Shown here: in pieces, positions 1 to 64,000 of the stretch
Layout of the letters: each line of letters begins with the position of its first letter
Position numbering within the stretch: position 1 is the first letter of the stretch
DNA from: Porphyra umbilicalis
Lineage: Eukaryota > Rhodophyta > Bangiophyceae > Bangiales > Bangiaceae
Length of the DNA: 64,000 bases
Direction: 5' to 3'
NCBI GenBank assembly: GCA_002049455.2
Contig: KV919038.1
Location: forward strand, 42,457-106,456
The notes under the pieces: model-generated
What the model was told of the DNA's origin: nothing
Database searches by the model: none
The model's input: the letters and a program-made list of their open reading frames with translations, nothing else
Made by a program: the position numbers and the translations under genes

Positions 1-776
1 GGCCCCCAGCTCACGATGCAGTGCGCTTCGTCAATGGCAATCAGCCCGAGCTTCCCCGACTTGTCCAACAGCCGCAGCGAGTCGACAAAGCCCGCCGACA
101 GCACCTTTTCGGGCGACGCGTAGACGATCGGCCGGTCGCCCGCGAGCGCCGCCACCTCCTCGGCATACTCCATCTGCGCGCTGCCGAGGTAGGTGGCCAC
201 CCGCCGGCGGCCTTCGCCGACGGTCGCGTTGAGTTTGGCCACTTGATCCTGCATCAGCGAGATGAGCGGGGAGACGACAAGCACCACCTGCCCGCCGCGC
301 GCGTGCAACGCCGGCAGCTGGTAGCAGATGGACTTGCCGGCGCCCGTCGCCCAAAAGACGCACGTATCCCGGCCAGAGACGGCCGCCTCAATCACCGCCT
401 CTTGGCCGGAGCGGAAGCCCTCAAAGCCAAAGCACGCGCGGAGGGTGTCGGTCAAGCCGCCGACGCCGGCGCGCATCGGCGTGCCAAACACGACGGGGCC
501 GTCGGCGTGGGGGGAAGGCGCCGACGCCGCGGCGCGTGGAGCACCCAGCGCCCGCACCGGCGGCAAGGCATCCGGCGCCACCGCCACTGCCGCCGCAGCG
601 CGCGGGGGAGCGCCGTGGTCAGCCGCCAGCGGCGGCGCCGCCGCCGCCGTCGATGCGCCCGCATCCACCCGCTGCTTCTTGGCAACGACGGCGGACAGGT
701 CAAAGGCCGCAAACAGGTCGTCATCGCCATCGTCGAGGGACGGCACGGCCGCCGCAGCGGCGGGCGTCCCGGCCAT
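1..776 (-). CDS. RecQ-family ATP-dependent DNA helicase, N-terminal part, cut by the window edge
   Basis: RecQ helicases unwind DNA 3'-5' during recombination, replication-fork repair and genome maintenance in the nucleus. Reading leftward from ATG at 776, about 110 residues of acidic and Ala/Pro-rich tail (DDGDDDLFAAFDL near residue 15) lead into the helicase core. Visible are the RecQ motif 0 region (FGFEGFRSGQEAVIEAA), motif I (WATGAGKSICYQLPAL), motif Ia (VVLVVSPLISLMQDQVAKL) and motif II with the RecQ-specific extension (DEAHCIVSWG) at the left edge. The Walker A reads TGAGKS where TGGGKS is usual. The C-terminal helicase lobe and any RQC/HRDC domain lie outside the window. The ATG is the first one giving an uninterrupted frame. 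Upstream, at 966-975, is a G-run, that is a C-run on the coding strand. The identification is firm from the motifs; which RecQ subfamily cannot be told from this part. Confidence 0.93.
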   Translation of the reverse strand, partial: MAGTPAAAAAVPSLDDGDDDLFAAFDLSAVVAKKQRVDAGASTAAAAPPLAADHGAPPRAAAAVAVAPDALPPVRALGAPRAAASAPSPHADGPVVFGTPMRAGVGGLTDTLRACFGFEGFRSGQEAVIEAAVSGRDTCVFWATGAGKSICYQLPALHARGGQVVLVVSPLISLMQDQVAKLNATVGEGRRRVATYLGSAQMEYAEEVAALAGDRPIVYASPEKVLSAGFVDSLRLLDKSGKLGLIAIDEAHCIVSWG

Positions 777-1957
777 GGCGGCCCCGTGCGCGGCGCGGCC
801 GGCGGTGGCAGGCGGCCGGTGCGGACACAACCGCGTCGAGGCGTATGCAGAGGCCGCCCGCGAAAGGGGAAAGGGTAGAGGCGTGTGCCGACGCCGCGGG
901 TAGAAGGGGCAAGGGTTTCGCCAAGAGCGCGCAGGCGCGCACGGGGGCGGGGCGGTGTGGCGCGGTGGGGGGGGGTTCGGTGCCGCGTCACGACGGATGG
1001 GGCACGCACGTAGGCGGGGGGCGCAGCCGCGTGCGGCGTGGGGGCACCGACGACGCCGCACACGGTGCTCCCGCGGGCGTGCGGTCGACGCAACGGCCAC
1101 AGCGCCGGCTCGGCCCGCCGCGCCCCAATCACAATTGGCGACGGCGGATGCACGCCGTTTGGATTAGGGGCGGCAAGCGCCGCGCCAGACGGCGGATCGC
1201 TGCGGCTGGCGGGATCTCCTGCGCTTGGCGCCGCCACGCCCATCGATGGGCGGGGATGCATCCCCGCTCCCGCGTCTGCGCGTTGGCTGGCGCCGTCCTC
1301 CCGGCGGGCGCCGCTCGCCGTTGCCGCCACGCGCTTTTCCCGCCTGCCGTCACGCCCCCCACCCCCCCCGTCGCAGAGCCGCCGCCAAGCAAACCCCCGT
1401 GTCCTCTGCCGGCTGTCGATGCGCCGCCGACCGCCGTGCAGTGCGCCTGCCCTCGGTCGGCCGCCCGCCGGCCACGGGTGCCGCTGCGCCCGCCGTGCCC
1501 GTCACGGCGGGTCGGGGGGACACGGCTGAAAGAGCCGTCGCTCCGCCCCGTTTGCTCGGTTGTTGTCGCTGGACGGGCGGCGGTCCCGTCTGTCTCTGTC
1601 GCCGCTGCCGCAGCTGTGGCCGCTGCGCGATTCGCTCGCTGTGGTGGTCGCTTTGCTGGCCGGTATCGGTGTTACCGTGTCGTGGGCCTCTGTAGCACCT
1701 CGCCCAAACGGCCCTGTGCTGGAAAACGTCGCCCATACAACTGCACTGGCCTTTGATGCAGTGGCCTAGCGTCCACCCTGTCAACTGTACAAACCGCCCG
1801 CGATGCCTGCACAGCAGCTGCGGCACCCCCTCACCGCCCGCACGCTCCACCGCCAGCACCAACCTGGCGTGCGCGTTCCACGTACACCCCTCCCGCACGC
1901 GCGTTCTACGTACACCCCACCCACCCCACCCCCCCCCCCCCCCCCCTCGTCACGCCC
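777..1957. other. Intergenic region upstream of RecQ and downstream of the choice-of-anchor A gene
   Basis: About 1.2 kb with no recognisable protein on either strand; the open frames here are low-complexity shadows of GC-rich sequence. It should hold the RecQ promoter (right to left) and the 3' end of the choice-of-anchor A gene. An 18-base C-run lies at 1929-1946. No TATA-like element, RNA gene or mobile element was seen. Confidence 0.5.
1929..1946 (-). repeat. 18-base C/G homopolymer just past a stop codon
   Basis: Eighteen Cs on the + strand, so 18 Gs on the coding strand of the choice-of-anchor A gene, beginning 11 bases after its TGA. One of several G-runs placed at gene ends in this window. 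Confidence 0.95.
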
Positions 1958-3467
1958 TCAACACGCAAACGGCGCGTTGCGGAACTCGACGCCCGTATCG
2001 ACCGACGCCACGACGACACTCCCCCGCACGTTGCCCGCGGGCCCGTCCAACGCCACCCCCGGCGCGAGCACCGCCGCCGGCACGCCGACATTGTCGACCG
2101 TCAGCGCGGCCACGCCACAAAAGTTCAACACGGTCGTCGGGGGCACAAAGTTGAAAGACTCGCACCCCGCCAGCCGCACCCGCCCGCCGCCGTCGCCGCC
2201 GCCGGCGCCGCCGAGCACGTTGATGGCCACGACCGTCGACGCGTCCCGCCGGCCGGCCACCGTCACGCCCGTGGCGGCCGTCAACGCCGCGCCCGGCACG
2301 GTGCACAGGGCGAGGGCGCCCGCCGGCGCGGCCGACACGTCAAACGAAACGCCGCCGCCGTCGGTGAGAGACGTGACGCACCCGGCGGGCGCGGCACGAC
2401 CGCACAGCGCCGCCGACGCGGCGGTCGCCGACGCGGCGGCGGCAGCGAAATCAAAGGCGCCCGCCGGCACGGCGGCGGCGCACACCCGCCCGACCGAGTC
2501 GGGGAGGACCACGCCGGCGGGGAGGGACAGGCCGCCATTGGCCACCTGCCCAGACGACGCGTTGAGGGCGCCCCCGACGGCCAGTGCGACCGACGACGGG
2601 TCGCACGGCGACGACGGGTTGACGGAAAAGCCCGTCAGCGTCGCGTCGCCGCCGCACGCGAGGGGGCCGAGCACCTCGGACGCGACGAGCGTCGTGGCGC
2701 CAACCGTAAAGAGGTTAAAGGGGGGGAACCGTGGGCACCCGGGGGGGGGGACAAACGGTGCCCCGGCGTCGGCGGGTGCGACGGGGGCGGTCGCGGGCGC
2801 CACGAGGGGGGGTTGAGGGACCGCCGCCGGCGGGGGCGGTGCCGCGAGAGGCACGGGCGTCACCAACGGCGGTGGCGTGGCGGGCGCCGCGGGCGCCGCC
2901 ACGGGCGTCGGGGGGGCGTCGGCACCGCCGCCGCCGGGACGGGCGCCGACGGCGGCAAGCCACCGACGGGCGCCACCAGTGACGGGAGCAGCGGCGCCGC
3001 CGCGCCCGGTACGCCCGTCGACGGGTTGACGGCTCCGCCGACGACGCCGAACGTCAGCGGCGGGGGGGGGTCGGCACGGCCGCACCGGCAGTGGGGAACA
3101 GCGGTAGCTGCGGCGGCGGCGCCGCCAACGGCAGCGGCAGCGCCAGCGGCGGCGCCACCACAGGCAGTTGTTGCGGTGGCAGCGTCTCTTGCGGGGTGGT
3201 GACACCGACAAACGGCATGGCCCACCCACCCTCTCCGTCGGCGACCGCGCCCGCGGGCGGGGCGGGCACCGCGAGCAGCGGCGCGCATGGCGGCGGCGCG
3301 CCGCCAACGGCCGTGAGGAAGGGCTGCTGGCCGAAGGCCGCGGCGGCACCGGCGGTGCGCGGCAAGTAGGCGGCGGGCATGGCAGAGGTGGCAGAGGTAA
3401 CGGCGGCAACAGTCAGGGCGGTGACGGCCGCCGCCCAGGTGGGGGAGGTGCGTGTGACGCCCACCAT
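1958..3467 (-). CDS. Secreted choice-of-anchor A domain protein (copy 1)
   Basis: Probable secreted cell-surface protein. The ATG at 3467 (context GGCACCATGG) opens a clear signal peptide (MVGVTRTSPTWAAAVTALTV, Ala/Val-rich core, then cleavage near SAMPAAYLPR) and a Pro/Ala-rich linker. The C-terminal about 260 residues match the choice-of-anchor A adhesin domain: the opening strand pattern FNLFTVGATTLVASEVLGP, then ACGGDATLTGFSVN, a late VLNFCGVAALTVDNVGV, and the closing AAVLAPGVAL...GSVVVASVDTGVEF. The frame changes twice inside G-runs, at 3062-3070 and 2910-2916, so this is one gene only if those run lengths are wrong or the transcript slips. A paralogue lies at 60764-61727. The family is known mainly from bacterial surface proteins. 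The domain assignment is good; function (wall or adhesion) is inference. Confidence 0.72.
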
Positions 3468-4487
3468 GGTGCCGCACACAAGGGGGGGGGGGCGGTGGCC
3501 GGGGCGGCGCCTGGTGTCTGTGGTGGCGACGGCCGGCGGAGCGGCGGCAGCGCCCGTCGTCGGCGGAGGCAGGGAGGAGGCGGGATGGTAGGCAGCTGGT
3601 GGCGAAAGGCCCGACACCGAACTGGTCGACCCAGTCGGAGTTTTTATACGGCGGTGGCTCCATCGGGGAGGGCACACGGCGTGCCAGCCCCGTACACCCC
3701 GTCGCGCAGAGGTGCCTCCCCATCGAGCCCCAAGGCATCGCACGGGGAAAGAAGGACCGGCGGGAGCCCTCTGACACTGTCGGCAGCGAGGGCAAACGTG
3801 GCCGGCACCCGCCGATGGGGTGCCCGCCCGCCGGCGGGACGGGCGGGTGCTACCAGCACAAGAAAACGTGGGCGGTGCCCCACCGCGTACCGCGCAACGG
3901 CAGTCCCCGTTCATGACACTTTGGACACGGCACTGTCCGCGGCCGTCCCGCAGAGATGGACGGCACTGGGGGAGGCGGTGCCGCGCCGCCCGCCCCGTTT
4001 GGCCGAGCGCCGCGCGCCACGGTCGTGGTTATTGTGGCGGCACGTCATGGCGGTCGCAGACACCGTGCCGGCATCGGGATGCGTGCCCTGCAGGGCGCTT
4101 CGTGGAGGTGGTCGGGACGGCGCCGACGGCGCATGGAAACGTGTCGCGATTTCCATGTGAGGAATCACGATCCGTTTCGACTGCAATCAATTGTCATACT
4201 TATATGGAATCGAGTATCCACACTGCATTTCGGCTGCCGTTTCGAGGCCAAGGGCGGGCGCGTCACCTCGTCGCCCGAGCGTCGGCCGCGTCAGCAACGG
4301 CAGTGCTCTGCCTTCACCGCCACGCGCCGCCAACGCCCAATGCGTCCTACCCTAGCTAGCCCCTCCCGCAGGCACCACATTTTCTCCATCTCCCACGCGT
4401 GTGTTTTTGCGCTTTGCCTGGTCGCCGGCCCCGTCCCCGTCCTGGTACACGCGCCCCCGCCGTCACCGGCCACCCCCCCCTACAACG
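3468..4487. other. Divergent intergenic region between choice-of-anchor A gene and DNAJC17-like gene
   Basis: About 1 kb that must contain both promoters, since the flanking genes point away from each other. It includes a locally AT-richer stretch at roughly 4140-4230 (with the palindrome-like CTTATATGG at 4199-4207), unusual against the GC-rich surroundings, which is the best place to look for core promoter elements. No gene or mobile element recognised. Confidence 0.45.
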
Positions 4488-5245
4488 ATGGCGCCCCCCC
4501 CCCCAACCCCTACACCGTCCTCGGCCTCGACTGGCGGGCGACGGCCGCCCTCCCCCCCCCGCCATTACCCGCGCCTACCGCAAAGCCGCCCTGCGCGTGC
4601 ACCCCGACAAGAACCCGACGGTCCCCCCCGCCGCCGCCGCCGCCGCCTTTGCCGCCGTCTTTGCCGCCTACGAGGCGCTCTCCGACGCGGACGGGCGGGC
4701 GGCGCTCGACGCGCGGCTGGCGGCGGGGGCGGCGGCGGCGACCGCCGCCGCCGCCCGCACCGCCGCCATGGACGGGGAGCGCCGCGCCGCGCGGTCGGCG
4801 TTGGAGCGGCGGGAGGCGGACGCGGCGGCGGCGGCCGCGGGCGTCGGCGGCGGCGCGACGGCGGGCGCGTCTGCTGCTGCCGCCGCCGCCGCCGCCGCCG
4901 CCGTCGGTCGGGAGGCGCGGATGCGCGCCGAGCTGGTGCGCCTCGGGCGGGAGGTGGCCGCCGAGGCGGCGGCCGCGCGGCGCGCGGCGCGCGCGCCCGA
5001 CGGCGGGCGGGGTGGCGCCGCGGCGCGGCGGCGGGGGGGGGGGCACGCCGAGCCGGACGAGGGGGGGGGGGGGGGGGCGCCGAGGGCGGGGGGGATGGGC
5101 CGCCCCGCTGATTGGGGGGGGGGACGCCGCCTGGGGGGGGGGGGGGTCCTGCCCCCCGTCGGCGCCTACGCGGGCCGCTATGGGGATTTTGGGGCGTACG
5201 AGGCGGCCACGCTCGCGCGGTGTCGGGGGGGGGGGGGGGGGGTGA
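4488..5245 (+). CDS. DnaJ-domain protein, DNAJC17/Cwf23-like, frame broken at C-runs
   Basis: J-domain co-chaperone that would stimulate an Hsp70; relatives of this type associate with the spliceosome. From ATG 4488 the J domain reads NPYTVLGLDWRATAAL, then AITRAYRKAALRVHPDKNP with the HPD signature, then FAAVFAAYEALSDADGRAAL. A charged helix follows (MDGERRAARSALERREAD), as in DNAJC17, then Ala/Gly-rich sequence and a closing FGAYEAATLAR that resembles the family C-terminus. Two C-runs break the frame: 4494-4504 (11 Cs, 12 needed) and 4552-4560 (9 Cs, 10 needed). Each is one base short, which restores one continuous J domain and argues for a run-length error. An 18-G run at 5225-5242 is followed directly by TGA. 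J domain certain; the DNAJC17 assignment rests on the post-J helix and is moderate. Confidence 0.82.
5225..5242 (+). repeat. 18-base G homopolymer abutting a stop codon
   Basis: Eighteen Gs on the coding strand end exactly at the TGA (5243-5245) of the DnaJ-domain gene. More G-runs lie on both sides (5029-5270). Confidence 0.95.
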
Positions 5246-5923
5246 CGCTGGGGGGGGGGGGGGGGGTGCCTGCGCAGAAGGCGGGCGGTCGCCCGTGCCC
5301 GCGCGCTTGGTTTCTCGCCCCGGGGGGGGCGCCCGTGCCGGCACGGGGTGTTGCTTGTACAGGGGTCTCGCGCCGACTCTGTCTCTTGTGTTGTTGCTTG
5401 TACAGGGGGCCCGCGCCGACCCGGTCTCTCGTTCCGTCGGTGAGCCGCTGCGCCGGCGCGCCGGCGGTCCCGCCCACTGCGCGACGGCGTCGCGCCGCCA
5501 CCGTGGCGGGCGGTCGACCCGGGGCGGCCGGGTCGCACAACCACCCGCACGGCAACGCAGGTGGGGCTGGGCGGCGCGCGCCCGCCGCCCAACCGTGACC
5601 GTACGGCGACGGCGCGCGGCCGCCGGTCGGTGCGCCGACCCCGCGCTGCCGAGCCCGCCCGCCCGCGGGCGCCGGCGGGCGGCGCCGCCGCCGCCACGCC
5701 CGTCGACCGCCGGGCAGCCACCCACACGGCGCACGCGCCGACGCGGGGGCGCCCGACGACGGGCGTCACGGCCGCCGCCCATCGGCGCGGGTGGGGTCCC
5801 CGCCGTCGCCCCCCACCCACGCCCCTCTTGCGGTGCGCTCCAGGCCGCCGCCGCGCGCGCGCCGCGCGCCCCTCCCCCCCCCCCGCCGGGCGTCGGCGGC
5901 GCCCCCCCCCCCCCACGGCGTGC
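5246..5923. other. Convergent 3' intergenic region
   Basis: Lies between the 3' ends of the DnaJ-domain gene and the DUF3593-DUF2499 gene. It holds more G-runs, the 43-base direct repeat at 5351-5436, and C-runs at 5875-5917. No gene recognised. Confidence 0.45.
5351..5436 (+). repeat. Tandem direct repeat, two 43-base units
   Basis: Two adjacent copies, 5351-5393 and 5394-5436, both opening TTGCTTGTACAGGGG and continuing with a CGCGCCGAC...GTCTC core; they differ at a few positions. Found just downstream of the DnaJ-domain gene. Role unknown. Confidence 0.8.
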
Positions 5924-7429
5924 CTACGCTTGCACAGAGTCGGACTCGGCGGCGGCGGCGGCGGCGGTCTCCCGCGCCCCCGCGCCGCCCACGACGCTGC
6001 ATTCACGGCCGTCGGCAAGACGACCGCCGCGACCGCCACGGGCAGCGTCGGGTGGAAGGCGCCGTCGAGCCACAGCTCCCCCCACTTGACGACCGCCGCG
6101 GCCGCCACCGAGCCGCCGACGACCTTGGCCCAAAACACCGCCGGCGGCTCCACCGCCGCCGCCGCCGCCGCCATGAGGGGCGGTCGCGGCGCCACCGCCG
6201 CGCCATCGTCGCCGCCCACGCCGCCCGCCGCCGCCGCCGCCAGCGCCTTGCCCCGCCGGTACACCCGCCACGCGGCGACGGCGCAGCAGGTGTTCCCGCC
6301 CACGGTCAGGGCGGCTTGCAGGGCGACGAGCCCCCCCACCGCCGGCGCGTTGTAGGCAGCGTGAAACACACACGCCGCCACCCCCGACGCGTGCAGCGGC
6401 ACCATCCCCCACACGAGCCCCTTCCACGCGTCATTCCCCGACGCGGCCGCGTAGCGCCACGCGAGGCCCATGGCGAGGAGCCACTCGGCGACGGACGAGA
6501 CGTGGATGGCCCACGTCGGCAGCGACAGCGCGTTGGCGGGTTCAACGTGCGCCGACGTGCCGCCGGCGGCGGCCAGCGCCGCCACGCCCGCCGCAATGAC
6601 CGCGGCGGCGAGGGCCTCGCCGGCCATCGCGCGGCCGGGGGGGGTGCCGACCCCGTTGCCGACCGCCGGGGGGGCGCCCGACAGTGCCGCCGCCACAGAG
6701 GTGGAGGACGCGGGGGGGGGGGAGGTGCCCCCGCCACCCCGTCGGTCGCGGCGGCGGTGGCGGCGGCGGCCCCGTCGGTGACGCGAGCCCCGCCCGGAAC
6801 CCCCCCACAATGAGCAAGTTGGTGACGGTCAGCAGCGACTCGGCCGACCCGTGGAGCCAATCGACGTTGGCGAGGATGTCGCCGACAACGACCTTGGCGT
6901 AGATGCCCGCGGGGATGGTCGCAAACACAAAGACGAGGAGGAAGGCAAAGCCGCGGTAGGCCCCCTTGGGGCACCCCGTTTCGGGGCGGGAGAGGAAGTA
7001 GAGGAAGGCGAGGTACGGGAAGAGGGAGGCTGCAAACAGCTGCGCGGCGAGCGCGTCGGCGGCCGCCGCCGAGATGGACCACGGGTCGGTAAAGGCGAGG
7101 GCGAGGGGGGCGGCGACAGCCGCAGCGGCGGCCGCCACCGCGTCGCCGGCGGCGGTGACGGCGGTGGTGGCGGCAGGCGGGAGGTGCGCCGCGAGCGCGG
7201 CGGGCGCGGCTGCCAACGCTGGCGCGGCGGCGGGCAGCAGCGGCGCCAGCGTGGCCACGGGTGGGGAGGCGCCGACGGCCGGCCGGCGGCGGTGGGGCGC
7301 CCGAGCGGCGGGCACCGGATGCGGGGCGCCGCGGTGTGGCAGCCCCGTCGACGGGCGCGCCGCCCAGCGCCCCGCCGCGGAAAAGGCGGCGGGGGCGGGG
7401 GCGAGGAAGGCGCCGACCGGGGACGGCAT
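5924..7429 (-). CDS. Plastid membrane protein with fused DUF3593 and DUF2499 (Ycf49-like) domains
   Basis: The two domains are known together in plastid-targeted proteins of plants and algae; DUF2499 corresponds to cyanobacterial/plastid Ycf49. ATG at 7429 (CACCATGC) begins a transit-like leader (MPSPVGAFLAPAPAAFSAAG, about 100 residues, Ala/Pro/Arg-rich). DUF3593 follows with LFAASLFPYLAFLYFLSRPE, FLLVFVFATIPAGIYAKVV and NVDWLHGSAESLLTVTNLLI. After an 11-base G-run at 6712-6722, where the frame shifts, DUF2499 begins: LSLPTWAIHVSSVAEWLLAM, WKGLVWGMVPLHASGVAACV, LVALQAALTVGGNTCCAVAA. About six hydrophobic helices are visible. A second hydrophobic part ends near VNAASWAARG. The stop used here (5924) follows a helix-like tail in another frame and is uncertain. 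Biochemical role is unknown in the family. Confidence 0.86.
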
Positions 7430-8202
7430 GGTGCACGCGCGGCGGCACGCGTCGGTGCCCACTGCGACAAAGCAGACGGACAAGGGCGCGGGAAGAGGTC
7501 GACGCAAAGACCGACAAAAAAAAAAACCACCAAAGAGGGGCGCGACGTCAAGCAAGCACAGGCGCCCACGATGGACGGCACGGCGGTGGGGTGGCGCGGG
7601 GGGGGGTGACCGACGGCCGCGCCGGGTGGCGGGTGGAGTCTCGACGGGGGTGGCGCGCCCGCGCGGCGCGATCAGATCCGCGGGCCCCCGAGATTGAGCG
7701 CTGCCACACCCGCCCGTGAGCCCAGGGGCGCCACTTGCGCGGCCCACTTTGCATGTCCGACGTGCGCTTCGCCAGCGTCTGATACTGCTGTACCGCCGAC
7801 GCCACCCCGCGCCGGTGCATCCGTGGCGGGGGGGCGCTCGCTGTCCCCGACCCGACGGTACGGGCGCGGCGTGCCGTGTCCGTTGGCGGCACGGCATGGG
7901 CGCTTCGGCTCGCTAGGCGGGTGCAACGTCGAGGCCTCTGGCGGGCGTCTTGTCGGCTGCGGCGGGCGGCTTTGCACCGCTCTTGTTCTCCTCGCCTACG
8001 GTCGTGCGCTCGTGCCGCCGCCGGCTGCACCAGTGCCGCCTCCTGCCGCCCCTGTGCATCCGCGACGCGCGCCGCCCGGCGGGCGCTGCGTGAGCCACCC
8101 GTCGGCCGCACCACAGCGAGCGTCGTCCCCCGCTCGCCGGGTGGCGCGGCGGCAGCGCCCACCCCCCCCCCCTCCCCCCCCCCCCCCCCCGGAGCGGCCA
8201 CC
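7430..8202. other. Divergent intergenic region, DUF3593-DUF2499 gene and sulfotransferase
   Basis: Shared upstream region of two genes that point away from each other. It has an A-run at 7517-7525 close to the minus-strand start and two C-runs (8162-8172 and 8174-8190) just before the sulfotransferase ATG. No further gene seen. Confidence 0.45.
8162..8190 (+). repeat. C-runs of 11 and 17 bases in a 5' leader
   Basis: Two C-runs separated by one T, ending 12 bases before the sulfotransferase ATG at 8203; another 11-C run lies inside codons 3-6. Coding-strand C-runs at gene starts recur in this window. Confidence 0.93.
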
Positions 8203-9471
8203 ATGCCCGCCCCCCCCCCCTCCCGCGCCCGCGGGCGGCGGCTCGCCCCCCTCGTCGCCGCCGCCGTTGGCGGCGGCACCGCCCTCCTCGCCGTCTCCCT
8301 GTGGTGGCGGGGCGGCGGTGGGGTGCGCGCCCCCACCTCCCGCCTCGCCCCCGTCGGCTGCGACGCGCGCCTCGGCTACTGCGGCGCGACGGTGCGGGAG
8401 TGCCGGGACGCGCCCGCGGCGGTGGCGCCCGACCCCGCCGCGCGCAACGGGCGGCCGCTGCTGGTGGTGGCGGCCGGCGGCAGCCGCTCCGCCTCCACGT
8501 GGGTGTACAACGTCGCGCGCATCCTGCTGCGGGTGCGGGACCCCAACACCGTCGCCGGGTGGTATGAGGACCTGGCGGGCTTGACGGGCGCCTACGCGCA
8601 GCTGGAGGCAGGCAATGGCACGTACCCGCATGTGGAGGTGGCAAGCCGCCTCGACGCGCTCCGCTCCCTCGACACGTCGGTGTTGCTCAAAATCCACCTC
8701 GTGCAAGAGTGGGCGACGCTCCTCGGGGGGGCCGACGCGGCCACCACAACGGCCACGGGCGGCGCGTCCGACGCGGACCTGGTGCCCCTCACCGAGTTGT
8801 CGGCCGCCGCGGACGTGGTGCTCACCTCCCACCGGGATGTGCGGGAGGTCGTCCGCTCCCTCCGCCACATGGGGTGGGGGTCCCGCGTCAACCCGGCGGC
8901 GTTTGACCACCCCGACTTTTGCCGTCGCCCGTACGACGCGCGGTGGGGGCCGGCGCCGCTCGGCGCCGACGGCTACCGCGACGCGGACGCGTGGGTCAAC
9001 ATGGCCCGCGCGCACATCCTGTGTCGGGAGCGCCTGCTCGCGTCGGCGGGGGATAAGCTGGCACTCGACGTGGCCGCGGAGGAGCTCCACGGCGCGTCTG
9101 CGGCGGTGGCGCTGCGCCACATCCGCACCGTGGCGGCGGCGCTCGAGTGGCCCTACACGGAGGCGGAGCTGGAGGGCGTCGCCACGGAAGTGGCGCGCCT
9201 CCGCGTGCCCCCGTGCCACAGCGGGTATGGGGTGCAGCTGGTGCTCAACCCGACGTCACACATGCACCGGGGGCACGTGCGGCTGGCGGCGGAGAATGTG
9301 GAGGCGGTGGATGCAGCGGGGGTCGCTGCGATCGAGGCCGACCCGTTTTGCCGCCGGTGGCTGGTCGCCCACGGGTACATGGAGGCTGCTGGGGGGGAGG
9401 GTGCGGGGGGGGCGGGCGCACCGGCACGGAAGCGGCTACGTAGCCCTTGCGCGGCAACTGCGAATCGATAG
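8203..9471 (+). CDS. Type II membrane sulfotransferase-like protein
   Basis: Probable Golgi-lumen sulfotransferase, transferring sulfate from PAPS to a carbohydrate or other acceptor. The ATG at 8203 has an excellent context (GCCACCATGC). A short basic N-terminus (SRARGRRLAP) precedes one membrane anchor (LVAAAVGGGTALLAVSLWW, about residues 15-33), the type II layout of Golgi enzymes. The 5'-phosphosulfate loop is GGSRSASTWVYNVARILL (near residue 90) and the 3'-phosphate region is VVLTSHRDVREVVRSLRHM (near residue 208). Later helices (ELHGASAAVALRHIRTVAAAL) fit the family fold. The protein is 422 residues, a normal length, in one unbroken frame. A Gly-rich tail with G-runs (9396-9414) precedes the stop. 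Acceptor specificity cannot be told. In an alga, sulfated wall galactans would be a natural substrate, but that is only inference. Confidence 0.8.
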   Translation: MPAPPPSRARGRRLAPLVAAAVGGGTALLAVSLWWRGGGGVRAPTSRLAPVGCDARLGYCGATVRECRDAPAAVAPDPAARNGRPLLVVAAGGSRSASTWVYNVARILLRVRDPNTVAGWYEDLAGLTGAYAQLEAGNGTYPHVEVASRLDALRSLDTSVLLKIHLVQEWATLLGGADAATTTATGGASDADLVPLTELSAAADVVLTSHRDVREVVRSLRHMGWGSRVNPAAFDHPDFCRRPYDARWGPAPLGADGYRDADAWVNMARAHILCRERLLASAGDKLALDVAAEELHGASAAVALRHIRTVAAALEWPYTEAELEGVATEVARLRVPPCHSGYGVQLVLNPTSHMHRGHVRLAAENVEAVDAAGVAAIEADPFCRRWLVAHGYMEAAGGEGAGGAGAPARKRLRSPCAATANR

Positions 9472-10117
9472 GGGCTCTTGGGAGCCGCGTGTCAGCGCCC
9501 TCTGCATCGCTGCTCGGCCGTTGTATTTATGCTCTAGGGCTGGGAGCGCTGCGTCTGTTGCTTCCTTGCCCGTTGGGGACCATCCGTGATGCGCGTCGTG
9601 CCTGTGCTGTTGTTCCGCTCGACTGTCGAACAGCGGGCGGCTGGCCGAGGTGCCCGTGGGCGGTGTCCACGTCCACTCGGCGACGGCGCCCTTGGGGGCA
9701 ACGACAGGCACTTTTCGACACCAACGCCCTCAAGCCGCAAGGGTGTCGACGAGGTCGGCACTGTCGAGAGGAAACAGAGGGGCACCAGACGTGAAGGTGA
9801 AGCCGGCAACAAGGGCCTGTTCCGCACAACACAGGTAAATTCAGTAGCATAGTACATGACAATCCTTGTACGAGCGAATTTCTGGATTGAGGACGTCATA
9901 TGTTTGGACAAGTTGACTATCAGCGACTGGCAACCGAAAGCACCCCGTCCGCCTTGACTTCACACTTCTCCCTCGCCAGACGACACGACCACCAGTTCTG
10001 ACCAGCGCTGCGCCGCCCTCTTTGTTGCGAAGGCGCGTCTTCCAAACTCTGGTCTGCAGGAGGAACGGACGAGTGGCTTCCCTGCTTCGTTTCACACTTT
10101 TACAGTGTTCTGGCATC
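9472..10117. other. Intergenic region, sulfotransferase to VPS29
   Basis: About 650 bases between two genes on the same strand. Composition falls to near balance after 9830, ahead of the VPS29 start. It should hold the sulfotransferase 3' end and the VPS29 promoter. No motif could be assigned. Confidence 0.45.
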
Positions 10118-12368
10118 ATGGTTGTACGTGTGTCTCCCCCTCTGACTCGGCTTCGCTACCTGGGCAGCCTGTCGGCGCTATGTACACGCCCTGGACTGGC
10201 TCATGGCTTGTCTCTTGGTGGGCGACTGACGTGTCTGTTTGTTTATTGTTAACCTTGTTGCTGTTGCCTGGTGTACTGCCTCGAACGGTGGGCATGTTGC
10301 TGTTGCGTGGCCGGCCGGGTCTTGCGTCCCCCCCGGCTGTGTGCATTCGGTCCGACTGTACAGCTCGTCCTGGTCATTGGCGACTTTCATGGTACGCTTG
10401 GCTGTTCTGCCCCCCTCCCGCGTTGACTCTTCAACGGGCTGAACCCTCACGGCGCGCTCTCTTGTTTCTCGTGCGCATCACTGACGCCTCCCGCTCGCCC
10501 TTTTTTTGCCGTTGTGGTGCGACGAGGCCTGCATCATGCACTTTCCCTTGCGGCACACAGTCCCTCACCGGGTACCGTCGTTGCCTGCCAGGTTTCGGTC
10601 GCTGCTAGTCGCTGGCCGCATCCACGTCGTGTTGTGTACGGTGCGTCGGTGCGAGCCTGTTTTTCCCTACCCGTGTGGCGCCGCGCCGCGGTGTCGTCGA
10701 GGGTTGGCGTGGACTGGGTGTGCGCTGCCCATGCGGCCCGCGCGAGTCTGCCAAAGAGGCCATGTGGGGTCCTTGTGCTCACCGCATCTCTTTTTCTTTC
10801 TTATTGAGTGCGACGCTTCTTTGCTCTGTTGGTGCTTTGCTGTCTCGATGCCCCCTCTTCTCTGCCGCCACCACAGGGGAACCTGTGCACGGATGAAATG
10901 GGCGCCTACTTGCGGTCCCTGTGTCCACGCGTTTTTATCGTTCGAGGGGATATGGACGAGGTACGTTTGGCGCCCTGCCCGCGCTTTTTCCGCACCGTTG
11001 ACTGCACATGCTGCCGCCCTCCCTCTGGCATGAAGTGCGCTTTCCCCCCCTCCGTGTTGGCCCCTTCGCTTCTGCTGGTGCTCGGTGACAAACTCACTCC
11101 CGTGGCTGTCGCTTGTCTCCCCTCCTTTTGCTGCTGTTGCACCGCCGCTTCATTACACGGTCCATCCGCGAGCATCCCCAGCTGGACCTCCCCGACCGCC
11201 TCATTGTGCCCGTCGGCTCCCTGACGTTTGGCGTCATGGGCACTGGCGCCGCGTCCATGCCGCCCGGCGGCGGTGCGGCCGCCGAGGCCATCCGTCGGGA
11301 CATGGGCGTCGACGTGTTGGTGGGCGGCGGCGGCCACGCCGTCCGCCTGGTGGCTGGCGGCTCGCCCGGCGGCGGCGGCGGCGGCGGTGGCGGTGGCGGC
11401 GTCGGCGGCATGGGGGGCATGGGCATGGGGCTCGGCCTGAGCTGGGGGGAAGAATCCTCCAAGGTGGGGGGGAGAAGGAGCGGGGGAGGGGGGGGGCGCG
11501 GCCTCCTAGTCGACCCGGGGACGGTGCGTTGGTGGACAGAGGGCGGGTGGGAAGTGCCGGCGTGCTGGGTGGTGTGGTGGGGTGCGGGAGAGGCGTCTGG
11601 CGAGGAGCGCGGGGTTGAGCAAGCGCATGCGCAGCGCCCGCGGTCGCATGCGGTCTGCCTTGGGGGTCTGGTTTGCGTTGTGTGGGGCGTGCGGACGGCG
11701 GCGGTGGCCGCCAGCGACGGGCGCCGCGACTGACGGGGTGAGTGCTGTCTCGTGGCTTTCCGCGCGTTGGGCTGTTTTTCTGCTACCCTCTTGTCCTGGC
11801 GTTGCTTGCGTTCCGCGGTTGTTTTGTTTCCGTTGCGGCTTCAGGCGACGGGCGCGCCACGGGTCACCGACGTGGTGCCGCCGGTGCCGACCTTTGTGCT
11901 GCTGGACGTGCAAGGCTACAAGATCATTGCCTACACCTACACCCTCGAAGCAGACGTACGTTGGGCGGGCCTCGGCACGAGAGGCGGAGCAGCACCGTGG
12001 CCCTGGCGAAAAGACTCGCCTGCCTTCACCGAGCCCGGTCTTGCAAGGGTGGGGGCAGGTGGATCCCGCAGCGGCGGGTTGGTTTGGTGGGACCCGACCA
12101 GCGCTCTCATCGCGGCCATGACTGGGCAACCACCCGGGTGTGCCCCACTGACGATATCCGTGGCCGCCTGTTTGCCTCCCAGCGCCCACCGCACCTCTGT
12201 TGTTTTCTTGTGTGTGAACTGCTCCGCTGCAACCCACCCCGCGCGCCCCTTGTCGGCCGACGGCATGGCGACACTGGTCTTGGTGGGCGCTCTGACACAC
12301 GCCCCCTCTTTCCCCCCGTGCAGGACGTCCACGTCGACCGCACGGTCTTTGACTCGATCAAAAAGTAG
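10118..12368 (+). CDS. VPS29: Vacuolar protein sorting-associated protein 29 (retromer subunit), seven exons
   Basis: Retromer core subunit that recycles cargo from endosomes. Exons: 10118-10123, 10364-10391, 10561-10640, 10877-10960, 11182-11523, 11845-11955, 12324-12368, together 696 bases (231 residues plus stop). Joined in phase they give MVLVLVIGDFHVPHRVPSLP at the start, then RIHVVLCT/GNLCTDEMGAYLRSL, PRVFIVRGDMDE, LLVDPGT/ATGAP, PTFVLLDVQGYKIIAYTYTL and a DVHVDRTVFDSIKK end, matching VPS29 throughout. Exon 1 is only six bases (Met-Val). Donors are GTACGT, GTACGC, GTGCGT, GTACGT, GTGCGT, GTACGT and every acceptor is CAG; introns of 169-368 bases are T-rich. Metal ligands in GDFH, TGN and RGDMD are kept, but the later family histidines (HGHQ and GHTH) read GTGAA and GGGHA, and a long Gly-rich insert follows. 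The usual family length is about 180-190 residues. Confidence 0.95.
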
Positions 12369-12530
12369 TAAACGGGACGTGCCGGCCCGACCGGCGGCGC
12401 CGCCCACCCCCTGTACCACCCCACACGGTCCCGGCCACGCGCTGCCCCCCGCCCCCCCCGCCCCATCCATCACCAGCCGACGTCCATCCCCATCCGCCTT
12501 GCGCGTCCGCCCCCCCCCCCCATGGCGACC

Positions 12531-12936
12531 TCACCCTACGGTCCCGCCCCCCCCCCCGCCGTCGCCCCCGCCACCAGCGCACCCCTGCACGACGGCCGCG
12601 GCCAGCAGCGCGCCGAGGGCGACGGGCGCCCCCCCCCCCCCCCCCGACCGTCTGCCTCCCTCAGCAGCTGCTCCACGGTTTTACCGCGCCCGTCATAGAC
12701 GAGCTCCCCGACGAGTGCCTCCACGGCGGACCCCCCCGCCGACGGGGCGGTGACGAGGAGGACGCGGCGGCCACGGGCGGGGGGGGGGGGGGTGGGGGGG
12801 GCCATGCGCGGCGCGTGGCGGGCGGCGCGGCAGGTGGGCGGGCGGCCGCGGGCGGCGGCGTCGGCGGCCGCCGCCGCCGCCGCCGCCGCCGCGCGGCGGG
12901 GGGGGGGGGCGCGAGAAAGGCGCCCGCGGCCACCAT
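12531..12936 (-). CDS. Possible small plastid-targeted protein, not recognised
   Basis: A protein-like stretch reads VLLVTAPSAGGSAVEALVGE, then LVYDGRGKTVEQLLREADG, then after a C/G run PVALGALLAAAVVQGCAGG and stop TGA (12533-12531). Upstream, ATG 12936 gives MVAAGAFLAPPPP, like a transit peptide start, followed by an Arg/Pro/Ala-rich stretch. Frames must change in the runs at 12901-12909, 12780-12790 and 12631-12644. The C-run/G-run layout at its ends agrees with other genes here. I do not recognise a family and the gene may not be real. Confidence 0.3.
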
Positions 12937-13724
12937 CACCGGGCAGCGGGGGGACCGACCGCCGGCGGCCGTGCCCGCGCGTGGGGTGGGGGGATGCAAG
13001 GCAGCGGTGACGGGGGGGGGCGGGGGGGGGGGGGGTGGGGGCGTTTGCTGAGGGTGGACAGGGGCGGGCGGCGCGCGCGGCGGCGGCGGGGGTCGGCCGC
13101 GCGCGCGGCGGCGGCAGACGCGGCGGCTGTGAGGGCGGCGGCTACGTCAACGTCAGGACCGGGCCGCGTCGGCGCGGGCCACTTGATCCCGCGCCGCGCC
13201 GCGCGCGTCGACCGGGGGGCCGCCCCCGCCGCCACGCGCGCGGACACGCGGCCCGCGCCGCGGGGGAGGCGACGCCGTCGGCGCGGGGTGCGCGTGGCGC
13301 CACGTTTGGTGGTCGGCGCCGACGGCGGGGCGGGCCGGGGTGGCCCGCCCTCCGCGCACGGGCGCGGCACTGTTTGGACGTTGACCTTTGAGGAAACCGC
13401 GGCGCGCCCCCCGCCCGCACGGCGGCGGGGGCGCGCCCGCGCAGACCGCGGTCGCACCGCCCCTGCCCTCGGTTCGTGGGGCGAGCCCCACGCCGCCTCC
13501 CCCCACTGCCGTCGGCGCGGCCGTCTCGGAGCGCTCCGCTGGCGGGGGGCCCGCCGGCGGCAAACCAGGGACAATGGGGCCAAAGAGTGGTGCACCACAT
13601 GGACAATACACGCGCGAGCGGAAAGGACACGGGGACGCGGGCGCGCCCGACTGCGGGCCGACCACGTGTGCCTCCCCCCTCCCCCCCCCCACCTTTGCCA
13701 CCGCCACCACCCCCGCCGCCCGCC
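12937..13724. other. Intergenic GC-rich region
   Basis: About 790 bases with many G-runs and CGG-like triplets (13010-13140). Includes C-runs at 13671-13690, 35 bases past the stop of the choice-of-anchor I gene (G-runs on its coding strand). No gene recognised. Confidence 0.4.
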
Positions 13725-16700
13725 TCACTCCACCTTGAGCGCATACGCGGACACGGTGTTGGAGACGGCGCCCGCCACAAACAGCTTCCCGCCCGCCACG
13801 TCGACGGCGAGCCCCTCGGGGTCGAGGTCCCCCTGCGTGCCCGCCGCAAACACCTCGGTCGCGGGCACGTCCGTCGGGTGGTTTTTGGCGGCCGCCACAA
13901 ACGCCGTTGCGGCCGGCTCGGTCACGTCCCACACCGTCAAGACGGAGGTGCGCTCGAGGCCGACGACCGCGTAGACGCGGCCGTTGGGCGCCGCGTAGAT
14001 GGCGACCGACTCGGGTTCGGCGCCCTTGTCGTCGGAGCGGACGTCAAAGAGGTCCTCCTGCGACGCCGCTTCCAGGCGCTCCCGGTCGTCAAAGGAGACG
14101 CCCTGCGAGTTGAAAATGTAGGCAAAGTCCCGCTCGAGCACCCGCGCCATCAGCTCCCCAGAGTTGTACACCACCGCCCCCGTGCGGGCCGACATGATGG
14201 ACAGGGAGCGGCCGCCATACGCGTACAGCGCGGTTTGGGTGTTGGTCCCCGCATCGTAGCCGTCCGTCGAGGTAACTTTGAGGCGCCCGAGGAGGCCCTG
14301 GTCCGATACGAGCGCTCTCAGCTCGGAGGGCAGTTTGCGGTCAAAGCGGTCCGTGACGAGGTCGCCCGCCCGAATCTCCTCGCCGTCCTTGGCGTCCCCC
14401 TCGTTGGCCATGACCAGGTACACCTCCCCGTCGACGGGGGAGGTGTAGGCGGCCATCCCGTCGGGTTGGGGCATCCCAAACAGCCGCGGGTAGGGGCGAA
14501 TGTTGATCTTTCCGTCCTTGTCCGACGCGTCCAAGCCGTTGCCGGCAAGCGACCGGTCCATGTAGCCAAGCGACTTGACTTCAGCCACGACGCCCTCCGC
14601 GAGGTCGACGACCGCCAGCGCATTGTTTTCTTGCAACACCACATACGCCGTGTTGCCGACAATGGCCACGTACTCGGGCTCAAAGTCGACCGACGGGGTG
14701 TCTGACTCGACGAGGCGGACGCCCTTGGCGCGGAGCTCCGCCGCCTTGCCGTCAAAGGCGTCAAAGCCGGCGTTGACGACCCCCCCCGTGGCGGTATTGT
14801 GGATAAACACCGAGCCCGGCACGGTCGCGCCTTCGCCCTCACACGCGGCGACGACGTACGTGCAGTCGGCCGAAAAGGTTACAAAGTCCGGGAGGAAGCA
14901 CGCCCCCTCAAACGTGCGCGTGACGGTCAAGCCCTTGACGGCGCCGGCGTCGTCCTTGGTCGGCGCGAGCAGCACGACGCGGCCCTTGGCGCCGTCCGCC
15001 GCGGCCGCGAGCGACACCGCCACCGACCCGTCGACGCCACACACCGCCGTGCTCGTCGGCTCAAACGTGCCAAACTCGACCGACGCGAGGAAGGACGGCG
15101 GCACCGACCTCGCCGTGTACACGTCCACCGCGTCAATCAACCCGTTGGCGCCGTAGAGGGTGCCGGTGGTGGGGTCAAACGACACCTGCTCGGCGGCGCC
15201 GCCGTCCGGCTTGCTGGACCGGCGGTACGTGCCGAGGTTGACGAGGTCGACGGCGGGCGAGCCGTCGACGGTCGCCGCCGACACGGTCGGCGGGGCGGGC
15301 AACGTCGGCTCGTCGCACACGGTCGCGCCCGACAGGCTGCGGCCGAGGTGCACCTGCACGAGCGCCGACGGGCCGGCGCGTGCCAACCCAAAGTCATTGT
15401 CATTGGCGAGGAGCACGGTCGCGCCATTGAGCACGACGAGGCCCTCCTGCTTGGCCGCGAACGCCCACGCGTCGGTGCCGCCGGCGGTGCGCGCGGAGTC
15501 CCAAACGAGCACCTTGCGCAGCGGCGTGACGCCGACCGACGTCAGGGAGCGAGCGCCGTTGGTGTCCCGCTCCAACGCCGTGTCGTTGCCCCCATATTGG
15601 GTGCCGTCGAGCCGCGTTGTCGCCGCCGTAATGTCGACGCGGAAGAGCTTGACCTGCGCCGCCGCGCGCTCGAGGACGAGGAACCCCCCGTCGGCGAGCC
15701 CCGCCGCCGCCGAGTACTTTAGGTCCGCCGCCCGATTCGGCGCCACCGTGTAGGCCGCCGGCGGGCTGCCCTCAATGGCAAACATGCCGTCGTACACGAG
15801 GCGCGCCGCGTCGCGCGCGTCGACGTGGATGGCCATCCGCACCACGCGGATGACGACATTGTCGACGAGGCCCGCGTCGGCCGTCGAGCCGAGGGGGCTC
15901 TGCACCACCGCCAGCAGGGACCGCCCGTCAGCGGCGACGGCGAGCGCCTCGAGGCCCCGGTTTTTGCGCCGGTGGAGGAGCACATCCGGCAGCGCCCCAA
16001 TGACCGGGTAGGGCGCCGCCGACAGCTCCGCCGCGAGGCGGGCGGGCACGTACCGCGCGAGGATGCGGCCGGTGAGGCCATGCACGAGCACCACCGACGG
16101 CGCGTACTCTTCGACGAGCACCAGCAGGTCCGTGCCGGGGATGGGCGCCACGTCCTCCGTGTCGAGGCCCCCCACGTCGTACGCGAGGGGCTCCCCGCCA
16201 CACCCCGCCGCGTAGGGCGTGTCGTCGCGCGCCGTGTTGGGCAACCCCGTCACGGGCGTGCCGTCTGTGCCCGCCAGCGGCACGGAGCGGACCACGTCGA
16301 CGGCCCCCCCCCCCGGGGTCAGCGTAAAGTAGACGAGCGTCGGCGCAAAGGCGGGGACGGGAAAGCCCTTGCCCGTCTTGCCGGCGGCAGCCGGGTAGGC
16401 GCGCCCCCCGTCCAGCGCCGCCAGCTGCCCACAATTCTGGTTGGGCCCCTGGTCCGTCACGCCGACAAACAGCCCCGGCGCGACGGCGGCGAGGCCCGAC
16501 CCCACCGCCGGCCGGTCAAAGCAGACGGCGCCGTCGTCGCGGCGCTCGTCACAGGCGCCACGCAGCGCCGCCGCGTCGGCATTGTCGGCGAGGAGCGGGT
16601 TGAGGGCGTCGAGTGGCGTGGCGGGCAGCGTCCAGTTCGTGACGACGCGCGCCACGCAGTCGCCCGTGTGGGCGGTGGGGGGGGGGGGGTTAGGGGAACC

Positions 16701-16813
16701 CCGGGCGGGAGCGCCCCCGCCGCCGAGCAGGGGGTGGCCGGCGCGGCCGCGGCGGCGGATGCCAGCGCGGCGGCGGCGGCCAGCACCGCCGACACGACGC
16801 GCGCGGGCGCCAT
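13725..16813 (-). CDS. Secreted phytase-like esterase plus choice-of-anchor I domain protein
   Basis: Large secreted protein of about 1,030 residues built from two beta-propeller-like parts. ATG 16813 (CCACCATGG) starts a signal peptide (MAPARVVSAVLAAAAALASA). A 14-base G-run at 16677-16690 shifts the frame by one, after which 976 residues are unbroken. Part 1 resembles the esterase-like phytase domain: GLDTEDVAPIPGTDLLVLVE, NRGLEALAVAADGRSLLAVV, and GGFLVLERAAAQVKLFRVDI, ending near LANDNDFGLA. Part 2 is the choice-of-anchor I domain: DFEPEYVAIVGNTAYVVLQE, ENNALAVVDLAEG, GNGLDASDKDGKINIRPYP, VMANEGDAKD, ALYAYGGRSLSIM, SDDKGAEPESVAIYA and GLERTSVLTVWDVTEPA. No C-terminal anchor follows; the stop comes right after SAYALKVE. 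Related proteins are secreted or surface-bound, some annotated as phosphatase-like. Phosphate scavenging or a wall role would be inference. Confidence 0.88.
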
Positions 16814-19151
16814 GGTGGGGCAGTCAGCGGGTGGGACGGGGGGGGTGGGCGGGAGGGAGGGCGAGGGGGGGGAGGGCGGACGCTGCCCAGTGCCGACGGA
16901 TGCGCCGGCTCAATGGGGTGGACAGCGCGAAGCGCGACGGCGTCACTGGCCAGGGGCGGCCTCAAAGGGACCGCCGTGGCGCGTCGCCCACCCCCGCGCC
17001 ACCGCCGACCGCCGCGTCTGCCGCTCGCCACGCCCGCAGCCATCGCCCCGAGGCGAGAGGGGGCGGGGGTCGACCCCCCCCACGCCCCGCCCAAGAGCCC
17101 CCCGCCCCAGTCACCCCTACAGCGGGGGGGATCCCCCGGCACCGCGGTGCCCCGCGGCGGCCGCCCGCGCTCGCAACGTCGCTGCTGCCGTGGCCGGGCG
17201 GGCGCCGCGCATCGTCTGTCGCATGGCAGCGGCGGGCGAGCGGGGATCCACCACAGCCGACAGCACTGGATTTGACATGGACGGAACCTTTGGTGACGTC
17301 TCGTGACGCGCGGTCGACGGAGTGGCGTCCATGGATCAAGCAGAGCGCATAAAGCTGGTTCCCCCCCGCCACACACGGGCGATCTGGGTCGGCATAGCCG
17401 CTCGTGCCTGGGCGCAACTGTACAGTGTGGAAATATTCGTTTTAAAACGGGATCTTGGGCACGCAGAGGAATCAACGGACCGAGATTCCCCACAGTTTCG
17501 CATGGGGCAAAGGACGCCCACGAATCGCCCCGTTCGGGACCCCACCCCCCGTCGAGCGCCGTGGATGGCGCCCGGGATCCGCAGCGCGTTGACGCCGGGT
17601 GTGGTGCGTCGACGACGGGCGGTGGGGGCTCTGTAAATACACGCAGCGGTGCGGGTCACCCCCCGGACCGCCGCACCGCCCGGGCAGGCGCCGCGAGTCC
17701 GCCGCGAGGGGTCGCCCATTGCGTGCTGGTCTGTGTGGCGCCCCGCGCGGGACGCGGGCCGCCCCCGCACCGACGCCGCGGCTACCGTCCACGCACAGCG
17801 AGGCGCTGCCGATGGTCGGCAAGTGGCGCGCTGCTGGGCCGGCGACTGTCATGCCAACGAGGCCACGGCGGGCTTGCCGTCGATGTCGGACAACACGGAC
17901 ACCCCGCTGTGAAGGGTGACCCATTTTTAGTGATGGGCGGCAGGCGCACCGTGGTGAGCGCGGCGTGAAGGCAGCGTCGAGTCGGGGGGACGGGGAGGGG
18001 GCTTGGGAGGGGGGATGGCCTGCGCGCAAGCCGCATGCGGCGGGAGGATCGACGCCCGCGTCCGAAAGGGAGACCAGCATCCCGACGGTGGCCGCGAGGT
18101 GGCCGCACCGCCACCAAACTGCGTCGCTTGACGGGGAGCGCCAAGGTCGGCGGCGGAGCCGCGGCGGCAGTGCCGACAGCTTCGCGGCGCTGCCACGACG
18201 ACAGGGGGCGCACGGCGCCGCCACCGCCCCAGTGCCGCCGGCAGGCGGCGGAGGCCGCAACAGCAGCGCGTGGGGCCGACGCCACGACCGAGCGTGACCA
18301 CCCAGTGGTGGGAGAACCACAGGGCGGCGACGAGCTGATCGTGCAGCGTCGCTGCTCGGGCGGGCGAGGAGGGTGTGGGCGCGCACGCCGAGGTTGGGGA
18401 CGCACTGGCGGTCGGGGAACACCTGTCGAAGCAGGGAGGGGGAGGGGGGGTTGGCCGTCACAAGGGGCGCCAAACGAGGGAGACACGCCCGAGCCACGAG
18501 CAGCGGGACACGCCCCGCGTGCCCACCGCCGGTCGTCCGCACCGTGCGCGCATCCAGCCTGCCAAAAAAAAACAGCGTTGCAACCTGCCTGCCCACCGGG
18601 GCCGCCCGAGTACCCACACCGGTGCGAGCGGCGCGGTGCCCCCCCCCCCCCGCCCCCCTCCTGGCGGCCGCCGCGGTAGGCCTGGCCGACGCCCACGCCC
18701 GACCGTCCCCCGCCGCTGCGGCCGTGACCCCCCCCGTCGGCGCAGCGGACCGCCCCACGGCCGCGCGCCCGCAGGCGCACGGGCCACCGCCAGCGGGGTC
18801 CGCGGCGGCGGCGCGCGCCGCCGGCGGGCGCCGCCCCCGCCGCCGACGCGCCGCACCGCCGACACGGACCGCGGCGGGCGCGTGGCGGGCCCGTCTGGGG
18901 GGCGACGGACGCCCCTGGCGGCACCGCCGGCGGCGCCGACGACCGCCGCGCCGGCCGCGGCGAGGAGGGCGGGGGAGGCGCGCGGTGCGCGCCCCCGACC
19001 ACCCACCGTGCGTCGCGGCAGTGCGTTGCTGTCGGTCTTGCGGGCGCCCGCCACCCCCGATGCGCGCCGGCAGGGGTGGCCGTGGGTGCCCCTTACCCCT
19101 CCCCCCCGCTCAAGCCCCCCTCTCCACATCCCCCCCCCCCCCCCCCCCCCC
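16814..19151. other. Intergenic region between choice-of-anchor I gene and nicastrin
   Basis: About 2.3 kb holding the upstream side of the choice-of-anchor I gene and the downstream side of nicastrin. Composition is less extreme at 17300-17480 and 17900-17950. Open frames on both strands are Arg/Pro/Gly-rich shadows with no family features. An A-run is at 18565-18573. No gene supported. Confidence 0.45.
19130..19151 (-). repeat. 22-base C/G homopolymer abutting the nicastrin stop codon
   Basis: Twenty-two Cs on the + strand, so 22 Gs on the coding strand, beginning on the base after the TGA (19154-19152). A second run (12 bases) at 19188-19199 changes the reading frame just before it. Confidence 0.93.
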
Positions 19152-22100
19152 TCAATCCGACCGCAGGCGCGCGGGCGCGTCCCACATCCCCCCCCCCCCT
19201 GCCCGCGCAACGCGCGCTGCTCGACCAGCCCCGCCACCCACAGCCCGTAGCTCACGACAGCCGCGACGAGTAGAGACACAAACAGGACGCCCAAGCCGGC
19301 AAACAGCACCCCACTCTGCAGCGACCCCGCATCCTCCGCCGCCCCACACACCAAAAACCCCGCCGTGGACGTCAGCGCCCACGCGGCGGCGCCGTCGGCC
19401 CCCTCCGCGGACACCTCATAGCGGACGGCACCGCCGTCCGCGCCGCCCCCCGACCGCCGCCGCCCCGTGCGCGTCGGCTGAATGCCGACCCCGTACGCCG
19501 CGTGCAGGTGCACGGCGGCGGCGACGCACGCGCCGCGCGTGCACACCCGCCCGTCGGCGCACGCAGCGTCGCCGTCGGGGGGCGCGTCGTCCTCCCCGTG
19601 GTCGCCACCGGCGCGGTAACACGCCCCGCCGCCCGCACGCCCCGCCGGCAGGGCGGTGTGGTGGGCGAGGAAGGCGCGCGCGAGGCGGAGTTTGGCAAAC
19701 GACGACGGGGAAACCGCCGGCGCCTCCTCCACGGGCGCATACGCGCCGACCCAGTTGGTCGGCATGACCGCCGGCGCGAGCGCGGCAGCCTCGCGCGCGC
19801 CGAGGTACTCGCCCGCAAGCGCGCACGCCGACCACGGGAGCGTCCAACACCGCAGCAGCGCGTCAATGGTGCTCGCGTTGACCGCCGCCGCCGCGGCGGC
19901 GGCGGCCTCCACCGTCGACGCGTTGAGGTTGTGGCGCAGCGCCGCCACGTCGTCGGCCGACGCCGGGTACGGCACGAGGTCCCCAAAGGCGGGCTCCCCC
20001 CCCGGCGCGTCGTCGCCGAGCGACAGCGCCACGAGCGTCCGCACGAGCCCCCGCGCGGCGAGCGCAACGGCTTCGACGAGGTCCTCCGTGTCGGCCGGCA
20101 GCACGTCCTGCTGCGCGTGGTAGCGGGTGGAGCGAAAGGCGGCGCCAAAGTCGGTGAGGGACACGACTTGGGGTCCGCCGAGCGGCCGGCCGCCCGCGTA
20201 GGTGGCGTCGGGCGTCGCGTTGGCCCACGCCGCCCACGACTGGGCGGTGACGGGGGGAAAGTCGGGCCAGGCCCCATCCCCGCGCGACGCGAGCGGCCAC
20301 GTGCGGTCGGGGTCTGCCGGCGTCGGCGTCGGCGGCGGCGTCGGCGCGCCCGGCGGCAGCGGCGGCAGCGGCGCGACCGCTTCGTCGGCAAACGCGGCGA
20401 GGAGGCGCTGCCGCAGGCGCTCCGACGCGGGGCCGACGTGCACGTAGAGGGGGGACTCTTCAAAGTCTGCCGACGACACGACGCCGGCGGTGGGGCTGCC
20501 GCCCCGCGCGCCGGGCAGCCGCCGCGAGGTGCCGACGGGCCCCACGTCGAGGACGTGCGTGAAGCGGTCTTCCACCGTCGTTGGGGGGGGGGGCGGCGGC
20601 GGCGCGCCCGGCGGCGCCGGCGACGGCGCGTCGTCGGGGGGCGGGGGGGGCGCCTCGCGGAGGCGGCGGAACGCTTCAAAGGCGCGGGAAAACATGGGCG
20701 GCTGCTCGCACCCAACGTCCCCCCGCTCGACGGCGCGCGCGTCGGGGGCGGGCCCCTCCGCGTCGTCGGCACAGGAAAAGGACGCCAAGTCGCCGCGGAA
20801 GCGCCCCGAGCCCGCAAACCCCGCGTGCTCCCCCGCAAACGCAAAAAAGACGGGGAGGCGGACGAGGCGCGCCGGCGAGCCGCCCGCCGCCCACCCCCCG
20901 TGCCACGACCCAAACGCCTGCGCGACGGCGAGGAGGGTGACGAGGGCGGAAATTTCAGTCGTTGCCCCCACGCCCGCCGCCTGCACGAGCGCGCGGCTGT
21001 CGGCCGGCGCCGTGACGGCAATGTAGTCGCCGACGGCGCCCGGGGTGACGGCAGCGTCGGAGAAGGTCGGGTCGAGGCGCCCCCCCGCCACGGCCCACAC
21101 GCTGTGCCCGCCGACGGGCGCGCACGAGCCCCGCGGGCCGGCGAGGCACGTCGACACGTTGGCGGCGGGGCCGCACGGCGGCGCCCCGCCGCCCACGCGC
21201 GTCGTAATGACAAAGCGGGGAAAGGTGGTTTCGGGGGTGACGACCTGCACGGGCGACGGCGCGGGCGTTGCCGTCGGCGACGGGGTGGCGGTGGGGGACG
21301 GCGTCGGCGACGGCGACGGCGTCGGCGTCGGCGTCGGCGTCGGCGACCCGTCGCCCGGCAGCGGCGTCGGCGGCGGCACGTCGGTCGGCGACGGTGACGG
21401 TGAGGGCGACGGCGACGGCGACGGCGTTTGCGGCGGCGGCGCCACGGCCGACGGCGTCGCGTCGGGCGGCGGCGTTGCAAAGCGGCTGCTCCGCCGCCGC
21501 ACCGCCGCCGCGTCTTGGGGCGGCAGCACAAAGACGGCCCACGGGAGGCGGAGCTGGTCGGCGCCGTCCCCCCGGTTCCACCGGCGCGCCACGGCCGCCG
21601 GCGGGGGCCCCGCCGCCCCCCCCACCATGTACCGCCGGTTGGGCACGGTCGCGGCGGGGGATTCGACGCGGCGGCTCCCCTCGGCGCCGCCCGCCCCGTC
21701 GCCCCCGCCCGCGCCGCCGCCCGCCGGCGACCCGTCTGGGGGCGGCGGCGGCACGCCCGCCGACGCGTTGACGCCCTCAATGAGCACGCTCTCCACCCGC
21801 CCCGGCGTGCGGAGCATCGCCACCAGCGACTGCGCGCTCGTCATCCCCGGCGACAGGAGCACCACCCGCCCCGACGTGACGTCCTCCGCCTCCAAAAAGC
21901 CGTCCAACTGCGGCTGCGACGTGATGCCAATGACGGGGGCGGGGGCGGGGCTGCCCCCACCCCCACCACCGCCGCCGCCGCCGCCGCCGCCACCCCCACC
22001 ACCCCACCCGCCCCCCGGCCGCCCCAGACGCGGACGCGGCCACCGGGCGGCACGGCGCGGCGCCGATTTGGTGCGGCACCTCCCGCCCGGGGTTGGGGTC

Positions 22101-22402
22101 CGCCACCCCCGCCCCCGTCTCCCGCAGCATGAGCGACGCGGGGAGGGCGCCGGGGAAGCACACCCGCGCGTGGCGCGCGAGGCCGGGCAGCGGCGTCGAG
22201 CGGTCCTCAAAGGCGCGGTAAAAGGCGCCGCCACGGGTGTGGGCAGAGACGGGGGGGGGGGTGCCCGCCGCCGCCACAGCCGCGGCGGCGGCGGCGGCGG
22301 CGGCGGCGGCCAGCGTCGCCCATCGGGGGCGGCGGGGGGGGGGGGGGGGGGGAGGGGCGCCCCCCGTGGATGCGGCGCCCGGGGGGGGGGGGGGGGCGCC
22401 AT
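19152..22402 (-). CDS. Nicastrin (gamma-secretase subunit)
   Basis: Nicastrin is the large type I membrane subunit of gamma-secretase, which cuts transmembrane proteins. ATG 22402 (CTCCATGG) leads through C-runs into a hydrophobic signal ([20 protein letters not shown]). Family landmarks: HQIGAAPC near the start; [35 protein letters not shown]; the peptidase-like core with [20 protein letters not shown] and [20 protein letters not shown] (equivalent to the GExxDYIGS segment, here diverged); [36 protein letters not shown]; and a C-terminal membrane span [20 protein letters not shown] followed by a short basic tail. A Ser/Thr-Pro repeat tract (about 21230-21430) is inserted between the lobes. 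The frame switches in G/C runs at 22334-22352, 22251-22261, about 22014-22019 and 19188-19199. The central about 900 residues are unbroken. Confidence 0.9.
22334..22396 (-). repeat. 19- and 16-base homopolymers at the nicastrin start
   Basis: Gs on the + strand (22334-22352 and 22381-22396), so Cs on the coding strand, coding Pro right after the ATG and breaking the frame. With the G-run at its stop, nicastrin is the clearest example of C-run at start and G-run at stop. Confidence 0.93.
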
Positions 22403-22814
22403 GGAGAGCCGTCAAGGGCGGTGGCGCCGCCACCCGGGACCGCGGGGGCGCGGGTGGGTGCAGGCGGGCGAGCGGCGCGGGCAGGGCGCCCCGCCCGCCC
22501 GGCCGAGGGGGGCGCGCCGACCGCGCTGTGTCGGGGCGGGCGGTGGCCCGCGTGCGCCCAAATCCAGACTTTGCCACCCGCCCCTGCCCCTGGGTCGAGG
22601 CAGTCATTGGAAACTATCCATGCCGGCCAGAAAAAGTGGCAGGTGGGGGTAGGGTTGTGCAACATGCCCCTTTTTGAAGGGCGTGCGGTCGTGACAGACC
22701 AGGCCTCACCAAGAGTATTGTGGCAAGGGTATCACTCGAGTATTTTTTTCGGATACATACCCTTACTCGCGATTTTTTTTCGGTGCACCCCCCATTCCCT
22801 GGCCTTTAGGACAG

Positions 22815-24551
22815 GGTGCTCTCAAAGTGTAGTGATGCACACATATACTTAGATCAAGGGACTTGCTCTCCGTTTCAGAGGTGGCAATCTGAATTCGTGT
22901 CCTCAGGGCGCGTCAGTGGTGAAAGGGTCGCGATGACGCTAAAAGCGAATGGAGTTACATGGCTGAGATGGACTGTCCTGCCACAGGGGTCACAGGGCCC
23001 GGACTGCGCCTGCCCCCCCACCGCTCCGAGTTGCGCGCGGCGACCGCGCGCTGCGACTTCCGGGGTTCGACGCGGCCGCGATGACGCGCGGGTCATCGTG
23101 CCTGCGCGCCTGCTTCTGTTGCGGCGGCGCGTCGGCGGTTGCTGACGCCATCTAGCAGCGCGGTTAGGGGCGCCCCGTGGCGCGGCGGTCGATCCCACCC
23201 GCCCGCCCGTGCGCCGTGTCGGCCTTCCCGCCCGCCGTGCGCAGGTGCGCTGCGCGGTGGAGTGACGGCCCCGCCCGTGGGCGTCGCGCGACGCCGGCGG
23301 GCCGCCGCCGCTGCTGCGGCGGAGGCGGCGCCCCTTTGCCCGCCCGACGCCCCGCCCACCACGGCAACGTGGCTGTACGTGCCCCCGCGCACGCTCGCGG
23401 CCATGGAGCCGGCCGGCGTGCCCCGTATCGATGCGTCGCCGAGCTCGCCACCGCCCTGAAGGCCAGGGTATTGCACGCACGTGCCTGGAATTTCATTAAA
23501 TGAATGGTTTTATTGCTGCCTGTGACTTCGACTGCGGGCTGTGTCTGACCATCCAAGTCGCCGCCGCGTCGCTGGTCCGAGGGTGCTCGCTTGCCTCGGT
23601 CGGTGGTGGACATTTTGCACTTCACACTGAGTGGCGCGTCGGTCATCCTGAGGTGGAAGAGAGAAGAGCGGAGAGGCCGAGGTGGTCGCCGTTGTCCGTC
23701 CAGTGCGAGGTGAGGGTGAGTGAGGAGCCGCCACTGTAGCCGAGGCCGCCCCCGCTGCTGCTCTCCACCGTTGTGACCACCCCGCCTCCGCACCGTCAGC
23801 CACCAAGACGCGTGTCGCATCACAGGCAGCGGGCGAGACCTGAGGCGACAGCCTTCTAGCATTAAGTTAAAAAACACATAAAAAAACGGGAGAACGGCAA
23901 CTGATTAATCTATGGATTAAATATGTATCAAATCGATTTAATTTAATGCATGCATTTTATTGGTGCCAACCCTGAGGGCATCCACCGCTGGTAGCAACTC
24001 GGCTGCCTTCATCGTAGGCGGTGGGGGGGAGGGGATGGGGAAGAGGACGGGGAAGGAAGGCGGGAGGCCTTTCCAGGCGGTTGCAAATTGTGTGAAAAGT
24101 TGCAAATTTTCGTCGCTCACTCTCAGGCTGGCGCCTGAGCTCATTGTTGGCCCTGTTGGGCAGGCAGTCCGCCTTCAGGTAGACTGGTGGGCAATCTTCG
24201 CGGGCGGCATTGCGTTCCATTCCTCCAGGATGAGCGCGGATTTGTGTAAGTTGATCCTGCCGGAGATTAAGTTCAACAGGTCGACCATAAATGTGTTTGC
24301 AGTGCACATTCCCCGTTCTCTCGGCGCCTGTGGTGCGTTCTTCGGCCCGTTTATATCCACAGTGGATATAAACGGGACGGAATTAACCGAATAATGACTG
24401 TACGGGGACGCTCGTGACGGCAATCTCCTTGCACGTAAACGCTTGTCTAAAATCGGGCCCTTGAAGACCCCTGATGCGACTGCCACCCCCGAAGCGGAGA
24501 GCAAGTCCCTTGATCTAAGTGTATGTGTGCCTCACTACACTTTGAAAGCAC
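22815..24551. mobile_element. Foldback or TIR element with about 75-base terminal inverted repeats
   Basis: The sequence at 22816-22890 reappears as its reverse complement at 24478-24551. Both arms run GTGCT(C/T)TCAAAGTGTAGTGA, then ACTTAGATCAAGGGACTTGC, and lose similarity after GTGGCA; the two arms differ at about a tenth of positions. Similarity stops sharply at the outer GTGCT, as expected for an element end. No clear target-site duplication was found. The inside is mixed: GC-rich at 22985-23460, then AT-rich with a 31-base palindrome at 24346-24376. No transposase is visible, so it is non-autonomous, or two separate insertions in opposite orientation. Confidence 0.6.
24346..24376. repeat. 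Perfect 31-base palindrome
   Basis: CCCGTTTATATCCAC, one central A, then its exact reverse complement. It could extrude as a cruciform or form a hairpin in RNA. It lies inside the foldback element. Confidence 0.97.
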
Positions 24552-24577
24552 CAGAGGTGGCAGGTGATTCTTATTTG

Positions 24578-24640
24578 ATTATAATCATGATGATCATAAT
24601 GATTATAATCATTTTACATCACGGGCTGATGATTATAATC
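24578..24640. repeat. Three copies of the palindrome GATTATAATC
   Basis: The self-complementary ten-mer GATTATAATC occurs at 24578-24587, 24601-24610 and 24631-24640, with ATGATCAT-like palindromes between. Strikingly AT-rich for this window and placed just outside the right arm of the foldback element. Confidence 0.85.
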
Positions 24641-24826
24641 ACATGGCCATGCAAGGGGATTTACAGTTGTGCATACTTGAGGGGGGATACTAGGAGATGG
24701 AGACAGCTGGTTGGCCTGCCGACTGACAGATTCAAGCGTTTCACTGGCTGCTTCGCCAGTCCACAACTGTCGTTCGTGTCAACAATGCGAAGGACATGCC
24801 CTGCTGCACTCACACGGTACGTTCCT

Positions 24827-25000
24827 ATTGCTCTCTTCCCAAATTTGGCCGATGCCGTCGATGTCAAGAGGGGTGATCAACTGTGCGAAACAGTTTCTCA
24901 GCCATCCATTCAGCCGGATAAAGTTGTTCAACCAATGGGCAGTTGACCGAGAGCCTGTCTTGACTTCGACCACATCGGCCAAAATTGGGAAGACAGCAAT
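24827..25000. repeat. Inverted repeat with 42-base arms, 90-base loop
   Basis: 24827-24868 and 24959-25000 are reverse complements at about 37 of 42 positions, with a shared core ATCGGCCAAA(A/T)TTGGGAAG. A related ATCGGCCAAAATTGGG occurs again at 41474-41489, suggesting a dispersed small element. Confidence 0.7.
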
Positions 25001-25507
25001 ACATATGGCAGAACTGGCAACGAGCATGGCAGTCTGATGCGTCTACGCGCAGGAAAGAGTGAAGAAAGAGTCTGAGCCAAGCGACAGAGCGTCGAAGAGC
25101 ACCACATGCATATGAAGACAGGCATCTGCAAATATAGCCAAGGTTACCATGGCATCTGTACACAATTGCCACAAAGAATCGTACATAGTACATCTGAGCG
25201 AGGTTGCCAGGTGTGGTCGATTCACGTTGGCCCCCTATGCGTTTTTCATGGCCCGTGAACTGACTGGAGCAAACGAGGACGCTTTGTCAAAGCCACGGCG
25301 TTGTCACGAGCAAGTCATATCAAATCCGTAATTGGACGCCCCCTCCCGCGATAGACAAACTGAAATGGTCCTTAAATCCTGCGATCATGAGCCCGAGCAA
25401 CCCCTTTCTCGGTCAAAATGGCAGCGATCGGAAGTGAAACGAGAACGCCTTGCCGTGGTGCGCCGTGAGAATGCATTGCTGGAACGGGGGCTACAAAGTG
25501 CACAAGG

Positions 25508-25534
25508 GTGCCATATAAGCGGATAGTGACTGTA
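25508..25534 (-). repeat. Solo end resembling the 46.6-kb MITE
   Basis: Read on the minus strand the segment begins TACAGTCACTATCCGCTTAT, close to the terminal sequence of the MITE at 46550-46752 and, for its first 13 bases, of the pogo-like transposon. No matching opposite end was found nearby, so it may be a remnant. Confidence 0.45.
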
Positions 25535-25952
25535 TCCGTCCGTACCTTGTGCGACAGTCTCTATCTATCTTTTGCACGCACGCCTGGCGCGTGGCCCACG
25601 CGCTGGCCCACGCGGCGTGGACCGCAGGGGAGGAGGGAAGGGTGCCGTAGAATCGTGGCAAGTCAAGTGCTGACTTGCATGGCGGTCAGCCGCTTTCCTT
25701 GCTGTACAGGTCGGCGCGGGTCTGCTCGACTCTGGTGGACAGCGTCGATGGCGGCGCTTTGTGGTCGTGGGCGCGGCGCCCACGCGTCGAGGCCTGGCAG
25801 GGGCCGGCACTCCCGCCCCTTGTGTACGCCACCAGGCCGACAACAGCCGCATCGCCCAGATGCCCGCTGCCTTCCGCGATCAATGCGGGCGCGTGTGGAC
25901 CACGTGCCCGCCATTGGTCCATTCCACTCTTTCGTCGCCCGATCTACGATTA

Positions 25953-26032
25953 TCCTGACAGGCGCGAGAGGGTCCTGCCAGGCGCAAGAGTGTCCTGCCA
26001 GGCGCGAGAGTATCCTGCCAGGCGCGAGCACC
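25953..26032 (+). repeat. Tandem repeat, four 20-base units
   Basis: Four units of the form TCCTGCCAGGCGCGAGAGTG, starting at 25953, 25973, 25993 and 26013. Units differ by one or two bases. Located 1.1 kb upstream of the bZIP-like gene; role unknown. Confidence 0.92.
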
Positions 26033-27105
26033 TCCCAGTTCAGCTATCGTCAGAAAAACCTGCAGCCTGCGGATCGGCTTTTTTGTTGGCATTCCATGGG
26101 GATGGGCGTGGCCGGGGGGGGGGGCGGGTGCAGCAGCTCGCCCGTTGAGAGGGCAGGTGCGCCACGACCATTCAGCTCGTCCCACCGGCCGACGCGCGTG
26201 ACCCGTTGTGCTGCGAGTCCCCTGGCCGACGGTCTGCGCGCCGCGCGCGGCGCGGCCGGGGGGCTCCCCAAGTCACGGCACGGCGCCCTACCGCCGCCAG
26301 GCGCTGCAATGCGACGCGCCGCTGTAGCAGAGTCGGTCGGCGCGGGGCGGCGGCCGCCCGCGGTTGAGCGTGGCGTGTGCGCCCCCTCCCCTCCCCCCCC
26401 CCTGCATGGCGCACCCGCCCGCCCGCCGCCCCGAGCGTCGTGACCGGGCGGCGGCGATGCAAAGGGGCGTGAAAACAAGCCGTCCAGCAATGCACTGGCG
26501 GCCGGACCGGCGGCCGACGGTCGGCACGCGTCGGCCAGAAGCCGGGGGGAGGGGGGCGCGCGGTGCCTGGCGTGATCGCGTCCCACGCTACCCCGGTGCT
26601 GGAACGGCGGTTTCGGTATCGGGATGGGGCGCCGACCGGACCGCTTGCGGGCTGCGTCGCCAGTGCGCGGCCGTCGACCGCGGCAGTGGGCAGGGGAGGC
26701 GGAGCGCCCAAGGGACGCCTGTGGGGCCGTCGGGCTCCGCGGAGCGGACCACGACTCGCCCTGTCGCCATGGTCGGACAAGCGGCCACCGGCCCCGCGGG
26801 GCACCCTCTGGCGCCTGGCGGAACAGTCATGCCGCGGGGGCGCGCCTCCCACCCCCGGGACGGCGCGAACGCACGAGCGCCCAGGCTGGAGACAGGGAAA
26901 CGGGCCTGCAGGCCAGCCGACCGCCGACGCTTTTGCACGCCTGTAGGGCACCGCTTAAGGGGTGCTCGCCCCGCCGAGTCGTCGCCCCAAACCCTCGACG
27001 GGGCCGCCACAGGGCACGGCAGTGCAGCTCCTTCTCCCCGCTCTTCCCCGCACGACGACGTGACTCTCTCTGACGCCGCGGTGTGCGGGACGCCGCGTTG
27101 GCGCT

Positions 27106-28028
27106 ATGGCACACGTCGGTGTGGCGCCGCCGGCAGCCACACCGGCGGTGACGCGGACCATGGCACGGCCGTTGCGGAGCCCGTCTGCGCCCGTCCCGCC
27201 TGTTGCCCATGCCGAATTTCGCGCGGAGGGCCGGGCAGTCGTCTCGCTGTGGGAGCGCCCTGGCAAGCGGCCGCGCAAGGCGGGCGATGCGCCGACGCCC
27301 GCCGCGGCGGCAGCGGCGGCGGGCTTCGGCGAGCGCTACCTCTTTGACGCCCCTACCGCCTCCTCGGCCGGTGGCGGCGGCAATGGCGGCGGCGAGTGGT
27401 CCCTCCTCGGGGCCCCGCCCTCCCCGCCACCCCGACCCAGTACTGGGCGGGTGCCCTACTCGACCGTCGCCGCCGCCGACATGGCCGCGTTTGACGGGTG
27501 GATGGCCACCCAAGCGGCCATCGACGTCGGTGCTTCGTGGATGACCGACGCGGGCGGGGGGCCCATCGAGGCTGTGGTGCCTCCGCCGCCCGCGGCGGCG
27601 GCGACGCCCACCACAACAGCGACGGCGGCGGCGGCCGTTGTCGCGGTGCTCGCCGAGGCGGAAGCGACGCAGGTGGCGGCGGCGGCAGCGGCGGCGGCGG
27701 CGAACGCCGCCGCCGCCGCAGCCCGCAAAGACAGCGTCGACGGTGGTGAAGCCAGCTATAGCGACAGGCCGCCGTCGGGCACGTCGGTGTCCGGCAGAGA
27801 GACCCCACTGGCGGCGGCGGGGCGGCTCACCACAACCCCCCACCGCCCGACGCTGTCGATTGTCTCGCCGCCCACCTACGGCGCCGGCCGCGGGTATGAG
27901 GACACCTCCCCGCTGGTGCTCGCCGACGCCGCCGACTTGGACGCGTCGGCGTGTCTGGGCGACCCCGCCGCCGCCGCCCACAGCAGCAACGGCGGCGAAA
28001 GCGGCGGCGGCGGTGGCGGCGGCGTCGT

Positions 28029-28062
<34 letters not shown>

Positions 28063-28504
28063 ACCGCCGCCCCGCCGACCGGCGGCGACGGCCGCCGCCG
28101 CTCTGCCGTCGCGACGGCGGCGCTCGCGTCGGCGCTCGCCGCCGCCGAAGCGGTACGCGCGGCGGTGCGGGCGCCGCTCAAAGCGGCGCAGCGCCCCCGC
28201 GGGACCGCCGGCCCGTCGACGACGCGGCGGGACAACAACCGGATTAGCGCGCAGGGCGCGCGCGCGTGGGCGGCGGTGTACCGGTCCGAGTTGGAGGCCC
28301 GCCTCGCCGCCGCCGTCGACGCGGTGGCGGGGCGGGACGCGCGCATTGCGCAGCTGGAGGCGACGGTCGCGGCGTTGCGCGGGGGGGGGGGAGGTGCAGG
28401 GGGGGGGGGGGGGGGGTGCAAGGGGGGGGGGGCGCGCCGCCGCCGCTGCGCCGGCGTATGTGGAGCAGGTCTCGACGGGGCGTCCTGTTTTTTTGAATTG
28501 TTGA
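27106..28504 (+). CDS. bZIP-like transcription factor with degenerate basic region
   Basis: Probable nuclear DNA-binding protein. ATG 27106 starts a long Ala/Gly/Ser/Pro-rich region with little structure, including a patch WERPGKRPRKAG (residues about 48-59) that could be a nuclear localisation signal. Near residue 370 lies NNRISAQGARAWAAVY, which keeps the bZIP signature N-x7-R and the R-x9-L spacing to the first heptad leucine, followed by LEARLAAAVDAVAGRDARIA and LEATVAAL, a short coiled coil. Most basic residues normally found between N and R are missing (QGA instead of Arg/Lys-rich), so DNA contact may be altered. G-runs at 28381-28391, 28399-28416 and 28422-28432 follow; the end at 28504 (VEQVSTGRPVFLNC) needs a frame change there. 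The bZIP call is moderate; a plain coiled-coil protein is the alternative. Confidence 0.6.
28381..28432 (+). repeat. G-runs of 11, 18 and 11 bases near the end of the bZIP-like gene
   Basis: 28381-28391, 28399-28416 and 28422-28432 on the coding strand, shortly before the probable stop. They make the C-terminal frame uncertain. Confidence 0.93.
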
Positions 28505-29507
28505 TTGACATTGACATTGCGATTTTTTTTCGTGTCGTTCGTGCGGGGGACCGTGCGTGACCGTGGCCCGTGTGTTGTGGTTGTGTTGCCTTGCGCGAGT
28601 TGTTTGTTACCTGCTGTTTGTATTGTAGTCAGTCTTGGTGGTTGGGAGGATGCCCTCCGCGACGAGCTATACCAATTTTTTTTCGGTCGGCGATGGCCGG
28701 CGAGGGCACTGCACACAGAGGTATCGGCGGCTGGGGACGCGGGGGAAACCGGGTGCGGCGATCTGTTCTCTAACAACTGCCACGGCGCGCCCCGCCCACG
28801 CGCGTGTACCCGCCCACAAGCCCGGCGGCGACGCCGCCCGCGCCGCCCCCGACCGACCGTCGACGCCCCGAAGCAGACCACGCGCAGCCCGCCAGACGCC
28901 CCCACCGCCCGCCACGGCCCGGCGCACCGACGGCGCGACGCCACCATTGGCGGCGGCGGCGGCGCCAGCGTGCCGACCGGCGGGCGGCCGCCCCCACGGC
29001 GGGCCCACCGCCGCCGGGTGGCGTCCGCGGGCGGCGGGCGCCCGCCTGACGGGCGCCGCGGGGCCGGGAGACCCCCCGCCGGCACCCCCCGCGGCGCCCC
29101 CACCGGCGCCCCCAAGCCGCCCCGCCCCCCCCGCGGCGCACCGGGGGGCGCGCGCGGCCGCCCCGCCAACGGCCGCGCGGCGCCGACCGACGGCACCGTG
29201 CCGGCACGGCAGCGACCGCGGGTGCCGCGGCGGCGGCCGCGCCGGTCGCCCGACGGGGAGCGCCGGCGGCGCCGCCGACCGCGCGGCGCGGGCAGGGCGT
29301 GCCCCCGCCCGCCGCGCCGCGCGCGTCGCGCCCGCCGACGCGGGGCGCCGCGGCGCGCCGCTCGCCGCCGCCGCACGCGTCCCGGCGGCGGCCGGCGGCG
29401 GCGGGTGGCCCGTGGTGCTCCCTCCCCCCCTCCCCCCCCCCGCCCGCCCTCGCCCCAGCGCCCGCCACGCGCGCGACCGCCCCCCCCGTCCGTGGGGCTC
29501 GGCAGCC
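28505..29507. other. Convergent 3' intergenic region
   Basis: First about 280 bases are T-rich (28490-28690) with TTGT/TGTTT tracts, as expected for the 3' end of the bZIP-like transcript. The remaining 700 bases are GC-rich low-complexity sequence downstream of the PPR gene. No gene recognised. Confidence 0.45.
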
Positions 29508-31575
29508 CTACCCCCCCCCTCCCCCCCCCCCCCCCTCGCCTCGGCCGCGACCGCCCGCTCCAACGCCATCGCCAGCCGCGACCGCAGCCGCCCGTCGACG
29601 GCCCCCACCGCCGCCGCCAGCTGCCGCATCACCCCCCGCGTCGCGCGGACGGTCACCCCGTCGGGGGACACCCCCGCCGCGAGCATCAACCGCAGCACCC
29701 GCGCCGTCGCGTCCATGTCCCCGGCGCGCACGGCCGCGTGGACGACCACGTTAAAGGGGGCCGCGTCGAGGGGGGGGAGCCCCCCCGCGCCGGGGGGGGA
29801 ACCCCCCCCCCCCCCCGTCGGCGCCCCCCGCCGCGCAGCGACGGTGGCGCCGAGGACCGCCTCGGCGGCGGCAACGCCCCCGTGGGGGGAACCCAAATAC
29901 GCGCGGAGGCGCGTCACGACGTGCACCGCCGATAGGTGCGCGTCGAGGCGTGCAGCGGGGGGGATGCCCGCCACCGCTTGGGGGGTGCCCAGGGGGGGGG
30001 GCGCCCCCGCCGCGGCGGTGGCGGCGGCGGCGGCGGCGGCGGGCGACCGCACCCCGGCCGGCTGCACGTCGGCGCCCGGCGCCGCCGCCGCCGACGGCGG
30101 CGGCGGCGGCGGCGACGGCAGCGGCGACGCCGGCGCCCCCCCCCCCCCTCGTCCAACCACGGGGGCGGGCGGTACGGCACGCCCAACAGCGTCGACCGCA
30201 TGTACTCTGAGGATGGGGCCAGGGCGGCACCCCGCCCCCCCCCCCCCGGGGGCGGCACCGGGGCGGCGGCGGCGCCCGCGCCCCCCCCCCCCCCCCGCCG
30301 CCGCGGCCAGCCGCGCCTCGGCGGCAACGACGGCGCCGAGGGCGGCTTCGGTCCCCCCCACGTCCCCCGCCGACGCGAGCGCGTCGGCGACCGCCGCGTG
30401 GGCAGAGCGGCCGACGTGCACGCCGCGGGCGACCATCTCGTCGCGCAGGCGCAGGACCGCCGCGGGGCCGCGGAGGGCGTCGCCGGCGGCGGCGGCGGCG
30501 GAGGCAGACCGCCCGCCGCCGCCGTCGTCGCCGCCGCCGCCGCCCTCCCGGTTGAGCGCCCGCATGACGGCGACATATGTCGACGCGTGCGGCGCGCCCG
30601 GCGCGCGGGCGGCGCGGGGGGAGGCCCCCCCCTCCCCCCCCCCCCCCCCGGCCGGGCGGCGGCGGCGCGCACCCGCTCCGCGCGGCGGAGGTAGTGGAGC
30701 GCGCGCGTCGCGTCGCCGGCAACGGCGGCGGCGGCGACCATGGCCTGGTAGGTGAAATCATCCGGCGCCCACCCCGCGCCGCGCAGCCGGTGCAGCGCGT
30801 CGTGCGCAATGGCGAGGGCGGCCGTGGAGGCGGCCCCCCCCGCCCCCCCGCCGGCGGCGCCACCCCCGCCGCCCCCGCCGACGGCGCCGACGCCCACCCG
30901 CCCACACGCCTTGATGAGCGTGTTGTACGTGCGCCGGTCTGGGACGACGCGCGCGGCGGGCATGGCGACGCGCACGACCCACACGGCGGTGGACAGCCCC
31001 GCCGCCGCGTCGGCGGGCCCGACCGCCGACGCGGCCACGTCGAGGAGCGAGTTGAAGGTGACCACATCCGGCGGGATGCCCGCACCCGCCAGCCGGTCGA
31101 GGACCCCCCGCACGGTCGGCGTCGGGTCGCCGGCGGGGGCACCCCACCCCCCCGCCCCCGCCCCTGCCCCCGCCCCCCCCCCCCCGCCCGCGCGCCCGAC
31201 GCGCAGCGCCTTGATGTACGCATTGACCGCCGGCGTGGCGGCGGCCGGCGGGAGCCCCCCCCCCCGCACCGCCGCCTCGGCGTCGGCAATGACCGCGTCG
31301 GCAACGGCCACGGCGGCGGAGGCGGCGGGGGTGCCGCCGCCCGCCGCCGCCGCCGCCCGCGCCGCCCCGTCAATGAGGAGGGTGTAGGTGCGCCCGTCGG
31401 GGGCGTACCAGCCCAAACCGCCGGCCGTCGACAGCGCAACGGCGCGGGCGTAGAGGGCGGCCGCCGCCGGCACGTCGGGGGGGTGCCGCCCGAGGTGCGC
31501 CCGGATGACCGCGTTGAAGGTCGCAATCGACGCCATGGCGCCGGGGGGGACCCGCCCGCGCCTGGGCCGCCCTCT

Positions 31576-31607
<32 letters not shown>

Positions 31608-32013
31608 GGGCGGTGGCGCCGGCGCCGGCGGGCTTGCCAGCGGCGCCCCCCCCGCCCCCCCCCCCCCCCCCCGCCGGTCGGCGGCGACGCCGCCCGCCGC
31701 CGGCAGCGGCACGCACCCCCCCCCCCCGCCGCCGTATCCATTGCCACGGCAGCGTCGAGGACGCCCGCCGCCGACGAGGCGGCGCCCTTGCGCTCGCACA
31801 GCCCCGCGAGCGTGAGGAGGGACACATAGTCGGGCGCCACCCCCGCGCGCTTCATGCGGCTCACCACGTCGAGGCCGTCCGTGACGGTCGCGGCCGGGGA
31901 CTCGCGCAGCGCCTTGAGCCACACATTGTACGCGGCGAGGTTTGGGGGGGGGGGGAGCGCGGGCGGGACGCCCGCCGGGAGCTGCCCATCGTCGCCGCCG
32001 TCGCCGACGTCGG

Positions 32014-32044
<31 letters not shown>

Positions 32045-33562
32045 GGCGGCGGCAGCGGGCGCCGCCGCCGCGTCGGCGGCGGCAGGCCCCCCCACCCCCC
32101 CCCCCCCCCCTCCCCCCCCGGGCGGGGCGACGCGAGCCCCCCCCCACGGGCGCGTGGATGGAGGCAAACCCCCCCCCCCCCCCCCCCCCCCCCAGGCGGC
32201 GCAGGAGCGCCACGGCGGCCCCCCCCCGCCCGACGCGCACGTACGCGTCGGCGAGGGCGGCGACGCCGCCGACGGCGACCGGCCCGTACCCCCCCCCCGT
32301 GTACTCCACGGCGAGGGCGTCGAGGCGGGCCCCATCACCGGCGGCCCCGTACAAGCCCGCGAGCGTCGTGGCCGTCACCGTGTCGCCGGTCAAGCCCGCT
32401 CCGGTGATGCCGGCGAGCGCGCGGGCGGCGGCGGCGCCGTCGCCCGCCGCCGCCGCCACCGCCAGCAGCGTGTTGTACGTGATGAGGTCGGGGGGCGGCC
32501 GCGACGGCGAGGAGCCGTCCATCGTTGCGACGAGGGCGGCCGCCGCGGCCACATCTGGGGGGCGCACGTGCAGCTGCAGGCGCGTGTTGTACGACACCAC
32601 GTTGGGCACCACCACGGGTGGGGGGGGGGGGCGGCAGCGGCGGCGGCGGCGGCGGCGGCACCGCCCCCACCCCCCCCGCCACCGCCGCGTCGGGCCGACG
32701 CGGCGCCGTGAAATCCGCCCACACCCCCGCCGCCGCCCGCGCGTCGCGGCCGCGCACGCACGCGAGCAGCAGCGCGTTGAGGGTAAAGACGTTGCGGCGG
32801 CCGGGGTGGGTGGCGTCGAGCTGCGCCGCCCGCGCGGCGGCGGTGGGGAGATCCCCCACCCGCGCCGCCGCCGCGATGCGGCCGTTGAACCACCGCACGT
32901 CGGCGGTGGGGGGGGGGGGGGCAGCCGGGGGGGGGGGGGGGGGGCGGGGGGGGGGTACACCCCGCCGCCCCAACCCCCGCGCGTGTCCCCGGCGGCGGGG
33001 GGGGGGGGGGGGAGGGGGGGAAGGGGGGGTGCCCCGCGCGCCGCTCCCGCCCGCGTCGCTCCCGCGCGGCCCGCGCGTCGCCGGTCGGGACGCCGGCCGG
33101 GGGTGGGGGTGGGGCGGGCGGGGGGCCCCCCCCCGCCACTGGGGGGACGCGCGGTGCGGGGGCGGGGGCGGGCGCGGGTGCCCCGCGCGGCGGGGCGGGC
33201 GGCCGCCCGGCCCACGGCGTGTGGCCAAGGCGGGGGCGCGGGGGCGGCGGGCGCGCGCGGGCGCCCGCCACGGCCGCCGGCCGCGACGCGGCCGCCGCCG
33301 GTCGACGCGCCGCCGCCGCGGCGGCGGCGGCGCTGGCGGGCCCCGCGGGCGGCGGGGACACCCACGCGGGCGGGGGCGGCGGCGGGCCCGCCGCGGTCCG
33401 CGGCGCGCGGGTGGGCGGCGGCGGTGGGGCGGCGGCGGCGGCGGCGGCGGCGGTGGCCGCCGCGGGGGGGGGGGGGGGGGGGGGGCCGCGAGCGCGGGGG
33501 GGCGGGGGGGGGGCGGGGCGGCGGCGGCGGTCGGCGGGCCCGCCGACGGTGGCAAAGGCCAT
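29508..33562 (-). CDS. Large pentatricopeptide repeat (PPR) protein, probably organellar, multiply frame-broken
   Basis: PPR proteins bind organelle RNAs and act in their processing, stability or translation. ATG 33562 (CGCCATGG) gives [20 protein letters not shown], a transit-like start, then about 250 Pro/Ala/Gly/Arg-rich residues. PPR helices follow in several frames: NVFTLNALLLACVRGRDARA; PNVVSYNTRLQLHVRPPDV; PDLITYNTLLAVAAAAGD; PNLAAYNVWLKALRES; APDYVSLLTLAGLCERKGAA; ATFNAVIRAHLGRHPPD; PDGRTYTLLIDGAARAA; PDVVTFNSLLDVAASA; PDRRTYNTLIKACGRVG; PDDFTYQAMVAAAAVAGDAT; PFNVVVHAAVRAGDMDATA; SPDGVTVRATRGVMRQL. Spacing fits classic P-type repeats, about a dozen or more. Each frame change falls in a G/C run (for example 32636, 32168-32193, 31708-31729, 30635-30649, 30292-30298). 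The gene ends with G-runs (29534-29511) directly before TAG at 29510. No E/DYW editing domain seen. Confidence 0.87.
29511..29534 (-). repeat. C/G runs of 9 and 14 bases abutting the PPR stop codon
   Basis: On the coding strand the order is 14 Gs, one A, 9 Gs and then TAG (29510-29508). Same arrangement as nicastrin and the DnaJ-domain gene. Confidence 0.93.
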
Positions 33563-35944
33563 GGCGTGGCGTGGGGGGGCGGGGTGGGTACGCGCAGGGG
33601 GAGGGGGGGGGGGGGGGGGGGGGGGAAGGGGGGGGGACGGCGGCTGGGGGGGGTGGGGGGGGCGGTCGGCGGCGGGGGGCGCGGGGGGGACGGCGGCGGC
33701 CGGGGGGGCGGGGGGGGAGGGCGGTGGCCGAGGCACGTTGGCGGCGCGGCCGCCGCGGGCGTGCATGCGCCCGCGGGCCGTGCACCGGGCCGCCGCCGCG
33801 GACGCGGCCGGGGCGGCAGATCCGCCGTCGTGCCCGTGGAAAGTGGCCCCTGGTCACTGAAATTGCAACTACACGCACAGGACCCCCCGCTTTTCTCTTT
33901 CGCAACGTTATACACCTTTCCATCAAAAGGGTGTGCGAGAGATGGGTGAGGCATACTGTACACCAAGCTGCTGTACGTATCTACAAACTCGGGCATCTCA
34001 ACAGTATCGGTCCCGCCTTTTTGCGCTACCCAAATGCAAGAGCATCGCGAGGCGTCGCGTTTGGCGGATCAGCCAGCTGACGGCTCGCGGCGCACCCCCT
34101 CCCTCCCTCGCCCCCTCCACTGCACCGACGCACCTCACCAAGCGTGAACTCCCTCTCCTCCTGCACTCAACGGGGTACCCTACCTCGCTACACTACATCC
34201 TCTACCCGACTACCGTTTTGTGGGTGGCTACGGCGGCCGCCCCCCCCCCCCCTTGTTCTCGTCCTCCTCATCGATACCGACGTGCGCCGCGCGTCGGCGC
34301 GGTCGCCCGCTGGTGGCGACCGGCCCGCGCGCCCGCCCGCCGGCGGCGGTAGCGGTGCGCTGCCGCCGCGCGGCGACGCAGGGGCGCCGCTGTCACTGGT
34401 CGGTGTGGTAGCGGCCCCGCTGCCACCGCTACTCGGGCGGGGGGAGGCGCCAACGCTCGCGCCCTCGCCATCGTCCCATTTGCCCCAACGATCACAAAAC
34501 CGGTAGGTGCCAAAAGTTTCGTACCACAACATTCTTTCATTTGCAATGGTGGTTCTGAATCACGGTGCTGTGCCCACCACGGGGATCGCATCGGCCGTTT
34601 GAAAACCCCACCTCGCCACCAACGTTTTTTTTTATTTGACAGACGGTCGGGCTCCGCCTCCCCCTCGCGCGCCGACGCCGGCCACGCCGCCCCCGACGGC
34701 CGACGCGGACGCCCCACCGCGCCCGCGCGCCGCGCGTGTCCCCCGGCCCGCCCACACCCGCCGCGGGGCGACCGCCACAGACGCCCGCCGCCGAGCGGCG
34801 CGCCGCCGGGGCGCCCCCCCGCCGCCACGGGCGGCGGCCGTCCCCGTGCGCGGTCGCGGCCGCCGACTGACGGGCGGCGCCACGGCGGGCGCGGCGCGGC
34901 GCGGCGCGGCGGGCGGCCGACGGCGCCCGTCCCCGCCCCCGTCGACGGCCGCGGCGGCCGCCGCCGGCCGCGGCCGCAGCCGCCGCGCGGCCGCGCCGCG
35001 GGGAGGCGCCCCCAGCCCCCGGCGGGGCGCGCCACGCGGCCGCGCCCGCGCCGCCGCGGGCGCGTCAGCCGCGACGGCGGGTGTGGCGATGGCAGTGCCG
35101 CCGCGGCGGGGCGAGCAAGCAATGAAAAAACGGCGGTGGTGGACGGCCCGCCACGGGGGTGGCGCCGACCGCCAGGGGAGGACGGACGGGGTCAAACGGC
35201 GGTCCGCTGGGGCAGCGAGAGACAACGGCGGCGACAATACATGCTGGTACTGGCGGTTACACTGCGACGACACCTCTGCCACACCTCCCGCCCCAAAGCG
35301 GCGACGAGCATGGACGGCCGACACCACGGGCGCGCTGACCCCCATGCCCACGACCGGCGCGCCGGCGCGTCACGCCGGCAGCGTCGGCACCGCCGAGGAG
35401 CGGCCAAGACCGTTGATCTGCACGGTTTGAATCCATCGTGATCCAATTGGTAGAGATGTGTCCTCTTTGCAGCCGCAGCTGGACACTGTACCCATTCAGC
35501 CTTGATTGGTCGGCCTCGCTGGTCAGTGTCACAACGGAACTGTAAGGTATGGGATCTGCACTGCGGGAATATTCTGGCTCACGAGGGATTCCATCTGGGG
35601 AAAATACCTCGTGGTCAACTCCCGTGCGCGCTGCCGCACGACGTTGCTCCCATCCACGTGCAAAGTCGGGCGGGCACCAACTGCGCCTGTCCGCGGGCAC
35701 GTGCACCCCCCGCCGGCGTGGCAGGAGCTCGCTTGCCGAGGGTTTGGTCGGAGACGTCGCCCGCAGAGCCGCGACGCCGTCTCTCCCCCCAGCGGTGCCG
35801 CCTCTTTCCCTCCCCCTCCACCCCCCCTCCATCCATCCTGCCGGACCCCTTTGCTGCATCCTTCTCGTCTCTGACCGACTTTGATTCCATCGCCAACCGC
35901 CACGACGGCTCCTCCTTGCGTCGGCCCCTCGACACCGTCACGCG
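33563..35944. other. Divergent intergenic region between PPR gene and phosphoesterase
   Basis: About 2.4 kb. 33563-33830 is GC-rich with G-runs (PPR 5' leader, C-rich on its coding strand). 33840-34260 and 34480-34640 are of balanced composition. 34650-35080 is again GC-rich with only Arg/Pro/Gly-rich open frames. 35420-35700 is balanced and may hold the phosphoesterase promoter. No gene supported. Confidence 0.45.
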
Positions 35945-37249
35945 ATGGCCTCCACCGTCCGGAGAGTACCGGCGGCCGCCTTCCTCTCCCCGGCCCCGCT
36001 GCAACAACTGCGGTCGACGGTGGGGCCGACGGGCGCGGCGGCGTCGCGATGGTTGTGCCCCTCCCCGGCGGCGGTGTGCCCCGTGGTTGCCCCCCGGCCT
36101 GCGGCTGCGGCCGCCGCCCCCCGCCGCGGAGCCATCCGCATGAATGCGGTGGCCGGCGGCGCGCGGCGGGGTCTCGACACGGCCACCGACGTGGCGGTTG
36201 GCGGCGGGGGTGATGGGGCGTCTCCTGGGGGTGGCGGCGGCGGCAGCGGCGGTGGGCGCGGCGGCGGCGGCGCGGCGGGGGGCATCCGCCGGTTTGCGCT
36301 CATCTCGGACGTGCACATCTTTGATACGGAGGGCTTTTGGTACGAGCGGGCGCTCGACTTTACCAACCGGCGGGTGTTTGGGCTGCTCAACATCTTGATG
36401 CTGCGGGGGCCTGACAAGTTCTCCCGCCACGTCCTCGCCTCGTCCATGGCGGACATGCGCGCCAACGCGGTGGATCACCTGGTCATTGCCGGGGATGTGA
36501 CCAACTTGGCCATTGAGTGCGAGTTTGCCCTCTCCAAAGAGTACTTTTCGCGCTTTGGTCCGCCCGCCAACATCACGGCGGTGCCGGGTAACCACGACGT
36601 GTACACGGGCAAGGAGCTGAAGCGCCGGTTATTCGCCAAGTACTTTGGGGAGTACGCGCAGTCGGACGTGCCCGTGGCGTCGGCGCGCGACGATGGGTTC
36701 CCCTTCCTGCAGCTCCGCGGCGGGGTGGCGTTTCTCGGCTTGAACACGGGCATCCCCGGCTCGGCGCGGGGGCTGGTCGGCCCCGCCCAATTCGACGCGG
36801 CGCGCAAGATGCTCACCTCCCCCGAGGGCAAGGCGCTGCTTGCCCGCGCCAAGACCCTGATCATGGTGCTCCACCACCCGACGCAGGATCCGCGCATGCG
36901 GGGCCTCCCGCGCGTGCGGGACATTGGCCACGACTTGATCGACTGGGAGGACGTGGCGGCGTTTTGCCGCGAGTTCCCCATTGCCATGACGCTCCACGGG
37001 CACAACCACGTGCCGTACCAGGGGCGCCTGACGCTCGCGCCCGACACGTTTGTGTACGAGAGCGGTAGCGGCACGCTGCTCGCCGACAACCCGTCACGGA
37101 TTGCCCGGTATACGGTGTTTGAGTTGGACGACGCGGGGCAGCTGGTGCGGACGTTTGCGCGCGTGTGGGACCCAGAGACGGCCAAGTTTGTGAGCCTCGA
37201 GCTGCGCCTGCCAACAATGGCTGACGTGGGTGTCGTCGCACAGGTGTGA
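35945..37249 (+). CDS. Calcineurin-like metallophosphoesterase, probably plastid-targeted
   Basis: Two-metal phosphoesterase acting on an unknown phosphoester. ATG 35945 begins an Ala/Ser/Arg/Pro-rich leader (MASTVRRVPAAAFLSPAPLQ, about 65 residues), likely an organelle transit peptide, then a Gly-rich linker. All five family motifs are present in order: DVHI (LISDVHIFD), GDVTN, GNHD (VPGNHDVYTG), HH (MVLHHPTQDP) and GHNH (LHGHNHVPYQG). The residues expected to bind the two metals and the catalytic His are therefore intact. Between them, LNTGIPGSARGLVGPAQFDA is typical of Icc/3',5'-cyclic phosphodiesterase-like members. Length 434 residues in a single frame; no long homopolymer interrupts it, unlike its neighbours. 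The substrate cannot be predicted; similar proteins are annotated as cyclic-nucleotide or general phosphodiesterases. Confidence 0.9.
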   Translation: MASTVRRVPAAAFLSPAPLQQLRSTVGPTGAAASRWLCPSPAAVCPVVAPRPAAAAAAPRRGAIRMNAVAGGARRGLDTATDVAVGGGGDGASPGGGGGGSGGGRGGGGAAGGIRRFALISDVHIFDTEGFWYERALDFTNRRVFGLLNILMLRGPDKFSRHVLASSMADMRANAVDHLVIAGDVTNLAIECEFALSKEYFSRFGPPANITAVPGNHDVYTGKELKRRLFAKYFGEYAQSDVPVASARDDGFPFLQLRGGVAFLGLNTGIPGSARGLVGPAQFDAARKMLTSPEGKALLARAKTLIMVLHHPTQDPRMRGLPRVRDIGHDLIDWEDVAAFCREFPIAMTLHGHNHVPYQGRLTLAPDTFVYESGSGTLLADNPSRIARYTVFELDDAGQLVRTFARVWDPETAKFVSLELRLPTMADVGVVAQV

Positions 37250-37888
37250 GCGTCTCCCATTTCCTCTCAATCATTGTTTTGCCACGGGTTGATGCGGGTG
37301 TATGTTCCTTGTGCGTGTGTGCCATGGCCTTGTCTATTGTTACTCCTGTATGTGGGCGTCCCACTTTACAAGCGGTGTGTATGTGTAGCTCTCCATCCTC
37401 ACCGTACAACACACTTTTTCCTCCATCCGCAGGGTTGTCGCTTCCTGCGCCGCTTCGGCATTTACCTTGGTCATCGCGGATTGCGGGCAATGACAATGTC
37501 AGTTGCCAATCATGTACTGGCTGCCTCGCGGCAGATGTGACCCACTCGCCGCCCTGCGCAGCCCGTTCCCTCTGGCGCTTCTCGTCAACCCCTACCGCCG
37601 GGCGCGTCCCCATACGCCATCAGTCGGCCCGGTCCGGAGAACGTCCACACCCACGCCACACAGCCGAACCGAGACAGGAGGAGTGACGTACCTAAAAAAA
37701 ATGCGACGTCCTTCCGTTCCCCTGAGCAAGAACACCTCTTGGGGCGCCCCACCGCCCCGCACAACGATTCGGTACAGATGACAGGTACGCGGTAGTCCCC
37801 CACAGTTCCACATCCTCCCATCTGCCCATCCCATGTCACCGATTGCCCCCCCCATGCACGCCGCCGCCGACCCGCCCCCACTCCACAC
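37250..37888. other. Convergent 3' intergenic region
   Basis: About 640 bases, T-rich at 37260-37470 (3' end of the phosphoesterase). Low homopolymer content compared with other gene ends here. No gene recognised. Confidence 0.45.
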
Positions 37889-40384
37889 TCAAAAGAAGCC
37901 ACCCCACTTGTCCGACTTTTCTTGCTTGGCACGCAGCGCACGCGCCGCCGCCGCCATGGAGGTCGAGTCGTCCTTCATCGCCGACGTGGCATTGTCCATC
38001 GCCGCCAACTTTTCCCCCCGCCGAGCCATGCGCTCCTTGGCGTTGCCGACCGCGTCGCCGACGCGGGCGGCGCTGGCCTTGACCTTGGCCGACTCGTCGG
38101 CCACGGCGCCCTTCTTACCCTTTCTGGCCCGCTCGCCCTTCAAGCTCGTGTTGCTCGGCGACTTGGACGGGGCGCCGCCCCGGGAACGGGAGCTCGACGA
38201 CAATGCCGGCGACGCCTGCGTACTGTTGCTGGCCGATAGTTTGGCGGTGCCGGCGGCCACCTTTTTGCGCGCGGCCTTGACCCCCTTCTTGGCGCCCGAG
38301 CGGGACGACTTGTCGTCGTCGCCGGCCAGTGACGCAAGATCCTCCTCGTCCGTCTCGTCGGCAGCCTTGGAGGAGACGCTCTTTCGAGAGGAGCCCGTCG
38401 TCGGCTTCTTCTTGCGGATCATGCGGCCAAAGATGGACTTTGGCGGCGCCCCCGAATCGTCCTCGTCGGCCGACGTGTCGCCCGACGGCACGACCTTGGT
38501 GGTCGACGTCCGTGCCTCGGCGGCCGCCTCGGCTGCCCCCCTCTTCAGCCGCGCCAGAAAGCGAAAGGTCGGCGGCGGCGGCGCATCCTCCTTCTCCACA
38601 TTCTTGCGCGACGGCAGGGGCAGGCCCATCAGCCGCGTCTTGGGCGGCAACGCCATCTCATCCTCATCATCGCTGCCGTTGTCAATGTCCAAGCCAAAGT
38701 CGTCCTCAGCATCATCACGAGTGCCACTACCGGCGCCGCTGTCGTCGCTCTCCAAGGTGGCCTTGGAGGACTTGCGGGCGGTTTTGCCGCCACCAGCCTT
38801 GGCACCACCAGCCTTGGACGGGCGGTTGCTTGCTGGCTGACGCGCTCGCCGGCTGCCAACATGGCTGCTCGCCGCGCTTGAGCTACTCGCCAGCTTGCGC
38901 GACGCGCCACTGCTGTCGGCGCTCCCCGCTCCGTCCCCGTCCAGGATGCGGTCAGCGAGCGCCTCGAGCCGGTCCCGCGCCTCGGCCATTCGGGCGTCCT
39001 CCGCGTCCGTGCGGTCGGTGCCCTTGCGGCGAAGTTTGGCAACCTCCTTGGTTAGCGCCAGCGACTCGGCCTGCATTTCTTCGACAGACATAAGCGCCAG
39101 GTCGCTCGCCTTCTTCTTGCCCTTCTTGTCCGTGGCTTTGGCGGACTTGCCGGGGGGCGCCGCCTCCGCCTCCTCGTCCTTGCTCTCCGACAACCGCACG
39201 CTGCTTTTTCTCTTTGTCTGCGTCTTGTCGCTGGCCACAGAGGCGGGCGTCGTGGGCGCCGCCGCCTCCCCGCCGCGTTTACCGAAAAAGCCGCGGAGCA
39301 CGCCGCCGCCGCTGGCCGGCTTGCCGTCGGCCTCGGCGTCGCCGTGGGAAGAGGCGCTCGAGTGGGCTTTGGTGGCTTTGCCCGCGTCCTCCGACTTGCC
39401 CTTCTTCCCACCCCGCTGCCCCTTCCCCTCGCGGCCGTCGCTCAGCGAGGCGGACGACGAGGCGCCATCGCTCCGCCCACCGCCGTCGTCATCGTCACTT
39501 TCGTCCATGTCCGATGACTCGTACGCACGGGTGGTGGCGGCGCGTGCCACCCGCGGTCGCCGCGGTAGGTCCGCGCACCGGTTCTCATCGTCCGAGTCGC
39601 TCGACGCGCGGCCGACCACCGCATCCACATCCGAGGCAGGGGAGCGTGCGTCGTGGTGGCCCTTCATTCCAACTGAGGACATCTCCACGGACAGCACCCG
39701 CAAGCGCTCTGTGGACAGTCACACGGCACGGCAGAAGGAGGAAGAGCAAGGACAGGAGGAGAGTGGAGGTACCCACAGCGTGCGGTGCGGCACAAGCCCG
39801 CAAGAACGCCAATACCAGACAGACGTCCGTGCGACAGGCGCAGGCACGGCAGGCGTAGGCACACGCACCGCCACACAGGCGAGAGACCAGGGCGGAGCAC
39901 TGAACGACGGCCTGGGGAGTCCGTCAGTTCGATGCCCCTCGCCCCCGCACAAAGACGCCCACGGTGCTACCCTCACCCCCCCTCCTCAGCGACGCTTGCC
40001 ACCGCGCAACACGCGGCGACAGAAAATCACACCCCTTCCACAGCCCACCCCCCAAAGCCTGCCCACAGACGCCTTGGCTGCAACACCGGCACTAGGGCCC
40101 CCCTGACCGCCATCAACCCCCTTGTGCCGCCACCCCCCGGCACCCCCCGGCACCTCCCTGTAGGCGCCCACGACGCACGTACCCGTAATGACGCCCTTAC
40201 GGGCCAGACGCCGCTCGTCTTCGGGCGTCCGCACCAGCGCTTTGGAGACGGCCTCCAGCTCCCGGCGGAGGGTGGAAAACTCGCGAGTGAGGCCCTCCTC
40301 GCCGGCCGCAGCGGGCGGGGCATTGGCCGACGCCTCGCTGCCGCGGCCGCCGTGCGCATCGTCTGCGTCGCGGCGGCGTCCCAT
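37889..40384 (-). CDS. Charged low-complexity protein ending in a tomosyn-like R-SNARE motif, one intron
   Basis: Probable membrane-traffic regulator. Exon 1 is 40384-40183 (ATG, MGRRRDADDAHGGRGSEASA, then a helix EFSTLRRELEAVSKALV); donor GTACGTG at 40182; exon 2 is 39708-37889 after acceptor CCACAG. The join restores phase across ITERLRVLSVEM and gives 673 residues. The middle is long, Ser/Lys/Asp/Glu-rich and likely disordered. It contains a short helix SVEEMQAESLALTKEVAKLR. The last about 60 residues are VGDAVGNAKERMARRGEKLA, then MDNATSAMKDDSTSMAAAAR, LRAKQEKSDKWGGFF. This matches the soluble R-SNARE tail of tomosyn/amisyn, including the zero-layer Arg in ARRGEKL and the aromatic KWxxFF end without a membrane anchor. 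No WD40 propeller is present, unlike tomosyn. Moderately sure. Confidence 0.72.
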
Positions 40385-41962
40385 GGCCGGTCCGCCCGCC
40401 GGTGGTAGTTTGGGGGGGGGGGGGTCGCGTGGGCAGCGGCGACCGGGCGGGCGGGCGGGCGGGCGGGTGGCCACGCGCGTGGGCGGGCCGCGCAGGCGGG
40501 TGGGGATACGCGCTGCAGGGGGGGGGGGAGGGGGGTGGTGTGGGGCAAAGGGTGGGGAGCAGGGTTACCCGCTGCGGCCGCGCCGCCTCGCAGCCGCGCC
40601 CTGCCGGCCACAACGTGCCGGGGAGCCACGGGTTGGGCGCGGGCAAACGCCAAATGGGGTGTGGGCGCCCCCCAGCGGGCGCCGCCCCCAAAAGTCCGCC
40701 CAGGTGCCCGCCCGCCCCTCCCACGCGGCAAAGCCGACGGCCGCAGCGCAGACGATGCCGGTCGCCCACGCCGGTCGCTCACAGCCCCAGCTGACCGTGC
40801 GTTGAACGCTTCGCTCTCTCTCGCCCCTCACGACCGGCACGGGGCAGAGGCACATCCCCCCTCCCCCCCCCCCCCTCCCCCTCCCCCCCCTCCCCACACT
40901 GCGACCCGGTCGCAGGAAATAAAGAGGTTTGCCAGAAGAAAAAGCACAGCATCGTCGGTGCGAGCGGTGCACTCACCCGTGTTGGGCCTTGCGGCCGCGC
41001 GCGGGAGAGAAGGAGAGGGGGACCAAACCGCAGCAGGTGAGCCCGAGCGGCGGACCCGCCGCCGGCCGGGCGCGGTAGCGCACGCGCCCGGCGGGACAAC
41101 GTCGCAGACGCACGTGACAAGGGATGATGGAGGAGGGAGGCGAGCAACGCACATCCGACCAGTGTGGCTGTGCCCCGCAGTGGGCAGCCGCGTCCATCGT
41201 GCGCCCGGCCGCGGGCCGCCCTTGAGGGGTGTGCCGGGCCGCCGCGAAATAATCTGGGCGTACGCCGGGGGTGGCGCACAGGTGGGCGGCGTCAGCGCTG
41301 ACAACGGCGTCGTCCATGACCGGCAGCGCCGCAAGAAAGAAAGAGGCCGCACGGGCGGCCGCCCGCGGGGGGAGGGGGGCATAAAAAATTGAAGAGAAAA
41401 GGACGACTTACGTGAAAGTGTATAGATTCGATTCGAAAAATGAAAGTACCCCTTGTGTTGGTGTTCCTGATCGGATCGGCCAAAATTGGGCATTCCAAAT
41501 GCAATACCATTTGTGTGCCAACTCGCAACGCGCACTTGACAGATCAAGTCGCGCGTCTGATCCGGACGGCCGCACCGCTGGCGCCACCAGAACCCACAAG
41601 AGCCCGAGGCGGTTTGCGGGCGCGCGCGCGGCCGCGGGCGCGCCCACGCGGCGCCGCGTCGACGCGGCCCCCCCCGGCGCGCCCGCCCGCCGCCGCCCCG
41701 CCCGCCGACCGACGCGCCGCGACGCGCGGCAGCGACGGCGGCGACCGCGGCGGCGGCCGCGTCGGCGGCGGCGGCGGCAGCGGCGGCACCGTCCGAGGCG
41801 GTCGCCCCGCCCCGTCCCCGCGGCCGTGTGCCCGCCCGCCCCCCCCGGCGAGCGTGGACGGCGGCCGCGTCGGGCGTGCCCCCTCGCGGCGCGCCCGTGG
41901 GCGGCGCCGCCCGGCCCGCGCGGCCGGGGGGGGGGGGGGGGGGGGGGGGGCGCGCGCGCGCC
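40385..41962. other. Divergent intergenic region
   Basis: About 1.6 kb between the R-SNARE-like gene (-) and the low-complexity gene (+). It has G-runs near 40411-40420 and 40519-40530 (C on the minus coding strand), C-runs at 40858-40890, a balanced-composition patch at 41380-41560 with ATCGGCCAAAATTGGG, then very GC-rich sequence ending in a 25-base G-run (41926-41950). No recognisable gene. Confidence 0.45.
41926..41950 (+). repeat. 25-base G homopolymer
   Basis: Uninterrupted G from 41926 to 41950, 12 bases before a candidate ATG. Its orientation is opposite to the usual C-run at starts in this window. Confidence 0.95.
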
Positions 41963-42245
41963 ATGGGCGCCGCCCGCGCCGCACGGCCGTCGCCGCGGGC
42001 CCCGCTGGGCGCCGGCGGCGCCGCACCGTCCAAGGCCGCCGCCGCGTCGCCAGGCGGCGGCGGCGGCGGCGGCGGCGGCAGCGGCCGCCGCCGCCGCTCG
42101 GTCGGCGCCGCTGCCGCGTCGCGGCGGCAAGCGGCGGCGGCGGCGGCGGCGGCGGCGGGCGGCACCCCCGCGCCGCCCGCCGCCGCCGCCGGCGGGGTGG
42201 CCGACGCGCCCGCGTCGGCGGCGGCCCGTCGGCGGCGCCGCGGCA

Positions 42246-42299
<54 letters not shown>

Positions 42300-42328
42300 G
42301 CCGGCGGTCGAGGCGCCCCCCCCCCCGT

Positions 42329-42369
<41 letters not shown>

Positions 42370-43932
42370 CCCCGTCCTCGGCGCCCTCGCCGACGCCCGC
42401 TGGGCGGGCCACTACGCGCGCCTCTCCGCCGCCGTCGGGCGGCTCGCCGCCGAGTGTGCAGCGTCGGGGTGGGCGGTGGAGCTCGTCCACGTGCGCCGTG
42501 CCGACGTGGCGGCGGCGGCGGCGGCGCCGCCGCCGCCGCCGCCGCCACCCCCCCGCCTCTGCATTTTTCCGCTGCGCCGGTCAGACGCGGCGGCGGGTGC
42601 GGCGGGTGCGGCGGGTGCGGCGGCGGCGCCGTCGCCGGCCAAGCGCCCCCGCGTGACGGCGGCGGCGGGGGCGGCGGGGGCGGCGCACCCGCTGGTGCCG
42701 CTGTTGGCGGCGCCGGCGTCCCCCCCCCCCCCCCCCCCCCCCCGCGGCGGGGCGACGCCGAGGCGCCGCCGCCCCCCCCCCGCCGCCGGCGGGCGTCCCC
42801 CGCCGCGTCGGCGCCCTCGTCGCCGCCGTCACCGCGTGGGCGGGCGCGTCGGAGAGCGCCGACTCGGTGTTGGCGGCGATCGCCACCGCCGCCGGTGGCG
42901 ACGGCGGCGGCAGTGCCGGTGCCGGCGGCGACGGCGGCGGCGGCGGCGGCAGTGCGGGTGCGGCGGCGGCCGCCGCCGCCGCCGCCGCCGCCGCCACCGA
43001 CGGGTGGGCGCCCGCCGCGGATTCCGAGGAGGAGGAGGAGGTGCTCGCCGCGGGCGTCGCCACCGTCCACGACGGGGTGGCGGGGGTGCACGCGGCGGCG
43101 GCCGCCCCCGCCGCCCCGCCGACCGCCGCGTCGGGCGCGCCGCCGACGCTGCCGCGCCGGCGCGCCGACGCGCCCCGCCGGCGCCCGCGGGCGGCCGACG
43201 GGGGTGCCGCCGCCGCCGCCGCCGCCGCCGCTGCCGCCGCCGCTGCCGGCGTGGCGCGGTCGGCGGCGGGGCGCCCGGCGCCGCCGCCGCCGCCGGCGCC
43301 CGCCCACCCCTTTGGCGCCCCGACCGACGGGGCGGCGGGGGCGGAGGAGAGCGACGAGGAGGAGGTGCTCGCGTCGGGGTGGGCGCCCCTCTCCCCCCCG
43401 ACGAGGCGCCGCCGCGGCCGCTGCCGCCGCCGCCGCCGCTGCCGTCGGGCAGCCGGTCCGCCGGCACGGTCGGGTGGCGGCCCCCCCCAAGGGGCGGCGG
43501 CGGCGGCGGCGGTCGGCGTCGCCCTCCTCCGTGCCCGCCGACACGCCCGCCACCTCCTCCTCCGCGTCCGCGTCGGCGGTGGGCGGCGGCGGGTGGGGCA
43601 CACCCCCCCCACGCCCCCGCGCCCGGGCGTCCGCCCCCGCCGCCCCGTCGGCGGCGGCGGCGGCGGCGGGCGCCCCCACCCCCGCCTCACCTCAGAGGCT
43701 CCGAGATTCCGCGGAAAGTTTACTCGGCGGTGGGCGGCGGCGGGTGGGGCACACCCCCCCACGCCCCCGCGCCCGGGCGTCCGCCCCCGCCGCCCCGTCG
43801 GCGGCGGCGGCGGCGGCGGGCGCCCCCACCCCCGCCCCACCTCAGAGGCTCCGAGATTCCGCGGAAAGTTTACTCCAAGGGATTGGGCCACGGACCGCCC
43901 ACCAACACGGAGGACTATCGATGGAAAAGTAG
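41963..43932 (+). CDS. Low-complexity, probably nuclear protein, not recognised
   Basis: ATG 41963 (GCCATGG) opens MGAARAARPSPRAPLGAGGA and long Ala/Gly tracts. The most protein-like part is LGALADARWAGHYARLSAAV, then GRLAAECAASGWAVELVHV and LCIFPLRRSDAA (about 42370-42590), then SPAKRPRVTAA, a nuclear localisation-like patch. After frame changes, RRVGALVAAVTAWAGASESA leads to two acidic motifs, DSEEEEEVLAAG and EESDEEEVLASGW. Then a basic GRRRRRRSASPSS patch, and a C-terminus carrying two copies of PQRLRDSAESLL from a 151-base duplication. The frame changes at C-runs near 42332-42367, 42721-42740, 43396 and 43482. Acidic plus basic patches suggest a nuclear or chromatin-linked role, but I recognise no family and the model is tentative. 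Confidence 0.42.
42246..42297 (+). repeat. GGC trinucleotide repeat, about 17 units
   Basis: Pure GGC/CGG microsatellite coding poly-Gly or poly-Arg/Ala depending on frame, inside the low-complexity gene. Shorter GGC tracts flank it. Confidence 0.93.
42332..42367 (+). repeat. 36-base C homopolymer, the longest in the window
   Basis: Thirty-six consecutive Cs. Length of such a run is rarely determined correctly by any sequencing method, so the frame on either side cannot be connected with confidence. Confidence 0.93.
43576..43875 (+). repeat. Tandem duplication of about 151 bases, two copies
   Basis: Copy 1 begins at 43576 and copy 2 at 43727; they are almost identical. They differ in one C-run (8 Cs at 43603-43610 in copy 1, 7 Cs at 43754-43760 in copy 2) and a few substitutions. 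Because of that one-base difference, the parts after the C-run are exactly 150 bases apart and read in the same frame. Confidence 0.95.
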
Positions 43933-44070
43933 CCCGGTACGGAGTAACTCTATTGCACATATGGCCCATTTCAGGACCCTACAATAGGCGGCCCGTGAGG
44001 GGGCGCCACGTCGCAAGGCCAATTGAGATTTTAAGGATAGTCCTTTGACATTGCTAGGTTTGCTCTCATG

Positions 44071-44206
44071 GCTAGATGTGGCCTTGTTGTCCCTTGTCAC
44101 CTTCCTCTTGCTCCATCTCACATCATGCTGTTCTACATCACTTGAAGGCGCTCTCCGTGACGGTCATGAAGCATCGAAGAACAGTGTCAAAAATGCAAAT
44201 ACTGTA
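44071..44206 (+). repeat. Left arm of a near-identical inverted repeat pair
   Basis: About 135 bases, GCTAGATGTGGCCTTG to AAATGCAAATACTGTA, matched in reverse complement at 46161-46296 with only a few differences. Balanced composition in a GC-rich setting indicates an inserted element. Confidence 0.9.
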
Positions 44207-44228
44207 CGTAGCCACAGACAAGCAGAAT

Positions 44229-45031
44229 ATGGAATTCGACGAGAAAAGCTCTCACAAGGGCCTTCAAGGGGGATTTTTCACCAGCTTGACAGATTTCTCG
44301 TCGCCGAATCGAGAAAAAAGGGCCTCGTCGTGGATCCTGCAACGAGCCCCACTGTCGGCGTCGGGCGCCGCAAGCGGGGGCGGCGGGGGAAGTGGCGGCG
44401 GCGGCGGGGGCGCGAGCTCCCCTTGGGCGGCGCCCGAGCAGCGGCGCCTGCGCGTGGCGCGGCCGGCGGCGCCGCGCGTCGGGCTGCCGGCGCTCGCGCC
44501 GCGAGGCAAGACATCCTTTGGGGCGGCGGCGGCCGCCGCCGCGGGGAGCGGGGGGGTGGGTGACGATTGGGCGGGCGATGGGGCGGCGGGGGAGGCTGGG
44601 GGGGGGGGGGGGCAGACGCCGACCACGCCATAGGCGCCGGCGACGGTGGCGTCAGCGGCGGCGGCGGCGGGGCGGGAAACAAGGAGAATTGGGCAGCAGC
44701 GTCGACGGCGGCGCACCCCGTTGCGTATGGGGACGCTTCCCCAACGGCGACGGCCACGACCGCGTCGCTGGGCGCCTCCCCCGCGCGTTTGACGCTGACA
44801 GGCGTCTCCAAGACCGACGCCCTCTCCCGCACGTCGGGCATGGATGGCAGTGCGCCGCACGTGCGCCTCTATGGGGAGGACGTCGCCGCCGCCGTGACCG
44901 CTGTCGAGGACCGCGACGACGACGACGACGAAGGGGCGGGGCCGCTGGTCTTGTGCCGCCCCCCTCCGGTGGCCTCGCTTCACCGCATCCTCGACTCCGC
45001 CATGGTCGGCGCGCCTACCGCCCCCGTGTAG
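44229..45031 (+). CDS. Possible gene of unknown function inside the inverted repeat pair
   Basis: A candidate ATG at 44229 gives MEFDEKSSHKGLQGGFF, then RASSWILQRAPLSASG, Gly/Ala-rich sequence, and [20 protein letters not shown]. After a G-run (about 44599-44611) the frame changes and protein-like sequence continues: GNKENWAAASTAAHPVAYGD, LTLTGVSKTDALSRTSGMDG, APHVRLYGEDVAAAVTAVED, an acidic RDDDDDEGAG and VASLHRILDSAMVGAPTAPV with stop TAG. I recognise no family. Possibly an intrinsically disordered protein. Both start and continuity are uncertain. Confidence 0.33.
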
Positions 45032-45303
45032 CGGCCGGTGGTCGGCGCCCGTGGCGGCGGCGGTGGCGGCCGCGGCGCGGGGTGGGCCCCCCCCGGCAGC
45101 GGTGGGGGCGGGGGGGGGGACGCCGCTTGGCGGCCGGCGGCGTGCGTGCGGCCGCCGCCGTCGCCGGCCGCCTCGGCGGCCGCACCCCGTGGGCGGCTGC
45201 GGCGTCGGCGACGCCCATGGCGCCCGTGGCCGACCTTGCGCGCCTCAACAGCCTCTCTCACTGCGCGGGGCGGGCAGCGTAGGCGCCCGACGGCGGCGGG
45301 GCC

Positions 45304-45723
45304 GTGGGTTGGGGAAGCCCCGCGGCAGGGCCGCTACCGCCGCGGGGGCCCCCGCGTCGGCCCGCGCGGCGCGGAAGGGGCGTGGACGACCCGGATGCTG
45401 CATCGGGGGTCGGCGTGCCGGCCGACCGCCCGCCGGCGGGCGCGGGCGGGGGCGGGGGCGCGCCAGAGGAGCTGCCGCCGTCGCTCATTGCGTTGCTGTC
45501 CACGGCGCCACCGGCGCCGTCGGCGGCGGTGAGCGACGCGTCGTGGGCGGCCGCGTCGGGGCGCGTGTGGGCGGTTCTCGGAGCGCTCCTCGCGGCGCAC
45601 CGCGCGCTCGGGGTGCGGGTGGGCAAGCTGGGGGCCGCCGTGCGGTGCGTCGGCGCCACGTCGGCGCAGCTGGGCCAGCTGCTCACGGAGCTGGAGGGGC
45701 GGCTGCGGGCGGCGGGCGGGTGA
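45304..45723 (+). CDS. Possible coiled-coil coding segment (3' exon or separate gene)
   Basis: An open frame without its own ATG start, so the left limit is only the frame opening. It reads ELPPSLIALLSTAPPAPSAA, then RVWAVLGALLAAHRALGVRV and GATSAQLGQLLTELEGRLRA before TGA at 45721-45723. The last 60 residues form an amphipathic helix suited to a coiled coil. It could be the last exon of the gene ending nominally at 45031. Not recognised. Confidence 0.3.
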   Translation: MGWGSPAAGPLPPRGPPRRPARRGRGVDDPDAASGVGVPADRPPAGAGGGGGAPEELPPSLIALLSTAPPAPSAAVSDASWAAASGRVWAVLGALLAAHRALGVRVGKLGAAVRCVGATSAQLGQLLTELEGRLRAAGG

Positions 45724-46160
45724 GGCGCGTGCGGCGGGGGGGGTGGCGACGCCGCGCCGGCGGGCGGGTGCACGGGGGGTCGAGCGTGGCCGCGTCTCGG
45801 CTGGGGGGGGGGGGTGCGACGCGGGCGGCGCTTGTACCAGTGGAGTTGGGGGTGGCCCCCGTTCGGGCCCAGCCGGCGGCGGCACGGTGTCTCTGCGTGG
45901 GCGGTCCTTCTTGCCGCGGCGGCCGTGCGGTGTTGCTCGTCATCCATGGATACACGGCCCGCAGACCGCAAGTGGTCCAGTCTTTCTCCGTTCTTGTCGC
46001 TTCCGTTCTTGTCCAGGGGGGGATAGCAACGAACGCGGTCGACCGGCCTCTACGGTACAATCAACGGCGGTCGTGGCTCCCGATCATCGTCTTCTGCACG
46101 AAAAATGTGGGCTACTTTCTGGTCGTACGATCGCCATAGAGGAGGACAGCATTGGAGAAA

Positions 46161-46296
46161 GACTGTATTTGCATTTTTGACACTGTTCTTGGATGCTTCA
46201 TGACCGTCACGGAGAGCGCCTTCAAGTGATGTAGAACAGCATGATGTGAGATGGAGCAAGAGGAAGGTGACAAGGGACAGCAAGGCCACATCTAGC
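46161..46296 (-). repeat. Right arm of the inverted repeat pair
   Basis: Reverse complement of 44071-44206, nearly identical. The arms enclose about 1.95 kb containing the two doubtful coding segments. No target-site duplication is obvious at either outer edge. Confidence 0.9.
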
Positions 46297-46549
46297 AAGC
46301 GAGTAGGGTCGCAACGATGTTTGAACATGAAGCTCGTTGAGCTCTTAAACCCCGCTGGGAGCAAGCGGTCATATTAAGTCGCTCACAGGGTGCGGAGATA
46401 CAGATAATTTTCGTTTGTACCCATCGCCAGTTGTTTACAGTCACTGACAGTACCTGGGTTCCTCTGGCTCGACTTGCGATCGGCTGCCGTCAGATGATCT
46501 GCGCGATCGTCTCGATTACGTACCACACTACTGGGGTGCGCAAAGGGTG

Positions 46550-46752
46550 TTCAGTCAATATCCGCTTATATGCGCTCCGGTTATATGACACCCTGTCATA
46601 TAACTGGGAGAGCAATTATGTCCAGAATCGGCCCTTCTGCCACTGTGGAGCAGGAGAGAAGTTATTTCTGGTCGCGGCGCGGACGTTTGTAGCCCACCTT
46701 TTCCTGCATGGCTGTGCGTGCGTGGGGGTGATACATAAGCGGATATGGACTG
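46550..46752. mobile_element. MITE of about 203 bases related to the pogo-like transposon
   Basis: Left end CAGTCAATATCCGCTTATAT and right end (reverse complement) CAGTCCATATCCGCTTATGT are inverted repeats. The first 13 bases equal the right terminal sequence of the pogo-like transposon at 49132-52121. Right flank is TA as expected, the left flank TT. Inside lies an 11-base perfect inverted repeat with a 3-base loop (46578-46602). No coding capacity. Confidence 0.72.
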
Positions 46753-49134
46753 TACTGGGGCGTACTGCGGCCTAGAATTTGTACCCAGAAAGTGAAATCA
46801 ATGCTGGGGTGGCGCGGGCTCCACTGGCCTCTCACCAGCCCGTGGAAACGCAGGCTACAAGTGGCGCCCTCAGTCCTGGTGTTGTCCCCGCCGACGGCGG
46901 TGGGATTCGGCGGGATTCCTCATCATGTAGCCTCGCCGGATCGCTAATGTAGCCTCACCGGGTCGAGAGGGAATTCTCGTGCGTGAGACGATTCAATGCC
47001 TCGATGCAAGGCCTGGACGAGACTGGTCACGGATCAACTCCGGCGGTTCATCGCTGGATTTCTGGAACGCTGCGCTGCGCTCTACGTGGCCCTCACTGAA
47101 CCCCCTGTGATACCCCAGGTCAGATCTCATCGTAACGACTGCATCTGCTTTCAAGGCTACGGCCACGCCAACGCCTCCGCTTCGTCGATGCCAACGTCGA
47201 CGGTCTCTCCATCGACGCCTGATACGCACCCCCCCCCACACCCGCCGCAGTTGCTCACGGGCGCCGATGCCCCCACTCCGTCAATGCCCTACACACACCC
47301 ACCGCCAGCAATCATTCGGCCGGTCACATCTCGTAGTACCTGACGTCACCGGCTTGCAGACTGCGCCCACGGCCACCCATTCAACTAGTTGACAGTAAAA
47401 TAACCCTCTCAAGAACGCCCCTAAATCGGGTGTAGAAGTTACTGGTCAGCCGAGGTGTCATACTTCACTGTGCTGTTCTGTCAACCATCCGCCATATGGA
47501 GAGCTGCAAGCCTCGTGTGTGGACCCAGCACGCCTCACCATCAGTTGCGTGGAGGGCGGCACGCCTTTTGCGGGGATCTCGACCCTCATTTATTGACACT
47601 GTGAGCCTTACTGGGCGGTCAATCGTCATTTGTTCTCACAGGCATAGGCTGGGATCGGATCCTCAGTGGCCGCGTTTTGACTACCCGTTGCTTCGGGCGA
47701 TCATCGATTGGTGCAGCGTATGTCGCTCTTAGGAGGGTCAGCCGACGTGGAAACTCCCCGGGGAACGGCGTCCAGTGGGCCGTTGGCCCTCAATGGTACC
47801 ACCTGGCCGTGCCCCCCACTCCGGCAGCCCTCGCGAACCCCCGCCCCTCCGCACCCCCTGCGCCTTAAAGGCGTTCGGCCGCGGTACAGCTACCGCTGAA
47901 GGCTACCGCCGTCGTCGCGCATGAAGGAGGGGCCGGGAGTCACGCCGGCGTCAAGGCTTCCTCTACCGCGTACGGATCCCGTCACGCTCGAGCTGCGCGT
48001 CGTTGACAGCCCCCTCGCCCGTCTTGTATTTTTAGTTTTCAAGTACGTTACGTGTCGTGAGGACTAGTAGGACAAGGAGAGTGGTATGATGTGTGCACTG
48101 CGTATCGTTTGGTCCGCCGTTCTCCCTCCGTAAATCTGCACCCGTCCAGTGATGTGCTTCTTCTCTCTCTGCCCATGTGGCCTTTGCCGCCACCTTTTCG
48201 CCTACTGCCGCTGTTCTCCTACTGCCTGTTTCCTGCCCACTGCTCTTTTCCCTCCGCTGCCTCCTTTCCCAATACTTCCCCTTTTAGCCCTACTGCCCAT
48301 TGTTCTTCTACTGCACCATGTATTTCTACAGTCTCATTTGCTCCTACGGCCCCTGCTACCCCTACAGTCGTCGCGGACGGCGCGGATGCGGACGGCGAGG
48401 GGGTGGGGCGCTGCATGTGCTGATTTTCCTGTCCTTGCTTCGTTCTGGCTTTTTGGGTGCGGTTCGGGTCCGGTGGCGAGGGGCGGGGGAAGAGCGCGAG
48501 GAGGTAGGAAGAGGGTGTACTACCCCCAGGCAGAGGGCGCTACAGAACCATAAAAGACGCTTCTGTTTTCTGCAACGTATTCAGCTGGTGCGGCCCTGTA
48601 CGACAGCTCTCCTGCTGGCATCACGTATCAGACCGCTGATTGAATACGAATCCAGCCCAGGCACGCTCGCAATCGTGGCACCAAGGGGGGCCACGTGACT
48701 TGTCTCAGCAGGTGCGGTGATGCCCCCAATTGGAGCTGTGACGGGGGGGGGGGCGGCTCCCGGACATGTCGTTGAACAGTGTCAGAACCGTGCTGGCCGC
48801 GTACTGTTGCTCTAAAATGCAAATATGCCATCTATACTGATAGTGTAGACACTGAGGAAAAGCGGGGTCGAATATGGCCCAGTACAGCCATTTCAGACGT
48901 ACTGGCACCAATCTGAAAACCGCCGGGGTAAGTCCCCAAGTAGCGTGGTACGGAATCGCGACGATCTTCCTTGTCCGAGGGCGCACGAGAATGCAGCATT
49001 CGACTGTTTGCAGACAATCGAGTCGCCAAAGTGCATCTTGGTTAGGTCCTGGTCAGATCCTGCTGAAGGGGTGCAGAAGCCCGCATCCTTGACAGTTGAA
49101 CACGTGCGCAAGGGTGTCAAAAAACCGGGTACAG

Positions 49135-49270
49135 TACAGCCGTTCTCGCAAAAACCTCGCACGCCAACTGTCGCACCACTCTTAACAATCGGCCTTCACG
49201 GGGTCGCAGAGGCCGATTTGTGAGAGTGGTGCAACAGTCGGCGTGCGAGGTTTTTCAGAGAACGGCTGTA
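49135..49270. mobile_element. Hairpin MITE nested in the transposon's left terminal repeat
   Basis: Arms 49135-49195 and 49210-49270 are 61 bases each and reverse complements at nearly all positions, with a 14-base loop. The element proper runs CAGCCGTTCTC...GAACGGCTG between TA dinucleotides at 49135-49136 and 49269-49270. It therefore used TA target sites, but its ends differ from the host transposon's, so it belongs to another TA-specific family. Confidence 0.9.
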
Positions 49271-49765
49271 TCCGTCTGGCACCAGTTTTTCACAACTGCC
49301 TCAGAACATGGGATTTTCTGTTCGTTCTTCGAACGAAAAAAATATGGACGGACTCCTGAGAACCTCACGAGGAAGCACGTCGTTTCCGTTTCCAACGAAG
49401 TGCTCCCGTTCGTTGTCTAGAAAATGCACCTAAAATAGGGCCTGTACCAGTTCTTCACACAATCAATCTCGAGTGTGCACGGCCACAGATCGGGCTGAAA
49501 AACTTACATCAAACATGTATTTGATTTATTTCGTCTGTTGGACGCGGATCTGGAATCCGACTCGTCGAGCGTTGTCAAGCGGTTCAGACACGACATGAAC
49601 ATGCAGACAAACGCCCCGCATCCCTCGCCGTCTGCCCTGTGGTCACAAAGCAGTGCCCCTGACCGTTTACGATGCCCCCTTCCCATCCCCATCAAGACGA
49701 AACGAATGACGTACGCCGCCACTCCACATGCGCCCTACACACTATGGCACGCGCCAATCACAAAA

Positions 49766-51571
49766 CTAAATGTGCAGGCGACTCCTCACCCCAGCAGCTT
49801 CACCCGCAAGCACTCGCCAGAGAATGCGGGGATGCACACGCGGCACGCGCACTCTGGCGGCTGCCAGCCGCCGCCGCGACTTTGCAGTGGATGGCAGAAC
49901 CATGCCCAAGTCACGCAATCGGCACCCAGCCTCGTGTGCTGCATCCGATGCAATCTCCGCCCACACGATGCGACGGTTGGAGGCCTCCCGCTCCACAACG
50001 CGCGCGTGCCTGGCACGTGCCACGGCTGCTCCCTTCCGCTTCTTGTCCTCGGCAGTCAGCTCTCGAGCCTGCTTCTTTGCCGCCTTGGCCTCCTTCACCG
50101 CCTCTTTTCCCGCGGCAGCGTCTGCCATCGCTGCCAGAATCTCGGGTGCGGTCAAAACCGTACCCCTCCCGGCCGTCGACAGTGTGCCGTTGACGAGGAT
50201 GGGTTGCGACATATCCTTGCGGACAGTAGGGATCAACCGAGATGTCAACCTCTCGAGGTCAACGTCCGGAAGGACAGTGTCAGCGCCCTTGCACAGCTCG
50301 GAGTTCTTGATGACCGAGGGGTCGAGGGGCCACATCCCCACTTGGCGAAAGGCCGACACTAACGCGTCCGTCGTGAGGGACTCGGAGGCGGCACGGCCAA
50401 TACAGGACATCAAGTCCGCCGTATTGAATGGCCGGCCAGCATCCCGACACCCCATAGCAATCTCGCGGACGCGGCGCCGCACTTTTGGTTGATATCGCCC
50501 GAACGCGCTTGGATTGTCGAGCGCCCGGAGGATGTGGGACATCTTTGACGGTTCTGCCACGACGTGCACGTTGGCCTTCAGGAGGGTGAGAAGGCCGGCC
50601 GGCGAAAGGTGTACCTTGGCACCGTCGAGGGAGAGGAGCTTTGCCTCATCTTTGAAGTAGGACTGTGCAAACTTGGCGAACATGGTGGCCCAGACATCAA
50701 ACACGCTTTTGTCAAAACCTGGTGGGGACCGCCGCCACACAACCGCCCCGTCATTAAGGAGGGAGGAAAGCGCCGTGACGGTCTTGGTGCCGTCCTGCTT
50801 CGTCTCGGTCAGGTCGGCGTGTCCTGGTACCTGGCCCTCCACCACGATGAAGTGGGGCGCCATAACGCCAGCCGCCGACACACAAAACGCCGCGGTACAC
50901 GCGCCCGCACCGGATGCAAACGGCGGCAAGATTACCTCCGGCTTGAGCATCCCGACCTCCCCGAGAATCCCTTGACGACCCGACATGGCCGACATCCGGG
51001 CGTGGACGTGTGTCTCGTCCATATTCCAAACCTGCCGAGGGGAATTAATCCGCAGGTCCCGGTACAGGAGCGTCAAGAGGGCAAACCAGTTGGCGACGAC
51101 GTCGGGTCTCGCGTTTCGAGCACGGCCCTCCTCTAACGTGCCGACCCGGTACCGCCGCAGCTCGGGGTGTCGCGAGAGGAAGCCCCTAACCCAGCTACGG
51201 CCCGGCACTAGCGTGCCACCAAACCGCTCACGGGCAGCCGCCTGCCTCTCCACAGAGAGCTCGCCCAGGTACGAGGCACACACGCGACACAGATCTTCCT
51301 GGGACAAGCCCCGCCCAATCGTCGCGTTGGTGATCAAATATCTGGCCAACAAGGCCTCCTCCTCAGCCGTAAAAAAAGGACTAGGCCCACGCCGCCTCGT
51401 CGTCCCGCCCGTGAGGACGTAGTACCTTGCACGGTTGTACGACAGGTTGAGACGGGTGGCAAAGTCTTTGACCGTCAGACCGCCGGACCGAACGACGGCT
51501 AGAGCTGCCTGCTTCCTCTCGTGGTCGTCATCAGGACAGGCCTGCGGCCCAGGGCGTGCTCCACCCGGCAT
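49766..51571 (-). CDS. Pogo/Tigger-like DDE transposase, intact
   Basis: Catalyses cut-and-paste transposition of the enclosing element. ATG 51571 starts an unbroken 601-residue protein. Order of domains: psq-type helix-turn-helix (ERKQAALAVVRSGGLTVKDF, RLNLSYNRARYYVL, residues about 17-52); CENP-B/Tc5-like second DNA-binding domain (FTAEEEALLARYLI, GRSWVRGFLSRHPELRRYRV, about 65-150); DDE_1 catalytic core with NMDETHVHARM (first Asp), LLSLDGAKVHLSPAGL (second Asp) and MSHILRALDNPSAFGRYQP (third Asp), so the DDD triad is present. A Lys/Arg/Ala-rich helix (KEAVKEAKAAKKQARELTAE) and basic tail follow. No stops or long homopolymers interrupt it, in contrast to host genes, and composition is closer to balance. 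Intact frame and matching terminal repeats suggest recent activity. Confidence 0.93.
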   Translation of the reverse strand: MPGGARPGPQACPDDDHERKQAALAVVRSGGLTVKDFATRLNLSYNRARYYVLTGGTTRRRGPSPFFTAEEEALLARYLITNATIGRGLSQEDLCRVCASYLGELSVERQAAARERFGGTLVPGRSWVRGFLSRHPELRRYRVGTLEEGRARNARPDVVANWFALLTLLYRDLRINSPRQVWNMDETHVHARMSAMSGRQGILGEVGMLKPEVILPPFASGAGACTAAFCVSAAGVMAPHFIVVEGQVPGHADLTETKQDGTKTVTALSSLLNDGAVVWRRSPPGFDKSVFDVWATMFAKFAQSYFKDEAKLLSLDGAKVHLSPAGLLTLLKANVHVVAEPSKMSHILRALDNPSAFGRYQPKVRRRVREIAMGCRDAGRPFNTADLMSCIGRAASESLTTDALVSAFRQVGMWPLDPSVIKNSELCKGADTVLPDVDLERLTSRLIPTVRKDMSQPILVNGTLSTAGRGTVLTAPEILAAMADAAAGKEAVKEAKAAKKQARELTAEDKKRKGAAVARARHARVVEREASNRRIVWAEIASDAAHEAGCRLRDLGMVLPSTAKSRRRLAAARVRVPRVHPRILWRVLAGEAAGVRSRLHI

Positions 51572-52227
51572 TGTCGGACGGCGCAGAGGGGGGCAGGGGG
51601 AGGAGGGGGCGCCAGGATGGATGTGGCGGGACAGAAGGAAATAGTGTTGAGTGCGGGGGGCGTGGGGACCTGCTTGAGCCTTGGCTCAAGCGGAAATCGG
51701 CCGCAGAGCAAGGTGCCACGGCGGGGAAGGAGGCATGGGGGACCTTTGGTGGGACGAAGAGGGTGGCGGATCGCCTTTGTCGTGCTGAATGGGGCGTCCA
51801 GGCGATGTATTTAGGACTAAGTTTGCCTTCAGAAGCGCGCGCTTTTCTCGCCTCGGACGGCGCCGAGAACCCCATTGGGCTTCTTTTGGCGCGCTCGTTG
51901 CACCACTGGAGAGCTCTTGAGTTGGCGCGTGCAACGGTGCGCCCCACTGTACGCGTTCATTTTTCTATCTTTTTACAAAATCTCGCAAAGAAAGAGCGAG
52001 CGTGCTTTTGGGTGCTATCGAACTCGATTTTCGGCGTCCACACTGTGAATTTCCCACACAAGCCGCGATTGTGAAAAACTGGTACAGTTGTGAAAAACTG
52101 GTGCCAGACGGATATTGACTGTAGACAGCTCCTGCCAGGCCTCTGCGCTGGCCGGCCAGCGCATCGAGGGCCGGCCCTCGATGCCGTCGAGTGGCGCGCC
52201 GGTCGGCCATCCGTGCGGGTACATGCT

Positions 52228-52250
52228 AAAACCAGTTCCTGTTCGAGTCT
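52228..52250 (+). repeat. Dispersed repeat AAAACCAGTTC..GTTCGAGTCT, copy 1
   Basis: Matched in reverse complement at 56505-56527 at 21 of 23 positions. GTTCGAGTCT recurs at about 52270 and 52330. The motif resembles a pol III B box, but no tRNA or A box could be found. Confidence 0.6.
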
Positions 52251-54357
52251 GTTTCTGCCAATGAATCGCCGTTCGAGTCTCCGCTCCGGGCGAGGCCTGC
52301 GTCCCCAAAATCGGCGTTTCCTGTGTCTGGGGGCACATCCGTTCGAGTCTGTTTCAAGCATATGGGGAGGGGTGTCAGCGCACGAGCGTGCTGGGGGTCG
52401 TTTTCGATACGTAGCCGCGTCCTGTTGGAGTAATTGACTGCATCTCAATACTCCAGCTCTAACACTCAACTGCTTGCTTGTAAGGTCAAGAAAGTCGCAT
52501 CGCTATAGGTAAACCTGTCGAAGCCGATACCGGCTGTGACGGCCCTGGGCTGCTCGTGGGCGGCGACGACCGGGTCGCCGTCCGCTTTGGTGCCCGCTAG
52601 CGGACCAAGCAGAACGAAGGGGAAAGTGCTGGTATATAAACAAGGACGGGTGAGCAACCAGAACATGTAACATCGGCCAAGCGGTGGTGCGGTGAGGGTT
52701 GAAGTGCGGGGACACATCAACTGTGCGGTGGTCAGGTCTGCGCTGGAGCCATCGGATGCATACATCAACAGAAACAAAGGAAAAGAACAGCTGAACATGA
52801 CCGGGGGGGGGGAGGGGTGGGGGAGGACGGGGACAGACATCAGAGGAGAAGGGAAGGTGCGGCTCGTCAAAGAATGGAGAGGGGGGCGTCGAGGAAAACA
52901 CAACGAAGCAGAGGGCAGTGTTACACAAAGGTAGGAGAGGGGGGGGGGGGGGCTGGCAGTCCGGGGGGTGGCGGCAGAGGCAGGGGAAAGGGCCATGGTG
53001 GCGCCTGAGAGACACTGGCGGCCCATGTTTCATGCACGTAGCGTTATTCAGCATTTGAATTCGACCGAGAGAGAAGGATGGGGGCCACTTCACTATCCGG
53101 CGAATTATTTCACAATTCGAAATAGGGGCTCTGGGCACCTCACTGGAGCCTGCAAATGGAAAAAATCTTTAGCACACTTGCACAGGAGCTCTCTGCCAGT
53201 GAGTGGGCTCGCAACTTTTCCGCTCATGCTCTTCCTACCGGCCGATCACGTTCCAATTTTTGGCGACTGGTACTAAGCTGGGTTGTGGAGAACATGGATC
53301 AGTAGCGCTCTTATTTGTGAGCCTCTCTTATGGAGTTGGTCACTGTTGTCTTCTTTTTTTTTCATACCGTCTTTCATCGGCTGATGCGTTAGGAGTTTAG
53401 TTAGAAACGTCTGTCTTTCTTAGATGAGGATGCGGGGGTTACATTCCTAATGTCGCAAAGGTATAATACTTCATTTGCCGAAGTCGTTGCAAATTACGCG
53501 GAATAGAATGCACAGTATCAGGCTGGATGAGGTGGGTGAAAGTTCACATGACAGTATGACGTCAGACCTGGCGTGTTGCCAATGGCATCTCGCGGACGTT
53601 CTCATCTCAGACGCGCGATGCGTAGCTGTCCCGTCGCTCTGTGTTTCTGGACCGTCAGGGCGTGGCCACTAAGGTTGGCATTTACCGAACATTGCGATGA
53701 ATGCTCTTTCCCAACCGGAATACTCAATTATCGATTTTGTACCGATATCTCGGTAGTCTCACGTTTCATAAAATTTCCAATTTTGTGGCATATGTGGTTA
53801 GAGCCCCACTCGCGTCCGCACCCTCATCCACACAGTGCAACGACCACCGCATGACCCCGACCATACCAACCTCCCGCCTCTGCACTCCACCCAAGTAGCA
53901 CCACGGCCTCGACTGTGTCTGACCTGGGCAAGCTCGGATCCATCCCTTCGCCTCCCCACCAATAACACTCCTGCGTACCACAGCGCGCCATACATTCCCC
54001 ACACATCAAGGCACATACATCGACAACATACCGCTCGCCCACTCTGCTACCAACATTATGACGCAAAGGAAACTTGGAGGCGCGGAAGTTCCGCAGCCGC
54101 AACACTACCTCTTGGGGATACCCAGGCATCTTTTGAAAGGGCAGAGGACACGCTTGCTTGGGCAGAGGAGGCGAGCTGGACTGAAGCAGGATGGCCTGCA
54201 TACTAGACGCGGGTGTCTTGTGCGATCAATATTGCATCGTGGCTGTTTTGCTGGTCTATCTGGTCGGCGACTAATGGGACCGGTGAGTGCCTCGCCCGGT
54301 ATGTGGCGTCGGTCGAGCTCTCCCAGGATTAAATACGAATATTATTACATTACAGAC

Positions 54358-54441
54358 CTGTACCGACCATTGAGAAAATGGACGATACCGACTATTGATC
54401 GGGGTACCGAGATCCTTACCGACCAAATTTACCGATATACC
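54358..54441 (+). repeat. Cluster of TACCGA motifs
   Basis: TACCGA or TACCAAC-like hexamers occur about six times in 85 bases, for example TACCGACC, TACCGACT, TACCGAGA, TACCGACC and TACCGATA. A further TACCGATATCTCGGTA occurs near 53740. Irregular spacing; role unknown. Confidence 0.6.
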
Positions 54442-55332
54442 AACAATATGGCCACACGGCCCGACATGCGAGACGTTTCACCCACCCTGACAGCGGCGAT
54501 GACAGCATCGCCAAAGAACCAAGAAAGTATTAGAATTACGTATTTGTCATGCGCCCTCTGGACCACGAATAAACTATTGTTCAGTCACCCTAAATGCTAC
54601 GGATTGTCTTAACTATGACTGTTCCGAACACGGCGGCCTCGCAGACAAGCGTGGACTGGGGGCATGATGAAGCGCGGAATGGCGGCACGGCGCGATTTCT
54701 GCGTTGGTACCTGTTGATCGTACACCACAGAATGTTCACTTTTCTCGTGGTGGGGTGGTGCAAACTGGATACACGAACGTGCGCGCAGCATACAGAAAAG
54801 AGATGCACAGTGTCAAAACATTCGATGCAAGGTAGCGTGCGCAACGCCGGGGTTTAATCGCGGCGTTTTCAACAAGCACAGACACATCACGAGCGTCCTT
54901 GGAATTGCGCCGTCGGTGGGAAAGGGATGTGGGTGAGCATAGAAATGGGACGAGGCCGGAAGAAGTGTTTTATTGACGAGGCTGTTCGGCCGCACACCGC
55001 TGGGGGGGGCACCCTGAGGGCGCGATGCTCTGGGGCCTGAATCGCCAGAGAGTATTAGTTCCTTAGAACTCATCTGGGGTTCGTACTGATGCCTTTAGGT
55101 ACCAAGGGCGGAAGTCATAAAATCCCATATGAAAATCTCGCAGATAATCAAGGACATGCGCTACACATGCACTGAAGAGGGGTTGAAATCGGAGCCAGCT
55201 TTGGAATGGCTTAAATATTTCAATGTGTGATGGGACGCGGATAACTGTGTGGATCAGAGTGAATGCACGTGGAGCACGCATATCCAATCGTTACAAGCAT
55301 GGCTGAGAGCCGTCCTGAGGAAGCCGTGGTAG

Positions 55333-55366
55333 CCAGTCGTTACAATTTTCGAGTTGTAACGACTGG
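55333..55366. repeat. Perfect 13-base inverted repeat with 8-base loop
   Basis: CCAGTCGTTACAA, loop TTTTCGAG, then TTGTAACGACTGG. Could be a MITE remnant or a protein-binding palindrome; no gene nearby. Confidence 0.93.
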
Positions 55367-56504
55367 ACAGGAATTCGTCTCAGTATCCGATTATCCTACG
55401 TGCATGGTGCGTGGGCCACACTGGCGAATGCAGCGGACGTCCTCACAACGGCAGGACGAGGGCGCCACGGCGTGCCGTTAGGACCAGCTCAGAGCCCCTG
55501 CTTGGGCCTTCCTCAGGGTTTGAAGCAGTTTGGGCGGGCATCTCAAGCGAACCAACGTCTGCTCAATCCGAGCTGTGATTGGCTTAAACGCTTGATCTGT
55601 CTCTTTGTACGATGATCCAGGACATGATTGGCCAACAATCTGCGATGATGATTGACCCGAAGGGCGCCACTTCGACTTCGAGCGCACAAAATGTTGTCAA
55701 ACGATCGGCTTCGAAGCCGCCTGCGGCTTTCTGCGTGGCACTGGCCGCGTCAGTGACCTATCCCCTCCCCGACTTTGACCCTCGCCTACCGCCGTCATCC
55801 CCTCCTTCCTTTGCATGCTATATCCTCGAGCGCCCCGCTGTTCCCCCCCCCCGAGCCGCTGTCCGACCCCGCCGTCTTCGTCTTGCTTCATTCTGCCCGA
55901 GCACCGCCGTTCTGGTCGTCGAGCTACTGCACCTTTCCCCCGTCCTCTCCCCCCCCCCCCTCTTCATTACCCCCCCTCCCCCTTCCTTCCTCGCCCCCTC
56001 ATGCCCCCCCCTTCATTGCTTTTGCTCACTGTTTCTCTTGTGCTCCACTCAGATGGCCAGGGGAGCCAACAACGAGCAGTCACCCCGCGGCTCCCGCCTG
56101 TCGCAGCCGGCCCCCGCGGCACCCGCCGCCGTCACCCTTATCGCTGTTGGGGCTCTTTACCAATTCACATGCCTTTTCAGATACGTGCTGCGCCCTCTTC
56201 TAGTGCTATCGCCCGCTAGCCGGGTACCAGCGTGGGGGGCGGACGACAGCCGCCTCCTGGCCCGACGGCTGTCATTGCCACCGAGTCATCTGGACTGGCT
56301 ACCTATGAGTATGGGTAGTCATCTAAAGGAAGAAATTGATAGTATAGCACAAACTCCCTCCAGACTGCGCCAGTACATTACGTGCTCCCGAACCGTGGCT
56401 GCAGGGTGTTTTCCAGTGCCTGACAAGTGACATAGACTCGAACACTTCGCGGTCTGGAGGCTGGAAACCGTGGTTGGAGAATCGTCGAGTGCGGGGTCTG
56501 TGAG

Positions 56505-56527
56505 AGACTCGAACGCGAACTGGTTTT
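56505..56527 (-). repeat. Dispersed repeat, inverted copy 2
   Basis: Reverse complement reads AAAACCAGTTCGCGTTCGAG and TCT, the partner of 52228-52250. A second AGACTCGAAC lies nearby at 56430-56440. Confidence 0.6.
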
Positions 56528-56855
56528 CTCACCCTCCCGTGCGGGGCGGGCGGGGGGCGGGCGGGGAGGCGGCTGCGAGCAGCGGCCGCCCCGAAACGCT
56601 CCCCGTCTTCGTCTCACGCCGAGCTGCGATGGCCTGGTCATGACAGGAGCACGTGCGCCCAGCGCGGCGGTTGGCCGCTGCCTCGTCCGCGGGCGACGGG
56701 CGGCGGGGCCCAGCGGTGCGCGCGCGGCGAGTGGAACCTCGGTGGTGGGGGGCTCGACTCGTTGCGGGCCCCCTCCTGGGCACGCCTAGTTAAGAGCCAG
56801 TGTACCTGCTCTTCTGGGTTTTCAAGAGTAATGTTGGTCACGGTTGGTCACTGCT

Positions 56856-57782
56856 TCAAATGCGACAGACCACTGAAAGCGCGTTCGCGAAAACACCCTG
56901 GACTTGCAAAACGATAGAACTGTTTTCGCACGACGAAAGATACATAGGCAAGTCGAGCACCGCCTCCCGGGTGAGCGTCACCTGCACGACCGGCGCCGCT
57001 TGGGAGCGCACGTACAAGCGGGAGATCAGAAAAAAGGAGATGAGGAAGGCGGCCATGGCGGCGGTGGTGGCGGTCGCCGACGTGACCACCGCTTGCTGGC
57101 GTAGGGGGCGCTCCGCCCACCTCCGCCGCGGCGTCCACCGCGGCCCGCACGAGCGGCAGCTGCTGCCGTCGGGGGGGTACCCGCCCACTGGTGGGTAGCG
57201 GCCGCCCGCACGCTCCTCGACGACCAGCGCTTTGTCTTCGTCCAAGGGGGGGTAGGTGATCGCCGCGAGGGGCTCCTGCCGCACCCACCGGAGGGTCAGC
57301 AGCGGCCGCCACCGCCGTGGCGGGCGGCGGCTGCCACCGAGGCACGGCCGCCACCATCCGAGCAACCACCGGCCGACGCTGGCTGGGCAGTCGTCGCTTG
57401 CCGCAGCGCAGACTCGAGGCCGAGCTGCGCGATGCGCACGTGCGCGGCGGCGACGCGGTGGATGGGGAGGGGGGGTATGTGGGGCCACAGAGGGGGAGGG
57501 GGGGGGAAGAAGCCGTCGATGGCACGGGGGGGCGGGCGGCGGGGTGGAGCGAGAAAATAGCAGGGGCGCCACGCCGCCGCCGCCGCCGCCGCCGGCACCG
57601 CCGCGGCCGCGGCCGCCGCCGCCGCGGGCGCCACTCGCTGCCGTGTGCGGGCGCGCGTCGTGCGCACGGTCGTCCACTGCTCACCGCCGCGTCGGCGGCA
57701 GACGCGGCGGCAATACCGCCAGCGGCGGTGGCCGCCGCCCCCACCCGCCGCGCGCGGGTGTTGCGGGAAGGAACGCGACCAT
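56856..57782 (-). CDS. Possible plastid-targeted membrane protein, structure unresolved
   Basis: ATG 57782 gives MVAFLPATPARGGWGRRPPP, a convincing transit-like start, but that frame closes soon at TGA, just where GGCGGTGAGC could be a splice donor. Downstream protein-like pieces sit in two frames: RVAAAHVRIAQLGLESALRQ (helix) and, in the frame of the C-terminus, LLTLRWVRQEPLAAITYPPL, DEDKALVVEERAGGRYPP, then AMAAFLISFFLISRLYVRSQ, a probable membrane span, VQVTLTREAVLDLPMYL and stop at 56856-56858. One or more introns or run-length errors are required. No family recognised; real gene likely, model not. Confidence 0.35.
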
Positions 57783-58495
57783 GCAGGCCGCAGCGCATTC
57801 AGCGCCGACACGACCCCCTGTTTGAAAAATCAAAACCGACGTCCCCCACAGGGCCCGCAGAGCCCGATTCTGGCCAACTACCGCGGAATTGCGACATCAT
57901 GGCCGTTCGTGGCCGCGTCCACCTGCCCCCACGACCCCGTGAACGCCGCACCTGCCCTCACGCACCTTTTTCACCACGATTCTGCTTCCGCGGACCGTAC
58001 GGGCGATGAAGACGTCGCCACCTCTAGCAACTTCACAGAAAGATGCGGGCAGCCCCGGCGCATGTTCCCATAGTCAAGAAAGCGCCGGGGGACGTCCTCC
58101 AACGGCGTAGGGAGCCAAACGGACCGCCAAAAACGTTTTTTTAAGTACTCCCGCAACGTGCACTAGAAAAAAGGACTTTTTTTTCGACGTGTGGGTGTGA
58201 GAAAGCACCCTAGACTAAAGTCCAGGGAATTGGTCGCCCTCGCCGTTGTCACATGTCTATCCCATGGGATGCCCACCGCTCGGCTGCGCGCGCGACGTGC
58301 GCGCCGCTGTGGCATGTGTCTGTGCCGTGGCCTTCACGACCAACCGCGTCGCCCCATTGTTGGTGTTTCCCCTCCCCCCCTCCGACCCCCACGCCGACCC
58401 CCACACCGACCGCCACCCCCCTCCCTTGTCATCCTCTGCGGCAGCCCCCAGAGCGTGCACCGCTCGTCCCCATCGCGCGTGGACGTGCCCCCATC
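57783..58495. other. Divergent intergenic region
   Basis: About 710 bases between the doubtful membrane protein and the alpha/beta hydrolase. Mixed composition; T-run and A-run at 58133-58180; CGGACCG-like palindromes at 57990 and 58117. Should hold both promoters. Nothing assigned. Confidence 0.4.
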
Positions 58496-59766
58496 ATGGG
58501 GCCCCCCGCCATCTACCGGCGCCGGCGGCGCCTCGGGTGGCTGCCGCTGGCGCTCCTCGCCGCGGCAGCGGCGGCGGCGGCGTCAGCGTCGGCCACCCCC
58601 CCCCCGGTGCCCCCCCGCGCTGCTTCAACGGCGTCTGCCGGGGCACCGCGTCGATGGCGCACCCCCGCGAGGACCCCTACTCGGCCGCCCCCGCCGATGT
58701 CGTCGACGTGCCGCTCCACCTGACGTGGCCGCGGTCGCGACGCGGCTCGACACCTCGCCCCGTCCCGCTGATCATCTTGCTCACCGGCGCCCTCGTGCGC
58801 CCCGTCGACTACACGCTTCTGCGCACCGCCCTCGGGCGGGAGGCGGTGGTGGCCGCCCCCGAGTACGCGGCGCGCAACTTTACGCCGCCCGCGCAAGCGC
58901 CGCCCGGTGCTGGGGGGAGCCTCTTTGACATCTTCCTCGAGCAGGTGGCCTCCAAGGGCGGCCGCCGTGGCTGCCCGCGCCTCGGCTCCCTGCCGTCGGC
59001 GCGGCTCGTGCAGAGTGTGTTGGAGCACCTTGCCGACGCCGCCGCGGCCGGCGGGAATGACGCGTCGGCCGCCGCTGCCGCCGTCGCCGACGCGTCCCGG
59101 ACGGTGCTGTATGGCCACTCGGCGGGCGCCCTGTCGGCCCTGATGCTCGCGACGGGCGGCTGTGCGGCGCCGGGCCTGCCGCCCTTTGTCGCCCGCGTCG
59201 TGTGCGAGGGTGCCTCCGCGCCCCCGCCGGGCCTCCGTGGCGTTGCATGGTACGGGGGCGGCGCTCCGCCGGGCCCGCCCGTCACCCTCCCCCCCGGCGT
59301 GTGGGGCCTCGGCCTCGACGGGGACACGCCCGGCTCGGTGACGTTGCTGGCGGCGGTGACGGCCGCCGTCGGGCCGCCCCCAAACGGCACGGCCGTCGTC
59401 CTCACCGCCGGCATGGTGCGCGCGGGCCACTTTGGCGTCTCTGACTTTGTGCCGGGCGCCACGGCGCCATCGGGCGCCACGCCGTGCACGACGGACAACC
59501 CCGGCGACGGCAACTTTACAACGACCGCCGCGGCGGCAGAGACGACGGCGCGGCGGGTGGCGTGGGCGACGCGCGCCGCGCTCGCCGCGTACGTGCCGCC
59601 ACCCGCGGGGGCGGTCGGCCACACGGCGGTGGCGACGGAGCGCCGGCGGCGGCGGGGGTGCGCCTACCTGACCGCCATTGTCAGCGGCCGGGCGCCGGGC
59701 TTTGAGCGCGTCACCGTGCAGGGGGGGGGGGGGGAGGGGGGGTGCCCGGGCGTGCGGAAGGGGTGA
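58496..59766 (+). CDS. Secreted alpha/beta hydrolase, chlorophyllase/dienelactone hydrolase-like
   Basis: Serine hydrolase of the alpha/beta fold, probably acting outside the cell or in the secretory pathway. ATG 58496 starts a signal peptide (MGPPAIYRRRRRLGWLPLAL then an Ala-rich core to SASAT). A 10-base C-run at 58596-58605 shifts the frame; from RCFNGVCRGTASMAHPREDP onward it is unbroken. First strand and oxyanion region: RPVPLIILLTGALVRPVDYT, then VVAAPEYAARNF. Nucleophile elbow TVLYGHSAGALSALMLATGG (GHSAG; catalytic Ser near residue 203). Likely acid in GLGLDGDTPGS and His in GMVRAGHFGVSDF, so the triad can be filled. Several Cys (CFNGVC, GGCAAPG, VVCEGAS, PCTTDN) fit a secreted protein with disulfides. 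Length about 423 residues. G-runs at 59721-59742 precede the stop. Substrate unknown; chlorophyllase activity not implied. Confidence 0.75.
59721..59742 (+). repeat. G-runs of 14 and 7 bases before the hydrolase stop
   Basis: 59721-59734 and 59736-59742 on the coding strand, with a further 15-G run at 59812-59826 past the stop. Fits the G-run-at-stop pattern. Confidence 0.93.
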
Positions 59767-60763
59767 GTGGTCGCGGGTGCGCCGGGTTGATGCTGGTGTG
59801 AAAAGGTGTTCGGGGGGGGGGGGGGGAGTTAGGTGGGGGGTAGCCGACATGGCGAGGCGCGGCGCTTGCGCGCGGGTGGCGCGGTGTGCGGGGGCCCACC
59901 GGGGTTTACACTGCTTGCAGACGATGCTTTGATCGGCCGACACGTGCAGTGCAAAGTCCCGCTCAGTGGAGTGTCAGTGTCGCGCCCGCGTGGCGGCCGG
60001 GCATCGCCGACACTGTCCGATGCGGATGGCCTGCGGCAACCAGCCGAGCCCCCCGCAGGCCCTCCTCAAACGCTTTGGCGCAACGGTATGGGCCTCCCCC
60101 GCCCTCGTGACCACGGTGACGGCCGCGGCCGCGGCCGCCGGGACGGCCGCTGACGACGCGCCGGCGGTCGCGGCAGCCGCACGCTCCCGCCGCAGCGACA
60201 ACCGTGACGGCCCGCCCCGCAGCAGGCCCGCTCGCCTGGGCGCGGCGGCGCGCAGCAATGGCGACTGACACCGGGCGGGGGGCGCGTCGCGCCCGCCAGG
60301 CAGCGGCCGGCGGCGCTGCCGCTGGGCCGGTGAGGCGGCGCACGCGCACGTGCCGACCCTGGCGGGGGGGATACCGTCCACGCTGAGGGGGCGGACGCTG
60401 CTGCGGTTGGCCGCGGCCGTCGGCGTAGTGGTGGTGGTCGCGGCGCTCACCGCGCACCGGGGGGGAGGGGGATGGACCGCCGCCACGACGGGGAGTGGTC
60501 GCCGCCATGCACGTGCACCTTTGGTCACCTCAAGGAAAAAGAAGCTACTCCGGCCGGCCCGCCGTCAAACCTCGGTGCCGGTCGGCCCTGACGGGAAAGA
60601 CCCCCCGACTAGACCCCGGTGGGAAGGAACGTGCTGCTGGTCACTTTAGTGTTAGGCCGTCATTGTCCCCCCCGCCCGCAACGCAGCGTCCCTGCGCCCC
60701 CACCGATACGGCTCACCCTCCCTCCCCGCCAGCAGCTAGTAGTCTCTCCGCTCACTGGCGCCC
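59767..60763. other. Convergent intergenic region with doubtful small frames
   Basis: About 1 kb. One plus-strand stretch, 60342-60465, reads AHVPTLAGGIPSTLRGRTLL then RLAAAVGVVVVVAALTAHR, which looks like a C-terminal membrane anchor, but no credible upstream part could be joined to it. Another, near 60020-60268, reads CGNQPSPPQALLKRFGATVW and continues Ala-rich. Neither is strong enough for a gene call; a small tail-anchored protein with introns is possible. Confidence 0.35.
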
Positions 60764-61727
60764 TCACTCCTCCCCCTGCCGCGGCCGCCGGCGCTTCCGC
60801 GGGCAATCGATGGGCGCCTTTTGAAACTCCACGCCGCTCTCCACGTCCGCAACGATCACCGTCCCATTGACCGCCCCCGACGTGCCGCGGAAGCGCGTTT
60901 CCGGCGCAAGCACCGCCGCCTTTAACCCCACGTCCTGTACCGTGAGCGTGCCGACGTTGCACATGGAGAGTAGCGTCGCCGACGATTCCCAGCCGGCAAA
61001 CCCCATATTCGTAAGCGTCACATTGTCGGCGGCCGCCGCCGCCGCGCCCTTGACGGCAATTTCAACCATGGACGACGGGTCGGGGCGGCCGACCACCTCG
61101 ACGAGGGAGGCGGCGGTCAAGTCGGCGGCCCCGACGGTGCAGTGGGCCGGGCCCCCGCCCGCGACGGGCGTAATCGCAAAGCGCAGGAGACCCCCGTCGC
61201 CGGTCGACGTTTGGCAGCCGGCGACCGGCGCCGCGCACGTCGACGTGTGCGTCGTGCGCGCCCACTGCTCGACGGCGCCCGCGTCGACGTTTTCCTGCTC
61301 CACGGGGCACGCGACTGTGGTCCCCCCCCGAGGAGGGGCTGCTCCGCCACGACGCGCCCATGGTCAATAACCCCGTCCTCGGTCGTCAGGTTGCCGCCCG
61401 CCGCCAGCGCAATCGGCGTGGACGACGTGGGGGCACTCGCGCACACGCCGGGGGTGCCGCACGAGTTGACGGAAAACGACTTGAGCGTCACGTCGCCCGT
61501 GGCGGCGACGGCGCCGAGCACCTCGGTGCGCTCGAGGTGCACATTGCCGCGGATAGTTTGCTCCTTGTTGCCGAGGGCGATGAGGTTGAATTTGGCGGCG
61601 CCGCGGCAGCCGCCGGGTAGACGCGTCGTGCGGCGGCGGGGGGGCGCGTGGCCGACGCTGCCGCGGCGACGGCCGTTGCAGCGGCGAGCAGCAGCAGCAA
61701 GCGGGGGAGGGGGCGCGTGCACGCCAT
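60764..61727 (-). CDS. Secreted choice-of-anchor A domain protein (copy 2)
   Basis: Paralogue of the protein at 1958-3467. ATG 61727 begins a signal peptide (MACTRPLPRLLLLLAAATAV, cleavage near AAASAT). After a frame change in a 7-G run (61638-61644) the domain starts: KFNLIALGNKEQTIRGNVHL, ERTEVLGAVAATGDVTLKSF, SVNSCGTPGVCASAPTSS. A second change, in the 8-base run at 61322-61329, continues TTVACPVEQENVDAGAVEQW, LLRFAITPVAGGGPAHCTVG and closes with LTVQDVGLKAAVLAPETRF, GAVNGTVIVADVESGVEFQK. The closing segment is nearly the same as in copy 1 (VxVVLAP and SGVEFxxAP patterns). A basic tail (CPRKRRRPRQGEE) ends it. The linker is much shorter than in copy 1. Probably secreted; function inferred as surface or wall protein. 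Confidence 0.72.
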
Positions 61728-62188
61728 GATGACGTCGTCGTCGGCAGGTACGTGTGGATGGATGACGGGGCGGCTGACGGAGCGCGTCGGTCGGGGGATG
61801 GGCTCCTGAGCGGGAGGCGGAGAGTGTCTGCTCTCTCACCCACACCCTTTATGCCCGTCCTCCAGGGGGGGGCTGGGGGCACGTCCACCGCTCGACGCGT
61901 CCACCAAGGGAGCGGAGCGACAAACGCAGGGCCAACGCCCACGCTGAACCAGAAAGGGGCCCCGCCCGCGAGGTGCCAGGCGCAACAAAACGCACGAGTG
62001 GGTGGAACACGGCTGCTCACTCCAGGCCGAGGACACCGTTTGGGCAGAGGCGCCGTCGGCCGGACAAGTCCTCAAGGCCCCCGGGACGCCCGCGTGCACG
62101 CACCCTGTCACGCGCCGACGGTGGACCAGCAAGGGACGACGGTGTCCCCGGCTTGACAAGGCCTCATCGCCCCTGCGCCGCCATCATA

Positions 62189-62209
62189 CCAGCGGCATGA
62201 TGCCGCTGG
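62189..62209. repeat. Perfect 21-base palindrome
   Basis: CCAGCGGCAT, central G, ATGCCGCTGG. No gene next to it. Confidence 0.95.
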
Positions 62210-62605
62210 CGCGCAACGCCCCACAGCACACCCCCCGACAGCACCATCGAGAAGGCAAGAGACACACACCAAAAAGGAGCCCCCACCGCATCCCCTCAAT
62301 TGATGGCGTTCAGCGCCGGCCGGGGGGGGACGGGGCGGTGCGTGCCCGCGGGTGGTGCAGCGCCCCAACGGACCCGCCCGCACGCGCGCGGTGGGGGAGG
62401 GCCGCGCCGCCGCGGGTGGTCGACAGCAGGCGGCGGCCCGCACCGCAGCGCCACGCCTCGTCGCCCGGCTGGCGGCAGGCGGGCGGGGGGCCCGGGTGGC
62501 CCCGGCCGGTCGGGGCCCTGACACCACCCCGGGCGGCGGGTGGGGGAGGGGCCGTGAAATCATGGCGGATGGTCGATCCGCCGCGGGGCCGCAGATGCCA
62601 GACGT

Positions 62606-62631
62606 CCCGTCCTGAGGGCCCTCAGGACGGG
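62606..62631. repeat. Perfect 26-base palindrome without loop
   Basis: CCCGTCCTGAGGG followed directly by CCCTCAGGACGGG. With no loop, a dimeric protein site or cruciform is more natural than an RNA hairpin. Confidence 0.95.
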
Positions 62632-64000
62632 TTGTTGACTGGTGCTCGACGGCCGCGTGGCCACGCATGCTCGGTCGGGTCGATTGTGACCTGTAAGGTG
62701 TGGGAACGGAGAGCATGAGAGGTCCTTGCACGTTGTTGGTTCGGTGCTTCCACGCCTCAAACGACGGAGCTCTGGATCTGCGCTGGACGCCTTGTTGCAC
62801 AATCCCCGGCACATCGGCGCTCCCCCACGACCTCCCGCCCGCCACCGCGGATCCGCGGATTTTCCGCCCCGGGGCTGTGCAGCCACCTCGTTGTAGAGGG
62901 CACCTTTGCGCTTGCCGTCTCTATGAGCGATACGAGCCTGGTGACGGCGTCTGCTGCTGGCCGCCTGCTGCAGCTCCTGCTGGCCGCCCCCTTGTCGTGG
63001 CCGACATTTGAGTCGCTGCGTCGCCTTCCTGACCATCCCCACGCATGTCAGTGGGTGCGCTATTCACGTTGTATGACCATGAACAGCTGATTCCGACGTG
63101 TATTCGTTGCTGTCTGAGAGCCCGTGTACGCTGGTCCGTCCATCCGCCGACGCCGCAACTACTGCTCACTGTCAGCCATGTCCAGCCGGGTACTGCAGCT
63201 CTCTCCTGGGGGGGTGCCACTGCTTGGCGCCGGGCGGTTGGGCGTCGGCGGGCTTCTACCCGCCCGGGTCTGGCGGCCAGGGGCGGGATGGCGGATGAGG
63301 CGGCACCGCGCGTTGCCCGCGTTGGCGACGGCTGTGGTCGGCGGCGGTGGGTGCCGCCTTGCGTGGGGGCGCCTTAGACGCCGGTGCCGGCCGCCTCCTC
63401 CATCGCGGCGCCGAGCCGCACGTCCGCCCTCTCGCGCTCCCCAATCCTCTCCCGCCCTTCATGGCTGCCTCCGCAGCGGGGACCTGTGTCCCCCCTCTCG
63501 TTTGTTTGCTTGGATCCTATTAGCTCTTCTCTTGTTCGTTAGTGAGCCACGTAGTTTAGCCAATCACATGACGTAAACGTACTTAAGGCACCCCGGTCCC
63601 CTCCATGCGGGCGCTCGTACAATGCACACACATGGTTTCGACTTTAATTGCGGCGGAGATGAAAAGAAGGGGGGCTACTGTACATCCGGCCAAATCCTTT
63701 GAAAATGTCTGTCGAGCGGTCTTGTCGGCCAATTGAGGCAAAAGAACAAAACAAAACTCTTCCAATGTTTGCGTGCGCACGTGGGCAGGCGGAAGCTTTT
63801 TTGCGCCAACCTGGGGAGGGGCCTGGCACAGGTGACGTCGATGGCCACAGGAGAATATGAGCATCAGTACACATCGTTGGTTGCGTCCCTAAGCAAAAGA
63901 GATGGACTTAATACAATATTGAACAGAGAAAATGATGAGAAAAAAGAACAAAGTCACAAGAAAATGATCAAAGAAAGCTGATAATCTCATTTATTTTGGC

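Follow-up and report, generated by a model that had tools for sequence, protein, structure and literature searches.

Runs of C and G in the 64,000-nt stretch of DNA analysed here (the window) are in excess of chance, are polarised along coding blocks, with C-runs towards the 5′ and G-runs towards the 3′ ends of the coding strand, and are concentrated at block ends, while a gradient in the same direction is present outside the runs and at fourfold degenerate sites. It is probable that these runs are the most conspicuous manifestation of a gradient in GC skew running along transcription units, lengthened by slippage. The underlying skew at gene ends is known; the homopolymeric form, the strength and the organism are new.

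Results

The window contains 69 C-runs and 65 G-runs of at least eight bases, and only three A-runs and six T-runs of that length. Using ten dinucleotide shuffles in 500-base pieces as the chance control, 134 C/G runs of at least eight bases were observed versus a shuffle mean of 28.4, with 81 versus 5.9 at a length of at least ten and 26 versus 0.1 at a length of at least 15; the corresponding values for 20 random 10-kb loci were 154 versus 41.8, 81 versus 7.6 and 27 versus 0.0. The comparison with shuffled controls, proposed in the original prediction on this DNA, revealed a clear excess in the window and in the random loci, and its growth with length over local shuffles is as slippage would give. 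Neighbouring runs shared their base in 83 of 91 pairs lying 0–50 bases apart, in 64 of 66 at 50–100 bases and in 72 of 85 at 100–200 bases, which shows that successive runs form strand-coherent patches, the mixed pairs at short range being few for judging order. The presence of the runs is hardly doubtful, while their lengths may be wrong; exact run length was dropped as a feature because reading frames break at runs.

Coding blocks were delineated by codon use, and gene models rest on codon use together with Pfam. Codon-model segments scoring below 20 and merged blocks scoring below 35 were excluded before counting, and a doubtful block at 32964–33815 (plus strand, opposite to the PPR gene) was retained. 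Across 36 blocks, 15 from the window and 21 from random loci, the ratio of C- to G-runs on the coding strand was 17:13 in the 500 bases upstream, 23:12, 11:11, 9:13, 4:28 and 3:29 in successive fifths from 5′ to 3′, and 6:17 in the 500 bases downstream. When length-matched random intervals were substituted for these blocks, 2000 trials gave none that reached the observed net count and two in which the share of conforming runs was as high as observed. Runs peaked at block ends, on both sides: over the 200 bases just inside the 5′ end, C:G counts in successive 100-base bins were 11:4 and 9:1, and G:C counts in the two bins before the block end were 17:0 and, nearest the end, 17:3, followed by 20:1 in the first 100 bases beyond it.

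Taken singly, 11 of the 15 window blocks conform, two run against the rule and two are without runs, while among the 21 random-locus blocks ten conform, one opposes, three are tied and seven are without runs. On contig C1, where loci were chosen solely for a 20-base run, nine of 11 blocks conform and two oppose, these 11 deriving from 17 by omission of five (one that overlapped, with a score of 79, and four with scores from 16 to 23) and merging of two. All blocks outside the window amount to 19 of 32 conforming, three opposing, three tied and seven without runs.

Both predicted features, polarity by strand and clustering close to gene ends, were borne out in the window and elsewhere in the genome (the 36 and 11 blocks, the 100-base bins at block ends and a genome-wide start word, see below). 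The description of the runs as punctuation is apt in that the gradient is strongest at gene ends, but the rule is not strict and exceptions exist. That the pattern holds on both strands adds no support, as the rule reads the same after reverse complementation: C at the start and G at the stop of the coding strand equate to C on the left and G on the right of any gene on the plus strand, and agreement between the strands is therefore not independent.

In the genome as a whole, the 31 bases preceding the start-like word ACCATGGC contained C10 133 times and G10 24 times, versus 36 and 57 times, respectively, in a control approximately 300–330 bases from it. Among 100 listed upstream C10 matches, approximately 15 repeat a listed context and three sites are counted twice, as judged by eye, and perhaps four fifths of the 133 are independent; 18 of the 32 control G10 matches showing sequence (57 in total) belonged, again by eye, to one or two dispersed repeats. 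Downstream of ACCATGGC on the forward strand, C10 occurred 42 times and G10 21 times (read-backwards controls, 16 and 8), agreeing in direction, although more weakly, and including a dispersed repeat which begins with the word. The reverse-strand downstream counts (237 and 26) were discarded because one run was counted several times.

Between −200 and +150 of the stop codon, seven of 11 placed stops possess a coding-strand G-run of at least eight bases, none of the 11 possesses a coding-strand C-run of this length and four are without any such run. The set omits the DnaJ, nicastrin, PPR, bZIP-like and DUF2499 genes because their stops are unclear. A stop-anchored word (codons ending in G or C, stop, run) was dropped since the wrong phase, NSN, outmatched the right one locally.

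Those runs cited in the original prediction that were checked were present at their positions. At 5′ ends, C11 (4494–4504) and C9 lie in the coding part at the DnaJ start (4494–4560, plus strand; ATG 4488), and by eye the J-domain changes frame around them. Three C-runs, C11 (8162–8172), C17 (8174–8190) and C11 (8210–8220), surround the ATG at 8203 of a putative sulfotransferase ORF (8162–8220, plus strand), and the nicastrin ORF carries, at its 5′ end, C11, C19 (22334–22352) and C16 (22381–22396) on the coding strand (22251–22396, minus strand). A coding-strand C13 (16677–16689, minus strand) is situated inside a gene after a signal-peptide-like N-terminus (ATG 16813), and a C10 (58596–58605, plus strand) follows the signal-peptide-like start (ATG 58496) of a putative hydrolase ORF.

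At 3′ ends, a coding-strand G18 (1929–1946, minus strand) lies 11 bases past the TGA (1958–1960) of an ice-binding-like gene (pAdhesive_15), a G10 (13681–13690, minus strand) 34 bases downstream of the stop in the phytase-like/choice-of-anchor I gene, and a G8 (37846–37853, minus strand) 35 bases past that of a synaptobrevin-like ORF whose Pfam match is under the cut-off. Seven G-runs of 8 to 18 bases lie in the DnaJ block towards its 3′ end (5033–5329, plus strand), the coding strand bears G11 and G13 downstream of the DUF3593/DUF2499 block at 5983–7489 (5874–5914, minus strand), and G22 (19130–19151) and G12 on the coding strand mark the 3′ end of the nicastrin block (19130–19199, minus strand). 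The putative sulfotransferase ORF carries a G8 (9405–9412, plus strand) at 67 to 60 bases ahead of the final base of its stop codon (9471), a putative bZIP ORF ends in G11, G18 and G11 (28381–28432, plus strand), and the putative hydrolase ORF has G14 (59721–59734) before and G15 (59812–59826) after its stop at 59764–59766 (59721–59826, plus strand). The ORFs originally labelled sulfotransferase, bZIP and hydrolase yielded no Pfam match. In the PPR gene region (29125–33717, minus strand) the coding strand bears mostly C-runs at the 5′ side (approximately 32908–33717) and mostly G-runs through the body to approximately 29125, and the frame shifts from block to block.

Counter-examples include two blocks which score against the rule, one at 41600–43691 (plus strand) with C36, C24 and more C-runs inside and towards the 3′ end and G25 in the first fifth and the other at 60809–61662, and the metallophosphatase gene (35945–37249, plus strand), which has no run of at least eight bases inside or nearby.

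With runs of at least five bases masked, GC skew across the 36 blocks rose from −0.074 over the upstream 100 bases through −0.015 (first fifth) and +0.078 (last fifth) to +0.127 over the downstream 100 bases; when the 21 random-locus blocks are taken alone, the masked skew was weak (−0.026 in the upstream 100 bases and +0.011 in the first fifth). At fourfold sites, also with runs masked, the skew by fifth was −0.131, −0.102, −0.041, −0.086 and +0.046, a gradient that is not smooth, being non-monotonic at the fourth fifth; since these sites keep the gradient, the asymmetry extends beyond the runs. AT skew was negative in all five fifths (−0.033 to −0.111; 36 blocks) and also at fourfold sites. 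A simple amplification model, in which the masked base ratio is raised to the eighth power, gave the correct direction of run polarity in all four zones. Runs were more polarised than it predicts in three of these, with G:C ratios of 0.69 predicted and 2:17 seen in the 5′ zone (0–200), 4.33 and 22:1 in the 3′ zone (−200–0), and 7.70 and 14:0 in the first 100 bases downstream, and less polarised in the remaining zone (0.31 predicted, 5:9 seen).

Discussion

Under the account favoured here, transcription-linked mutation or repair would generate the skew and slippage would determine run length. The coding strand is rich in C near the start and in G near the stop; short C or G tracts would arise following this local bias in a very GC-rich genome, and replication slippage would then lengthen them where constraint is low, namely in leaders, 3′ flanks, the stretch after signal peptides, protein tails and probably introns.

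It is possible, though we hold it doubtful, that the runs are instead selected transcription signals, 3′ G-runs favouring quadruplexes or R-loops where the polymerase pauses and terminates and, as part of the same proposal, G-runs being purged from leaders because quadruplexes in the RNA impede ribosome scanning, leaving C-runs as the only survivors. Such selection would agree with the density of G-runs, which is greatest within 100 bases beyond block ends (20:1) and next just before them (17:3 and 17:0), with the rarity of G10 relative to C10 upstream of ACCATGGC (24 versus 133) and with a polarity exceeding simple skew amplification in three of four zones; it sits poorly with the asymmetry at run-masked fourfold sites, with the four of 11 placed stops without a run and with a PPR gene that bears G-runs throughout its body. 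That the homopolymers are working boundary marks selected beyond the skew, oriented poly(dC) opening promoters and poly(dG) stopping the polymerase at 3′ ends, can likewise be entertained only tentatively. Poly(dA:dT) tracts exclude nucleosomes in yeast, and by analogy poly(dG:dC) tracts could do so here, their polarity marking the two sides of nucleosome-free gene ends. The orientation-free nature of the rule (any intergenic stretch reads G, then C), as expected of a mark flanking open chromatin, and the run peaks on both sides of block ends would fit, but many runs lie well inside genes and we regard this explanation as unlikely. It is very unlikely that the runs are splice signals which border exons rather than genes, with C-runs as polypyrimidine tracts before exons and G-runs as enhancers behind them: by eye, an intron of the glutathione peroxidase gene (L033) appears to hold a G-run followed by a C-run immediately ahead of the 3′ splice site, but the pattern also occurs in long single ORFs (choice-of-anchor I, serine acetyltransferase) and runs are found beyond placed stop codons. 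Sequencing or assembly artefacts, in the runs or their lengths, are the least credible source, for although the DnaJ frame breaks (by eye) at runs within a conserved domain and the ice-binding-like profile match ends at 86 and resumes at 96 in another frame beside an eight-base run, an artefact should be indifferent to where genes begin and end, and the polarity recurs on other contigs.

The contention that no described system resembles this one does not hold, since such skew is in print for fungi (PMC3315797), plants (PMC555766) and human tracts (PMC7181645). For unicellular fungi a coding strand is described that is C-biased at 5′ and G-biased at 3′ gene ends, with intermediate skew inside genes, its presence at fourfold sites and in flanks, and a weak correlation between skew and expression (PMC3315797). 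The present DNA resembles this in its C-biased 5′ ends (masked skew of −0.074 upstream; C10:G10 of 133:24 at ACCATGGC), in its G-biased 3′ ends extending into the flank (+0.078 and +0.127; runs 20:1) and in its gradient at fourfold sites (−0.131 to +0.046). It differs in that T exceeds A on the coding strand, whereas in the fungal genes A almost always exceeds T (PMC3315797), and in being an alga-like genome with homopolymers of up to 36 bases. The light-harvesting domain PF00504 gave ten matches (best E 3.0e-37), which points to a probable alga and not a unicellular fungus.

Plants and some fungi exhibit C>G skew around transcription starts, comparable to the coding-strand C excess at gene starts observed here; the abstract of that report describes starts and does not mention homopolymer runs, while here both ends and runs are involved (PMC555766). 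Human gene boundaries feature poly-G/poly-C motifs and a transcriptional strand asymmetry of mononucleotide tracts, and share with this DNA an enrichment of G/C tracts near gene starts and ends and a strand skew at boundaries, but those tracts reach ten bases with weak asymmetry and the present ones are longer and more strongly polarised (PMC7181645). In mammals the coding strand is G-biased at starts, the opposite of the situation here (PMC3315797).

The fungal skew was described as an average over many genes, with mutation versus selection left undecided (PMC3315797), whereas the same polarity is here pronounced enough to be recognised in individual genes. A literature search for the homopolymer pattern returned no report in an alga. 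The runs should be slippage-prone and so measurable, and comparing their mutation between strands and between gene positions could test directly whether the bias comes from transcription. Run polarity could also assist in locating the ends of genes in GC-rich algal genomes, in which errors of run length can, as a warning, break reading frames.

Human genes possess R-loop-linked GC skew at their 5′ and 3′ ends, where RNA:DNA hybrids map, and are G-rich also just downstream of their starts. The coding strand here is similarly G-rich at 3′ ends but, unlike that of human genes, C-rich just inside the 5′ end (C:G runs of 11:4 and 9:1).

Homopolymer excess and coding blocks

Runs, taken as homopolymers of at least 8 bases unless stated otherwise, number 69 for C and 65 for G in the window, as against 3 for A and 6 for T; the longest homopolymers reach 36 bases. 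Employing ten dinucleotide shuffles inside 500-base pieces as the chance model, 134 C/G runs were observed in the window against a shuffled mean of 28.4, and 81 against 5.9 at 10 bases or more. The corresponding values for 20 random 10-kb loci outside the window (20 of 200 drawn regions, every one on the largest contigs) were 154 against 41.8 and 81 against 7.6. Run numbers therefore far exceed local composition inside the window and outside it; per kb, the window (134 in 64 kb) is denser than the 200 kb of random loci, which hold 154. The assembly sampled amounts to 83.8 Mb in 665 contigs, of which the window represents 64 kb, and its run lengths are unreliable.

Thirty-six merged coding blocks (window plus random loci) were obtained by training a codon-use model on the data; CCC and GGG were scored at zero so that runs were unable to decide block calls. 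Pfam supported window blocks for nicastrin, phytase-like/choice-of-anchor I, metallophosphatase, DnaJ, two ice-binding-like genes, DUF3593/DUF2499, PPR and DEAD helicase, and random-locus blocks for serine acetyltransferase, EMC4, glutathione peroxidase, DUF1365, ankyrin, RNase and transposase genes. No Pfam match was obtained for the ORFs named sulfotransferase, hydrolase and bZIP in the original prediction or for many of the scanned random-locus blocks, and the synaptobrevin match scored under the cut-off. Since nicastrin and introns are present in the same genome as the light-harvesting domain PF00504 (10 matches in the assembly, best E 3.0e-37), we infer from these sequence features that the host is a plastid-bearing alga.

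Polarity along coding blocks

On the coding strand of the 36 blocks, the C:G ratio of runs was 17:13 in the 500 bases upstream, 23:12, 11:11, 9:13, 4:28 and 3:29 in successive fifths from 5' to 3', and 6:17 in the 500 bases downstream. In the window, 11 of 15 blocks conformed to the rule (C-runs 5', G-runs 3'), 2 opposed it and 2 lacked runs (sign test P = 0.022). Among the 21 random-locus blocks, 10 conformed, 1 was opposed, 3 were tied and 7 carried no runs (P = 0.012). On contig C1, where the sole criterion for choosing loci was the presence of a 20-base run, 9 of 11 blocks conformed and 2 were opposed (P = 0.065). Each set is weaker alone than all blocks outside the window together, of which 19 conformed, 3 were opposed, 3 were tied and 7 lacked runs (P = 0.0009). 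Equal-length random intervals reached the net count observed for the 36 blocks in 0 of 2000 trials and their conforming-run share in 2 of 2000.

Across 47 blocks examined in 100-base bins, run density was highest at the ends of blocks, with 5.24 per kb in the bin immediately upstream and 4.77 immediately downstream, against 0.5 to 2.7 in flanking bins farther out. This peak may be inflated because frame breaks at runs can terminate a block, but such breaks cannot create polarity. The 3' zone is nearly all G (G:C of 17:0, 17:3 and 20:1), and C predominates less completely in the 5' zone (C:G of 15:7, 11:4 and 9:1).

The proposal that C-runs at starts and G-runs at stops act as punctuation is thus borne out as regards strong polarity at gene ends, but the word is too strict for a gradient with exceptions. 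G-runs extend across much of the PPR gene body, runs are grouped in strand-coherent patches of approximately 200 bases each, the metallophosphatase gene has no runs, and blocks 41600-43691 and 60809-61662 oppose the rule. Runs also occupy low-constraint sequence as judged by eye: leaders and 3' flanks, the region following an N-terminus that resembles a signal peptide (choice-of-anchor I, hydrolase-like ORF), the linker ahead of the conserved domain and the C-terminal tail of serine acetyltransferase and, probably, introns such as that of glutathione peroxidase.

The pattern was noted to hold on both strands. The rule is its own reverse complement, placing C to the left and G to the right of every gene on the + strand whichever way it is transcribed, and agreement between strands is therefore not independent evidence; equally, a wrong strand call can neither make nor remove the pattern. 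Transcription direction is visible solely in other signs, namely 123 coding-strand G-runs against 73 C-runs in and around the 36 blocks, and an excess of T over A in the 100 bases at either end.

Starts genome-wide and placed stops

The sequence around the choice-of-anchor I start, ACCATGGC, served as a start-like word; it occurs 4659 times genome-wide, and its backwards form CGGTACCA 2612 times. Ten Cs (C10) ended at most 31 bases upstream of the word in 133 cases (11 for the backwards pattern), and ten Gs (G10) in 24 (18 backwards). By eye, about one fifth of the 100 matches listed of these 133 either repeat a context or count a site twice, too few to erase the C10-G10 gap. At approximately 300-330 bases the counts were 36 for C10 (11 backwards) and 57 for G10 (7 backwards), the latter 57 being inflated by dispersed repeats; downstream of the word, on the forward strand, they were 42 and 21. 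Several dispersed repeats surround ACCATGGC across the genome: one opens with ACCATGGCATCGTTTGCAC ahead of a C-run, another has CAGCAGCACCATGGC as its end behind a C-run, and a third carries GGCCGGATGCGC behind a G-run approximately 300 bases upstream.

A stop anchor as good as the start word was sought and none was found. At the placed stops of 11 genes (7 in the window, 4 outside), a coding-strand G-run lay within -200 to +150 in 7, a C-run in none and neither type in 4.

Underlying skew and relation to known systems

Masking runs of at least 5 bases left a GC skew that rose from -0.074 immediately upstream to +0.127 immediately downstream of the 36 blocks. When the 21 random-locus blocks were taken separately, the 5' side was weak (-0.026) and the 3' side similar (+0.125). 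Skew at fourfold sites along the block was -0.131, -0.102, -0.041, -0.086 and +0.046. We lean towards regarding the runs as an amplified extreme of this gradient, whereby skew along the gene would set the C versus G bias and slippage would lengthen the resulting tracts. The eighth power of the masked base ratio gives the correct direction of run polarity in four of four zones, underpredicting its strength in three and overpredicting it in one. A selected function would require a surplus such as those three zones show, and selection of the runs for function is therefore retained, albeit as an unlikely explanation.

The pattern is a variant of a known fungal-type skew. According to PMC3315797, almost all unicellular fungi show a C bias at the 5' end of genes, a G bias at the 3' end and intermediate values inside, the skew extends to fourfold sites and into flanks, and a mutational or adaptive cause is left undecided. 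The arrangement described here is alike in its C-at-5', G-at-3' working, but differs from that account in its coding-strand T>A (A>T in fungi) and its host, probably an alga; as AT sign and taxon were tested and differ, it is not classed as a member. Two further sources report C>G at transcription starts of plants and some fungi (PMC555766) and skewed poly-G tracts at human gene boundaries (PMC7181645). Homopolymers of up to 36 bases set the present case apart from these accounts.

Frame changes and local features

In an ice-binding-like gene, the pAdhesive_15 match stops at profile position 86 and resumes at 96 in another frame, at an eight-base run (61322-61329, - strand), and by eye the DnaJ frame changes at runs inside the J-domain (4494-4560, + strand). 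Such changes in conserved domains are either assembly run-length errors or real frame breaks. Pfam places DUF3593 and DUF2499 in tandem in differing frames (5983-7489, - strand), perhaps as one gene that is frame-broken or intron-containing.

Two islands of approximately 55-62% GC have fewer C/G runs: 46001-56000 (10 kb) holds 7 of the window's 134 and 24001-26000 (2 kb) none. A transposase-like ORF was recognised by eye within the larger island (50252-51376, - strand). ARAGORN reported a tRNA-Gln (TTG) at 28128-28210 (- strand), inside the bZIP-named ORF and on the opposite strand to it, which may be a false call. Within very GC-rich sequence, a 150-base unit is present as two tandem copies, 98% identical, at 43573-43875.
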